Assembly (NCBI GenBank): GCA_016858145.1
Contig: JAEHOE010000112.1
Location: 124,001-188,000 of the forward strand
Length of the DNA: 64,000 bases
Direction of reading: 5' to 3'
DNA from: Edaphochlamys debaryana
Lineage: Eukaryota; Chlorophyta; Chlorophyceae; Chlamydomonadales
Shown: one piece after another, positions 1 through 64,000 of the stretch
How the letters are laid out: the number at the start of each line of letters is the position of its first letter
Position numbering within the stretch: position 1 is the first letter of the stretch
Program-made: the position numbers and the translations under genes
Notes under the pieces: model-generated
Databases searched by the model: none
The model's input: the letters and a program-made list of their open reading frames with translations, nothing else
Told to the model about the DNA's origin: nothing

Positions 1-1311
1 AGTGTGACGGAGAGAACTCGCATGTGCCGGCCCGCAACCAACCACGAGGAAATATTATATACGCGGCACAGCACCTCCCGCTCGGCCTCATAGCCCGCAT
101 CACTGCCGGGCCCCATGCCCGCCTGCTCCCACAGCCCCTCCAGCATCGCCAGCCGCAGCTCTGCCACCTCCGGTTGGCCCAGAGCTTCGCCCAGCGCGGC
201 GGAGGCCTGGGCGGCGCCGGGGCGTGGATCGTATCGCAGCGGCACTCCAAGAGCAATGAAGCGCGAGAGCGCAGCCGCGAAGTTCCCGCAGGGCCCCGTG
301 AGGCGCGACGGCTCCAGGCCTTTTGGCACAGCTACGGCAGATCGCATGGTCTGGCCCGTTAGACGGAAGATGCTTGGCCCCGGGCACGTCATGATGGCTC
401 TCGCTGCCGCCGCCGCCAGGCCCGACTCCCGGAGCGCCCCGGCCAGCTGAGGGACGAGCCCCGGCAAGGGCTTTGTGAAGCCGCCCTCCATCTCCTCTAC
501 GCCGCCCAGGTGGTCTGCGAGAACGAGCATGGCGGTCTGAAGATACTGGGAGGCTGCGAGCGCGAGCGCGGCGCAGGCGCGGGCGCAGCTTGGGCCCGCG
601 GGGCAGGGGCTACCGGCGGCCCCCACCAGAGCCTGCGTGCTCCGCAGCGCCGTGTGCCGGGCCAGGGCCGCCATGCCCCATGCGGCCTGGGCCAGGGCCG
701 TCAGCAGGGCGGGGTCCAGCAGGGCGGCGGCGTGGGGGCCGGTGCCGCCCCAGCCCTGGGCGGAGTTCCACGTGCACAGGGCCGCCAGACACAAGCTGAG
801 AGCCGTGCCGGCTGCCTCGCTGGCCGCGCAGGCTGCGTCGGCGGTATTGCAGACCGCCAAGGCGGTGGTGGCAGGGTTGGTGGCGGTGGCGACGCGCGTG
901 TGGATGGCACCGAGGGTGCGGAGGAGCCAGGCCGCCACACCGGCCTCCTGGGCGGCGGCCAGCCACAGCAGTCGGGCAGCAGCGGCCTCGTCACCCACAA
1001 CCGTTGGGGGATCGAGCCAAACCTCCTGATAGTCAGTGACTGTGCCAGTCCGAGCAGGGAGCGCTTGGCATCCTGGAAGGCTTTTGTCCTGTGAAGCCGC
1101 GGGTTGAGGAGGGCATGGTGTGATTGTGGCGAGCGACCGGGTTGGGTCGCTGGCTGAAAGCAAGCTATGGCGCTCCAGGCGCTACTGACCTGAGCCTAAC
1201 TTCTCCCTGCGGCGGCTGCCATAGGGCGCGCTCCACGTAGACGTTGCTCAGGCGATCAGCGGCGCGCATGTACGCGCGCCAGGCATCCTCCAGCGCCTGA
1301 CGTGTTGCCAT
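1..1311 (-). pseudogene. MYND-family gene, left tandem copy, 5' part only, frameshifted
   Basis: This is a second copy of the gene at 2429-6671. Exon 1 (1190-1311, ATG at 1309-1311) gives the same peptide as exon 1 of the other copy. Exon 2 starts near 1088 and stays open, in the frame used by the intact copy, from about 1000 to base 1, so the gene continues beyond the window. Just after the exon 2 acceptor, however, this copy has one base fewer than the intact copy: 54 versus 55 bases between two shared anchors (about 1020-1073 here, 6380-6434 there). Reading on from exon 1 therefore enters a wrong frame that stops near 701. Unless a different acceptor is used, the product is truncated. The rest of exon 2 is closely similar to the intact copy, with amino-acid changes but no further frame break seen. 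The C-terminal MYND finger is outside the window. Confidence 0.7.
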
Positions 1312-1695
1312 CGCATTCAATTGCCAAAGGATAGCATGAGGCCGTCGTTCCCGGAGCAAGCTAGCATGGCCCGTACGCGCGTGGCAAACTGGTCGCTGGC
1401 CTCAAATGCGGCATACATTTGTATGCGTGTACCTTTGACAGCAAGGCTTGTTCCGGTACATCGGCTGATAGTGGCGCTCATGGTAAGCACAGGAGCTCGA
1501 GCTGTTGCCCGCTGTTGCACGACATGCCCTATGCCCCGAATCAGAGCGAGGTCTTCAAGCCTCTGGACACAGGTTGCTACCTGGACAGCTTGCAGGAAAG
1601 CCTCGGTCCTACGGGGTGACCTCGGTACAGGTACATCTTCCCTGCGGACAACTCGCCCGAGTGGCCCCTCGATATGCCATCCGCAAAAGCGAGCT
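1..1695. repeat. Left unit of a tandem duplication (partner 5359-7080)
   Basis: Bases 1-1695 align with 5359-7080 at an offset of about 5,360. The match covers exon 2, intron 1, exon 1 and roughly 380 bases upstream of the ATG of the MYND-family gene. Exon 1 is nearly identical in the two units. The upstream part carries more small differences and indels, and exon 2 has many substitutions. The duplication is direct (same orientation), which makes the two genes a head-to-tail pair. Confidence 0.85.
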
Positions 1696-2428
1696 ATAGT
1701 TTGCCACAACGTGTCTGCCCCGTCGCATGGGCCCTCACCACCTCCCCCGCCCGCCCAACACCAGCCGAGGTGACGCTCGTGGTGGTCCCGCACAGTACAT
1801 GGGGGACGTCGCACAGCCGCGAGTCCTGCGGGGGGAATGGGGAGAGGAACAGCACCGAACCCGTGCGGACGTGTTCGGCGACCTCAAGGTGGAAGAGGCA
1901 AGGGAGGTTGGGCGCGGTTGAGCAGGGACGACCGCGGTACGTGTGCACCTTCCCCATGCATCCATCCCGCGCGGCCGCGCCCTCGGTGTTCCCTCCGCTC
2001 GCCGTCGGAGGCATGCAGAATATGGTGTCCTCAAGGTGTGTGCCCCGTCGCACGGGCCATCACGAGCTCCTGATAACACTCACAGGCACCCAGCTGGCCG
2101 GGTCGTCGGCCTGGGCCGGGCGTGCTGGCAGCGTGCAGAAGGCCCGTCGTGTTCCGTCCATGCTCCCCACCCCTCACTCCCCAATCGTTGCTTGCCCCCG
2201 AATCCCGTTCCGTTCCTCATGGTGAATAACGCAAGAGTGTTGCATGGCTTGTGGGCTTCTCACGGGCTCAACTCCCATGCACGGCACCCATATCAATACA
2301 TTGTACAACACTTCCGCATCCTTGCGCCGGGACCGAGTCGTTCCGACCACTCTAGCCTCTGAACCTGAGGTCCCAAGCAGTCTCCGCAGGGCCTACAGCC
2401 TAGTCCTCACGCGGCCCAACCAGACACC
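1312..2428. other. Intergenic stretch between the two MYND-family copies
   Basis: The first 380 bases (to about 1695) are the duplicated 5' flank of the left copy and presumably hold its promoter. The rest holds two copies of a short diverged module (about 1612-1735 and 1926-2070). Each runs from a 'CGGTAC..TGTGCACCTTCCC'-like start to a 'TGCCCCGTCGCA' core about 100 bases later; a third copy is at 6976-7080. No supported exon was seen. Bases about 2230-2428 should be the 3' untranslated region of the intact copy, whose stop is at 2429-2431. Confidence 0.5.
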
Positions 2429-5400
2429 CTAATCCACCCCCTCTGCCCGCATCCGCGCTGCCGCTGCCGCCATGGCTCCGCACTCGGCCCTGTGCCCCAG
2501 CCGCCAGTGCGCCCGCTGGCAGGCGGACCCGCAGTACCGCACCGCCTTGCAGCCGCCGCACCGCTTGAGCGGGAGCTCCGCCTCGCTGCGGCCCCCAAAC
2601 GAGTCACAGCCCGGGCCCCCGCACGCCAGCAGCTGAGTCAGCACCCTGACCGCAGGCGGCGGCGCCAGCAGAGGCGGCAGAGGCGCAGCCACCACGGCCG
2701 CTTCAGCCTCCGCCGAGAGGGCACCGCTGTCCTCCCCTGGCCTGGGGGTAGAGAGCTCAGCCACCATTGCGGTCGGGGGCCCGTGCTCGCCTCGCCCCTT
2801 GGCGTAACACCACTCCAAGAGGCACGCGGCGGCCTGGCGGAAGCAGTCGTGGGGCATGGGACACTCGTCGCTGCCGCCGCTGCAGCCCGGACCGCTCTCG
2901 CCTCCGTCAACCCCACCGCCGCCCTGCGCCGCTCGGAGCAGCGTCAGCCCCAGCGCCGAGGCGTCCTTCGCCCCCGCGGCAGCCTGCGAGCGCAGGGCTG
3001 CGGGCCACGCCTGCAATAGGCAGCCCCGTTCCTCTGCCTCCGCCGCGGACCCTGCCTCCTCCGCTTCCGTGCAGCCGTCTGCGGGCGGCGGCAGCAGCCA
3101 GCTCTGGACATGTAACGCGAGGTGCGGGGAGTGTGCGGCCATCCTCGCTACGGCCAGTGGCAGCAACCGCGTCACCCAAGTCTGCAGCCCTTCCGTCTTT
3201 GGGGCTGCCCGCCCTGGCGCCTCCCCGCCCCCACTCCCGCCTGCGGCCCCAGCTGAGCTGTCCGCGGCTGGCGAGGCGGGGAGTTCGCGCCACGCGCACA
3301 GCAGCTTGCAGGCTGCCGCCGCCAGCCGATGCGGCTGCAGGGCCAGGAGCCGGGCCTCCACGGGAGGGCTGCCGGGCTCAGAGGTGCGGCACAGCAAGGC
3401 GATGGAGGCGAGGCAGTTGCCCACCAGGCGAGTAACCTCTGGCCCGGGCCCGCCGGTGCCCGCTGCCGCCTCCGCCGCCGCGCATGCTGCCAGCCGGCTG
3501 CCCGCCTGCATCACATAGGCCTCCAGCTCGGAAGCCAGGGCGCCCCACGCGGCGGGCGCCGGGCTGGGCGTGCGGGCCCCGGCAGCTGGGCTGGTGGCTT
3601 CTGCAACGTTGGTCGCGCCTGCGGGGTGACATGCTGCTGCGCTCTGGGTAGCTGCGAGTGAGCTGCCGCCGCCCGAGCCCGAGGGAGGCGCGGAGTCCGC
3701 ACCGGTCTCGAGTGGAGGGGCGTCTGGGCTGGCGGCGGCGGCTCCAGCGCTGTCCCCCGGTCCTGCGCTCACGGCCGGTGAGGTGAGGATGGCCCCTCCG
3801 TCTGGGCGCGGGGCGGAGGCTGCGGCTGCCTGCGCACGCTGGCTCTGGCCAGGCAGCATCAGGTCACCTCGCTGCAGCCTCAGCAGTCTAAGGCAGACGG
3901 ATAGCGCCGTCATGCATTGCCGCAGAGCCTCCGCCTGGGACGGCAGCTGGGCCCCCGCACTCGCGCTCCCGGGAAGCCCCACTGCCGCCGGTCCAGCCTC
4001 CTGAGCGCCTGGCCCCTGGACCCCAGGTGATGCCGCCTCAGCCAGTGTCCCCGTCGCTGCCTCGGCTCCCTCGGCCGCGATGGTCCCAGGTGCGGCCTCC
4101 TGCGCCTCCGCGTCTCCCTCTTGTGAGAGGACTGCAGCCGCTTCTGCCTCCGCTGGGGCCGCCTCCGCCCGCTCCTCCAGCTGCCCGGCCAGCGCCATCG
4201 CCCGTTTGGCCACCGTCACCGCCAGGCCCCCTGCTTCGCCCAGGCCCAGGCCCGGGCCCAGGGAGGCCCCGCCCCCCTCCTCCACGGGCCCAAGCAGCTC
4301 CAGGCCAAGTAGCTCCACCACCCCCAGCGCCCTCGCAGGCACGGGCTCAAGCAAGCGAGCAAGCTCCACGTCCCAGGCAGCCGCGCCCGGGGCCGCGGCC
4401 CGGTCTGCCGCTGCGTAGGCGAGGCGCAGGGCGTGGTCCAGGGAGGCGCCCAGGCCCGCGCGGCGCAGACGGGGAAGGACCGAGTTGCGCCCGGAGGAGG
4501 CGGACCCTGAGTGTGAGGGCCCGAGCAGTAAATGAGGCGTGGGTTGGCGAGGATGGGAGCGAAGTTGCAAAAAACTGCGATACAGGAAAGGATAGCGACT
4601 TCAGGATGGGGTTGGGCGAGGCGAGGCTGGGAAAGAAACATTTCGACAGTCGACAGTAGTGCAGCGCGCGCAGCCAACACGCCTTGCTCACCCTCACGCC
4701 GCCATGCCGCCTGGAGGTCCCCAGCCACTCGCTCCACTCTCTCCAGCGCCTCGCCCACGGCGTCCGCGGCCTCCATGGCCGCATGCATCTTTGCGGCCTG
4801 GGGGCCATGGGGAGGATGAAGGAATGAGGTGGTAGTGAGCCATGCATTGGGGGGCCTGGAGTCGTGAGCTGCTAGACCTGGAAGGGCTGTGCAGTTCCTC
4901 GTAGGGTGCACTCACGTCGTCGTTAAGAGACAGGCTCCTCGCGAGCACCTCCACAGCCGCCGCCAGAGCCCATGCCGTTGTTTCGGCCCAGGGTGGCGCC
5001 GCGGCAGATGCCCAGGCGGCGGGCGGCAGGCCCCAGTCGAGCGCGCCGAGGATTACGTCCCCCTATAAAGGGAGAATGTGGGGCACACAGCTTCGTAATG
5101 TGGGGCTTTGGCACACATCCTGTAAGACAGCGGTCTGCAACGGCGCACCTGGCTTCGCAGCTTGGTGGCCAGAACGCGTAAGTCCACCTTGCCGTACAGC
5201 CCCCACATGCCCTGACCGCGGATCAGTCGGCACACCGCCTCCTCTGAGCGCGCAGTCTGCCTCGCCAGCTGCACCTCCGGGGGCACGCCGGGCTCGGGCG
5301 GCAGGCAGCCGCCACCGGCCAGGAAGAGCTGTCCGGCGGTGGCGTAGTTCCAGAGACCCAGCGTGACCGACAAGATGCGGAAATGCGCGACCGCCTGTCC

Positions 5401-6671
5401 CTGCGACGAGCCGTCATACACGCGGTAGAGAACCTCACGCTCGGCCTCATAGCCCGCATCGCTGCCAGGGCCCATGCCCGCCAGCTCCCACAAGCCCTCG
5501 AGCGCAGCCAGGCGCAGCGCCGCCACCTCCGGGTGCCCCAGGGCCTCGCCCAGCGCTGCGGAGGCCTGGGCGGCGCCGGGGCGAGTGTCATGCTGCAGCA
5601 CCAAACCAAGATGTATGAAGCCCGCAAGCCCCACCAGGAAGCTCCAGCCGGGACCCAGGTGGTGCGACGACTCCAGACCCTCCGGTAAGGGTACGGCGGA
5701 GCGATGGGCCTGACCCCTCACAGTGTGGAACGGCGAGCCCGGGCACGTCATGGTCGTGCTAGCCGCCGCCGCCGCCAGACCCGACTCCCGCAGCGCCCCG
5801 GCCAGCTGAGGGACGAGCTCGAGCAAGGGATTTGTGAAGCTGCCCTCCATCTCCTCCACGCCACCCACATGCTTTGCAAGCAGGTCGATCACTGTCCGGA
5901 AGCACTGCGAGGCCGTGAGGGCGAGCGCGGCACAGGCGCGGGCGCAGCTTGGGCCCGGGGGGCGGGGGCTGCCGGCGGCCCCCACCAGGGTCTGAGTGCT
6001 GGGCAGCGCCGTGTGCCGGGCCAGGGCCGCCATGCCCCATGCGGCCTGGGCCAGGGCCGTCAGCAGGGCGGGGCCCAGCAGGGCGGCGGCGTGGGGGCCG
6101 GTGCCGCCCCAGCCCTGGGCGGAGTTCCACGTGCACAGGGCCGCCAGACACAAGCTGAGAGCCGTGCCGGCTGCCTCGCTGGCCGCGCAGGCTGCGTCGG
6201 CGGTATTGCAGACCGCCCAGGCGATGGTGGCGGGATTGGTGGCGGTGGCGACGCGCGTGTGGATGGCACCGAGGGTGCGGAGGAGCCAGGCCGCCACACC
6301 GGCCTCCTGGGCGGCGGCCAGCCACAGCAGTCGGGCAGCAGCGGCCTCGTCACCCACAACCGTTGGGGGATCGAGCCAGGCATCCTTGTAGCCCAGTGGC
6401 TTTGCAAGCCCGCGCAGCGCGCGCTTGGCATCCTCGAAGGCTTTCGTCCTGTGGGGCCGCGGGTTGAGGAGGGCATGGTGTGTTTGTGGCGAGCGACCGG
6501 GTTGGGGCGGTGACTGTAAGCAAGCTATGGCGCTCCAGGCGCTACTGACCTGAGCCTAACTTCTCCCTGCGGCGGCTGCCACAGGGCGCGCTCCACGTAG
6601 ACGTTGCTCAGGCGATCAGCGGCGCGCATGTACGCGCGCCAGGCATCCTCCAGCGCCTGACGTGTCGCCAT
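2429..6671 (-). CDS. MYND-type zinc-finger protein, intact copy (1,250 aa)
   Basis: Five exons join with consistent phases and a total of 3,753 bases: 6550-6671, 5149-6448, 4916-5062, 4692-4797 and 2429-4506. The start is the ATG at 6669-6671; the reading frame upstream has no other ATG before a stop. The protein is alanine/leucine-rich and mostly helical in look. It ends in a MYND finger at about residues 1185-1240: C-x4-C, then C-x2-C, then Y-C-x3-C, then H-x3-C. The C-x4-C first pair differs from the textbook C-x2-C, but I recall this variant as common in volvocine MYND proteins. MYND fingers bind zinc and usually mediate protein-protein contacts; no SET or other catalytic domain was seen, so the role is unknown. 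Introns are GT-AG. The tandem copy at 1-1311 shows the family is expanding locally. Confidence 0.8.
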
Positions 6672-7080
6672 CGCATTCAATTGCCAAAGGATAGCATGAG
6701 GCCGTCGTTCCCGGAGCAAGCTAGCATGGCCCGCACGCGCGTGGCAAACTGGTCGCTGGCCTCAAATGCGGCATACATTAGTATGCGTGTACCACTGACA
6801 GCAAGGCTTGTTGCGGTACATATGGCTCATAGCGACGCTCGTGGTAAGCACAGGAGCTCGAGCTGTTGCCCGCTGTTGCACGACACGATGCCCTATGCCC
6901 CGAATCAGGGCGAGGCCTTGAAGCCTCTTGCCACAGGTCGCTACAGGTGACGGCTTGCAGGAAAGCCTCGGCGAGTAGGGGTGACCTCGGTACGTGCGCA
7001 TCTTCCCTCCCCACAGACTCCCATCCCTCGCCCCGAGAGGGTATGGTTGCCCTGAAGGTGTCTGCCCCGTCGCAGTAAGA
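5359..7080. repeat. Right unit of the tandem duplication (partner 1-1695)
   Basis: This unit matches 1-1695. It covers most of exon 2, intron 1, exon 1 and the 5' flank of the intact MYND-family gene. The 3' two-thirds of the gene (exons 3-5) has no partner inside the window because the left copy runs off the edge. Confidence 0.85.
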
Positions 7081-7955
7081 TCGCTTCGCGAGCGAGCATG
7101 ACAGCTTGCTGAAGCGCCAGCGCCCCGCATTCCAAGACTGGTCCCACCCAGTCCCATAAACCTCGCTGGTGTTACAGAGAGCGCACCCCTCCAGCCCCTG
7201 GTCGTGCTGCGGTGAGCGCTCGCCTGATCCCTGATGACCGTAGCCGCGTAGCGAACTGGAGCACGCTTCACGGCTGGGGGCATCTTCAAGCAGGAGGATG
7301 TCTTCAAGCGGCTCAGCGATTACCGGCCCAGCAACGGACGGTAACTCTAGCACAGCTGCCCACAGCTGCATCACCCACAACTACATCGCCTGCGCCAAAT
7401 TGTAATGCAGCAAGTGTTCCCGCCATGCTCTACCTCCGGTAGCTGCTCCCCATGACCGTCTTCCGCCTCCTGTCTCTCACAGTCCCACAGCCCCTGGTCT
7501 GCCGTGTTCTGCACCGATACACCAACCGGTACACAACCAGCATTGACTTGCGGACGGGACCCGTGCTCAGGGCGGCATTTGCACTTCGTACTGCAGCGTG
7601 TCAACCGCCTGCCCCAGGCCTTCGTAAGCCCGTCAGCAGCCCGACCGGGGGCCTGGGGAAGAGGCACGTGTCCAGGCAACACAGGATGGTCAGGTCAGGT
7701 GGTCTGTTCAGGAGGCCAAGGGAACATGGCCTCGCCATGTATCCACCCGCCGCTCCCAGACCAACACCACCGCCCCCCCCTCCCACCCCCCCACCTTTGG
7801 CCCGCTCGTCCTGCGCCTTGCCGCCCCTGGCCTCCGGTGGCACGTAGGGCGCCGCCCCCGCCGCCAGCGCCGCCTCCACCGTGTCATCCAGGAAGGACGA
7901 AGAGGCCAGCTGGGAGGCGTCAGCAGCTGGCGAGGAGATGTCCTCTTCCCCGCAC
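6672..7955. other. Intergenic stretch with promoter of the MYND gene and 3' flank of the next gene
   Basis: Bases 6672-7080 are the duplicated 5' flank of the MYND-family gene. On the minus strand a TGTAA polyadenylation-type signal (TTACA at 7172-7176 on the plus strand) lies about 780 bases after the stop of the gene ending at 7956, so much of 7172-7955 may be its 3' untranslated region. That region contains the AP-4 epsilon exon fragment listed separately. Nothing else supported was seen. Confidence 0.45.
7795..7935 (-). pseudogene. Stray copy of AP-4 epsilon exon 13
   Basis: On the minus strand this stretch reproduces the second half of AP-4 epsilon exon 13 (11487-11680), including the peptide run AAGAAPYVPPEARGGKAQDE and the donor after 'ERAK'. 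About 110 bases are nearly identical to 11484-11610. Upstream of that the match fades, and downstream the C-rich intron start is also similar. No other AP-4 exon lies nearby, so this is a fragment and not a second gene. It sits just downstream of the stop at 7956-7958 of the neighbouring minus-strand gene, probably within its 3' untranslated region. Confidence 0.75.
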
Positions 7956-9589
7956 TCAGTTGGCGTTCCTGCTCTTCTTGCCCAGGTACGGCAGCCCCGC
8001 CTGGCCCTTGGCCTGAGCTCGCTTCCGGCGGAGCGAAGCGCCGGCCTGTGGAGGAGTGAGCGGCTGTGGCCAAGGCAGCCACACATCTGGACCCTAGCTG
8101 GATGTGGCGATCGGAGCCTGCTGCCACCGCCCTGAGGCCACACCCACCACGGGGTCGTAGAGATACACCACATGCCCGTTACGCTTGGTGCCTGTGTTGA
8201 AGAAGCCCTTTTGCCTGCGTGTGGGTGTATCAAAAACGCCTGTCGCACTTTACCCCTGGTCATGAGCCTCGCAGTTATCTTAAGTTCCTTATGGCTCTGG
8301 CTCAGTAAGCCGCTCCTTTGCTTCAACGAGAACGGAGGGTTGCCATGGGCTAGCCAGCTTACGGTAACATGGCAGAGGACAGGGACACATGCCAATGGAG
8401 CACAGTCTTGAAGGAAGGATTCGGCCTGAGGAATGACGCACCGGGCACACAATTGAGTGGCGAGCCAGAAGCAGAAGTATAGCCGGCAAGCCCTCTTACC
8501 GCCGGTCCAGCTTTTGCGCGATGCTTGCATCGGATAGGAGGAAGGCTCCGATCTCTTCTTTTGTGCCCTGCCCGTAAGAGGCAGGGGTGGGGCAGGGGTG
8601 GCAAAAGTTACGCCCCCGACCCCCCTGCCGTACGCAGCAAACTCTGCTTGCTTGTGCTCGTAAACACCAGTTTGCTTCCGCGCTTGTGCCCCTGTGCTTG
8701 TGTGTGCGTTTTGCGCTTTCACCCGGCGAGGTCCATGTACCGTCCCCACGTCTTTTTGCCCAAGGGCCCTCCGGTGATGCTCAGCCATGCCCCTCGCCTC
8801 TAGTATGACAAGCTATGGCCAGCACAGTACACGCGCACCCCTGGCAGCGGCGGCACCGAGCATCCCGATAATACCCCTACCCCCATACCCACCGTCACAG
8901 CTTGAGGGCGGTATCCTATCTTCCCAGCGCAGTACCGGTATGGATCACAGCCGCGTACCTGCCCCTCGGGGAGGCTCTGTAGCGCCTTGATAGCCCATGC
9001 CTGCACAGAACTCAAAGAGCTGGCACTTACGAGTCGGCATGAACAGAGCTATGTGCGTCCCGCTGGTTGCGTCCCCACCTTGAACGTCATGCTCCGGTCG
9101 ACGCGCTGCGTTTGCTTCGTCAGTACTGCGGGGGCGCAAGCTGTCTGTGTCACTCTTCCTAGGCCACCAGCAGTTGTAAGTGGTTGCCGCACCTTCTGCT
9201 GGGTCCGCTCCGTGGCTCAAGCGTGCACGCAGCCTCGCCAGTTGGGTGAGCAGGCGCAGCCTCGTACGCGGGTCGTCAGGCCAGCCTGGAGCGGGACGCA
9301 CGCCGGCGAGGGCTGAACCCTTGCTCCCAGCGAAACACACACATTGCGATGTGGGGCAGAGCAGGGGCAGAGCTCACCCAGCTCCTTTAGCAGGCGGCCT
9401 GTGTCGGCTGGGGTCGTCCGATCAGGCAGCACCTTGACGGCACGAACTACGATCTGCATGCGCCAGCCAATCAAGTAAAAGAGGAAGGGCAGCCTGTCGC
9501 CCCCTTTGCTGCAAACGCACCTCGAGTTCATGCGCCTTCCAGCGAGAATTAGTGGTGCAGCAGCCCAAGCAACTGTTTCTGTCTGCGTC
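7956..9589 (-). CDS. Unrecognised multi-exon protein, 3' part resolved
   Basis: I do not recognise this protein. Exons read on the minus strand with good splice sites: 9521-9589, 9378-9453, 9193-9285, 9079-9125, 8959-9000, 8723-8799, 8500-8567, 8148-8214 and 7956-8045 (stop TGA). Phases agree everywhere except between 8723-8799 (ends phase 2) and 8500-8567 (needs phase 0), so a tiny exon is missed or one base is missing. Readable stretches include RWKAHELEIVVRAVKVLP, TFKAWAIKALQSLPEGQ, WLSITGGPLGKKTWGRYMDL and GFFNTGTKRNGHVVYLYDPV, followed by a lysine/arginine-rich C-terminus ending KKSRNAN. The first of these has a vaguely SANT/Myb-like spacing, but that is a guess. The 5' end is not resolved; an ATG at 10073-10081 and coding-looking sequence at 9780-10081 may belong to it. 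Confidence 0.5.
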
Positions 9590-10275
9590 CTGCCAACGAC
9601 GGCAGCCCCCCACGCCTCCCCCAGCCGCCGGGCGTTGCTCAGCGCCAGCGCCACCGCCGCAGCCACAGCGCCCGAGGGAGGCCGGGACCCACGAGGCAAG
9701 GAGAGGGCGCTGGCACGCCGGGGCTTGGGGGCCGGCGGGGGATGGACAGGAGCTGGAGCATGTTCCCCCTTCCGCCCCTCCTCCTCCCCCTCCGTGGTCG
9801 CCCGCAGCCAGGCCGCGTGGCACCCCGCGTTGGCCAGCACCGCCGCACCGGCCATGCGCAAAAGCGAGCTGCTGCCGTGTTTGACCATACTGCCGAATAC
9901 TGCTCGCGAGCTGGCCCTGTGCTGGCGCCCGTCGCGCGCGAGTTGGGTCCCAACTCGAGACCAGGAGTTGTGCTTCAGCACAACTAGTTTCCGGAACTAC
10001 GGTATGAATGTGACCGAAGGACTCGTGGTGCTGACGTGCTAGCTTCACGACGAGCTGCTTCAGCGCCGGCATGTGAAGCATGCGCTCACTTTTCTACAGA
10101 CTTTTGTGCGATTGCAAGAAGTTCAGAGCCTAGTAGCTCTAGCACGTTAACGAGTGACACGAGCCTTGCAGTCGTCAACCTCTGTATAGTTCATTCGCCT
10201 CCGCTTCCATCACCGCTTACCAGCCCCTCGAGCAACCGCTGCTATTCCTGCTCCCACCGCATTGCAAGCCATCCC
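9590..10275. other. Unresolved 5' region of the preceding gene and AP-4 epsilon 3' flank
   Basis: Minus-strand reading from about 10081 gives a coding-looking start (peptide beginning MLHMPALKQLVVKLARQHHE) and further coding-looking pieces near 9800-9930. I could not join these to the exon at 9521-9589 with matching phases. Only about 195 bases separate this possible start from the stop of the AP-4 epsilon gene at 10276, so the two same-strand genes are tightly packed. Confidence 0.35.
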
Positions 10276-13200
10276 TCACCCCAGCAGATCCACAAACGGA
10301 TCCGCCCCTGCCGCCGGCCGCTGCTGCTGCTGCTGGGGCGGATGGCTGTGCATGCCGCCCGCCTGCCCCATGCCGCCTGGCGCACCCAGCCATCCGGGCT
10401 GCGGCGGCCCACCGTACCCCTGCCCCACCCCGGGCCCCGGCACCATCTGGTGCGGGCCCCCGCCCCCGTACGTGCCACCCCCCATCGGCCCGCCCATCCC
10501 GCCCCCATTCGGCACGCCCCCGCCCCCCATCATGCCTCCCCCGGGGCCCATGCCTCCCATGCCCGGCCCCCCCATCATGCCCATGCCCCCACCCCCCATG
10601 CCCATGTGCGGGGCCTGGGCCTGCGGTGGCTGGTGCAGGGCCGGGCCCATGAGCGAGTCCATCCAGTCGCCGCCGGGCCCAGCGGGGCCCGGCGCGGGTC
10701 CAGTGGGCCCAGGCCCAGGCGGCGATGGGGCCCCCAGGTCCATGAGCAAATCCAGGGGGGTGGTGGGGGCGGGGGCGGGCCGTGATGCAGCGGCGGGCGC
10801 AGGAGCCGCCGCGGTCCGGGCGGCGGAGGGCCGAGAGGCGGGGGCCGCGGGCGCCGGCGCCTGCCCCGTCAGCCCCCCTCCGCCGAACAGGGACGCCGCC
10901 AGCTGCTCCCGCTCCGCCGCCCGCCCCGACAGCGGCGCGGAGCCGGAGGCGTTGCGCGAGTGGTGGCCGCTGCGGGGGGCGGCGGAGCCGGCCCCTGCGG
11001 CCGCTGACGTGGAGGGGCCGGAGCTGTAGGAGGCGGCGCTGGGGGCGGGGGCCTGCGCCTCCGCCTCGTACTGCGCCGGGCCCCAGCGCCGCCCCGCCGC
11101 CCCCTTGAGCACCAGCTGCGGCTCGCTGGGGGCGGAGAAGGAGGGGCCAGACGCACTGGCGGCGGCGGCCCCTGAGGCCGCCGCGGAGCTCGATGCGCCG
11201 CTGTGGGCCACCGCACTGCTCCGCGAGTCGCCCGCCCCGCCGGTGTGGGAGGCGGAGGAGCCGGCGAGGGGCAAGGCGTAGGGAGCGGGCTCGTACGCCT
11301 CGAAGCGGAGCCCTGCGGGAGCCGAAGTGCATTGAGGCAGCATAACGTTGTCAGGTGAAGGCGTCAAGGGGTACAAGGCCTTCTCTTATCTCCACCTGCC
11401 GCTCCCCGACTGAGGGCTTACAAAGAACACGGACTTGCCTGACGCTCCCGACCAGCCCCACGCCCCCACCTCCCACATCGCCCCACCTTTGGCCCGCTCG
11501 TCCTGCGCCTTGCCGCCCCTGGCCTCCGGCGGCACGTAGGGCGCCGCCCCCGCCGCCAGCGCCGCCTCCACCGCGTCATCCAGGAAGGCCAGAGAGGCCA
11601 GCTGGGAGGTCTCCGCGGCGGTGAGCTCCTGGCAGCTGGGCCCCGAGGGCAGCACCGAGGACAGCAGCCCCGGCGGCAGACTGAACGGGGAGGGAGGGGG
11701 TCACGCAACACACTGAGGCACAGGAAGGATTGGCACACCAGCCCAGCCCATTCGGGCCGTCGCCGTGCTGAGGGCGCCACTTAACCTCGCCAGTCGTCCC
11801 TTCAGCCCCTCGGACCCCGTTATACCCCTCCTCTTGCCGTACTCGGTGTCCGCCTCAGCCGCCTCCCTAAAGGCATCGCTCCTCGACCCTCCCTCCCCCA
11901 GCCCGGCCTCACGCCATGAGCGCCTGCAGCTCGTGCGCCCGCTGCTGCAACTCCGTGCTCTGACTCGACAGCGCCGCGTGCACCACCTCGGCAGCGCTCT
12001 CCACGCCGCCGGGGCCCGAGCCGCCGCCGCCCGCGTGGTGCGGCGCCGCCAGCAGCGCGCCCACCGCGCCGCCGCCGCCGCCCGTGTGCGCCGCCAGCCG
12101 CGTGGCCGCCGCCAGCAGTGCGCAGCGCACCCGCTCGCCCGTGGCCTTGTGCGCCGACAGCACGGCCAGCAGGCGGGACAGCACGGCGGCGGGGGGGCGG
12201 CGGGCCAGGTGCCCGTACTCGCCCAGCACCCAGCAGATGACCTTGCAGGGGTGGAAGCGGGGAGGTGGGCCGGTGGTGAGGATGAGCAAGGCGACAGCTC
12301 CGGCCGTGCTTTCCCGCTCTTCGCAGCGGCTCCTCCGCCCTCCTCACGCTCCCTGCCCCTACGGCTGCGCTTCCCCATTCCCGAGGCCGCCTGGGCCGTC
12401 CTTCATCGCGCCTTCGCCCCTCTATCCACCCCGGGCCCTCCCCTCTCCCATGCCCCCGCCCACCCCCACCAGCAGGATGGTCTCCGGCAGCTTCTTGCCC
12501 GCCCGCTCCACCGCCCCGCCCGGCCCCGTGGTGACGGCCCCGTCCAGCAGACCCAGGTACGCCTCCACGGCCTGGGGTGGGGTGGGGTGGAGAGTGTGGG
12601 GTGGGGGGTGATAGGAGGCGGCTAGGGGGCTCGAGACCGTGTTGAGGGGCTACGCCGGCGACCCTTCAATCCATCCCCAGCGACGCCACCCACGCACCTT
12701 CTCCCCGCCCTCATGCACACCCCCCTCCCAATCCATGCAACCGCCCCGTCCCTCCCCCCCCCTTGCGCCCGCCCACCTGCGCGTGCAGCCCCTCGTCCTG
12801 CTGCGCGATGAGCCTGCACAGCCCATGCGCCGCGCCCTCGTCCACGTGCTCCCCCGCCAGGCGGAACACCTCGGACAGCGTGGTCACGAACCAGGCGGGC
12901 GAGGGCGCGTATCGCTCGGCCAGGTCGCACACCTTGCGCACAACGTCGCGGCGGATGTGGTCGTCGGAGCAGGTGCCCAGGTAGCCCATCATCTTGTCCA
13001 CAATCACCTGGGGGGAGGAGGAGGGGGAGGGGATGAGGGCGTGGTGAGGAGCAGTGAGGAGGGTGGGGATGGTGAGGGCAGGGTCGCGAGCGAGGCACCG
13101 GGCATGGCCCTTCCATGTCCCCCTCCCCGCCCTTGCCCCTGCCTGGATGTTGTTGGAACGGGTCATCTTGTACAGCAGCTCCAGGGTCTTGAGCTTGAGC

Positions 13201-15692
13201 GTGTCGTCGGGGTCCTGGGGGGGAGGGGTGGGTGGGTGGGCGAGGTTGGCGACGGTTGGCCCTCCGTAAGACTGCTACGGGCGGCCTCTCCGCCCTCCTT
13301 GTGCCCAGCCTCGCCCCGACACCCATGTGCCGTCAACGCCCCCCTGGCCCGGCCCCACCCGCCCCCGCCCCCACCTCGAGGCAGTCCAGCACCGCCACCT
13401 GGTGCTCGGCGGCCGCCGCGGGGTTGAGCGCGGTGATGCCGGCCAGCGCGTCGATGCCCACGTAGCGCAGGTTGTGGGAGGGGGAGCGCAGGAAGGTGGC
13501 GATGGACTCGGCGGCTGGGGGGGGGGGGCGGGAGGGGGGCGCATGAGGACGTGGGGTGGAGACTTGAGTGTGAGCCCGCACGAACTAGCGGGACCATTCC
13601 CCCAGGACCCTGCCAGCCCCGTGCAGCCCCGTGCATGCGCCGGCCGGCAGCTGGTGTCGCTGGGTGCCTCACCCGCTGCCAGCAGGGGCGGGTTGGGGTA
13701 GATGGTGGTGATGGTGCGCACGGCCTCGTAGATGATGGCGGAGCCAATGGTGTGCGAGGTGTTGGCGCGGCGCAGCGTCTGCGCCAGCACGGCCGCCATG
13801 TTCTCGCTGGCGGTGCGGTCCCCTGCGCCCAGCGCCGCCAGGATCTTGAGGAGCTTGATCTGGGGGGGGACAGGGAGTGGAAAGAGGGCGGTGGTGAGGT
13901 GGTCAGGGGGTTGGGCAGGAACGGAAGCGGGTTGGACACGGCCCCAGGGTGCTGCCCCCGAGCCCCCTCCCCCCCTACCTGGATGAAGGGCGCTGGGAAG
14001 CGGTGGTAGTCGTAGGTCTTGGGCAGCCGGTGCTCCGACACCTGACGGAGGGAAGGGGGGTGGTAATGCGGGGAGCAGTTTTCAGCGGAGGAGCTCAGCG
14101 GCACCAGTCCCCGCCGGTCCGATGTCCCCTGCTGGCTCTGACGGTGCGTGCTGCGCGCTGCTCCCCTGTGCGCCCCCCTCCCGCCTGCCCCCTGTCACCC
14201 ACCTGCTTGAGGATGGAGGTGAAGGAGGGGATGAGGTTCTTGAAGGGCCGCGTGTCGGCCTTGATGCAATCGTGCAGCGCACACAGCGCGGCACTCATGA
14301 CAGAGGGGTCCTGGAGGGGAAGGAGAACGGCAGGGGGTGGGGGCATCGCCACGGGATGAGGAGCCGGGTGCCGGTGTGGGATCAGCCAGAATTCCCTGGC
14401 CCCTCCTTCCCTTACCTGCCCTCCCAACCCCCGCCGCCTCCAGGCGATACGCCCCTCCCACCCCCTTCCCTCCTCTTCCCTCGCTTCCAATTCCCACCAG
14501 CGACGCGATCCAGCTCAGCCACAACCACCCCCTGCCCCCCCACCTTGTCGCACAGCATGGTCCTGAAGTGCTTCTCCAGCTCCACCCCCGCCAGCGGCCC
14601 CTCCCGCCGCGGGTCCAGGCTGCCGAACCAGTGCAGCGCCAGCACCGCCTTCTTGCGCACGTGCTCCTTGGGGTGGCGCAGCCGCTCCACCACCACCGGG
14701 TACACGGCGTTCACCAGGTCGGCGCCGATGAGCCGAGTGGCGGCCACCAGCGCGCTGCACACTGCGAGGAGCGAAGCGAGGGGGTGAGGAGGGACGGGGA
14801 TTGCGGGCCGCCTCCTCTGCCCGCCGGCGCTCGATGGGCCTGCCGCCCTGTCCCCAGCGGCCCTCCCTGCCCAGCAGGCCCCTCTCCCCTCCCCCCCCAC
14901 CGATGATGTAGTTGTCCGACTTGAGGTCCGACAGCAGCGTGTTGACCAGCAGCAGCACCAGGTTGTTGTTGCAGTCCAGGAACTGGGTCAGCGCCAGGTA
15001 GGCGGCCTGGGGGGTGGCAGGGTGGGGTGGGGGTTTGGGGGTGGGGGATTGGGGTAAGGCAGGGGTGGGCTGATGGGGCGGTGGTGGGTAGCGGGCGGGC
15101 CCAAGGGCGGCGGTGCAGGCCGTCCCTTGGGCGGCACCAGTCCCGAGAAGGTCCCGTGCCAAGGGTCGTGCGCTCCGTCGGGCCCGCCCCCCGGCCTCCC
15201 CACAGCACGCGGTACCACGTGCTCCACCCCAGACAGCCCGACAGGCCCCCACACCGCCTGGCGTTACGCCTGCGCCTAGCGAACCCCAAGACCGGGGCCC
15301 GCTGACGGCACACCTTCTTGGTGTGGATGTTCGGGTCGCTGGCAAACTGCAGGGCCTTCACATACGCGAAGCTGGCATCATGGCCAAGCATCTCGCAGTA
15401 GATAAGCCGAATCATGTACTCCTTGCCCCGGCTCTTGTCCAGCTTGGGATCGCTGAGTCGCGTTTTCAGCAGCTCCAGCTCCTGAGTGATGATGCGGTCC
15501 TCCTCCGCCTTGGACTTGCATTCTCCAATTGCCTGGTGCAAGCGACGTGCGGGCAAGGCTCAGGACCCCGCGGAAAGGGCTTGGCTTCTGCCCCGGACTT
15601 ACCTTGACGAGGTTGTCAAACTCCCTCAGCTCCTTCAGGAAGCGGGGGCCTGTCTTCAGCCCCGCCACCACCTTCTCCAGCTTGCTCTGCAT
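10276..15692 (-). CDS. AP4E1: AP-4 adaptor complex subunit epsilon (1,031 aa)
   Basis: AP-4 sorts cargo at the trans-Golgi network; epsilon is one of its two large subunits. Fourteen exons sum to 3,096 bases with every phase matching: 15603-15692, 15314-15532, 14901-15006, 14544-14761, 14203-14310, 13979-14041, 13673-13859, 13375-13514, 13143-13214, 12777-13007, 12470-12571, 11913-12241, 11487-11680, 10276-11312. Residues 25-560 form the adaptin HEAT-repeat trunk and match plant epsilon closely. Recognisable runs are KAEEDRII, EMLGHDASF, SDNYI, PKTYDYHRFPAPFIQIKLLK, HNLRYVGIDAL and CLEDPDDTLKLKTLELLYKM. Intron 9 starts with GC (at 13142-13141), not GT. The last exon encodes a Gly/Met/Pro-rich tail ending DPFVDLLG; I see no recognisable C-terminal ear domain. 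The start ATG (15690-15692) is the first in frame. Confidence 0.92.
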
Positions 15693-16663
15693 CGCGCTGC
15701 CTGGCGACAAACTGCAATCTGCGTGGCCGTGCCCCCGGCCCCGAGCTTCTTGTGCTGTGCGGCTTGCAACTAACTCCTATCAGCCACGCTCATGGTGCTG
15801 CCGTTGAGAGAGCTGCGGGCACGCACGAAAACACCCCGATTTTCGGAGCTGCGTTGCAAGTTTGTCCTGTGCGGTTCAATCCTAGGGGGTCACACGGGTC
15901 TCCAGGCACACTACACAGTACCGGGTGCGAATGCCGCTGTGCGTGTGCGCGACGGCGTTGACTGTCGCAGTGCAATCCCGCGACCGCGATGTGGGCCCGT
16001 CAACCGGCCCCTCGCCGCACAGCGACAGCCGATTCTCGCTACTTACTGCTTACTGATCAAACAGCATTACGGGCTCACGCGCGCATTTACACAAGCTCTC
16101 TCCGCGCGCGACCAAATAGCCCAGACTCTGCTCCCTGCAACTTGCACCTTTCCGCCTGTGTTACCCTCTGACTATTATATATCGATTATAGACCTCTGCG
16201 AGGGCGGGCACAGCGACATTTCAAGGGCGCTGGGAACGCCAGAGTTTCGCCCGTGTTGACCGAGCATAGGTCTTGTACTGTTGGAGGTCTTCTCACGTGG
16301 AGAGCGGGACTAAGCGGGACACTGACCTCCACATTCCGACGAGGTGCGCAGTCCTGAGCCTTGGCCTCAGCGCCGCAGCTGTGCCCGAGCGCTGGAGACA
16401 CAGGTGCTTTCGGATACACCGCGGTGGACTCTTTGGGCAGGACCTGCCCTGGTGGGCGTGGCCGCTCTAAGGCTCGCGTTTCGCTCCGCAGGCTGCACCT
16501 CCGCGAGCAGACACCCGCCAGCAGTCACACCGGCACGGTGACTGCGGGGACGTCGCCGGCGTCGGGACGCCGGCTTGACCCGGCAGCCGCTCGCGAGCGC
16601 TCTCAGCATGCAGCGACATCGGTAGCGCGGTCGGTGCCTAAAGCGGGGAGCTGCGGGCAGTCG
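15693..16663. promoter_or_regulatory. Shared 971-bp region between divergent AP-4 epsilon and giant gene
   Basis: The AP-4 epsilon gene starts leftward at 15692 and the giant gene starts rightward at 16664, so both promoters must lie here unless upstream untranslated exons exist. An AT-rich TATA-like stretch at 16173-16190 stands out in otherwise GC-rich DNA and could serve either direction. The frame of giant-gene exon 1 is open back to about 16361 but has no ATG before 16664. No other exon was seen. Confidence 0.45.
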
Positions 16664-16820
16664 ATGCCGCGGCTGGCCCCGCTCATGGCTCCGGCAGGCG
16701 GAGGCTGCAGGCGGGCTCCAGCGGCGCGGGCGAGGCAGCGACGGCGGTGGCGGGACCTGGCGGGGCTGCTGGGGTTGCTGCTCTGCCTGCTCGCGGGGCA
16801 GCCAGTAACGGCGCAGCCCC
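16664..16820 (+). other. Signal peptide of the giant protein
   Basis: The N-terminus has an arginine-rich n-region ([10 protein letters not shown]) followed by the hydrophobic run [14 protein letters not shown] and a likely cleavage site after VTA, near residue 51. A second in-frame ATG at 16685-16687 has G at +4 and would also keep the signal. This places everything up to the first membrane helix, about 6,900 residues later, outside the cell or in the secretory lumen. Confidence 0.8.
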
Positions 16821-19800
16821 TCAGCCCGGACCCGCCATCACCATTCCCGCCGGAGCCACCCAGCCCGCCGCTGCCTCCCAGCCCGGAGCCTCCCTCACCC
16901 TTGCCTCCCAGCCCGTTGCCGCCATCCCCTCCCTTACCTCCGAGCCCGGAGCCTCCCTCACCCTTGCCTCCCAGCCCGTTGCCACCATCCCCTCCTTTAC
17001 CTCCGAGCCCGGAGCCTCCCTCACCCTTGCCTCCCAGCCCGGAGCCACCATCCCCTCCTTTACCTCCGAGCCCAGAGCCTCCCTCACCCCTGCCTCCCAG
17101 CCCGGAGCCACCGTCCCCTCCTTTACCTCCGAGCCCGGAGCCTCCCTCACCCCTGCCTCCCAGCCCGGAGCCACCATCCCCTCCTTTACCTCCGAGCCCG
17201 GAGCCTCCCTCACCCCTGCCTCCCAGCCCGGAGCCACCGTCCCCTCCTTTACCTCCGAGCCCGGAGCCTCCCTCACCCCTGCCTCCCAGCCCGGAGCCAC
17301 CGTCCCCTCCTTTACCTCCGAGCCCGGAGCCTCCCTCACCCCTGCCTCCGAGCCCATCGCCCCCCTCCCCGCCCCTGCCTCCGAGCCCGGAGCCTCCCTC
17401 ACCCCTGCCTCCCAGCCCGTTGCCACCATCCCCTCCTTTACCTCCGAGCCCGGAGCCTCCCTCACCCCTGCCTCCCAGCCCGTCTCCGCCGCTGCCTCCC
17501 AGCCCGGAGCCGCCCAGCCCCTCCCCGCCGGGGCCCCCGCCCAGCCCGCTGCCCCCCAGCCCGCGGCCGCCCTCCCCGCCGCCGCCGGCCTACTCCGCCG
17601 ACGGAATCTACGGCTCCGCGCCCTGGTTCACCACCATCGCGGGTCGCCGCTGGGCGCTGTTCGCCGACCCACTGCCCTTTGCGGAGGCGGAGGCGTCGTG
17701 CCGGAGCATGGGCGCGCACCTGGCGGACCCTGCTGACGTGGCCGAGTACTCAACCGTCGTGGACGCCTACGCCCCCACCTTCAGCTACTTGGCGCAGTCG
17801 GCCGTGTGGCTGGGCGTGAGCGACGAGGACACCGAGGGCTGGTACTTCTTCACCGCGGGCCGGGGCACGACCGCGCTGGCGGAGGTGGAGCAGGGCGCGT
17901 GGGAGGGCGTGTGGGCGCCGGCGCACTGGTCCCAGGAGGGTGGCGCCAAGGACTGTGTGGCGGCGCAGCTGGGGGTCAACACAGCCACGGCCTCGCCCTT
18001 TGCGGGCGCCTGGCTGGATTCGGACTGCGCTACGGCGCTGCCGTACTGGTGCGTGGGCGCCGCAGGCTTCGCTGCGCCGCCTCCCTCGCCGCCCAGCACC
18101 GGCACGCCGCCCCCGCCGCCCCTGGCGCCGCCGCCCTTTGGCGACACGTACCCGGCGTACCCGGCAGGCAAGCAGAGGCGACAGCGGGGATCGTAGCAGC
18201 AGCAGCGGCTTCATGGGAAGGGGTTGCAGGGACAAGGGGGCTTTGGGGTAGTACAGGGTTGGCAGGGCCGGGGTGGAACGCAGTTGAGGGCAACTGGGGC
18301 GGGCCCAGCAGTGCGCCTTGGGCAGGATGTTGGCCCCGAGAAAGCCTACTTGCCACCTTGCATGCCTGCGCCAACCCCACCCCTCCTCTGACCCCACGCA
18401 CCCACCGTGTCTCCCCCGCGCAGTGTCCGTGGCCGTGGGATACGCCAACTTCAGCCTGCTCGGTGGCGCGGGCTCGGCGGTCAGCTGGCTGGCGGCGCAG
18501 CAGGCCTGCGCGGCCCTGGGCGGCCACCTGGCCTCATTCGCCGACGCAGCCGAGCTGGCAGCCGTGCGTACGGCGCTGTTGACGGCGCTGGACGCCGCAG
18601 GCTTCACGGCCAGCACGCTGCCGTACACGTACTCGTACCGGCCGATCTGGGTCGGGCTGCGCCTGGTGGACACGAGCTACGGGTCGGACTGGCGCTGGTC
18701 GGACCGCTCGCCGCTGGCATTCTCGGGCTTTGGCAGCGCCGAGGCGGGCGCGTCGGCGGCGCTGTCGGGCTACCGCTGCGCCGGCTCGCACCTGGACCGC
18801 GCGGGTCTGTGGTCGCAGCAGGACTGCGCCGCGCTGCGCCAGCCCCTGTGCCGCCTGCTCAACGTGGCCGCCGCGCCGCCGCCGCCGCCGCCCGCGTCGC
18901 CGCTGACGGCGCACCAGCAGCGGCTGCGCTTCACCACCGCCGCGGGCCTCACCTACACCCTGCTCATGCAGCCGCGCTCCTTCGCGGCGGCGCGGCGCGC
19001 CTGCGCGGCCCTGGACGCGGGTGGCGACCTGGCGGCGCCCGCGGACGCGCAGGAGTACGTGAACGTCATGGGGGCAGTGCAGGCCTACCTGGCCAGCAAC
19101 GGGGCCGTCGCGGGCGCGTCGGCCGTCGCGCCCCCGCCCGACGCCTCGCCGCCGCCCTGGCCGCCGCTGCCGGGCGCCGGTGAGCCGCCCATGGCCGCAC
19201 CGCCCCAGGCCTCGCAGGCGGGCGAGGCGGCGTTCTGGCTGGGCCTGCGAGCGCTCAGCGGCTCCTACGCCACGGTCGCGGGGGCCGCGCCCAGCTACAC
19301 GGCCTGGAGAGCGGGGGCGTACACGGGCAAGTGGCCGGTGCTGGCCTGCGTGGCGGCGGACCCCACCGACGGGTACGCCTACACCCCCACGGGCTGCGGC
19401 GTGGCGCTGCCAGCGCTCTGCCGCGCGCCCGAGCCCAGCGCAGCCCTCTCGCCGCCGCCCTCGCCTTCTCCTCCTCCGCCGCCCACCCCCGGCGCCGCGC
19501 CCGCCAGCCTCCACCGCGGGCTGTACGAGTACATCTTGTACGATGCGGATCTGCCGTACGGACAGGCCGGCGAGTTCTGCGCCAACAACGGCGGCTTCCT
19601 GGCGTCCTTCCGCTCCGCCGCCGAGTGGGGTGCTGTGTGGTCGTACATGGAGACCAACGCGGCGGCGCTGGCGGGAGACCAGGAGAGCGTGTGGATCGGG
19701 CTGGATCAGGTAGGGGTGGGGTCGGCCGGGGAGGAGGGCGGAGGGAGGGGGAGGAGGGGTATCTGGGGCGATGGGGGCTGGCATCGTGCGGTGCCCCTGC

Positions 19801-22800
19801 TGGGATGGTTGAACTCTGGGAGGTAGGACTGGCAGGTATGTAGGCGAGTCGGCGGCAGGCTGTGGGGGCTCGACCTCGGGCCCTGCCCCTGCGCCAACCT
19901 TTGACCCTCCCTCCCTCCCTTGACCCCATGCTTCCCTGCCGCAGCTGAGCTCCGGCGAGGCCTCCTGGGCCTGGGCGGACGGCGGCCCCCTGGTGTGGGA
20001 GTACTGGGGCCTGCCCTGCACGGACTCGGAGGGGAGCGACTGCGCAACAGGTGCGTCCGGGGGAGGGGATGGAGCAGGCGGCAGCGGAGCAGGGTCCAGG
20101 GACATGTGAGGGCCGGCAGTGTGGAGAATGGCTGGTTTGGACGCCGCTACGGGCAGGCCTCCGCCTGAGGGTTGTTTGAGGCTAAAGCGTGTGTTGCGGA
20201 GGGCAGAGAAGGCGAGGCCCGCTGGAACGAATGCCCATCTACCAACGTCATCCGTCCCTCCCCCCCTCCCCGGTGCGCAGCCGACCAGCTGTGGGGCGGG
20301 CGCTGGGCGGTGGACGACTGCCTGGAGCCCCGGCCCTTCCTGTGCAAGTTCCTGCGCGGCATCAGCGCCGCGGACGCGCCGCCGCCCGCAGCCTCCCCGC
20401 CGCCCTCGCCGCCCACCAGCGCTCGTGAGCAGGCCTGCCGCCGGGGCGGTCAGGGGGCTGCTGACTGCGCCCTGCTCCTCGCTGCTGTTTGAACCCATCT
20501 GCCCGCTCTTGTACTCCTCCGCCTCGCTGCACCGCGCACCCTTCCTCCCATACCACCCGCCTCTAAACATGCCCCTCCCCCGCACTGCTCCCCTCGCCCC
20601 CCTCCCCCCACCTCCTGCTGCCAGTGCCCTACCTGCGCAACGTGTCCGTGGACGCGTCCGGCTACTTCCTGCTCTCCGACACCGCCCTGCCCTACGACGA
20701 CGCCGAGGCTGCCTGCACGCGCGCGCGGGGCGTCATGGCGCGGTTCGACGGCGCGGCGCAGTTTGAGGCCGTCATGGCGGCGCTGGAGGCGGACGTGGGG
20801 CCGGTGGGTGGGGGTAGGGTGTGTGTGGAGGAGGAGGGGGGTGCGGGAGGCGCGGTCGCAGCTCGGAAGCTGGGCCTGGGAAGATGCAGTGCACGGGATG
20901 CCCGTTTCTGTCCTCACCTTCCCCAATCCCCACCACCCCTTCCCCCCTCCCGCAGCTGTACGACCCGGCCGTGTGGGTGGGCCTCTACCGCTCCTACGCC
21001 AACGCCTCGCTCTTCGTGTGGGCCGACGACTCCTCCGCCCCCGCCTTCTCCGCCTTCAACCCCGCCCCGGCCGACGCGGGCGGCGACTGCGGCGCTTCGG
21101 GGGTCCCCGAGCAGCTCTCCTACCAGCCCGACAACTGGGCGGGGCGGGAGGACTGCGTGGCCGCCGAGCTCATCGGCAACGGAGTGGCCGGCACCTACTG
21201 CCCCCGATGGAACGACCGCGCCTGCACCGACCGCCTTCGCTTCCTGTGCCGCTCGGACGCGCTGCTGACTCAGCACCCGGGCGTGCCGCTGGAGCCGCCC
21301 TCGCCGCCCAGCAACCCGCCGCCCACGCCGCCGCTGCCGCCGCTGCGGCCGGCGGGGCCGGGCATCCCGCCCGCGCCGCCCTTCCCCGGGCTGCCGTACA
21401 TGCCGGACGCGCCGCCCAGCCGCCCGCCCTCGCCGCCGATGGTGCCGGAGGGGCCGGACATGTTCTCTGCGCCCTACGCGCCGCCGACATCGCCCGGGCG
21501 GCCGCCGCCGCCGCCGCCCCCGCCCCCGCCGCCGCCAGGCCTGCCGCCGCCTGTGCCGCCGCCGGGGCCGCCGCCGCACCTGCCGCCGCCGCCGCCCAGC
21601 CCGGAGCCGCCCATGTCCCCTTACATGGAGTATGCGCCATCTGTGCCCTACCAGCCCACGCCGCCCGACTTGCCGCCGCCGCCAGACAATCTGGACCTCC
21701 AGGGACCCCCGCCTCCACCGCCGCCTCCACCGCCGCCGCCGGGCCCGCTCCCGCCCTCGGCACCTCCTCCTCTCCCTCCTCCGCCCCCTCCCCCTCCGCC
21801 ACCACCTCCTCCTGCCTTCCCTCCCGTGTCGCCTGCTCCGGCGCTGCCCGCTTCGCCCATGGATGAGAGTCCTCCATCGCCGCCCCCTGAGGCCCCGGAT
21901 GCGCCGCCGCCGCCACCCCCGCCTCCGCCTCCGCCCCCGGGCCCGCTCCCGCCCTCAGCTCCTCCTCCTCTCCCTCCTCCACCCCCTCCCCCGCCACCAC
22001 CACCTCCTCCCGGCATCCCTCCTGTGTCGCCTGCGCCAGCCCAGCCCACAATTCCCATGGACGAGAGTCCTCCATCGCCGCCCCCTGAGGCCCCGGATGC
22101 GCCGCCGCCGCCACCCCCCGCCTCCGCCTCCGCCCCCGGGCCCGCTCCCGCCCTCGGCTCCTCCTCCTCTCCCTCCTCCACCCCCCTCCCCCTCCGCCAC
22201 CACCTCCGCCCGGCACCCCTCCTGTGTCGCCCATCGACCACGCTGCACCCACTGCACCGCAATCACCCCCACCCTCGGGGCCTCCTCCTCAGGCCCCGGA
22301 TGCGCCTCCTCCTCCACCCCCGCCGCCGCCGCCGCCCCCGGGCCCGCTCCCGCCCTCGGCTCCTCCCCCCGCCCCTCCTCCACCCCCTCCCCCTCCGCCG
22401 CCCCCTCCTCCCGGCATCCCTCCCGCAACACCTGCTCCGGCTGTACCCGCATCGCCCATGGATGAGAGTCCTCCCTCGCCGCCTCCTGCCCAACCCGACC
22501 TCCCTCCGCCTCCTCCTCCTCCGCCCCCTCCTCCGCCGCCGGGCCCCCCACCGACCTTGCCAGTTGAGGTCTCCGCCCCGCCTCCTCCGCCACCCCCCGC
22601 CTCCGCCGCCCCCTCCTCCCGCCTTCCCTCCTGTGTCGCCTGCTCCGGCTCAGCCCGCATCGCCCATGGATGAGAGTCCTCCCTCGCCGCCGCCGGACCA
22701 GCCTGGGATGCCCGCCTTGCCACCACCGCCTCCCCCGCCGCCCCCGGAGACACCACCCACGGCCCCCGTTCTGGTCGCGTCTCCTCCTCCGCCACCGCCC

Positions 22801-25800
22801 CCACCGCCGCCTCCGCCACCGCCTGCTTTCCCCAGCATGTCCCCCGTGCCGGCTCAGCCGCTAGCACCTGGGACCACCCTTCCGCCTTCTCCACCCCCTC
22901 AGCTGCCGGATGCCCCACCGCCGCCACCCCCGCCCCCTCCTCCTCCTCCTGGCCCTCCGCCGATGGCGCCTCCTCCGGACAGCCCTCCTCCTCCACCTCC
23001 TCCTCCTCCGCCGCCCCCTCCGCATGCGCCGCCCATCGACCACGCTGCACCCACTGCACCGCAATCACCCCCACCCTCGGGGCCTCCTCCTCAGGCCCCG
23101 GATGCGCCTCCTCCTCCACCCCCGCCGCCGCCGCCGCCCCCGGGCCCGCTCCCGCCCTCGGCTCCTCCCCCCCGCCCCTCCTCCACCCCCTCCCCCTCCG
23201 CCGCCCCCCTCCTCCCGGCATCCCTCCCGCAACACCTGCTCCGGCTGTACCCGCATCGCCCATGGATGAGAGTCCTCCCTCGCCGCCTCCTGCCCAACCC
23301 GACCTCCCTCCGCCTCCTCCTCCGCCCCCTCCTCCGCCGCCGGGCCCCCCACCGACCTTGCCAGTTGAGGTCTCCGCCCCGCCTCCTCCGCCACCCCCGC
23401 CTCCGCCGCCCCCCTCCTCCCGCCTTCCCTCCTGTGTCGCCTGCTCCGGCTCAGCCCGCATCGCCCATGGATGAGAGTCCTCCCTCGCCGCCGCCGGACC
23501 AGCCTGGGATGCCCGCCTTGCCACCACCGCCTCCCCCGCCGCCCCCGGAGACACCACCCACGGCCCCCGTTCTGGTCGCGTCTCCTCCTCCGCCACCGCC
23601 CCCACCGCCGCCTCCGCCACCGCCTGCTTTCCCCAGCATGTCCCCCGTGCCGGCTCAGCCGCTAGCACCTGGGACCACCCTTCCGCCTTCTCCACCCCCT
23701 CAGCTGCCGGATGCCCCACCGCCGCCACCCCCGCCCCCTCCTCCTCCTCCTGGCCCTCCGCCGATGGCGCCTCCTCCGGACAGCCCTCCTCCTCCACCTC
23801 CTCCTCCTCCGCCGCCCCCTCCGCATGCGCCGCCCATCGACCACGCTGCACCCACTGCACCGCAATCACCCCCACCCTCGGGGCCTCCTCCTCAGGCCCC
23901 GGATGCGCCTCCTCCTCCACCCCCGCCGCCGCCGCCGCCCCCGGGCCCGCTCCCGCCCTCGGCTCCTCCCCCCGCCCCTCCTCCACCCCCTCCCCCTCCG
24001 CCGCCCCCTCCTCCCGGCATCCCTCCCGCAACACCTGCTCCGGCTGTACCCGCATCGCCCATGGATGAGAGTCCTCCCTCGCCGCCTCCTGCCCAACCCG
24101 ACCTCCCTCCGCCTCCTCCTCCGCCCCCTCCTCCGCCGCCGGGCCCCCCACCGACCTTGCCAGTTGAGGTCTCCGCCCCGCCTCCTCCGCCACCCCCGCC
24201 TCCGCCGCCCCCTCCTCCCGCCTTCCCTCCTGTGTCGCCTGCTCCGGCTCAGCCCGCATCGCCCATGGATGAGAGTCCTCCCTCGCCGCCGCCGGACCAG
24301 CCTGGGATGCCCGCCTTGCCACCACCGCCTCCCCCGCCGCCCCCGGAGACACCACCCACGGCCCCCGTTCTGGTCGCGTCTCCTCCTCCGCCACCGCCCC
24401 CACCGCCGCCTCCGCCACCGCCTGCTTTCCCCAGCATGTCCCCTGTGCCGGCTCAGCCGCTAGCGCCTGGGACCACCCTTCCGCCTTCTCCACCCCCTCA
24501 GCTGCCGGATGCCCCACCGCCGCCACCCCCGCCCCCTCCTCCTCCTCCTGGCCCTCCGCCGATGGCGCCTCCTCCGGACAGCCCTCCTCCTCCACCTCCT
24601 CCTCCTCCGCCGCCCCCTCCGCATGCGCCGCCCATCGACCACGCTGCACCCACTGCACCGCAATCACCCCCACCCTCGGGGCCTCCTCCTCAGGCCCCGG
24701 ATGCGCCTCCTCCTCCACCCCCGCCGCCGCCGCCGCCCCCGGGCCCGCTCCCGCCCTCGGCTCCTCCCCCCCCGCCCCTCCTCCACCCCCCTCCCCCTCC
24801 GCCGCCACCTCCTCCCGGCATCCCTCCCGCAACACCTGCTCCAGCTGTACCCGCATCGCCCATGGACGAGAGTCCACCCTCGCCGCCTCCTGCCCAACCC
24901 GACCTCCCTCCGCCTCCGCCTCCGCCCCCTCCTCCGCCGCCAGTCCCCCGACCGACCTTGCCGGTTGAGGTCTCCGCCCCGCCTCCTCCGCCACCTCCAC
25001 CTCCGCCGCCCCCTCCTCCGGCTTTCCCTCCAGTGTCCCCCGTACCAGCGCAGCCTGCAGCTCCAGGGGACCTGAGCCCTCCCTCGCCGCCGCCGGGGCA
25101 ACCCGACATGCCCCCGCCGCCACCCCCCCCGCCGCCACCCCCGCCGGGTCCACCTCCTTCCTCTCCACCGCCCGGTGCCCCTCCCCCGCCCCCACCTCCC
25201 CCGCCGCCCCCTCCCCCGGGAATGCCGCCTACGGGCGACGCCCGTACTCCGGACGCGCCTCAGCTCCCTCCACCCACCGCTCCCCCGCCTGCCTTCCCTG
25301 ACGCTCCGCCTCCCCCACCCCCGCCGCCCCCGCCGCCGCCCGACCCGCCGTCGCCGCAGCGCCATCGGCCGCCGCACCCAGCCAAGGGTCGCCCCACGAA
25401 AGGGGACGAGCCGGCTGCTCCGCCGCCGCCGCCCCCGCCCCCTCCTCCGCCGCCGCCGCCGGACGCCCCTCCTGTGGATCGCACAGCTCCAACAGCACCG
25501 CAGTCTCCTCCACCCTTGGGGCCGCCCCCTCAAGCCCCGGATGCGCCTCCGCCTCCGCCTCCGCCCCCTCCGCCGCCACCGGGCCCCCAACCGACCTCGC
25601 CGGTTGAGCTCTCTGCCCCGCCTCCTCCGCCCCCTCCCCCTCCGCCGCCCCCTCCTCCCGCCTTCCCTCCCGTGTCGCCTGCTCCGGCTGTACCCGCATC
25701 GCCCATGGATGAGAGTCCTCCCTCGCCGCCGCCTGCTCAACCCGACCTCCCTCCGCCTCCGCCGCCGCCCCCGCCGCCGCCTCCGGGCCCCCCACCAGCT

Positions 25801-28800
25801 TCCCCAGTTCTGGTCGCGTCTCCTCCTCCGCCCCCGCCCCCACCGCCGCCTCCGCCTCCGCCTGCTTTCCCCAGCATGTCCCCTGTGCCGGCCCAGCCGC
25901 TGGCACCTGGGACCACCCTTCCGCCTTCTCCGCCCCCTCAGCTGCCGGATGCCCCACCGCCGCCACCCCCACCCCCGCCTCCTCCTCCTGGCCCCCCGCC
26001 GCTCTCCCCGTCCCCCGTGCCGCCTCCCCCGCCTCCTCCCCCGCCTCCACCGCCGCCGCCCCACGCCCCTCCTGTGGATCACACGGCACCCACGGAGCCG
26101 CAGTCCCCGCCGCCCACCGGGCCGCCCCCTCAGGCCCCGGATGCGCCGCCGCCGCCACCCCCACCGCCGCCTCCTCCTCCTGGCCCTCCGCCGATGGCGC
26201 CTCCTCCGGACGCGCCCCCTCCCCCGCCGCCGCCGCCGCCGCCCCCACCACCTGCGCTGCCCCCTCCGCCGCAGCAACCCTCCGCGCCTCTGTCTCCGGG
26301 TCCGACCGCCCCTCCGCCGGGCGCGCCTGACACGCCTCCTCCTCCGCCTCCACCACCCCCTCCGCCGCCGACACCCCTTCCCCCTGCGCCTCTCGAGCTG
26401 GCGTCCCCTCCGCCCCCTCCCCCACCGCCGCCTCCTCCGCCGCCTCCCGCTTTCCCTCCCGTGTCACCCGGGCCTGCACAGCCCACGACCCCGGAGGGCG
26501 TGAGCCCTCCTTCCCCTCCGCCGGACCAGCCCTCAACGCCTCCTCCGCCACCCCCACCCCCACCGCCGCCTCCAGGGCCTCCTCCGCAGTCCCCCATGCC
26601 ACTCCCGCCTCCCCCCACCGCCCCCTCCCCCCGCCGCCGCCTCCCCCGACTGCGCCCGCGACCGGCGGCCCACAGCCCCCGGACACCGTCGAGCACCCAC
26701 CGCCGGACGCCCCGCCGCCATCCCAACCAGACGCCCCTCCCCCACCCCCGCCACCTCCACCTCCCCCCCCTGGCCCTCCGCCAGTGGCACCTCCTCCGGA
26801 CAGTCCTCCTCCACCCCCTCCCCCGCCGCCGCCACCCCCGCCCCATGCCCCGCCCTTCGACTACACGGCACCCACCGAGCCGCAGTCCCCTCCGCCCTCC
26901 GGTCCGCCCCCTCAGGCCCCGGACGCTCCACCGCCGCCTCCACCGCCGCCGCCTCCTCCTCCTGGCCCTCCGCCGATGGCGCCTCCTCCGGACCGCCCTC
27001 CTCCTCCGCCACCTCCTCCCCCGCCGCCGCCGCCCCAGGCGCCGACAACGAGCTGGCCTCAGCCCCCAGAGACAACTGACTACCTGCCGCCGGACGCCCC
27101 GCCGCCGGGGCAACCGGACACGCCGCCCCCGCCCCCGCCTCCGCCGCCGCCGCCTCCGGGCCCCCCACCAGCTTCCCCAGTTCTGGTCGCGTCTCCTCCT
27201 CCGCCCCCGCCCCCACCGCCGCCTCCGCCTCCGCCTGCTTTCCCCAGCATGTCCCCTGTGCCGGCTCAGCCGCTGGAGCCCGGGACTTCCGTTCCACCCT
27301 CTCCGCCCCCTCAGCTGCCGGATGCCCCACCGCCGCCACCCCCACCCCCCGCCTCCTCCTCCTGGCCCGCCGCCGCTCTCGCCGTCCCCCGTGCCGCCTC
27401 CCCCGCCTCCTCCCCCGCCTCCACCGCCGCCGCCCCGCGCCCCTCCTGTGGATCACACGGCACCCACGGAGCCGCAGTCCCCGCCGCCCTCCGGTCCGCC
27501 CCCTCAGGCCCCGGATGCGCCGCCGCCGCCACCCCCACCTCCGCCTCCTCCTCCTGGCCCTCCGCCGATGGCGCCTCCTCCGGATGTGCCCCCTCCCCCA
27601 CCTCCTCCTCCACCTCCCCCGCCACCAGCGCTGCCCCCTCCGCCGCAGCAACCCTCCGCGCCGCTGTCTCCGGGCCCCGCTGCCCCTCCGCCGGGCGCTC
27701 CTGACACGCCTCCTCCTCCGCCTCCACCACCCCCACCGCCGCCGACCCCCCTTCCCCCCGCGCCTCTTGAGCTGGCGTCCCCTCCGCCACCTCCCCCACC
27801 TCCTCCTCCGCCGCCCCCTCCCGCTTTCCCTCCCGTGTCACCCGGGCCCGCGCAGCCCGCATCGCCCCTGGACAGCTCGCCTTCCCCTCCACCGGACCAG
27901 CCCTCAACGCCTCCTCCGCCACCCCCCACCCCCACCGCCACCCCCAGGTCCCCCACCCACGGCCCCCGTCGTGCATGCGTCGCCACCCCCTCCCCCTCCA
28001 CCGCCGCCACCGCCCCCTCCTCCTGCGTTCCCGCCCGTGTCCCCTGTGCCGACCCAGCCGCTGGCACCTGACGCTGCCGTTCCGCCTTCCCCGCCGCCTC
28101 AGCTGCCCGATGCCCCACCGCCGCCACCCCCACCCCCCCCCTCCTCCTCCTGGCCCCCCCGCCGCTCTCGCCGTCCCCCGTGCCCCCGCCCCCGCCTCCT
28201 CCCCCGCCACCACCGCCGCCGCCCCATGCCCCGCCCTTCGACTACACGGCACCCACGGAGCCGCAGTCCCCTCCGCCGTCCGGTCCGCCCCCGCAGGCCC
28301 CGGATGCGCCGCCGCCTCCTCCTCCACCCCCGCCTCCTCCTCCTGGCCCTCCGCCGATGGTGCCTCCTCCGGACGCGCCCCCGCCTCCGCCTCCACCTCC
28401 ACCACCCCCACCTCCGGTGGCGCCTCCTCCTCCCACGGTAAGTTCATACCCTGCTCGCCTGTCGCGGAGTCCGTCCGCCTGCGCAGGCTGAAGCACGGTG
28501 CTCCCCCGCTGAGTTTCTTGGAGCCTCGCTGATCCGGCTCCCTCCTCGCGCCCCGCTCTGGAGCGTTGCTGACACCCCGTGCACTCCCCCCTGCCCCCCG
28601 CCCCCAGTTGTCCCGGGACCGGACCCCTGACGCCCCTCCGGATGCGCCGCCGCCCGATGCACCGACAACGCCCCCGCCGCCCCCGCCGCCCCCGCCACCG
28701 CCGCCAGACAAGCCCCCTCCCTCGCCGGCCCCGGACTCGCCCCCGCCGCCGCCCCCGCCACCCCCGCCGCCCCCTCCCGGAGCCCCGCCTGCACCAGAGG

Positions 28801-31800
28801 CGCCCCTGGCTCCCCTCTCGCCGCCCCCCGTTGACGCCACCAGCCCGCCGCCGCCGCCGGACCAGCCAAACGCGCCCCCGCCGCCGCCGCCCCCGCCACC
28901 GCCTCCCCCAGAGTCACCGCCGCCGCCTGGACTCCCACCACCGCCCCCTCCTCCCCCGCCGCCGCCTCCCCCTCCCCCGCCAAGGATTCCCACGTCTCCC
29001 GTCTTCAAGCAGCCCCCGCCGGACGCTCCCACGGGGCCGCCGCCCAACCTTCCGGGTGCCCCGCCGCCGCCGCCCCCTCCGCCGCCTCCGCCGCCGGACA
29101 AGCCGTCACCTCCCCTCCCACACGTGGATTCTCCTCCTCCCCCCCCCTCCGCCCCCACCCCCTCCGCCGCCGCCAAACATGCCCCCGGCCCTCGGGCGTG
29201 CACCCACCTCCCCTCTCGCCCCGCCGCCCGACTTCCCGCCGCCGGACCTCGAGAACGCACCTCCTCCTCCGCCGCCGCCACCTCCACCGCCGCCCACGCC
29301 GCCCCCACACGCTCCGCCCGTGACCCCTAACGCGCCCCCGCCGCCGCCTCCCCCGCCACCGCCCCCCCCGCCACCGCGTATCCCCGATGCCCCGACTGCG
29401 CCCGCAGCGCCCCTGGAGCCCGGGTCGAGTCCGTCTAGGCCTGACTGGCCAAGCACGCCGCCTCCGCCTCCGCCGCCTCCACCTCCGCCGCCAGAGGTCC
29501 CTCCCCCTCCGTCCCCGGGCCTGCCCCCTCCTCCGCCGCCGCCCCCGCCCCCACCGCCGCCCCCACAAGTCCCCACCACACCCGAGATGCCCTCGGCCCC
29601 CGACTTCCCGCCGCCCGTTGACTCCACCCGCCAGTCCCCGCCGCCGCCGCCTGACCTGCCATCTGCGCCGCCGCCGCCCCCGCCGCCACCCCCGCCGCCG
29701 CCGCCGAACCTGCCGCCGCCTGGACTCCCGCCACCGCCCCCTCCTCCCCCGCCACCGCCTCCCCCTCCGCCTCCGGGAGTGCCCACGTCTCCGGCCTTCA
29801 AGCAGCCCCCGCCGGACGCTCCCGCAGGGCCGCCGCCCCACCTGCCTGGCGCCCCTCCGCCACCTCCTCCACCTCCGCCGCCGCCGCCCCCCATCATCCC
29901 TCCGCCTGCTCCGCACGTGGATTCGCCGCCGCCCCCGCCGCCGCCCCCGCCACCGCCGCCGCCGCCGAACGCGCCGCCGGTCATGGGGCCCGCCCCCTGG
30001 TCCCCCGTCAGCCCGCCGCCCGACGGCCCGCCCCCGCAGGCGCCCAACGCGCCGCCGCCACCCCCGCCGCCGCCGCCGCCGCCGCCGGACTCGCCGCCGC
30101 CAGATGCGCCTCCGCCGCCGCCAGATGCGCCCCCGCCGCCGCCACCTCCGCCGCCGCCACCTCCGCCCGGCACCCCCGACACGCCCACGCAGCCTCTGGC
30201 CCCTCCAGGGTCCCCCTTCTCCTTCAGCCCGCCCCCCGCCTTCCCGGATACGCCTCCCCCGCCTCCCCCGCCGCCGCCACCGCCGCCAGACCCGCCGCCA
30301 TCCCCTTTCCCGCCCCTCTCGCCTCCTCCTCCGCCACCCCCACCACCGCCTCCTCCTCCTGGCACCCCAGACAACCCCACAATGCCCGCGGCGCCCGACT
30401 TTCCGCCGCCTGCTGACTCCACCCGCCAGTCGCCGCCGCCGCCACCCGACCAGCCCCTGGCACCCCCGCCGCCGCCGCCGCCGCCGCCACCCCCACCGCC
30501 GGGGACGCCGCCCCTCACCCCCGACGCTCCGCCTCCTCCTCCTCCGCCGCCACCTCCGCCGCCCCCGCCGGCCGCCCCGGAGACACGGTCCCCGAACCCG
30601 GTCCAGCCGCCGCCGGACGCCCCCGCCTTCCCCCCGCCGGATGCGCCAGGCGCTCCGCCGCCGCCGCCGCCACCTCCTCCTCCGCCGCCGCCCCTGTCGC
30701 CGCCGCCGCCCTACCCCAGCCCGCCCCCGCCGCCCCCACCGCCGCCTCCACCGCCGCCGCCCGTGTCTCCGCCTCCCCCAGGGGTGAGCCGCGAGCGCCC
30801 TCCCTGCAGCTGCTCGCCTGGCGCCGTGGGCGCTGTCTCGATCCGCCTGAGATTGGATCTGCTTTACGAGCTCCCGTACAATCTCTCGCACTGCCTCTGC
30901 ACAGATGCTGATTCCCTTGTGCTTCCCGAGCCATCCCTGTCCCCATCCTCACCATACCGCCTGTCCCCTGCCCCCCACAGGCTCCGATGGGCTATCCGGG
31001 GGCCCCGCCCATTTCCCCCCCGCCAGACGCGCCCATGGCCCCTCCCCCGCCGCCGCCGCCCCCGCCGCCGCCGCCGCCCCATGCGCCGCCGCCGCCCTAC
31101 CCCAGCCCTCCCCCGCCGCCCCCGCCCCCGCCCCCCCCGCCCCCCCCAGGCACCCCCGACTTCCCCCCCCTGCCCGGCTACCCCAACCAACCCATGCTCA
31201 CCGTCACACCCCCCGCGCCTCCGCCCGACGGCCCCGCCACCCCGCCGCCGCCGCCGCCACCACCGCCGCCGCCACCTCCGCACGCCCCGCCCGCGCCCGT
31301 CGTGTACCCCCCGCCTCCGCCGCCACCCCCTCCTCCTCCGCCGCCGCCGCCGCCCGCGACTCCCAACCTCGAGCCCGGGCTGCCCGGTGCGCCGCCCTCC
31401 ATGCCGCCAGACAGCCCCCCGCCCGACCTAGACATCATGGCACCCCGGCAGCCGCCGCCACCGCCGCCGCCGCCGCCGCCACCCCCGCCGGGAGCGCCGC
31501 CCTTGGAACCCGCGGAGAGCCCGCCGCCGCCGCCACCACCTCCGCCGCCGCCGCCGCCGCCAGCGGTGCCAGTGAGGTCGACGCCGACGCCGCTGGCCCC
31601 GGCCCTGCCGCCCCCCGACGGCCCGCCACCTCAGGCCCCCGGTGCGCCCCCGCCGCCGCCGCCGCCGCCGCCCCCACCACCGCCCAACCTGCCACCATCT
31701 CCAAACCCCGACTCGCCGCCGCCGCCGCCGCCTCCCCCGCCGCCGCCACCTCCTGTGTCGCCGCCGCCCCCGGGGGTGAGCACGCGCCTGTGCATGGGCG

Positions 31801-34800
31801 CACCCGCTGGCCCCTGCCTAGTGCATGTCAACTTTTAGGGATAGGGCTAGGGTCATCTGCCGCCCTTGCTTTTTCTTCTTCTCCATACCTGAGCTGCTTC
31901 CCTGCCTTCGCCCCGTCCCTGCCCACGCAGCTGCCGCTGGCACCCGTAGCGCCCCCTGCAGATGACGTGCCACCTCCCCCAGACTTTCCAGCCAACCCTC
32001 CACCGCCGCCTCCACCACCGCCACCGCCGCCGCCAGACCTGCCACCGCCGACCCCGTACGGCGCTCCGCCCCCGCCGCCGCCGCCTCCTCCGCCGCCCCC
32101 GCCTGGGGCCCCCGATCAGCCTTCCCTGCCCGGCGTGCCAGACTCTCCGCCGCCCGTCGACGCCTTCAGTCCGCCGCCGCCGCCAGACTTCCCGGGCGCC
32201 CCGCCACCCCCGCCGCCGCCGCCACCGCCGCCGCCGCCGGGGACCCCCCCCTTGGAACCCACGGAGAGCCCTCCGCCGCCGCCGCCGCCCCCACCGCCGC
32301 CGCCACCGCCGGCGGAGCCGGAGACTCGGTCGCCGCGGCCCGCAATTCCGCCGCCCCAAGCCCCCACCCCGCCCCCGCCGGACTTCCCTAACACGCCTCC
32401 CCCGCCACCACCGCCCCCGCCGCCGCCGCCTCCTCTGGCACCGCCGCCGTCGTCCCCTTCCCCACCGCCCCCTCCGCCGCCGCCGCCGCCGCCGCCGCCC
32501 CCCGTGTCCCCACCGCCGCCCTTCGTCTCCGCGCCCCAAATGCCCAATATGCCCCTCCCTCCGCCCTCGCCCATCCCCCCCAGCCCTCCGCCACCCGTCC
32601 CCCGGCCGCCCCCGCCGCCTCCCCCCCCCGACATCCCCTACAACCCCGACCCGCCCATCCCCATGAGCCCCCCGCCGCCCCCGCCCCCGCCTCCGCCGCC
32701 CATCCCGCCCCCGCCCCCGCCCCCCCCCGCCCCCGCCCCCCGCCGCCCGCGTGGCCCTCCCCCCCGCCGCCCCCGCCCCCGCCCCCGCCGCCCCTCAACG
32801 CAGTGGAGCAGATCCTGGGCGCCCCTCCGCCCCCGCCCCCCGCCAACAGGTGCGCACCCCAACAGGCCTGTACGCTGCGGCGCCGCAGCCCTCGCCCGCT
32901 GTCACGGCGTGCGGCGTGACGCCCTCGGGCTCTGCCTGGCCACTCTCCCTCTCGCTTTCCTTGCTGGCGAAGCCACGCGATCCCGCTCAGGGCTCAGATC
33001 TCACGCCTCTTCTGCCCCCCCTCCCCTTCCTCTCAACCCCCACCCCACCCCCCTGCGCAGCACGGAGCTGAGCCTGGACGACATCAGCGGCCTGGTGCGT
33101 GCGGGGAGGGCGGGGAGGCCACCCTGAGAGCGTCGCTGCGTCCGCTCCTCTCACCCCCCCGTTAGCTCTTCCCCCCCAGCAACAAGCACACCCCCTTCCC
33201 CCCTCTCCCCCCTGCCCACCCCACCCCCCAGGGCGAGGACGCCACGCAGCAGCCGGGCGACGCCTTCGACCCCTCCGAGTACACCACCGTGCCCGTGGTC
33301 ATGGCCAACCTGACCGTGGTGGGGGACGCGTGGATGCAGCCGCTGCTCTACGCCCCCACCTCCCTGCGCGCCTTCGAGGACGCACTGCGCGTGGCGCTGC
33401 CCCTGGACGCATTCCGGCTGCGGCTGCGCGTCAACAAGCTGACGTGGCGCACCGGGGACTGGCTGGAGGAGCAGCGCCTGCGGCAGCTGGCGGGCAGGGC
33501 CTCGCCGCCGCCCTCCCCGCCGCGGCCGCCGCCCTCCCCCGGCGCGCGCCCCGCCTCGCCCCCCCCGCCGCCGCCCCCCCCGCCGCCCAACAACGACACC
33601 TCCTGGCCGCGCATGACCTTCTTCCTGGAGGTGGGGGGGAGGAGCGGGTTTGAGGGCTCGTGGAGGAGGAGGGTCTCTACTTTGGGCGCTGCGATGCTTC
33701 GAGCGTGCTGAGGTGCATGCGTTGCATGCCCGGCGCCTGGCTGGCACCAACCGAACACCTCCGCAACCCCCCCCCCAAACCGCCACCACTTATCAGCTTC
33801 AAACACCCCACTCCCACCACCCACCCCCACAGGTGTACGTGCAGGACAGCACGGTGCTGGACGTGCGGCGGGGCCTGGGGTCGCAGGTGCTGGTGGACCT
33901 GCTGCGCTTCAGCCGCTTCCCCGTGTACGCCATTTCGCTGCTCACCACGCGGTCCACCAGCTTCCAGGTGCGCAGTGGGCACTGCTGCTCTCCCAGGGGC
34001 CGTGTGGAGGGATGATGGGGGCGAGGGGGAGAGGGGGACTGCGGATGAGGCGCTGCGCAGCGTGGGGAGCTGGCCTGACTCCCAGCGGGGAGGGCTGGGC
34101 TTGGCATCCCTCCAGACACACACCGGTACTTCCCTACCCACCACCTTCTCTACCCACAACTCCTCTCTCCCCGCTCCCCCCCCAGGTCCTGACCCGGCGC
34201 ATGGAGGACGTGGACCCCTCCCCGCCCGTGCTCTCCCTCGTGGGCGACCCCGAGCTCTTCCTGGACCAGTACTCGGCCTGGGAGGACCCGGGCGTGCTGG
34301 CGCTGGACGTGCCGGACGGAGTCATCGACGCGGACCGGGTGGTCATGCAGGCGGGTCGACGGGGGGAGAAGGAAGCGGGAGGGAAAGGCGTCCGGCGGTG
34401 GCGGGGTGGGCTTCGCGCCGGCTTGGTTGGGCTGCACGACCCTATCACCTGCGGCTGCGACGGTCTGTCCAAACCTCCCCCTCCCGCCTCCTCCGCAGCT
34501 CTACCGCCCCAACGAGTCCCGCTACTGCTGCGAGCAGTCGCTGCCCATCGACACATCGGTGCTCACCGCCTCCAAGGGCGGGCCCTACACCATCGCGTAC
34601 GACGTGTGGGACTACAAGTTCAACGCGTGAGTGCTACGGGGAGGAGGCTGGGAAGAGGAGGGGCGGGGAGGGGGCCGTTTTTGAGCTGAGCTGGGGCAGG
34701 GAGGGCGCAGGTGGGGGGTCATGCCTCCATGCGACCCTCCCGTTCCTCCACCCCTAACCCCCCACCCATAACCCCCCACCCCTACCCCTACCCCTACCCC

Positions 34801-37800
34801 CACCCCCACCCCCACCCCCACCCCCACCCCCACCCCCACCCCCACCCCAGCGCCAAGCGCGTCACCCGCAAGGTGCACGTGGTGGACCCCTGCGCCGCCA
34901 ACTCCACCGGCACCGAGCGCATGTGCCCCGACACCAAGCGCTGCTCCGTGCTGGGCGGCAAGTGCGGCTCCATAACGCTGCTGGGGGACCTGGTGGCGCT
35001 GGCGCAGGCGCTGGCGGCGGACGCGGCGGCGGGCTCCGACCCCAGCACGGGCGCCGCGGAGAGCCCGCTGCCGGCGGGGGAGGCCACGCTGGTGTCCAGC
35101 CCCGTGCAGGACACGCAGGTGGGGCGGGGGGGAGGGATGGGGGGGGACCGGGTGGGAGGGACGGGGGGAGGGCAAGTGGTAGGGCGAGTGGTGGTGGTAG
35201 CTGAAGGAAGGGAGTGCAGGTGGTGGTGGTCATCGCGGCCTCGTGTCCTCCCCCCCCCTTCATCCCCACCTCTCCCCCCAGGCCCCCTCCATCTCGCTGC
35301 TGCCCGCGGACGGGCAGTTCTTTACCATCCCCGCCTCCGAGGACGGCACGCAGCCCGCGCTGCAGGGAGCCATCACCTACCTCACGGTGGGTTGCGTCTG
35401 TCCGTGTTTGGCGGGGAGGCGGACGGGCGCGCCGGCGTCTGCATGGGGCCAGCAGCCACCGCCCCGCACCTGCCCGTGTGCCCGCCCCTCTCTACCCCGC
35501 CATCCTCCATATGCCAGGCGCAGCAACGGACATTGATGCTCACCCCCACCACACCACACCAACCCCCGATCCCCCACCCCCAGGTGGGCTCGGGCGCCTT
35601 CGTGGACCCCGGCTTCACCGCCACCGACAACCTGGACCCCTCGGTCGCCGCCCGCGTGTCCCGCCGCTTCTCGGAGCTGGTCGACACGCGCGCGCCCACG
35701 CCCCCCTCCACGCCCTACGCCATCACCTACGACGTCAAGGACATCAGCGGCAACGCGGCCAAGACGCAGGTGCGTGTGTGTTGAGGATGCGTAGGGTCGG
35801 CGCGTGATAAGTGTTAGTGCAGTCGTGAGCAGACAGGCCGCGTGCGTGTGGGTGGAGTGGCGGCTGTGGCTGCATGTGCGGGCGTGAATGGGCGTGGGTG
35901 GCCGGGTGTGCGTTACGGTAACCTATCGCCCCCCCCTCCCTCCTCAATCCCCCCCTCCCCCCCAGATCCGGCTGGTGTTCGTGCTGTGCCCCGACGCCGC
36001 GCCCAGGCTGTGCGCTCCCGACGACCGCGTGCAGCTGCGCCCCGCCTGGTACTGCACCGCCGACGACGTGTGCGGGGTGCCCACCAGCGGCCTGGCGTCG
36101 GAGGTGAGGGGGGTGGGGTGGGGGTGGGGAGGGGTGGGGTGGGGGGAGGGGGTCTTCGTGTGGTGGTGGTGGTGAGGGGCGGGAAGCAGGCGGGAGGGGA
36201 GAGGCTGGAGGCCAGGGAGCCAGGAAGGAGGCCAAGAGCGCACGACCGCCACCGCACGAAGCCCTGTCCTGCCTCCCCCATCCTTCCCGTGTCCCCCCAC
36301 CCCCGCCCCCCCCAGGCCGACGCCGCCTCCGCCGCCACCAACACGCGCCCCTCCCTGCGCCTGGCGGACGGCCGCCCCCTCATCGCCGTGTACGACGACC
36401 AGGTGGGGGGGCAGGGGGGCGGGGGGAGAGACGGGGGAGGGCAGTATGGGGCGACTGGAGTGGCAGTGACGGCAGTGCGCACGGGGTCGTGCTGTCCGCG
36501 TGCTCCCGCACGTGAACAACCCCCTCGACACACGCACCCAGACCTGGTCCAAGTGCCCCGACGCGCCCCTGGACTCCCCCGTGGAGTGCGACCGGGGCGC
36601 CACCGCCACGGACGCAGAAGACGGAGACATCACGTACAAGGTGGGGAGGAGGGGGGGCTGGGGGGGCGGGAAGGAGCGGGGGGCTGAGGGGGCGGGTTGG
36701 GAAGGGCTGCTTGTGTCTTTTGGTGTGCACTGCCCCCACCCCTGCACCCCCGCCTTCCCCCAGGTCCGCGCCTGCGTGGACGTGGCCGCCCCCGACGCCG
36801 ACACGCTGTGGAAGGACGTGGGCGTGCAGGCCTGCGCCTTCCCCGCCGCCCTGGAGGCCCGGCGGCGGTACAAGGTCAAGTACGGCATCACCGACTCCCT
36901 GGGCGCCACCGCCAGCGCCAGCCGGGAGGTGCTGGTGCTGCAGCGGTGCCAGCCGGGGGAGGTGCAGGTGTGTGTGTGTGTGGGGGGGGATGGGGGATGG
37001 TAGGAGGGGGCTGGGAGATTGTGAGGAGGGGCGGGCCGGGGCCCCAGCGACCCCACATCGTTCCCGTGCCTCTCCCCTCCGCTCATCGGCGTTTCCCGGT
37101 GCCCCCGGTCTCCACACACACACACACTCCCAGGCTCATGCGAGCAGCCCTTCACACACCTCTTCCCCCCTCCCCCTCTGCAGTGCCCCGACGGCTCCTG
37201 CTCCGAGTTCTGCTTCGCCTTTGGCGCCGAGGACACAACGGTCGACGCAGCCGCGGAGGGAGGCGGCGAGGTGGGCGGTGGGGGGTGGTGCGGCGAGCGC
37301 TCGCTGTCTGTCTGCCCGAGCCCAGACCGTACTGTCATACCCACTCTCCCTGCTGCCCACAAGCCGCCCCAGCCTCTCTCCCCCCCTCCCCCCCCATCCC
37401 CATCCCCCCCCCCATCCCCACCCCAGACCGTGCTGGACATCTCGGGCGGCGGCGTGCGGCAGTTCGGCGCCACCGGGGTGCCGGGTCTCACCACCAACTC
37501 GGCGCCCGACATATGGCTCTACAACAACTCCATGCTGCAGCCGGTGGGTGGTGGGGGGCGTGTAGGGGGAGGATGGGGCAGAGCGGGGCCTTGGCGGGGA
37601 CGGGACGGGGCTGCGAAGGCTGGGGCGGCTCAGGACCCTTTTCCTCACCCCTCTCCCCTCCCCTTTGGCGTCCCTGCCTCCCCCCTATCTCCGCCCCAGG
37701 TCATGCACGTCGCCTTCAACTCCTCATGGCGCAGCTGCCGGTGGGGTGCCGGGCAGGGGTCAGGGGGGGAGTGGACATAGCACCGGTGTGAGGCAGTGGC

Positions 37801-40800
37801 CGGGGCTCGTGTTGCGGGCCTCCTCCCAGGCCCCAGGCGCTGCCAGCGCCAGCGCCAACGCCCCTGCGCCAGCCCTTTCTCCTGGCCCCTTCCCGACCCT
37901 ATCCGCTAATGCTTTCTCCTACCCCCCGTCCCCCCAGCGCCTCCGACGGCGACCCCCCCAACACGGTGTGCGAGATGGGCGCCACATCGGTGGACCCCGA
38001 GGACGGAGACATCAGTGCGGGGGTGAGGGGGTGGGGGGACGGGCCGAGGAGAGGGTGGGGGTGAGGGGGCTGAGGGGGGGGGCAGGGCCGAGGAGAGCGG
38101 GTAGGGCCGACGCGGCAGAGAGGGACGGAAGTAGAAGGGGGCAACCGAGGACACTACAGCTGGTACCGCAGCTCGGACTATACACATGCAAGGTGTCAGT
38201 CGCAACCTTGCTCACCCCCTTCCGTCTCGTCTCCCCTTTCTCCCCCTCCTCCCCCAGGTGTTTGTGTGCCCGCCCCCCGCCTGCCTGGCCACCTGCTCCC
38301 GCCAGCACTGCGCGGGCCACGAGCTGGCCAACAAGGGCGCGCGGGGGTGCGTCAACACCAACGGCCCCGTGGGCTCGTCCTACGGAGTCACCTTCCTCAC
38401 ATGCGACAGGTGCGCGGAGGGTGAGGGGGCTGCCAGGAGGGGGGCGCGGGTAGGGGGCGGCGGTGAGGGAGCGTCTGGCCCCGAGCTGCTCCGTGCCGCC
38501 GCCCGCCTGCGCCCTCGCTGAGCCCGCCCTTCCGTTCGCCCCTCCTCCTCCCTGGTCCCGCCGATCTTTCTTCTTCACCTCACCCCTTGTGCTCCCCCTT
38601 GTTCCCCCCCCTCCGCCCCCCAGCTTCGTGGAACACGGCCGCAGCACCGTGAAGCGCACCGTCTTCATTGCCGAGCGCTGCCCGGGGCTGTTCGACTGCG
38701 ACGGAGTGTGAGTAGGGGAGGGGGAGGTGGGCGGTGAGGGGAAAGGGGACGAGAGGAAGGAGGCTTGCGGTGGGGGCCTAGGGGTGCCCTGCCCTGCCCT
38801 GTCAGCCAGTGCGGGCCTCCTCCTCACCTGCCCCCCACCCTCCAATCCCGCCCCGTCCCCGCCCGCAGCTGCTCCACCGTGCCCTGCGCCGCCGCCGCCC
38901 GCGCCGCCGCCGACGCCAACCCCGTCAACACCGCCCCCGTGCTGCGCCTCATGCCGCCGGGCACCGACGCGGAGACGGCGCCCCTGGCCACTGGGGACGA
39001 CGTGCTGAGGCTGACGCAGGTGTGAGGGGGCCCGTGCTGTGCCGCGCTGTGCGTGCTGTGCTGCGCGTGCCGGGCTCCCACGCCCACACCCACTCCTTGA
39101 CGTGGGCTCCCCAACCCCTCTCTCCTCCACCCTCGTGCCTCTTCCAATCCCCCCCCCTCCACCCCCCTTCCCCCACACACCCCTGCAGTTCCTGACCGCG
39201 GGCGTGGTGGCGCCCATCTCCTTCGCGCCCTGCACCTCGGCCGCCTCCACGGTCGCCTGCGCCGCCTTCGCCACGGATGCGGAGAGCGGCGACGTGACGC
39301 GCTTCATCCGCGTGGACGACGTGACGCCCTGCACCGACCCCAACCCCAACAAGTGTATGCGCTGCAGCACCGCCTCGCTCACGCTGGGCAAGTGCCTGCC
39401 GGGGACCTACGTGCTGCGGTGAGGAGGGGACGGGGCGTGTGTGTTTGTGGTGTGGTGTGGTGTTCTGGTTGGTCTTGTGCTGGGCGCAGCAGAGCTCGGG
39501 AGCAGGGGCAGGAGCACTGTGCTTGAGGGACCTCCCATGACTGAAACCGTCTCCCGCCCTGTCCTCGCCCCCCTCGCCCCAGGTACTCTGTGAATGACGG
39601 CCTGGGCGCCGGCGCCACCGCCTACTGGACCCTGGTGGTGGAGGCGTGGGCGGTGTCCGAGGTGTGGGCGCTGCTGCCGCCCTCCCCCGCCCTCAACTTC
39701 ACGCAGGCGCCCTCGCCCTCGCGCAACGCCACGCTGCGGTACATCCGCCTGCTCACGGTGGGGGCCCAGGGGGGGCAGTGGGGGCTGGTGGGGTACCGCT
39801 TACCGGGGGGTTGAGCACCAGCCCGCTCGACCTGACACGCCGCTCACGACACCTCCCCACCTCCGCATCAACCCTCCAGCCCACCTGCCCCTACCCCCTC
39901 TAACCACTCTCCCCCCCTCCCTCCCCCCTCCCCTCCCCCCCCAGACGAACGCCACCACCGCCGCCTTCTTCCAGCGCTCCTTCCTGCAGGCCCGCTTCAA
40001 GGCCCTGGGCCTGGACCCCGCCGTGGTGCGCTCCGCCAACGTGTCCGGGGCCGAGGTGGTGGACCTAAACACGGACGACGGAGCGTACGCGGCCAACCCC
40101 GACTTCTGCATCTGCATGGTCAACGTGAGGAGGGAAAAGGGAGGGGGGAGGGGGCAGGGGGCAGGGCGTCGTGGCTTGTAGGCGTTACGCTGCGGTCTGA
40201 CCCCACCCCACTAGTCGTTGCTGTTCCTTCCCAGCATTTCCGACCCCGCCCCCCCCCCACTCCCCGACCCCCCCCCCAGGTGACGCTGACCATCAGCACC
40301 GCCTCCACCAACGCCGGCACCATCGAGACCCCCGAGGTGCTCGAGTGGTTCCCCGGGGACGGCTTCCCGCCGCCGCCGGGGGCCGCCCGGCCGCCGCCGC
40401 CCTCACCGCGCGGCAACCAGGGCCGCCGGCTCATCGAGGGCAGCCGCGCACCCGCCTCGTCCTCCTCCTCCGCCTCCACCCTCGCCGAGCGCCCCGAGCC
40501 GCGCAGCCGCTCCCGCCGCGGACTCATGCCGCTGTCCGGATCCCGGCCCCAGTCCGGTTCCGAGTCCGACTACGGATCTGGATCCGAGTCCGATCCGGAC
40601 TACGACCTGGGCCCCGGATCCGGCCATGACAACGACAGCGAGCCCTTTGGCTCCCGCTCGGCCGTCCTCGCAGCACCGTGGGACGTGGCCACCGGGATCG
40701 CGCCCCGCAGCCCCGGCGTCGGCGGCTCCCCGGTGCCTGGCCTCCCCGCCCAGGTGTACGCAGCCCTGGTGGGCGCCGCCGCCGCCTCGCGGCCCCTGGC

Positions 40801-43800
40801 GGCTGCGGGCGCCGCCGGCCCCGCCGCCCTGTCCCTGGGCATGGGCGCACGTGTGTGGCAGCTGCACGTGGGGCCCGCGCTGCTGCGGCAGGCCGCGGGG
40901 TCGCAGCCGCAGCACGCAGCGCAGCACGCGCAGCACGTGCGGGAGCGGCACGTGGACCGCTTCCAGCGCGCCCGGGAGCGCCTGGCGGCCTCCGCGCGCC
41001 TGCCCGAGACCGAGACCGACCCCACCGGGTACGGGGCCGGGTACGGGGCCGGGGCCGAGGCGCAGGCCGACGGTGGCGTGGGCGTGCTTGGGCGCGTGTT
41101 CTCGCGTGACGGCGGCCCGGCCGCCGACCTGCCCTTCAGCGGCCAGCTGCGAGAGGCGGCGCGCGCGGAGCGGCTGCGGCAGCAGCAGGCGGCGGCGCAG
41201 CGGCCGGCCCTGGTGCACGGCTCTTCCTCTTCCGCCACCTCCTCCGCCGCCTCCTCCTCTCCCAAGCGCCGCTCCGGCACCGATCCCGCTCGCGCCACGG
41301 CGCCTGGCGCCGAGGCTGAGGCTCAGGCTGAGCCGGACTACGGCGACTATGGGGAGGGCGAGGTCGAGGCTGCGGAGGACTACAGCGACGGCACGGGCGA
41401 GGCTGGGGGTGAGGGGGCCTCGGCCCCCGCGCCCAGCCGCCGCTCCGTGGTCCGGCGGCTGCTGGGGGGGCAGCTGGTGCCCGCCTTGGCGGCCATGAGC
41501 CGGCGCCTGGCGGGGCTGGAGGCGGAGCTGGCGGGGCTGCGACTGGACGAGCAGGCGGAGGGCGACCACGTCGCCCTCCCCTCCTCCTCCGTGTACGGCA
41601 CCCTGGATCTGGACGAGCCGTCGTACTCGGCGTACGGCCTGTCGGCCACCGCCACCGCCCCCTTCGGCGCCCGCGCGCCGCTGTGGCGGCGCCGCCTGCA
41701 CCAGTCTGGATCCAACTCCACCTCTGGATCTGGAACCAACTCCAGCTCCTGCTCGCCGCCTATCAACTCCCCCAACGTGGTGACCCAGTGCGTGTCGTCC
41801 GGCTTCGACTCGTTCGACGCGGCCCTGGCGGTGCTGGTGTCGCTCATTGCGGATGTGGAGCGGATCGGGGAGGTGGGTGGAAGGGGAAGCGGTTGAGAGG
41901 GCGCGTGTGGCTTCAGCATGGGGGGCTACATGCGAGAGGGGGCAGGGTCGGAGGGGCTTTGGGGGCTGAGGGTCTACTCCATGCCCCTCCCACTACCATC
42001 CCTCCAACCCCCTCACCTGCCTCTCCCCCCCCCCCCCAGGACCTGGTGACCAACGTCACCCGCGCCACCTCGACCATCTCGGCCCTGGACGAGCGCTTCA
42101 CGGCCACCGACACGCGCTACGAGGCCGTGTACGTGGCCTACAAGGTGGGGGGCAGGATGCGAGGGGGTTGGGGGTTGGGAGGAGGGGGGCTGGGAGCGGG
42201 GCAGGGCCTGCGGCGGGGTCAAGACCCCTTGTCATGGGAGGGTGCCTCCTCTTTTTATTCTCCAACAACTTCTCCCCCGAGAGTCCCGACCCACACACCG
42301 CCACACACCGCCACACACCCTCCCACCCCACCCTTCCCCAGGACATGGCCTCGCTCTACATGTCGGAGCTGGAGAACCGCACCTCCTCCGTCCTCACGGC
42401 CCTGGCAGCCGCCGCCGCCGCATCCGGCGACCAGGCCGCGCTGCTCTCCGCCGTGGCCGCCCTGCTGGCCGGCTCCGTCGCGGGCGCCTACGAGGCCGCC
42501 GACCGCCTGGGCGTCACCACCTCCCTGGTGGTGGACGGCCTGGGGCTGTCGGACGCCGAGTGGTACTTCGACGACTACCGGGCCTGCCTGGTGGCACGGG
42601 GGGGCGCGGGGGGAAGGTACAACTTCACCATCAACGCCGCCGCCGCGGCGGCCGTGCGCGCGGACGTGGCGGCCGGCCGCCTGGCCGCGCCGCCGCCGCC
42701 GCCGCCCCAGGCCGGGGGGTACAGCCTCATGGCGGCAACCCAGCTGGCGGGCATGGGCCGGGCGCTGCTGCAGCGCCTGGGCTGGGGCAGCGGCGAGGGT
42801 GGTGGTGCAGACGAGGAGGACGCGGGTGCATCGGACGACTATGACTACATGTCGGGCCTGGGCCGGCGCTGGGAGCGGCGGAGGCGGCTGCAGCAGAGCG
42901 GCATGCCGCCCCCGCCCCCGGGATCTGCCTTCGAATCCGCATCTGGATCCGGATCCCGGACCGTGCTTCCGGCGGGCGCCGTGGCGCGGATGCAGTACGG
43001 CGGCTACGAGGTGGAGGCGGCGGCTGGCAAGCCCCCGCCCGGCCTCACGGTGCGCTACGACCAGCACGGCCTGCCCGAGCGCACGCGCGTCGCGGGCGCG
43101 CGCCGCTCCTCCAACCGCGTCGTGGCGGGGCTGTTTCTGCACCAGACGCGGCGGCCCGTGGCTGCGGCCGTGGTCAAGCCCGGCGCCTCCGCCTGCGACA
43201 GCCGCTTCGGGGCCCTGCGCGCCGGGTGCGCCAAGCCCTCGGCGCGCTTCGCCTCCACCCCCGGCCTGGTGGACCTGGGCGGCATCGGGCGCGACCCCGT
43301 CTTCGACCGCGCCTCGCCGCTGTACAGCGCTGACGTGGCGGGCCGCCCCTGGGCGCACTACAACTTCACCGAGGGCAACGCCGAGATCTCGCCCGCCAGC
43401 GGCATGCCGTACGGCTTCACGCACTACCCCGTGCCCCACATGGACGACGGCTACCCCGTGTTCTTCGACACGCGGTGCGTGGGGGAGGGGGAGAGGAGGG
43501 GAGGGAGGGAGGGAGGGAGAAGGAGGGGCTGGGGGAGCATGATGAGTTGTATTGGGAAGGGAGTGTAAGGGCAGGGGCTGTGGGGCGCTGTAGCGTGGGG
43601 TCTGCCCTGCTGGATAGAAGCGGGGCCTTTTCCACACTCGCCCCTCCTCCCCTCCCTCCACCTCCCTCTTCAACCCCCGCTCCCTCTCTCCTCCACCCCC
43701 CAGCCTGGGCCTGAACCGCACCCAGAAGCTGCTGGCCTACCTGCGCGACGGCTCCTTCCTGTCGCCCATCTTCACGCACGACCTGGCCGCGCGGCTGCTG

Positions 43801-46800
43801 GTCTACAACCCCGACGCGCACGTGTTCGGGCTGTGGCGCGCCAGCTTCAGCTGGGCCGAGGACGGCCTCATCCGGCTCAAGCACTGGTTCACGGTGGGGG
43901 CAGGGGCAGGCCGGAGGCTGGAGCTGGGCCCGTGGGGCGGGTGGTCCGCAGGTGGCGCCAGGACTTGGTTTGGGCTGCGGGCCGGGGCTGGGCAAAGCGA
44001 GAGAGGCACCCAGCCGTCTCTCCTCCCTCACCCGACCCCAGGCCGTCCCCGCCATCGACTACGGCGACTCCATCGACCGCGGCGAGGTGGCCATGTACGC
44101 CCCCGACTGGGTCATGGTGGCCTTCGTGCTGGCCTACGGCACCGCGGCGCTGGTGGACGTGGGCCTGGCGCTGCAGCACCAGCGCCAGCTGCGGAGGGCG
44201 GAGGACGGGGAGGGGCTGGGGCAGATGACGCCGGGTGCGCGGGGGGAGAGGGGGAGGGGAGGGGAGGGGAAGCAGGAGGGGGGGAAGTAGGAGGGGAAAG
44301 GGGGAGGGTGGAGGAGGGAGGGCTGGGAGGTAGGAACCGTCAGAGGTGGGCTGGGGTGCAATCAGGGGCACTGCCGACCCCCTCCGAACCCCACCCCGCA
44401 TCCCACCTCCCGCCCCGCAGAGGAGCTGTACAAGCGCAAGCGGCGCGTCAAGCGGCGCTTCGCCTGGCGTGTGACGCCCTTCCTGGTGTTCTGGGAGGCG
44501 ACCATCTTCGCCCTGCAGCTGTCAGCACTGGCCGTGCTCTACTACTACGTCTTCAGCCTCTCGCCCTCGGCGCCAACCGCCACCACGTACGACGTGTACG
44601 ACGCGGACGCCTTTGCGCCTGCGCGGTACTTCATGATCCAGAAGGATGAGCGCGCGTGGAACCCCTTCCTGGCCAACGTGCTGCAGGTGCGTGCGGTGTG
44701 CTGGCCGTGTGTTCGGAGCAATTCAAGCAAACCTCAAGCTGCCGTTTGTGGGGCTGGAGGGGCTGGAGTGGGGCCCTGTACAATATAGTATGGCCTCTTC
44801 CATCCTCTCCTCAACTGTCTCTCTGCCCTCCCTCCCACGCCCCTCTCCCCCCCAGACGCTTGTCACGCGGCCCGGCGGCAAGCCCAACCCCGACAGCCTG
44901 TCCCTGGCTGACGTGGCGGCGGGCATGGCCCCGCCCGTCATGCCGGCGGCGGGCGGCGAATACCGCTGGCTGCTGCCCAACGACCTGTCGGGCCTGGACT
45001 CGCTGTCGTACATGTACGAGTACGCCGCCAACATGGATTACTACTGGACGCTGTACTTTGTACTGCAATCCGTCGTACTGGCCATGCTCATGATCCGGCT
45101 CATCCACTACCTGGCCTTTCAGCCGCACCTGGCAGTGATTGGCGGCGCCATCGCGCGCGCGCTGCCCATGCTGTGCTACTGGGCCGTGGTCGCGATCTGC
45201 GTGCTGTGCCCGCTGGCCGTGCTGGTGGTCACCGTGTACGGCACGCGCGTGGAGGGCGTGGACAGCTTTGGCGGCGCGGTGCGGGCCATCCTGGATTACG
45301 TTATTGTCATCAATCGCAACGAGGGCGACCGGGCCACGCTCACGGAGGTGGGGACTGGGGGGCACTGGCGAGGACTGGGGCAAAGCTACACGCAGAGATG
45401 GGGGCGGGTTGGGGCCTCTGGGACTGCGGCATGCTGCAGACAGGGTGGTGCTGGGCCTCGTGCTCAGCAGACAACCCGCTCCTTCACCTTGCCCGATCCG
45501 CACCAACTGACCCCACTCACAACCACACCCTCCCCAGCTCCTGTTCCGCGAGGGCTACCTCCTCAACCCGCTCGAGTCCGTGCTGGGCGGCTTCATGGTC
45601 TTCGGCCTGGCCTTCCTCCTGGCCGGCGCCATTATGGCCTTTGTGCTCGCCATCCTGCTGCGCCACCACCACCGCCTGCGCGCCGAGCGCCGCGCCGCGC
45701 CCGGCCTGGCGTCCGACCTGCGCAACCTGGGCCGCTGGGCCTGGCAGCGCCTGCACCGCAAGGCGCCCTCCAACAAGGCCATCGACGCCACCATCGACTG
45801 GGCCACGCGCCCCGAGGTGCGCTACTCGTGGGCCTACGGCGCGCTCTACAGCGCCGTCGTGCGCGGCGTTGCGGCGGTGGCCGGCGGCCGCTCGCTCGCG
45901 CGGCGCCACCCCACGCAGCACCAGGCCACCACCGAGCGCGCCGTGCTGCTGCCCGGCGGCTGGCAGCGCGGCTACGGCTCGCGCGACGAGCCCGACCCCG
46001 CCGTGTGCCCGCGCTACAACCAGCGCCAGCTGCTGCGCATCTTCACCGACCTGCTCGCCGCCGACAAGGCCATGCGCAAGGAGCTGTGGCTGTGGCTCAA
46101 CACGGCGCCTACTGACAAGCGGCCGCAGCGGCTCAAGGCGCTGTACGCCGCCAAGACCGCGGTGGCCACCACCGACTCGACCGCACCCGGCATGGCCGAC
46201 TCGCTCGCGCGGCTGCTGCTGGAGCGGTTCGGGCAGCGCGTGCCACGGCGGCAGGCGCGCAGCTACCAGGAGCTGCTGCACGCCATGCGCCGCCGCCTGG
46301 GCGCGGGCGGGGGCGGGGACGGCAGCGCGGATGGCACTGGCGGCGAGGGCGGTGAGGGCGCTGGGGGCCCAGGGGGCGACTCTGACGACGAGGTGCTGCC
46401 CACGGGCGTGCGCGTCGGCGCGCTGCGTCACGGCGCCTCTTACAGCGCCGCCATGACGGTGCACGAGCTGCAGCTGCAAAGCGCGGTGCAGGCGGCCATG
46501 AAGAACATCCACCAGGTGGGGTGGGTGGGTGCTGGGTGGGGCAGGAGGGGGGCAGGGGAGGGTGGGTGGAGTGAGCAACGGCCTGCCAATGAAGCGGATC
46601 AGGTGGAGAAGAGAGCACCTGGGGCTGGGGCTGACATGAAAAACGTGGCACGGCTGGGGACAGGGCTGGGGGCTAGGCAGGTTTGGAGGACATTCACTCT
46701 TGCTTGCTTACCGGGTAAGTGGTTGGGATTTGAGGTCAAGGGACGATGGCCTCCTGAAAATAGCCATCGGGCAGAGGCTGGGGCGCTACAGGGTAGCGGC

Positions 46801-49800
46801 GCTTGCAAGAAATCTTGGCACCAAAGCAGGAGCGCTTGCAGACAGCTGGGGCCCAGGAGGCTGCAAACCTCCTGCCTTTCCCTTCCCCCCCTCTCACCCT
46901 CTCCTCCTTGCACTCTTCCTAACCTTCGCGACTCTATCTGCTCTTTACTCTCGCACTCCTGCCCCCTCTCACCTTAACCCCTAACCCCCGCCCCCACAGA
47001 TCCGCGAAAACATGGGCCGCGAGCTGGGCGACGACCCGCAGCTCATGGCCACCCTATTCGTGGCGCAGTTCGCGGGCCAGGTGCCGGAGCCGCAGGCGCG
47101 CCCGCAGGCCTCGCGCCCCTCGCTCTACCGCCAGCGCGTGCAGCAGGGCGGCACGGGCGCCGCGCCCTCGGCGGCGCCCTCTCGTGCGCACTCGATGCGC
47201 CCCGGCGCGCCCGGCCCCGTGGCGGCGCTGCAGGACACCAACACGCCCGAGGGCATGCTCACGCGAGCGCTGCAGGCCATGCTGGGCGGCCAGCAGGGCG
47301 GCCAGCAGCTGCCGGGCTCCGGCGCCGCCACGCCCGGTGGCGCGGGTGCTGGTGCAGGGGCGGGCGACGGCGTGCAGGTGTCGCCTGGGTCCATCACGGA
47401 CGGCGCACCGCGCGCCCGGCCCCGGCCCAAGGGCCCCGGCACCAAGAGCCGCGCGCGCTTCGCCCCCGACCTGCAGCTGCCGGCGGACGAGGACGAGGGG
47501 CCGGCGGCGGCGGCGGGGTCAGCCCCCGCCAGCCCAGCGGGAGGGCTGCCCAGCGGCCGCCGCGGCTCCATGACGGCCGTGCACCCCGCCGGCAGCGGCG
47601 GCAGCTTCGCCAGCCCTGGCGCCGGCCCGGGCGCAGCAGGCAGCCGCAGCCTGCGCGGCGTGCTGTTTGGCGGCCCCTCCAGCCGCCGCGGCTCGCGCGT
47701 GGCGGCGGTGGACTCGGGACCGCGCTCCGTGTCCTTCTCCGCGGCCGTGGCCGGCGGCGGCGAAGGCGCGGGCGGCGCGCTGCACGTGCTGCCGCCCGGC
47801 GCCCGCTCCGCGCGCTCCATGCTGGCGCCGCAGCCCTCGGCCGCCTCCGTCGTGAGCCCCCCGGGGCCGCTCTCGCGCACCGAGACCGGCGCCAGCGGGG
47901 CCCTGGCGGCGCCCGAGCCCGCCACCATCCGCCGCCCCCAGATCCACAAGATGAGGTCCATGTCCATGGCCGCACGCGCCCGCTCCTTCGTGAGCGGCGC
48001 GCCGGGCGAGATCGCGCCCGCGTCGCCCAGCGGGGCCGCTGCGGCCGCCGCCGCCATGGGCTCCTCCATGGGCTCCATGACATCGCCCGGCTCCTTTGGG
48101 CTGGGCTCCGCCAGCCGCGGCTTCAGCGGTGCCGCCACGCCCCGCGGCGACATGATCGCGGCGCAGATCGCCTCGCTGCCGCCCGACGGCGCCGTCATCT
48201 TCGCCACGTCAGCGGCCGTCGTACAGCGGCTCACGTCGCACGTGCTGATGCTGCTGCGTGAGCTGCGTGGCGTGCAGGCCGACGCTGACGCCATGCTGCG
48301 CAGCACGCTGGTCATGGTGCAGCGCCTGTCGGGCCCTGTCGACTCGCGGCCGTTCCGGGGACGCGCGGCGCGCATGGTCCCGGGCGTGCTGTCCAGCCCC
48401 GCCTCCAGCCCGCCCATCTCGCCCCAGACCGAGAAGCCTCCCGGCTGGCAGGACACCGCCGCCGCCACCGTTGCCGCCGCCAACGCGGCCGTGGCGGCAG
48501 CCATGGCGGCGGGCGCCACCGGCCGCGCGAGGGCGGCGGCGCCCGACGATGATGACAACATGCTACCGCTGCCGCCCGTGGGCAGCCTGCGGGGGGCTGA
48601 CTCGTACACCAACAGCCCGCGCGCCCTGGCGGCGCTGGCGGCCAGGCAGGGCGCCTTCGCGCCCGGCCCCACCTCCTTCGCCCCGCCCGCATCCGCCTCC
48701 CACTCCCCCGCCCGCGCCTCGTCCGGCAGCGCCGAGCCGCGCCAGGCCCCCCCGGTGCCCGTGTCGGCCATGGCGCCGCTGCCGCCGGCGGTGCTGCCGG
48801 CGGGCATGGAGCCCAAGCCAGCCACGCCGCCGCTGGCCGCCACCCCCGCCGCCGCTGCCGGGCCGGAGCCCGAGGAGCCCCCGCCGCTGGAGGCGGAGGA
48901 GACCGTGGTGCGGCTGGGAGACGCAGCCGCGCAGGCCGCAGGTGAGCCGGGGGGCCCTGACTGGGGCTGGCTCAGCTTCCCAGCTCCAGCTACCCTAGCT
49001 CCTGCAGGCTTTTGCAGGCTCTGCATTTGCCACCAGTCCCAGTTGCCGGCCTTAGTATGCTCTTTCTCTCGCTTTACGTTTGCCCCTCACTCCCTCTCAC
49101 CCTCGCTGTGACCTGCAATCTCCCTTCCTCGTTGACGCTCCCTACCCCTTCCCTGCCCCAACCCGCAGCCGCCCTCGCCGCCGAGGAGGCCGAGTACGCG
49201 GAGCGCGAGGCGCTGGCCGCGGAGGAGGGCCTGGAGCCGCCCCCGGGCTCCGGCGCACAGGAGGGCCGGCTGCGGCCGCTGGGCTCCCGCGCAGCCACGC
49301 CCGACCTGGGGGCCCAGGGGGAGCTGGCCGCCCGCCTGGGCAGCGCCAGCGGGCTGCAGCGGCCCGGCAGCGTCACGGAGACGCGGCGGCCGGGGAGCAC
49401 GGGCAGCGGGGCCGGGGGCATGGAGGTGCTGCAGGTGGGGCCCTTTGCGTGGGGGATGGGTGAGGCGGGCTTGGGAGTGTGTGGCTAGAAGGGAACAACA
49501 GCTGTACCGTATGCTTTCGTACTCACCTCTTACCCGCCAGCCTCCACCCTCATAAGCCTTCACCCTCTCTCCGTCTCTCCCTCCGCAGGGCGCCGGAGCG
49601 TACCGCGCATCCACGCCCACCCGCGCCTCCGGCTCCTCCCGCGCCGCCAGCCCCCTGCAGCCCACCGAGGCCATGCTGCGCCTCTCGCCCGAGCCCTCGG
49701 CCGCATCCGCCGCGGGCTCCGCCGCCGGCAGCCGGGCCAGCAGCCGCCTGGGCTCGCGGCCCGTCAGCGCCGCCCCAGCGCGGGAGCTGCCCGAGGAGGA

Positions 49801-52330
49801 CAGCGCGCAGCGCAACCTGCCGGAGCCGTCGGGCCCACGCAGGCCCACGGGAGACGGCCGGGCCCCGCCTGGGCCCGAGGCCGAGGGCGGGGACATCCCA
49901 GAAGAGCCCACGGCGGCTGCGGCGGCCCGCGCCGTGCCGCAGAGGCCCCGGGCTGCGGCGGGAGAGGACGTGCCGCGTCGCTTCTCGGCCCAGGGCGGGG
50001 AGGTGTTGGAGGAGGAGGCTGCCGCCGCCGCCATGCCGCCGCCGCTGCGCCGCCAGCCCACCCCCGAGCAGCTTTCGCGTGCTCCGTCCATCCCCGCTGG
50101 GGAGGTCGTGGAGGAGGAGGCTGCCGCCGCCGCGGCCGCAGTGGCAGCGGCTGCGGCAGCCGCACCGCCCCGCCGCTCCCGCGTGTCGGGGCCGGGCGGG
50201 GAGGTGCCCGAGGAGCCGGTGCTGGTGGCGGTGCGGTCGCGCAAGAGCCTGGCCGCCGCCGCCGCCCCGCAGCCGCCGCCGCCGGCGCGCATCAGCGACG
50301 CTGGCGAGATCGAGGAGGAGCCCGCGGCGGCCGCCGCCGCGCCTCCCCCCGCCCCCGTGGTCCCCGCCGAGGAGCCCTTTGTCCTGGGCGCTCGCCGCCC
50401 CGTGTCCTTCAAGGCGCCGCGCCCGGCCGAGCAGGAGCGGGGGCCCGCCCCCGCCTCCCGCACCGCCACGCCGCCCACTGCCCAGGAGCAGCGGGGCGAC
50501 GAGGAGGCGGAGGGGGACCTGGGCCGGCCCTCGCGCCAGGCCAGCCGCCTGGCCTTCTCGGAGGCCTCGCAGGGTGCGGGCGGGGAGGAGGAGGACGACG
50601 AGCCCACGGAGCCGCCGGGCTGGTGGGGCGGCGAGGAGGCCGAGGCCGAGGCCTCGGAGCCCCTGGGCGCCCCCTCGGGCCTGCTCCGCGCCAAGAGCAC
50701 GCACGAGCAGCGCATGGCGGCCCGCGCGCTCACGGCCGTGCCCCTGCCGCCGCTGCCGCTGGGCGTGCCGGAGCCCATCGGCCGCCGCATGCGCTCCACC
50801 ACCACCACCGCCCCCGGCTCCCCACGCTCCACCGCCGGCCAGGTGCCGCCGTCGGGCCCCGGCCCCTCGCAGGCGCAGCAGTACCCGCCGCGCACGCCCA
50901 CGCCCGAGCCGGACGTGGAGGCTCGGCCAGAGGGGCCGCAGCTGGGCCTGGCCGGCCGCGCGCTCTCTCGCCGCTTCGCCCAGGCCCCTGCCGCACCCAT
51001 CGTGCCGCCGACGCCCGACGCGCCGCCCGCTGCGCCGCTCGTGGCCCCCCCGCCTCCGCCCTCGGCCCTGGCCCACCCCGCCCCCCCCGACAGCCCCGCC
51101 CGGCAGCGGCGGCACGTGCAGGTGCAGCTGCCGCCCGAGATGGAGCGCCGCCAGGCGCAGCTCGCGCGGCAGCAGGAGGCCCTGGCCGCAGCCGTGGCCG
51201 CAGTGGAGGCGCGCCGCGCAGAGAGCCGCGCGGGCAGCCGGGCCGCCAGCCGGGCCGTCAGCCGAGCCGCCAGCCGGGCGACCAGCCGCGCCGCCAGCCG
51301 CGCCGGCTCCTTCACGGCCTCCACGGCCCCCGGCGCCGCGGGCCTGGGCTTCCCCGCCTCGGCCTTTGGTCGCTCCCAGGCGGGCGGCGAGGACAGCGAG
51401 GACTCCAACCCCGCCTCCCGCGCCACCTCCTTCGCCGTGCCGCCGCCGCTGGCGCGCCACGGTGCGCCATCGATCGGCGGCGGCCTGGGCGGCCCCCAGC
51501 GCTCCGGCGGCTACACGCTGCGCGGCGGCCTGAGCCAGGTGCTGGGCCGCCGGGCGCTCATGGCGCAGTCGGCCGCCGCCTCCGAGGCCGACACTTCGGA
51601 CGACGAGGGCGGCATCGAGCCGGGCAGCAACGCCGCCGCGCTGGCCGCAGCCGCGCTGGGGCGGCGGCGCGAGGCCGAGGCGGCGCAGCGTGCGGCGGCT
51701 GAGGAGCTGCTGGGCGTGATGCGCTCGGGGCTCAGCGGCACGGGCGAGCGCCTGGCCGTCAGCCGCCGCACCGGGTCCAACACCGCGGGCCCTGGCGCCG
51801 CTGCCCCGCCCTCGCCCATGCCCGGCCTGGCGCAGCGGGAGCTCTCCACCATCCCCGCCACCGGCTCCTTCACCGCCGGCCGCTCCACCCTGGGCCTGCC
51901 CGCGCGCCCCGCCGCAACGGCCTTCGCCTCCCGCGAGTGGGGCCGCGGCACCGTCACGGCCGCTCCCAGCGGCGAGGGCGGCAGCGGCAGCGGCGAGGCT
52001 CGGCCCGGGGCGGTGGCCAGCGCCGCCGTGGGCCCCATCGTGCCGCCGCCGGCGCTGTTCGCGCCGTCGGCCAGCATCCGCGGCCAGCCGGCGCCCGTGC
52101 GCCGGCGCTGGGGCGGCCTGGGCGGCGACCCCTCGCCTCCCTCCGGCCCGCCCGGCGAGGAGCTGCAGCCCGTGTTTGCGCCGCAGCCGGGCGCGGGCCC
52201 ACCCCGCACTCCCGAGATGCCGTTCGGGGGCGCGGGGGGTCTGGACCTGGAGGACGTGGACCTGCCCGCCTCGGGCACCATGCGCCGGGAGGCGCCCGTG
52301 CCGCGGCGCCGGCAGCTGGGCGACGAGTAG
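16664..52330 (+). CDS. Giant lectin / polyproline / Ig-like / polycystin fusion protein (about 9,246 aa), candidate mastigoneme axial protein
   Basis: Forty-two exons run from the ATG at 16664 to the TAG at 52328-52330; coordinates are given in the region entries below. Exon phases agree at every junction. Two proline-rich exons (7 and 9) need a one-base correction in a C run, and several further run-length differences inside exon 6 cancel out. The exon lengths sum to 27,741, a multiple of three. Order: signal peptide, SP-rich HRGP segment, five C-type lectin-like domains, polyproline shaft (about residues 1180-4864), Ig-like domains (to about 5950), Gly/Ser/Asp-rich linker, polycystin domain and five membrane helices (about 6600-7312), cytosolic tail. 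I see no stop, polyadenylation signal or new start between the parts that would split the gene. By family knowledge it should sit in the plasma or ciliary membrane with the rod outside. The closest idea I have is the polyproline axial protein of Chlamydomonas mastigonemes, unverified. Alternative: two or more neighbouring genes, which cDNA would settle. Confidence 0.75.
16870..17580 (+). repeat. 63-bp tandem repeat coding for an SP-rich HRGP segment
   Basis: About nine copies of a 63-bp unit encode a 21-residue motif of the form [21 protein letters not shown]. Unit starts are seen at 16941, 17004, 17067, 17130, 17193 and so on. Variants swap Glu for Leu or Ser. Serine-proline blocks like this are typical of algal cell-wall HRGPs and pherophorins, where prolines are hydroxylated and O-glycosylated. 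This spacing differs from the later shaft, which uses uninterrupted runs of 11-14 prolines. The segment lies between the signal peptide and the first lectin domain, within exon 1. Confidence 0.85.
17590..21262 (+). other. Five C-type lectin-like domains (exons 1-6)
   Basis: Exons: 16664-18167, 18424-19709, 19945-20050, 20281-20424, 20625-20803, and the start of exon 6 at 20956. CTLD1 (17590-18075) shows [12 protein letters not shown] and [18 protein letters not shown]2 (18430-18870) and CTLD3 (18920-19430) sit in exon 2, with a WVGL or WLGL core and terminal CR. CTLD4 (19520-20370) spans exons 2-4. CTLD5 (20630-21258) has QPDNW followed by EDC and then WNDRAC, the residues expected in a calcium-dependent, galactose-type sugar site. 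The first four lack a clear QPD/EPN triplet and may be structural or bind other ligands. Intron 1 has a GC donor (18168) with consensus CAG/GCAAGC. Confidence 0.88.
21280..32849 (+). other. Polyproline shaft, exons 6-9
   Basis: Exon 6 (20956-28437, almost 7.5 kb) and exons 7 (28608-30783), 8 (30981-31775) and 9 (31931-32849) encode about 3,700 residues. The repeated pattern is a run of 11-14 prolines, then a linker of 8-25 residues rich in Ala, Ser, Asp, Met and Pro, such as PDAPPPP or [10 protein letters not shown]. Uninterrupted proline of this kind forms a stiff left-handed polyproline II helix when hydroxylated and glycosylated. Linkers are variations on a small set, which indicates growth by repeat duplication. 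Exons 7 and 8 end in G with a GGG/GTGAGC donor and exon 9 in AACAG/GTGCGC. C-run length differences interrupt the frame at several places (see findings). Confidence 0.8.
22229..24629 (+). repeat. Higher-order tandem repeat, unit 798 bp (266 codons), three copies
   Basis: Anchors starting GCCCATCGACCACGC occur at 22229, 23031, 23832 and 24630, giving spacings of 802, 801 and 798. The third copy is the clean 798-bp unit. The second differs by three extra single Cs, and the first by one extra C plus a three-base addition. Apart from these the copies are nearly identical over hundreds of bases, so the duplication is recent or kept uniform by gene conversion. Parts of the same unit reappear, more diverged, at 25800-26130 and 27170-27500. 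Confidence 0.9.
33061..40124 (+). other. Ig-like (DUF5011/HYR type) and cysteine-rich domains, exons 10-31
   Basis: Exons: 33061-33094, 33232-33630, 33833-33967, 34186-34350, 34499-34626, 34851-35118, 35282-35386, 35584-35769, 35966-36103, 36316-36402, 36542-36640, 36764-36967, 37184-37270, 37427-37543, 37700-37740, 37938-38022, 38258-38409, 38624-38707, 38869-39019, 39189-39418, 39583-39757, 39945-40124. At least four modules carry a motif like [10 protein letters not shown] (also [29 protein letters not shown]) and end in YxITYDVxDxxGN-type strands, as in DUF5011/HYR Ig-like domains. Many cysteines suggest disulphides. Intron 13 has a GC donor at 34351. This block joins the rod to the membrane-proximal part. 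Confidence 0.72.
34760..34850. repeat. Intronic (CCCCTA)n/(CCCCCA)n tract
   Basis: The last 90 bases of intron 14 of the giant gene are a 6-bp tandem repeat that changes from CCCCTA to CCCCCA just before the acceptor CCAG at 34847-34850. The tract forms the pyrimidine-rich part of the splice site. Confidence 0.85.
40280..42144 (+). other. Low-complexity Gly/Ser/Asp/Ala linker, exons 32-33
   Basis: Exon 32 (40280-41872) and exon 33 (42040-42144) follow the Ig-like block. Residues about 6010-6060 are an acidic serine-glycine stretch ([17 protein letters not shown]), coded by repeated GGATCC-like triplet patterns. An alanine-rich, mildly helical region and a second SG-rich patch near 41700 come next. 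Serine-glycine next to acidic residues is a typical O-glycan attachment setting, but no family was recognised. The end of exon 32 and exon 33 form an amphipathic coiled-coil-like segment. Confidence 0.55.
42342..46515 (+). other. Polycystin domain and membrane helices, exons 34-39
   Basis: Exons: 42342-43474, 43704-43893, 44042-44234, 44421-44686, 44856-45347, 45538-46515. Residues about 6770-6955 fit the polycystin (TOP) domain of the PKD2/PKD1 family: [11 protein letters not shown] start, FFDTRLGLNRTQ, then [20 protein letters not shown], equivalent to the FIDFSVYNANINLFC strand in PKD2. Five hydrophobic helices follow: about 6975-6998, 7036-7064, 7168-7194, 7208-7236 and 7284-7312, matching S2-S6. 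No S1 helix is seen before the polycystin domain, which suits a protein whose N-terminus is already outside. The loop before S6 has no clear LGD-type selectivity filter, so conduction is uncertain. Confidence 0.8.
47000..52330 (+). other. Long cytosolic low-complexity tail, exons 40-42
   Basis: Exons 47000-48941, 49169-49434 and 49589-52330 encode about 1,650 residues after S6. The tail is rich in Ala, Pro, Ser, Gly and Arg and shows no globular domain. Two internal patterns stand out. Five or six modules of the form GGEVxEEE followed by polyalanine and an arginine/proline patch lie at about 49880-50330. An octad-like SRAASRAG repeat lies at 51225-51305. Both look suited to repeated binding of a partner or to phosphorylation. 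The stop is TAG at 52328-52330. Confidence 0.75.
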
Positions 52331-53407
52331 CGCCGCGTAGCGGCTTGGATGCAGGGCGGAGAAGAGGAAAGGGGGAAGGGATTGGAAGGAGGATGGAGAG
52401 TGCAAGGAGTTGGAGGAGGCTTAGAGCTGGTTTAGGAGACAGGCCTGCTGGGGACCACGCGCAGGCTGTCTGGGCAGGGGATTTACTAGCGGGATGGGAC
52501 AAGAGCAAGGTGATCGGAGGACACGCGCACAGGGAGCGCTGGAACTGTGCAGGGTACGGGTTCGTGGTACGGATCAGTGTCCGCATGGGGCTCGGAGCAA
52601 TGCAATGCTCGAGCGCTTGTCGCGTGTGCGGACCTGGCTGGGTGGGGGCAGGTGATTCATTCATTCGCTGCCCCGCGCAATAAAGCTTCGCGGCGGGGCC
52701 GCTGACCGCTCAGCCCCTCCTGGTCTGTGTCGTGATTGGACCGCTGGTCCGACTCCACAGCGATCGGGGCCATGGCCTATCCTACGTGTGTTGCTACATG
52801 CAAATGGTGCCTCGTGTTTTGCGTGCGAGCTTACAGGGCTGCGTGAGCTTGAACTTGACGGTGCCCCACCATTCATTGCTCGGTTGCTTGGGTGGACGGG
52901 GTGTGGTTGGATCGGGTTGAGCTTACATGACAAAGGTCGTTCTATTCCCAGGGAAAGGCGGCGGGCGGCCGCGCAGGTATGAGTTTGTGTTTGGGCCGCC
53001 CTCCAGGGTGGCGCGGGTGGGCCATTGTGCGGTGCCAGGATCACCGCGGCGGAGGCTGCGCTGGGGGGGACGGGCAACACCCCTCCAGCACAGGCCCCGC
53101 CCGCGTCCGGCAATGGCTGGCAGGAAGTGGGAGAAGAGGGAGCTGCCGACTGCAGCGCCTGGGGGGGAGGCCGCCCGCCGCTTTGTTAGCAAGTAGGGAC
53201 AGGAGAAGGGCGTACGAGCAAGGGTGCTGTGCGGGTGCGGACCGAACAGGCCCGCCCCACGCAGCCCCGATTTCATCCTGCACGAGTGCATTGTGACATG
53301 CTGTGTGTCTTGCTTCCGTGGGCGCATGCGCAACACATGGGAGGCTTTGACGTTGTGAGAGAGACGGGCACTTTCGCGGGCCTGCGCCCGCCATGCCACA
53401 ATTGTAA
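52331..53407 (+). other. Probable 3' untranslated region of the giant gene
   Basis: The first TGTAA, the usual polyadenylation signal in Chlamydomonas-type algae, after the stop is at 53403-53407. This gives a 3' untranslated region of about 1.07 kb. An AATAAA at 52679-52684 is also present but is not the usual algal signal. No supported coding exon was seen in the stretch. Confidence 0.5.
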
Positions 53408-54523
53408 GGCCCAGTGGTGTTCTCTCCTCGCCTCCCTCACCTGGGGGCCGGGGCCTGGTGTCGCCAGGCGTGGCACCTGCCGGTACCGTAACGGGTTCGA
53501 AGCCGGGGGGTGCTTTGACCTTTGAGCCTATGTAGGCGGCGCTAGCTGCAGGCCTTGCGGAATATGAGCTTGCAGCTAGCCTACATGCAGGCGTACGTCC
53601 AGGCAGGTCCAGGCCTGAGTATGTATCCAGGCCTATGTCCAGGCCTATGAAGGCGTCCAGGCCTGTGTTGTTGTTGGCGGCTGGACAGCTGGCTAAAAGC
53701 CTTACGTTCTTGCCGCCATGCCCTTCACTCTCCGCATGCGCCCGGCCCGTTCGGACGGTTGCGCCGCTCCATCGGAGTGCTCAGAGCATGCAGCCGAGCC
53801 CCAGGCCCCCCCAGCCCTGAAGCCCTTTCCGGGGACGTACCGAGATACCGAGTACCGGTATCGTACATCCGCCCAAGGCTTGCACCGCTTGCTTTCGGGT
53901 CTCTTTCGAGAGAATCTCTCCCAGATGGAAGTAACGGATTGAGAGGGGTGCTCGGGGGAGGGTCATAAGGGTGCGGCTGAGGTACACATGGGCGGGGCGA
54001 GCAGGGGGGGGGGGTTGACGAGAACGTCGTGGCCAGAAGCCGCATCGTATAGGTGAAGCAGCCGCGCACGAGACGGGCAGGTCGACACCCTGAGCTGCGA
54101 GGACCCCCGTGAGGGTGGAAATGAAAATGCTAAAGCGCAGCCTCCAGTGCACTGGCTGCGGTGGGGACACATGGTGAGGGGGGCCAGGGGGGGGGGACCG
54201 GGGGTGAGGACGCGGGGCGGCGACACCCCTTCTCAAGCCCTTTCTGGCCCTCCCAGGCCGTCGTGCCCCAGCACACCTGGCCCCTCGCCAGTGCCAATGA
54301 GAAGCTACACCTATTGTTGCGAAGTGTCCTTGGCTGGCCGCACGTCTCACTCTTGCGCTCACGTCCAACTGGTCCAACTGTCGCGATGAGACGCGGAGGA
54401 AGAGGGAGTGTGACTCGGTTGCGGGCTGCTCCGCCCCTGCTTATACACGGTCAGGTGGCCTACTGCCCCAGACGCGTCGCTGCAGCTAGCGCACTTGGCG
54501 GGTGGTCGCACATCACAGCAAGA
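53408..54523. other. Intergenic region upstream of the GDSL esterase gene
   Basis: Bases 53595-53665 hold four or five short direct repeats around GTCCAGGCCT, spaced about 12-16 bases apart. The rest holds poly-G tracts (54003-54015, 54185-54200) and no supported gene. The promoter of the esterase gene should lie in the right half. Confidence 0.4.
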
Positions 54524-57500
54524 ATGCGCTCACTTCGCGCCATCATTGCGCTGGCTGCGCTTCTGGCCGCCGATGTTGCGCTAGGATTGCGCTGGAATGT
54601 ACGCAACCTGCCGCCCGGAGCCTTGCACCGACCTCCGCCAAAGAGGGCGCCCAAGGCAGCGGGCACGGAGTACGTTCTCGTCATGTTCGGAGACTCCTAC
54701 TCTGACACAGGCGAGCATGTGCAGGGCTGGCTATATGACGGGCTGTCCAGCCCATCATGGTGCCGCGCATGGGTGTGGCCGTTGTGTGCCACGGCGCGTT
54801 ACAAGAGGAACGACGCCATACGGCTTCTGCACACTTGCACTGGGCTCAGAGCCACCTTCCGAGCGGCTCTGGCCCTAAGGCCGCGCCGTTTCCCTACGAA
54901 CGACTTAGGACGAGTCTTCGAGGGTACTCGACACCTGTGCCTTCCCCGCCTCCCCCCAATACCGCAGGCCGCACCTTGAAGGCGTCGGGTCTGCCGCAGC
55001 CCGACGTCTACTGGAAGGGCCGGTGCGTAACCGGCTGCGGCGGGCGTGCCGGCTATGAGTTATGCCGCATCATGCCTCACACCCTCCTCTTCCTCCCCTT
55101 CCTCCCCCTCATCGGCCACCCCCTGGCCCCGCAGCTACACTAACGGTGAGGCCCCGTCACTAGGCTCATGGGCCCATGGGGAGGGAAGGGTCAATAACGC
55201 CGCCTGCCTGGTCCCCCCCCCCTGCCTGGGGTGGCCCCCCATCCGCCCCCCAACCCCCCTTCGGAATCTCCCCGCATTCCCCCCCCCCAGGCCCTAACTG
55301 GTTTGACTACCTGCAACAGACCCTGGAGGCAAAGTACAAGACGCGTGTAGGGCCCGGGGCCGAGGGGTTCCTGGGGTCTGGGGTCTGGGGCCGCGGGACT
55401 GGGGGTCTGAGCTGGCGTGTGGGCTGTGCGTGGGGACACCCGGGTGGGATGCGGTTGGCTGTATCGGTGGGCAGTGCGTCGAGCCGCCGCGCCGCCTGCC
55501 CCTCAGGTCGACCGCGCACCGCGCCCTGCTGCTCCCCCCCCCCTTCCCCGCAGGTGTTCAACTACGCCTATGGGGGCGCCACCGCCTGCCGCAACGCCGA
55601 CATGGAGGCGGCCTTCCCGTGAGTGGGCCCCGGGGGGGCTGTGAGTGGGCCCCGGGGGGCCTGTGAGTAGGCCCCGGGGCTGCACGCTGCATGGCTCCAC
55701 GGGCTGCGGCCCTCCGAGGCTGTGGGCCCGCGCCCCGGGGAGGGCCGTCCCGGGGAGGGGAGGCCACAGCACGAGGACGGCGCTGCGACTGCTTCCCCCG
55801 AAGGATGCAGGAAGGGGAAACGGGCGGCAACAGCACCCCTCCGCACGCCGACAGTCGAAGGGCCTTCAGCCCAGGCTCGCGGGCACGGGCAGGGCGCGGC
55901 GGCCGCAGGGGCCAGGGGAGCCGTAGGGACCTGCGCCGCCCGTGGTGGGACTGGCCGGGCCCAGCTGCATGCTCGGCCTCTGGGACTGCCGCGGCATGGC
56001 CCCGTCTCCACAGCACACGTGCAACGTCCCGCTACCGGGCCCCTCGCCCCCCGCCGCCCCAATTCCTCAACCTGCCTCCCATCCCCGCCCCCCTCTCGCA
56101 TGGTGGCCCGGCGCTCCCTCCTCGCCTGTGTGCACCCCTGGGCGCAGCTACGTCAAGGTACGCACGCAGGCCCCCTGGGGACGGCAATGCGGGGCCGTGC
56201 GTGGCGAGGCGGAGCAGTGCGGGGCCGGGCCGGGGTCGGGCGGGGGCGAGCCTTGAGAAGCCCCGCTTCCACGCAGCCCAGACACTCCTCCCCTCTCCCT
56301 CGTCTCACCCTGCCCTGTCCCCTCACCCCTTCCCCCCTCCCCCTCCCCCTCCCCCTCCCCCCTTCCTCCCCCCCCCCCAGCCCCTGCCCAACCAGACGGA
56401 CATGTTCCTGGCGGACCTCAAGGCGGGGGCGGCGCCGCGGGCGGGGCCGGGGGTGCGGGTGGTGCCCATGCAGGTGGGGGGGGGCGCGTGTGTGCGTGGA
56501 GGGGGGGGGGCGGGGGCGGGGGGCCTGAGGCCTGAGGAGGCGGGGGTGCAGCGAGGGGAGCGGTGAGGTGGGCCAGTGGGGCGCAGGGTGCCGCACTCCC
56601 TGCTCGAGCACTGACGGCGTGTGCTGGCGGCGGCCTCTCAAGTTCGGTAGGGCGGATCGCTTGGGCTGACAGCCCGCTTCCCTTTCCACCGCCCTGCAAC
56701 CCCCCAGTGGCTGGGCGGCAATGACATTGAGGTGCGTGCACGTGTGTGTGTACGGGGGTGGGGCGGGGGGGGGGGGGTGTTAGTTGCTGAGCGGGGTGGA
56801 GGGGCGCCCCGGGGCGAGGCGGACCTGGGACCCCACGTGCTGGGTGGGCAGGCATCGGGCAGTGGCGGGGTTGCATGGCATGCCGCCGCTGCTGAGGCGG
56901 CCCCCATACCTGGGCCCAACCAGAGCCCCCCGGGCTGCCCCGACCCTCCCTGTCCCCCCCACCAGTTCGTGATCCGTGCCGCCGGGATGACGGGTGTGGC
57001 CCCCACCCCGGATGACATGATGAAGCTCATCGCAGCGACCGTCAAGTGTGGGTTGGGCGAGCGAGAATAGGAGTTGGTGATCGGGTGGAAATGCGGCGTG
57101 TGCGGGGGGGACGGGAGGGGGGGGTGCTCCAGGCCTCCCCCTGCCGCCCCTCTCAGCTACAGCTCAGCTCAAACCCCTCCCACCCCCCCTCCACCCCTCC
57201 ACCCCCCTTCCTTCACCCCTCCACCCCCCAGGCCGCATCGAGTCCACCCTGGCCCTGGCCCTCAGCGGGGCTGTGTACGACATCGCGCTTTTCCCCGCCG
57301 GCCCCATCTGGATGATGCCCCGGGTTCCGGTGCCGTTCAAGGCAATGGTGGGGAGAGGGGGGAGGGGGGGGGGCCGGGCGGGGAGTGGGGGTCGGGAGGT
57401 CTCGGGCCCAACTGCGCCGGAGGAGAGCAGCGGCTGGAGTTGGGTGGCGGGGACGTGATGTCGTGGGCTAAGGCCCCTGCCAACAGCCCCTCCCTTCCCC

Positions 57501-59391
57501 CTCCCCCTCTCCCCCTCTCCCCCTCTCCCCCCCTGACAGGTCCAGACGCTCATGGGCCTGATGGACGCGGCCTTCGTGGCGGCGGTGGGGCAGGCGCAGG
57601 CGCAGCTGGACGCGCTGCCGCCGGGGGCGCCGGGGGCGGTGAGCGGGCGCTTGCAGGGGGGGGGGAGTAGGGGGCGGGGGCGGCGAGAAGGTGGGGAGGC
57701 TATCCTCCGCGTAGAGGGGTTGGTCTGTCGTGGCTCCTCGCCCCTCCCGCGCCAAGGGGCCGGCGAAGCGGGAGTCGGTGGGCGCAGGGGGGCAGGCAGC
57801 CGGGCCTGGCCATGCCTCCGACCCGACACCCTCCCTGTGCCCCGGCGTCGGCACGATCTTGCTCAGCAACAAACACCTCCCTGTGCCCCCCCCCCTCACC
57901 CTGCGCCCCTCCTCCCCCCCTGTGCTCCCCCCCTCCCCCCAGGGCGTGCGGCTGCACACCATCGGCACCAGCGCCCAGTGGATGGCGGACGCCTTCATGG
58001 GCACGCAGCCCCCGGCCAACGAGACCACCAGTGGGTGCGGGGAAGGGGGCGGGGGGAAGGGGGGGGCTGAGGGTTGCGGGGTTGCGGGGAGGCTGGAGCG
58101 GAGGGCCGCACCGGCCGGCCGGGGCCGCTGCCGGGGGGCCCACGGTGCACGGGGCAGGGGGAGGCCGTATGCAGCGGGCGCGCGCAAGCCATCGCCTACC
58201 GCCCCGCTTGCCGCCGCTTGTCGCCGCTTCCCCACTCCACGCGTTGTCCTTGACCCCCGCCCCCTTCCCTCGGCCCCCCCCCCGCCGTGCAGAGTCCTGT
58301 TTCGAGGAGGTGAGGGCCCGAGGGGGTGCAGCGGCTGATGGGGGGGGCCCGCGATCCAACCTTCGGGGACACACGACACGGCAGACACGTGTATCTTGCC
58401 TCTCGCAACAGACACACAACGCCCGCCCTCAACGCCTCTACCACATCTAAGCGCTAGTGGGCATTCTCATCCCTCCCTCTCCCCCTCGCCTGCTGCTACG
58501 GTACTGCCTCTCCCCCCCCCAGAGCTCCACCTTTGTGCCGGACCCCACCCTCAAGTCCCGCGTCTGCACCGACCCCGAGGACTACGCATTCTACGGTGGG
58601 AAGGAGGGGCGGGGGCGGGGAGGGAGCGGGGGTAGGGCTGATGACAGGGGTTCCAAGGCGAGGAGAAGGTAGAGGGGTGAGGGGTGAGGGGTGAGGGAAA
58701 GGGGGGGTACTCGGGGTAGCGCAAGTAGGTGACCGTGCCGAGCTGCGGTGCGCCCGCGCATGCTCCCCCCGTGCCGCTACGGCCCCGCCACGTGCGGTCA
58801 GCCGCCGCTGCGGCGCGGCCACCTGATCCTCTCGCCGGTCGCCCGGCCTCACCGCAGCGCCCTGGCAGCCCTCCAGCCCTCCAGCCCTCCAGCCCTCCAG
58901 CCCTCCAGCCCTCCAGCCCTCCAGCCCTCCAGCCCTCCAGCCCTCCAGCCCACCAGCCACCAGCCACCAGCCACCAGCCACCAGCCACCAGCCACCAGCC
59001 ACCAGCCACCAGCCACCAGCCACCAGCCACCAGCCACCAGCCACCAGCCACCAGCCACCAGCCACCAGCCACCAGCCACCAGCCACCAGCCACCAGCCAC
59101 CAGCCACCAGCCACCAGCCACCAGCCACCAGCCACCAGCCACCAGCCACCAGCCACCAGCCACCAGCCACCAGCTGGGAGCTGGGAGCCGGGAGGCCCAG
59201 CCGGAGCGCAGTGCCCCGCCCCGACTCGCCCACACCCCGGGCCCACGCCCCCTCCCCCCTCTCCCCTCCCCCTCCCCCTTCTCACCCCCCCAGACTCCAT
59301 CCACGCCACCACGCGCTACATGGCGTGGTTCACTGCGCACGGGGTGCTGCCGCGCCTGCAGCAGGCGGGGCTGCTGCCAGAGGGGCTGTGA
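54524..59391 (+). CDS. Secreted GDSL-family esterase/lipase (357 aa)
   Basis: Fifteen exons sum to 1,074 bases with all phases agreeing: 54524-54710, 54968-55022, 55135-55145, 55291-55346, 55553-55617, 56148-56157, 56381-56473, 56708-56731, 56966-57047, 57232-57347, 57540-57638, 57943-58030, 58293-58309, 58523-58595, 59294-59391. A signal peptide (MRSLRAIIALAALLAADVALG) indicates secretion. SGNH blocks are in order: FGDSYSDTG with the nucleophile serine (end of exon 1), YGGAT (block II), LGGND (block III, exon 8), and D-SIH near the C-terminus, which supplies the Asp and His. Length is normal for plant GDSL lipases (about 350-380). It should hydrolyse ester substrates outside the cell; the substrate cannot be told. 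Exons of 11, 10, 24 and 17 bases are unusual. Intron 1 has a GC donor (54711). Confidence 0.85.
58868..59173. repeat. Intronic minisatellite: 8-bp units switching to 7-bp units
   Basis: In intron 14 of the GDSL gene about ten copies of CCCTCCAG (58868-58950) pass directly into about 32 copies of CACCAGC (58951-59173). The copies are essentially perfect. The array is read through in all frames, giving spurious peptides such as (SHQPPAT)n, and is not coding in the model above. Confidence 0.9.
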
Positions 59392-61290
59392 GGGGGGGGG
59401 GCAGCTGCCGGGGGGGAGTGGGAAACGGGGACGAGTTTACGCGCAAAGCCAGGCCAGCAAAGCGAATTCTATCCCAGCCCAACAACACTGGCGAGGTTCT
59501 AGCCGCAGCCTTGCCCGTACGAGCAGTGAAGCATTATGCGATCATGCGGCCAGGCGACCGAAGCCCAGGCAGCTGTGAGGGGGGGGCCAGGGGCGGCTGT
59601 GTGCCGAGGTTCCGGGGCGGCTGTGTGCCGAGGTTTCGGGGCGGCTGGGGTTCGAGTCATCTGAAGCGGGATCGGATATGCGCTCGGCAGGAGCCCCTGT
59701 GTGAGGAATGCCGGGGTATCGGCAGGTAGGAACGAGAGAGCGCGGCTGTTGAGCCCTGTGCGTGACGGCGTGGCAGAGCCGGGACCGGGAGACGGGGGAC
59801 GGGATGTGCTGCCGCAGGGCGCAGGGCAGATGCAACGGATTGTGGCATGGGTACCCGTATCAACTAGCAGCAGCAGCGGCGTGTGTGCCGCCGCATGTAT
59901 GCCGACCTGGCTGCAGCCACCCCTGCCAGCCCCAGCGCCAGTTCCTTGGGTACGTGTAGCCCCTGTGTCGCGCACACGCATGAAAGCAGCAAGGTGGGGA
60001 CCGTCAACGGCCCGGCCTCAGCGTCACCTTCAACATCGTCCGCCGCCTGGACCGCTTCGTGTGGCGCTAGATGGCCTTGCTGCTTGTGCATCACCGACGG
60101 CGGGGGCAGGTGCGCGCCAGTGGGCGCGGGGTTCGTCAGGTGCACCTGATGTGCAAGACAGCCCGGCAGACGCTGGACACAGTGCCTATGGCGGGGCGGG
60201 GCAGGTATAGGGGCTGCGGGGCCTGTGGGGCAACATGCAGCAGGTACGCCCGCAAGCTCGAACGCAAAACCCCGCAAGCCGCCCACAAGCGCCATGTGCT
60301 GGGAGCCCGGAGGCACTGACCTCGTTGGAGGCGCGGTCCATGCAGCGCGTCCTCGCCGTGAGTCATCGAGCACATGGCCACACATGGAATGGCATCGGCG
60401 GCTCGCTCTGAGCCAGGCGGCAAAACCACGTTCCGTAACCGAAGCAGCAGATATCGTCCTGTTCGCAAGAGTGCGCACATCAAGTCATCAAGTAAGAAAG
60501 CGAGGATTCTAGATTCGGCTTGGAGTCTGTTGGAGTCAACCAGCATCAAGCTGGAGTCCGGCTCCTCAATGCAGCAAAGATGGGCTGTCTGGAATTTTCG
60601 CCACCTCGATGCATGCGGACGTACGTCGTCCAGTGAGAGTCGTTATAAGGGTGATGGGGATGCCTGCAGTCAGACTTCAGACGATTGCGGTCGTCTGTTC
60701 CTCGCTTAAATACGACTGGGAAAGGCTTGGCGCTGTGCGCATCTTGTGTGCACTTCTTGACTCGTCACTGTCACTCCTCTGGTGCTCAAGACGTGGTCAC
60801 CCCCAAGGCACCGCCTGTAAGTCAGAAGATGATGAAGGCAGGCAGCAGGATAAATATCCTTGGGGGCGATCGAACGATCGGGGCGGGTCGGTCACACCGT
60901 CGTCAGACGGTCTTCGTTTGCGACGGATCAGCGGCACGGGGCGCTACGGACCGTCATCTCTCACTACATTCACGAGGCGATCAGGCGCGAAAAGCCCCGT
61001 CGCTGCGGTAAACTAAACTCATGGCGCATGTTCGAATACTCAAAGCGTGTTAGCGGACCTTGCGCCATCCTCTATAGGCACATCAAGCGTCCCAGATCAT
61101 TGCAAGCTTGCAGCCCGAGGCGGCGCTCTGCGTTTCTAGCGCATGGCATGTGGCGGACTGACTGGGAGCCAGCTGGCCACGCTCCGCCCACCTCGTTGCT
61201 CTTCGTTAATACCTGCAGCGCATGCTGTCCAATATGCCCTTTACCTCTCATGCTCTTGTGCCCATCTACTCGCAGGGCGGACCTAGAACG
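59392..61290. other. Intergenic stretch between GDSL and selenium-binding genes
   Basis: The region holds two and a half copies of a 24-bp direct repeat (59590-59648, unit GGGGCGGCTGTGTGCCGAGG plus four bases). It also holds one short coding-looking piece at about 60010-60071 on the plus strand (ending NIVRRLDRFVWR and a TAG) that could not be joined to anything. The first TGTAA after the GDSL stop is only at 60816-60820. Bases about 60850-61290 should contain the promoter of the next gene. No RNA gene was seen. Confidence 0.4.
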
Positions 61291-63717
61291 ATGACCTCCT
61301 TGACCGCCACCGTCTGCTTGGCGCTTGCCCTCGTCTGCATTCACTCTGCAGGGTAGGCCGAGCCTCTGTGCAAGCAGCGAACCAGGCGTTGGGGCGAAGG
61401 GGCAACCTGGGAAGCCCCCTTGCTCACACCAGCTCCCCCTCCCCGCAGGCTCGCGTCCGCCGCCAAGCCCGCCAAGCCCGCCCCCATCCCGCCCCCCACC
61501 TACCTTTACGTGTGGGCCGGCGCCACCGACCCCTCCAAGGCCAAGGACTCGCTGTTCGTAGTGAAGGTGGCGGACGGCACGATCGTCAACACCGTGGAGA
61601 CGTCCTTCAACGGACTGGTGAGCGGCCAGAGCGGCCAGACCTTAACTCGCATTAGTCACAACAGCCCTTGCCTGTCGGTGTTTGTACGTGTGGGAGGACA
61701 GTCCGGTGCCACCCCACCACCCCACCACCCCACCACCCCAGGAGCCTCACCACTGCCGCGTGTCGGTGGACAAGCGCTGGCTGGGCTGCGGGGGGCTGCT
61801 GGCGGTGAGGGGGGGGGGGACCAGGGGGGGAGGAGTGGGGAACGGGCTACTGGTGTGACCCGTAATGTCTGGCATCACCTCGTCACTCACCCGCTGCCCG
61901 CCCGCGCGCTCCAAGGCCCCCCCTTCTTGCCTGTCTGCAGGTCCTGTCCGGGCTTCCCAGCGTGCACTTCTTCTCTCTGGTATGTGGGGGCCGTGCAGAT
62001 GAAGCCGCGGGAGGGGCAAGGCAAGGAGCTGCCTGTGCGTGGTGCCTGCATTCCTCCTCGCATTCCTCCGTGCTGCCTCCTTCCACTCTCGCTAATCGCG
62101 CTCCATCCGCCCGACCCCACCCCTCAGGCCGACCCCGCCCTCCCCGTCTACGTACCGGACGTGCCCCAGCCCCAGCACGGTGCCATTGCGGATGAGTTCC
62201 TGACCACCCCCGAGGGGGGCTTCGCAACCACCATGGTGCGGCCTTGGAGTGCGCGCGGGAAGAGGGGGCTGGGGGGAGCGCTCGCACCGCTGCTCAGCCT
62301 TGCCGTTTGCTCTACGGACAGACTTGGTTCCACGCGATAGGGACTCGAGGCTCGATCAGGCTGCTGGTGGCCCAGCAGCTAAACGGGTTCCGCTCGCATC
62401 CGTCCCTCGCTGCCCCATCTCTCCCGTGCAGATGGGCAGCGAGACGGGCGGCAGCCCCGGGCGCGTGGTGCTGTACGACAAAGATCTCAAGCTGGTGGGG
62501 GAGTACCCCGAGGACGTCAGCGGGGACAAGGCGACGGGGCTCAACCCGCACGGTGAGGGGGGTGGACAGGGGGAGTAGCACCTTGTGTGGTAGAAAGGCA
62601 TAAGTAGCCTGCCCTGCAGGCTTGCACCGGTGAAGGGAGGTGCATGTGACCAAGAAGGGAGGCAGTGCTTCTCCCCCTCAACCCTTACCCAGCTAAGCGT
62701 CTCGCTCCCTCCAACCCCCCCTCCCCTTTCGCTCGCAGGCATCGCCATCGACTGGAAGCGCGACACCGCCGTGACTGTGGATTACATGGAGCCCGCGTCC
62801 ACCCTGGTGGGTCCCTGGGGGCAGTGAGGGGAGAGCGAGAAGGGGAGGCGGATGCGAGCCAGCGAAAGGGTTTCAGTGTGCGAGCTCAGTAAGCATCGAG
62901 AGCCCACCCTTACAGCTTGAATCACGTCTCCCCTCTCCCACTGCCTACGCGCACCACCCCTTGCCCCCCCCAGGTGGGCAACACCCTGGCCGTGCGCACC
63001 ACTGTACGGCTGTGGGACACGCGCACGTGGACCATCAAGGAGGTGGGGGGGGGAGAGGGGGGGAAAGGGGAGAGAGGGGAGGGGAGGAGGGGCCTGTCAC
63101 GTGCGGCGAGGGCTCATCCCGACCGCTCGCGACCGGCATGCACCCTTTCCCTCGCTCCCCCCAGACCGTTGACGTGGGCAAGACGGGCGGTGCGGGCATC
63201 CTGGACGTCCAGCAAGTGGGGTCCACCCCCGGATACTTCTTCACAACGCACACGTGAGCTGGGGGGTGGGGGGGCTCGGGGGTCGGGGGTCGGGGGCGAG
63301 GGTTCGCTGGAAACGAAGCGAGCGAGGTGCTCGCCCCGCTGCGCCCGCTGAGCTGACTGATACAAAAGTACCCAATACCTCTCCAATGCGCCCAACCCCC
63401 TCACCCCCACCCCCCAGCGGCCAGATGTACTACCTGGACTCCCGCGGCCCCGCGCCCCACGTGCCCGTACTGGTGTACAACATTACGGAGCCGGGTGCGT
63501 GCGTGCGCGCGTGCGTGCCCGGCATGGGGAAAGCAGGGGGTGCGCAGGTGGCCCGCGCATGTGGAACATGTGCCGTGCGCCTTTCCCCATCTTCGCCACC
63601 CCGCCGGCATTAACTCCATCCGCCACTTTCCCCGCCCAGGCACAAGCCCCCTGAGCGAGCAGATCCACTCCTTCCGGAATGGCAAGCGCCTCTTCCTGGG
63701 TAACTACCTGGAGTCAA

Positions 63718-63759
<42 letters not shown>

Positions 63760-64000
63760 CGGGGGGGAGGATAGGGGTTTGCAGAGGGGGGCAGGGGCGA
63801 GGTAAAAGGTGAACCCCTTCTCTTCTGGGGACCTACCTGGAGTCGAAGGTGGGGGGCCTGCGGGGAGGGGCGGAGGGGGCAGCTCGGAGACGGACTGCGG
63901 AGAAGGCACGCAGGACTGCGGGGCTTAGGCCTGCCTGGAGTAGAGTGCTTAACGGCGCAGGTTTGGGCGAGGCCGGCCAGCGATCGCCTTGACGCGCCAG
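61291..64000 (+). CDS. Secreted selenium-binding protein / methanethiol oxidase family (SBP56), 3' end outside window
   Basis: Exons with matching phases: 61291-61352, 61449-61617, 61742-61804, 61941-61979, 62128-62235, 62432-62552, 62739-62806, 62974-63042, 63165-63253, 63418-63494, 63640-63719, and a tentative exon from 63961 to the edge. The product starts with a signal peptide (MTSLTATVCLALALVCIHSA). Family landmarks in order: EPHHCRVSVDKRWLGCGGLL, ADEFLTTPEGGF, MGSETGGSPGRVVLYDKDL, NPHGIAIDWKRDTAVTVDYM and TTVRLWDTRTW, matching the beta-propeller of animal and plant SBP1. Members of this family oxidise methanethiol to formaldehyde, sulphide and peroxide, and bind copper through conserved His and Cys; the EPHHC motif is present. 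Most members are cytosolic, so a secreted form is unusual. Confidence 0.78.
63720..63758. repeat. (GT)n microsatellite at an intron start
   Basis: About 19 GT dinucleotides follow immediately after exon 11 of the SBP-family gene, so the splice donor itself is the first GT of the repeat. Any of several donors in the run could be chosen. Confidence 0.9.
63821..63850 (+). pseudogene. Partial duplicate of the end of SBP exon 11
   Basis: Inside the following intron, 63821-63850 repeats the last 30 bases of exon 11 (63691-63719) plus the donor GT with about five differences. It lacks the rest of the exon. It is probably a decayed local duplication, although it keeps a usable donor. Confidence 0.6.

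Follow-up and report, generated by a model that had tools for sequence, protein, structure and literature searches.

Can one gene encode both the polyproline rod of a ciliary hair and the polycystin-like domain that would anchor it in the membrane? This question is raised by a locus on the plus strand of the 64,000-nucleotide stretch of Edaphochlamys debaryana DNA analysed here (the window), in which a first-pass annotation had proposed that lectin domains, rod, Ig-like modules and a polycystin domain belong to a single chain. In the curated model, positions 16664-52330 form a single gene with 42 exons that encodes about 9,240 residues, with its ATG at 16664, its stop codon at 52328-52330 and no other stop in the reading frame, so that start, end and parts of the locus are as claimed. 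First automatic gene models, which fragmented the window excessively or left out lectin domain 1, were rejected and the curated model was used instead. All 41 intron acceptors are AG; with the end of exon 1 set at 18167, which creates a GC-AG intron and adds one residue to the 9,240, the donors comprise 39 GT and 2 GC. Intron phases are mostly 0 (29/41), with five introns in phase 1 and seven in phase 2.

The chain opens with a signal peptide and a proline tip, after which come five C-type lectin domains and a polyproline rod; Ig-like modules (PF16403) then lead to a polycystin-like domain that comprises S2-S6, and the protein closes with some 1,935 residues of tail. By its published description, MST3 of Chlamydomonas reinhardtii, the axis of the mastigoneme, is built from these parts in an identical order (PMC11015965). 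We therefore put at about 94% the probability that the gene is, as judged from sequence, the E. debaryana orthologue of MST3, the mastigoneme axial and anchoring protein. The architecture is real, but it is not new: the earlier view that the combination of rod, lectins and polycystin was unknown is outdated, since the available account of MST3 already describes it (PMC11015965). The polyproline axial protein and PKD2 anchor mentioned in the first-pass annotation did point correctly to mastigonemes, although rod and anchor are not separate there but already joined in MST3, as described in the same source (PMC11015965). What is new here lies in details, such as the number of rod units and their partial copying, which are set out below.

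Start codon and signal peptide, with a hydrophobic segment at aa 32-50, occupy 16664-16816 in the gene model. They are followed by a proline-rich distal tip of 257 residues (16817-17587; aa 52-308; 62% Pro), which overlaps a 63-bp tandem repeat of 9.7 copies (16874-17482), has a longest non-proline run of 2 residues versus at most 1 in C. reinhardtii, and gave no match in a PDB search. Lectin domain 1 and its linker extend to the end of exon 1 (17597-18167); a phase 1 GC-AG intron (18168-18423) leads to domains 2, 3, 4 and the first part of 5, encoded by exons 2-5 with their introns (18424-20803). The remainder of domain 5 (20956-21285), identified by profile match, shares its exon and reading frame with the start of the rod. 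Pfam (PF00059) found the five predicted domains as Lectin_C stretches in three pieces (1 + 2 + 2). A search with lectin domain 4 outside the window, in which 12 candidates were scored, gave single or paired matches on contigs C119 (best, E 6.5e-6), C128, C69, C158 and C90.

The rod (21286-32849; introns 28438-28607, 30784-30980 and 31776-31930) comprises 3,675 residues, close to the 3,700 first estimated, with 62.9% Pro and 105 runs of at least nine prolines. We found 50 two-block units, and the pitch of 66.2 residues implies about 53; this pitch (66.2 ± 2.4) is kept in 45 of 49 intervals, and the autocorrelation of 0.70 at a period of 66 residues exceeded that of every one of 1,000 permutations of the same blocks and gaps (maximum 0.30). 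Runs of at least ten prolines number 101 on the plus strand of the window versus none in a 50-kb control stretch of contig C49 that surrounds a polycystin paralogue, read in three frames of its coding strand. The layout of at least 11 prolines, a spacer of fewer than 20 residues and again at least 11 prolines occurs 45 times, 44 times with at least one XXP following. The exact C. reinhardtii motif, P13Yn<20P11(XXP)3, occurs once in the rod, or five times with P12. Part of the rod has been copied in 801-bp blocks, seen as four-unit duplications between 21706 and 25143 (92% identity over 2.7 kb).

The exon phases, earlier described as consistent, are so outside the rod; within it, the frame needs 11 skips of one or two bases (12 with other penalties). 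If these breaks were genuine, the locus would be a pseudogene, a reading that we regard as the least probable of those considered, given that the 38 of 42 exons lying outside the rod require no skip and hold no internal stop, that the skips sit at or beside C-runs, with a local G+C content of 76-82%, and that the part after the rod is still 54% identical to its Gonium pectorale counterpart. Proximity to C-runs proves little by itself because the rod is so rich in C, but the breaks are probably assembly errors, and the host annotation may be affected by them too. Such C-run errors can break genes of this kind in assemblies and annotations.

Two joining exons (33061-33094 and 33232-33630) connect the rod to the Ig-like ectodomain (33833-40124), which is spread over many short exons and contains three stretches of PF16403 (Bact_surface_Ig-like, which we take to be the current name of DUF5011), in line with the modules first proposed; a PDB search with this region gave two matches (E 0.028 and 0.18), neither of them to a related protein. 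After a juxtamembrane ectodomain (40280-43112), delimited by gene model and BLAST, a partial TOP (polycystin) region (43113-44110) was recognized from its similarity to other polycystins of the host; the Polycystin_dom profile PF20519 had no match at E≤1 in the window's protein, the TOP region included, and yielded no candidate in a search of the host genome. The S2-S6 and pore region (44111-45657), placed by PF08016, hydropathy and the tree, matches PKD_channel with 23.9 bits (cut-off 22.4) and shows five hydrophobic segments, overlapping ones merged, with none at the place of S1. The polycystin domain with S2-S6 was thus read correctly, and the lack of S1 which that reading reflects is an MST3 feature by the published description (PMC11015965). 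An additional hydrophobic stretch at aa 6539-6557 was judged to be neither a membrane helix nor S1. With the S4-S5 frame, a PDB search gave only three weak matches, all to PKD2L1 (E 0.25-0.33). The predicted cytoplasmic tail, delimited by gene model and BLAST, covers 45658-52330. PKD2 itself, with S1-S6 and a cytoplasmic N-terminus, was rejected as an identity, the channel part having five helices and the protein an N-terminal signal peptide.

Could the gene instead be another lineage-specific, SIP-completed polycystin that acquired lectins and a rod by chance? Ten further host loci match its channel region, and C. reinhardtii is described as having, apart from MST3, seven proteins of this sort, of which six contain polyproline-rich regions (PMC11015965). 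However, identity in the channel domain is 28-36% with the ten host loci versus 54% with Gonium, and in a tree that also took in these loci and two PKD2-like host proteins, the gene and its Gonium counterpart formed a clade with 100/100 support. The five lectins, the distal tip, the two-block units with their nearly constant pitch, the absence of S1 and the length of the tail are moreover MST3 features, which makes such a chance assembly very improbable. The host also has the expected partners: PKD2 on C35, with S1, and a second copy on C6, as well as a single-pass SIP homologue of 366 residues (C29:8509-13765), which as modelled is 100% identical to E. debaryana HYH03_007135. A PF08016 profile search of the host genome found three loci at the default threshold, and PKD2 at a looser threshold only. 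The pore motif LG[DN], presumably the selectivity filter, was present in one of 13 rows compared, that of PKD2 on C35, with LGV on C6; C82, which lacks the anchor motif, was left out, and the sequences of C162, C170 and C5a are incomplete at this place. The flanks were checked for synteny with MST1 and MST2 because the C. reinhardtii MST2 and MST3 gene numbers adjoin, and none was seen in the genes on either side, a weak test without an MST1 sequence. The left flanking gene is adaptin-like; for the first gene on the right, Pfam gave nothing at E 0.1.

The Gonium protein GPECTOR_4g559 (4,052 residues) is colinear with the gene from immediately downstream of the rod up to the C-terminal end, with five ordered BLAST matches (46-57% identity) and 54% identity over 3,734 residues in a global alignment; it is annotated without tip, lectins and rod. 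In the protein database, it was the sole match of the S4-S5 exon among 686 candidates (relatives of 2,475-7,875 residues admitted), and the exon encoding S6 and tail matched none of 709 (4,094-13,025 residues); no E. debaryana protein was returned by either search. Twenty-six of 33 splice junctions fall within 20-column windows with at most two gap columns, and five others fall in gapped alignment. The remaining two, 32849^33061 and 33094^33232, are those linking rod and ectodomain, and are without homologue support; the Gonium annotation begins there. Both this start and these junctions would suit two adjoining genes, the first (16664 to about 32900) encoding a lectin-polyproline glycoprotein for secretion and the second (from about 33200) an Ig-polycystin, and C. 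reinhardtii MST3 annotations, too, are described as varying at the N-terminus (PMC11015965). The linking introns are nevertheless canonical and keep phase, and a separate polycystin gene would have no obvious secretory start, since the first Met after the rod end (aa 4840) comes 53 residues downstream and no signal-like hydrophobic segment was found by hydropathy from the end of the N-terminal signal up to aa 6539. In C. reinhardtii, the long form is backed, in the available text, by a mass-spectrometry peptide and insertion mutants (PMC11015965). A break of the Gonium model at the polyproline rod is plausible because the contig N50 of that assembly is 0.02 Mb (PMC8226300 Table 1). We thus consider two genes highly unlikely, and one gene uniting rod and anchor, as first proposed, is favored by the linking introns and by the exon common to lectin domain 5 and rod.

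If the orthology to MST3 extends to function, the secreted N-terminus would project from the cilium with the thin proline tip and the lectin domains at its far end, and the rod would be a glycosylated polyhydroxyproline helix in which the MST1 coat finds one binding pitch per 66-residue unit. The Ig-like ectodomain would lead to a five-helix polycystin-like subunit, which SIP may complete with S1 and which would then join PKD2 subunits in the ciliary membrane, leaving the long tail inside the cilium. With one MST1 pitch per unit, unit number would set hair length, and we tentatively propose, at slightly less than even odds, that the rod is a genetic ruler evolving by the copying of four-unit (about 800-bp) blocks. 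Were this true, mastigonemes of E. debaryana would measure roughly 1.0 µm versus about 0.8 µm in C. reinhardtii, and the thin tip would be shorter (about 80 nm versus 133 nm). The full MST3 architecture appears not to be confined to C. reinhardtii, and comparing unit number, pitch and tip across species offers a natural way to test the published proposal that rod repeat number determines mastigoneme length.

Among known systems, we know of no polyproline rod in human PKD1, and Huang et al. 2024 reportedly named the mastigoneme protein Mstax. That work (Cell 187:1733) is cited, in the available text of PMC11169674, for a mastigoneme protein being a structural homologue of PKD1. Human PKD1 is similarly described as having a big ectodomain that contains Ig-like and C-type lectin domains and as pairing through its polycystin part with PKD2, but it has eleven membrane helices, so that its ectodomain comes to face outward by a different route (PMC11015965, PMC10846610). 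C. reinhardtii MST3 (Cre06.g309951), anchored with PKD2 and with SIP, which supplies the absent S1 in the published model, shares by its description all parts in the same order, and PKD2 and SIP are likewise present in the host studied here (PMC11015965). It has 8,572 residues (about 9,240 in E. debaryana), with a signal peptide, a 429-residue polyproline N-terminus (257 for the tip here), five C-type lectin domains, 42 polyproline repeats in the strict motif that is rare here (versus about 53 units of 66 residues), Ig-like domains, a PKD-like domain without S1, and a C-terminus of 1,600 residues as against about 1,935 (PMC11015965).

The gene lies on the forward strand in a stretch of 72% G+C on contig C112, runs from an ATG at 16664 to a stop codon ending at 52330, and was modelled with a home-made splice-aware gene finder followed by hand correction. 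The curated model comprises 42 exons and about 9,240 residues, with a single stop throughout; all 41 acceptors are AG, and the donors are GT save two GC. When the gene finder was applied as a control to another host locus (contig C29), the 366-residue product matched the published Edaphochlamys debaryana protein HYH03_007135 at 100% identity. Exon 1 encodes a hydrophobic signal (aa 32-50), a proline tip of 257 residues (aa 52-308; Pro 160, Ser 50, Leu 26, Glu 17) and the first C-type lectin domain, and exons 2-6 (+) encode lectins 2-5; Pfam found five Lectin_C stretches in total, in pieces of 1, 2 and 2. The end of lectin 5 and the start of a polyproline rod (21286-32849, +; 3,675 residues, 62.9% Pro) share one exon and one reading frame. 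The rod is followed by two short linking exons and then by many small exons for Ig-like modules, with three PF16403 stretches. A (CCCCCA)n run of 12.7 copies (34773-34848) lies at the 3' end of the intron preceding exon 34851. A partial TOP region, the polycystin domain preceding S2-S6, begins at 43113 (+) and gave no match to PF20519; five hydrophobic segments placed as S2-S6 (44111-45657, +) match PF08016 above cut-off, and the tail beyond S6 is about 1,935 residues long. The one-gene architecture of lectins, rod, Ig-like modules and S2-S6 proposed by the first-pass annotation stands.

The rod contains 105 proline runs of at least nine residues, arranged in pairs: P12, about 11 residues, P13-14, then about 30 residues. 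Fifty such two-block units were counted, with a pitch of 66.2 +/- 2.4 residues in 45 of 49 intervals, a periodicity far above the level in 1,000 shuffles. Because three of the remaining intervals (130-145 residues) span about two units each, the fourth being 91 residues, the rod holds about 53 units. Four-unit blocks are duplicated within it, the copies being offset by about 800 bp and 92% identical over 2.7 kb.

Keeping the frame in the rod requires 11 skips of one or two bases (12 under other penalties), and none is needed elsewhere. The skips sit at or beside C-runs, which are frequent in the rod, and we interpret them as errors in C-run length in the assembly (141.9 Mb, 502 contigs). Counting against such errors is the Illumina polishing described for the published assembly, which is given as 527 contigs and 142.14 Mb with an N50 of 0.73 Mb (PMC8226300, Table 1). 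Public annotation of the gene is probably in pieces, since protein searches with the channel exons, admitting relatives of 4,094-13,025 and 2,475-7,875 residues, returned no host protein.

The Gonium protein GPECTOR_4g559 (4,052 residues; named a pesticidal crystal protein by one source) runs colinear with our model, starting just past the rod and continuing through the last residues. BLAST with low-complexity masking gave five ordered matches (46-57% identity), and without masking two at E<=1e-10 (49%); global alignment gave 54% over 3,734 positions, with 26 of 33 splice junctions showing no more than two gap columns in 20. Unlike our model, its annotation is without head and rod and so has no bearing, either way, on whether these are linked to the rest. 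Ten other host loci match the TOP/channel region (on contigs C49, C26, C170, C29, C42, C52, C5 (two), C82 and C162), some weakly, exon by exon; the C5 pair are close copies of each other. In a 14-row tree of this region (the C162 row from a partial model), our gene and the Gonium protein are sisters at 100/100 and two PKD2-like proteins group at 100/100; five of 11 inner branches have this support.

The host also carries PKD2 (C35:379748-390768), whose S1 lies at aa 66-84; another PKD2-like copy with S1 is on C6 (C6:1544904-1559376). A genome search with the PKD2 S1-TOP region found, beyond these, one locus among six candidates scored: the SIP homologue on C29 (59% identity over 32 residues), of 366 residues with one helix. 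Of 7,996 database candidates scored, 55 proteins were listed as its relatives, and those with a named species are green-algal.

Divergent to the gene lies an adaptin-like gene (11422-15692, -; PF01602, E 4e-71), which, judged by its start, we take to be probably AP-4 epsilon. Past it, 627-6448 (-) holds what look by eye like two near-copies of one coding segment, and the stretch at about 7.6-9.1 kb is likewise similar by eye to segments at C112:116-124k. Downstream, the genes modelled at 53564-63943 (+) and on to about C112:201k share repeated segments by eye and are apparently tandem copies of one family; the first copy had no Pfam match at E 0.1.

At the level of sequence, the present data establish the architecture, the post-rod orthology and the presence of PKD2 and SIP. 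By analogy with C. reinhardtii, the rod would be hydroxylated, glycosylated and coated by MST1, with its N-terminus at the distal end and membrane anchoring via SIP and PKD2. About 53 units at 19 nm each would give a hair of about 1.0 µm, and the tip, at 0.31 nm per residue, about 80 nm. Literature searches on mastigonemes, MST3/Mstax and debaryana, judged in part by title, returned no description of an E. debaryana orthologue, and the gene itself seems undescribed there; the one paper that links mastigonemes with debaryana in these searches concerns FMG1.

The first-pass annotation regarded rod and anchor in one chain as new, a claim that falls, as the same parts in the same order are published for C. 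reinhardtii MST3 (PMC11015965). As described there, MST3 (Cre06.g309951, 8,572 residues) has a signal peptide and a proline N-terminus of 429 residues, together with five C-type lectin domains, 42 two-block polyproline repeats spaced at a pitch of 19 nm, Ig-like domains, an S1-less PKD-like domain and a 1,600-residue tail; it forms the single strand of the mastigoneme axis, enclosed by a coat of MST1, and mastigonemes are missing in four mst3 mutants (PMC11015965). SIP is reported to have 361 residues, to cross the membrane once and to be related to the PKD2 N-terminus (PMC10846610). The S1 that MST3 lacks is proposed to come from SIP, at a PKD2 to MST3:SIP stoichiometry of 3:1. The C. reinhardtii account speaks of one PKD2, whereas both PKD2-like genes of the host have S1. 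For C. reinhardtii, seven partial polycystins are published in addition to MST3, whereas our ten host loci were counted by polycystin-region match regardless of S1. The exact motif P13Yn<20P11(XXP)3, repeated 42 times in C. reinhardtii, is rare here (one strict copy, five with P12), but the layout P>=11-Y<20-P>=11 occurs 45 times. Each part listed above for MST3 is found in identical order, and the gene is what published work leads one to expect.
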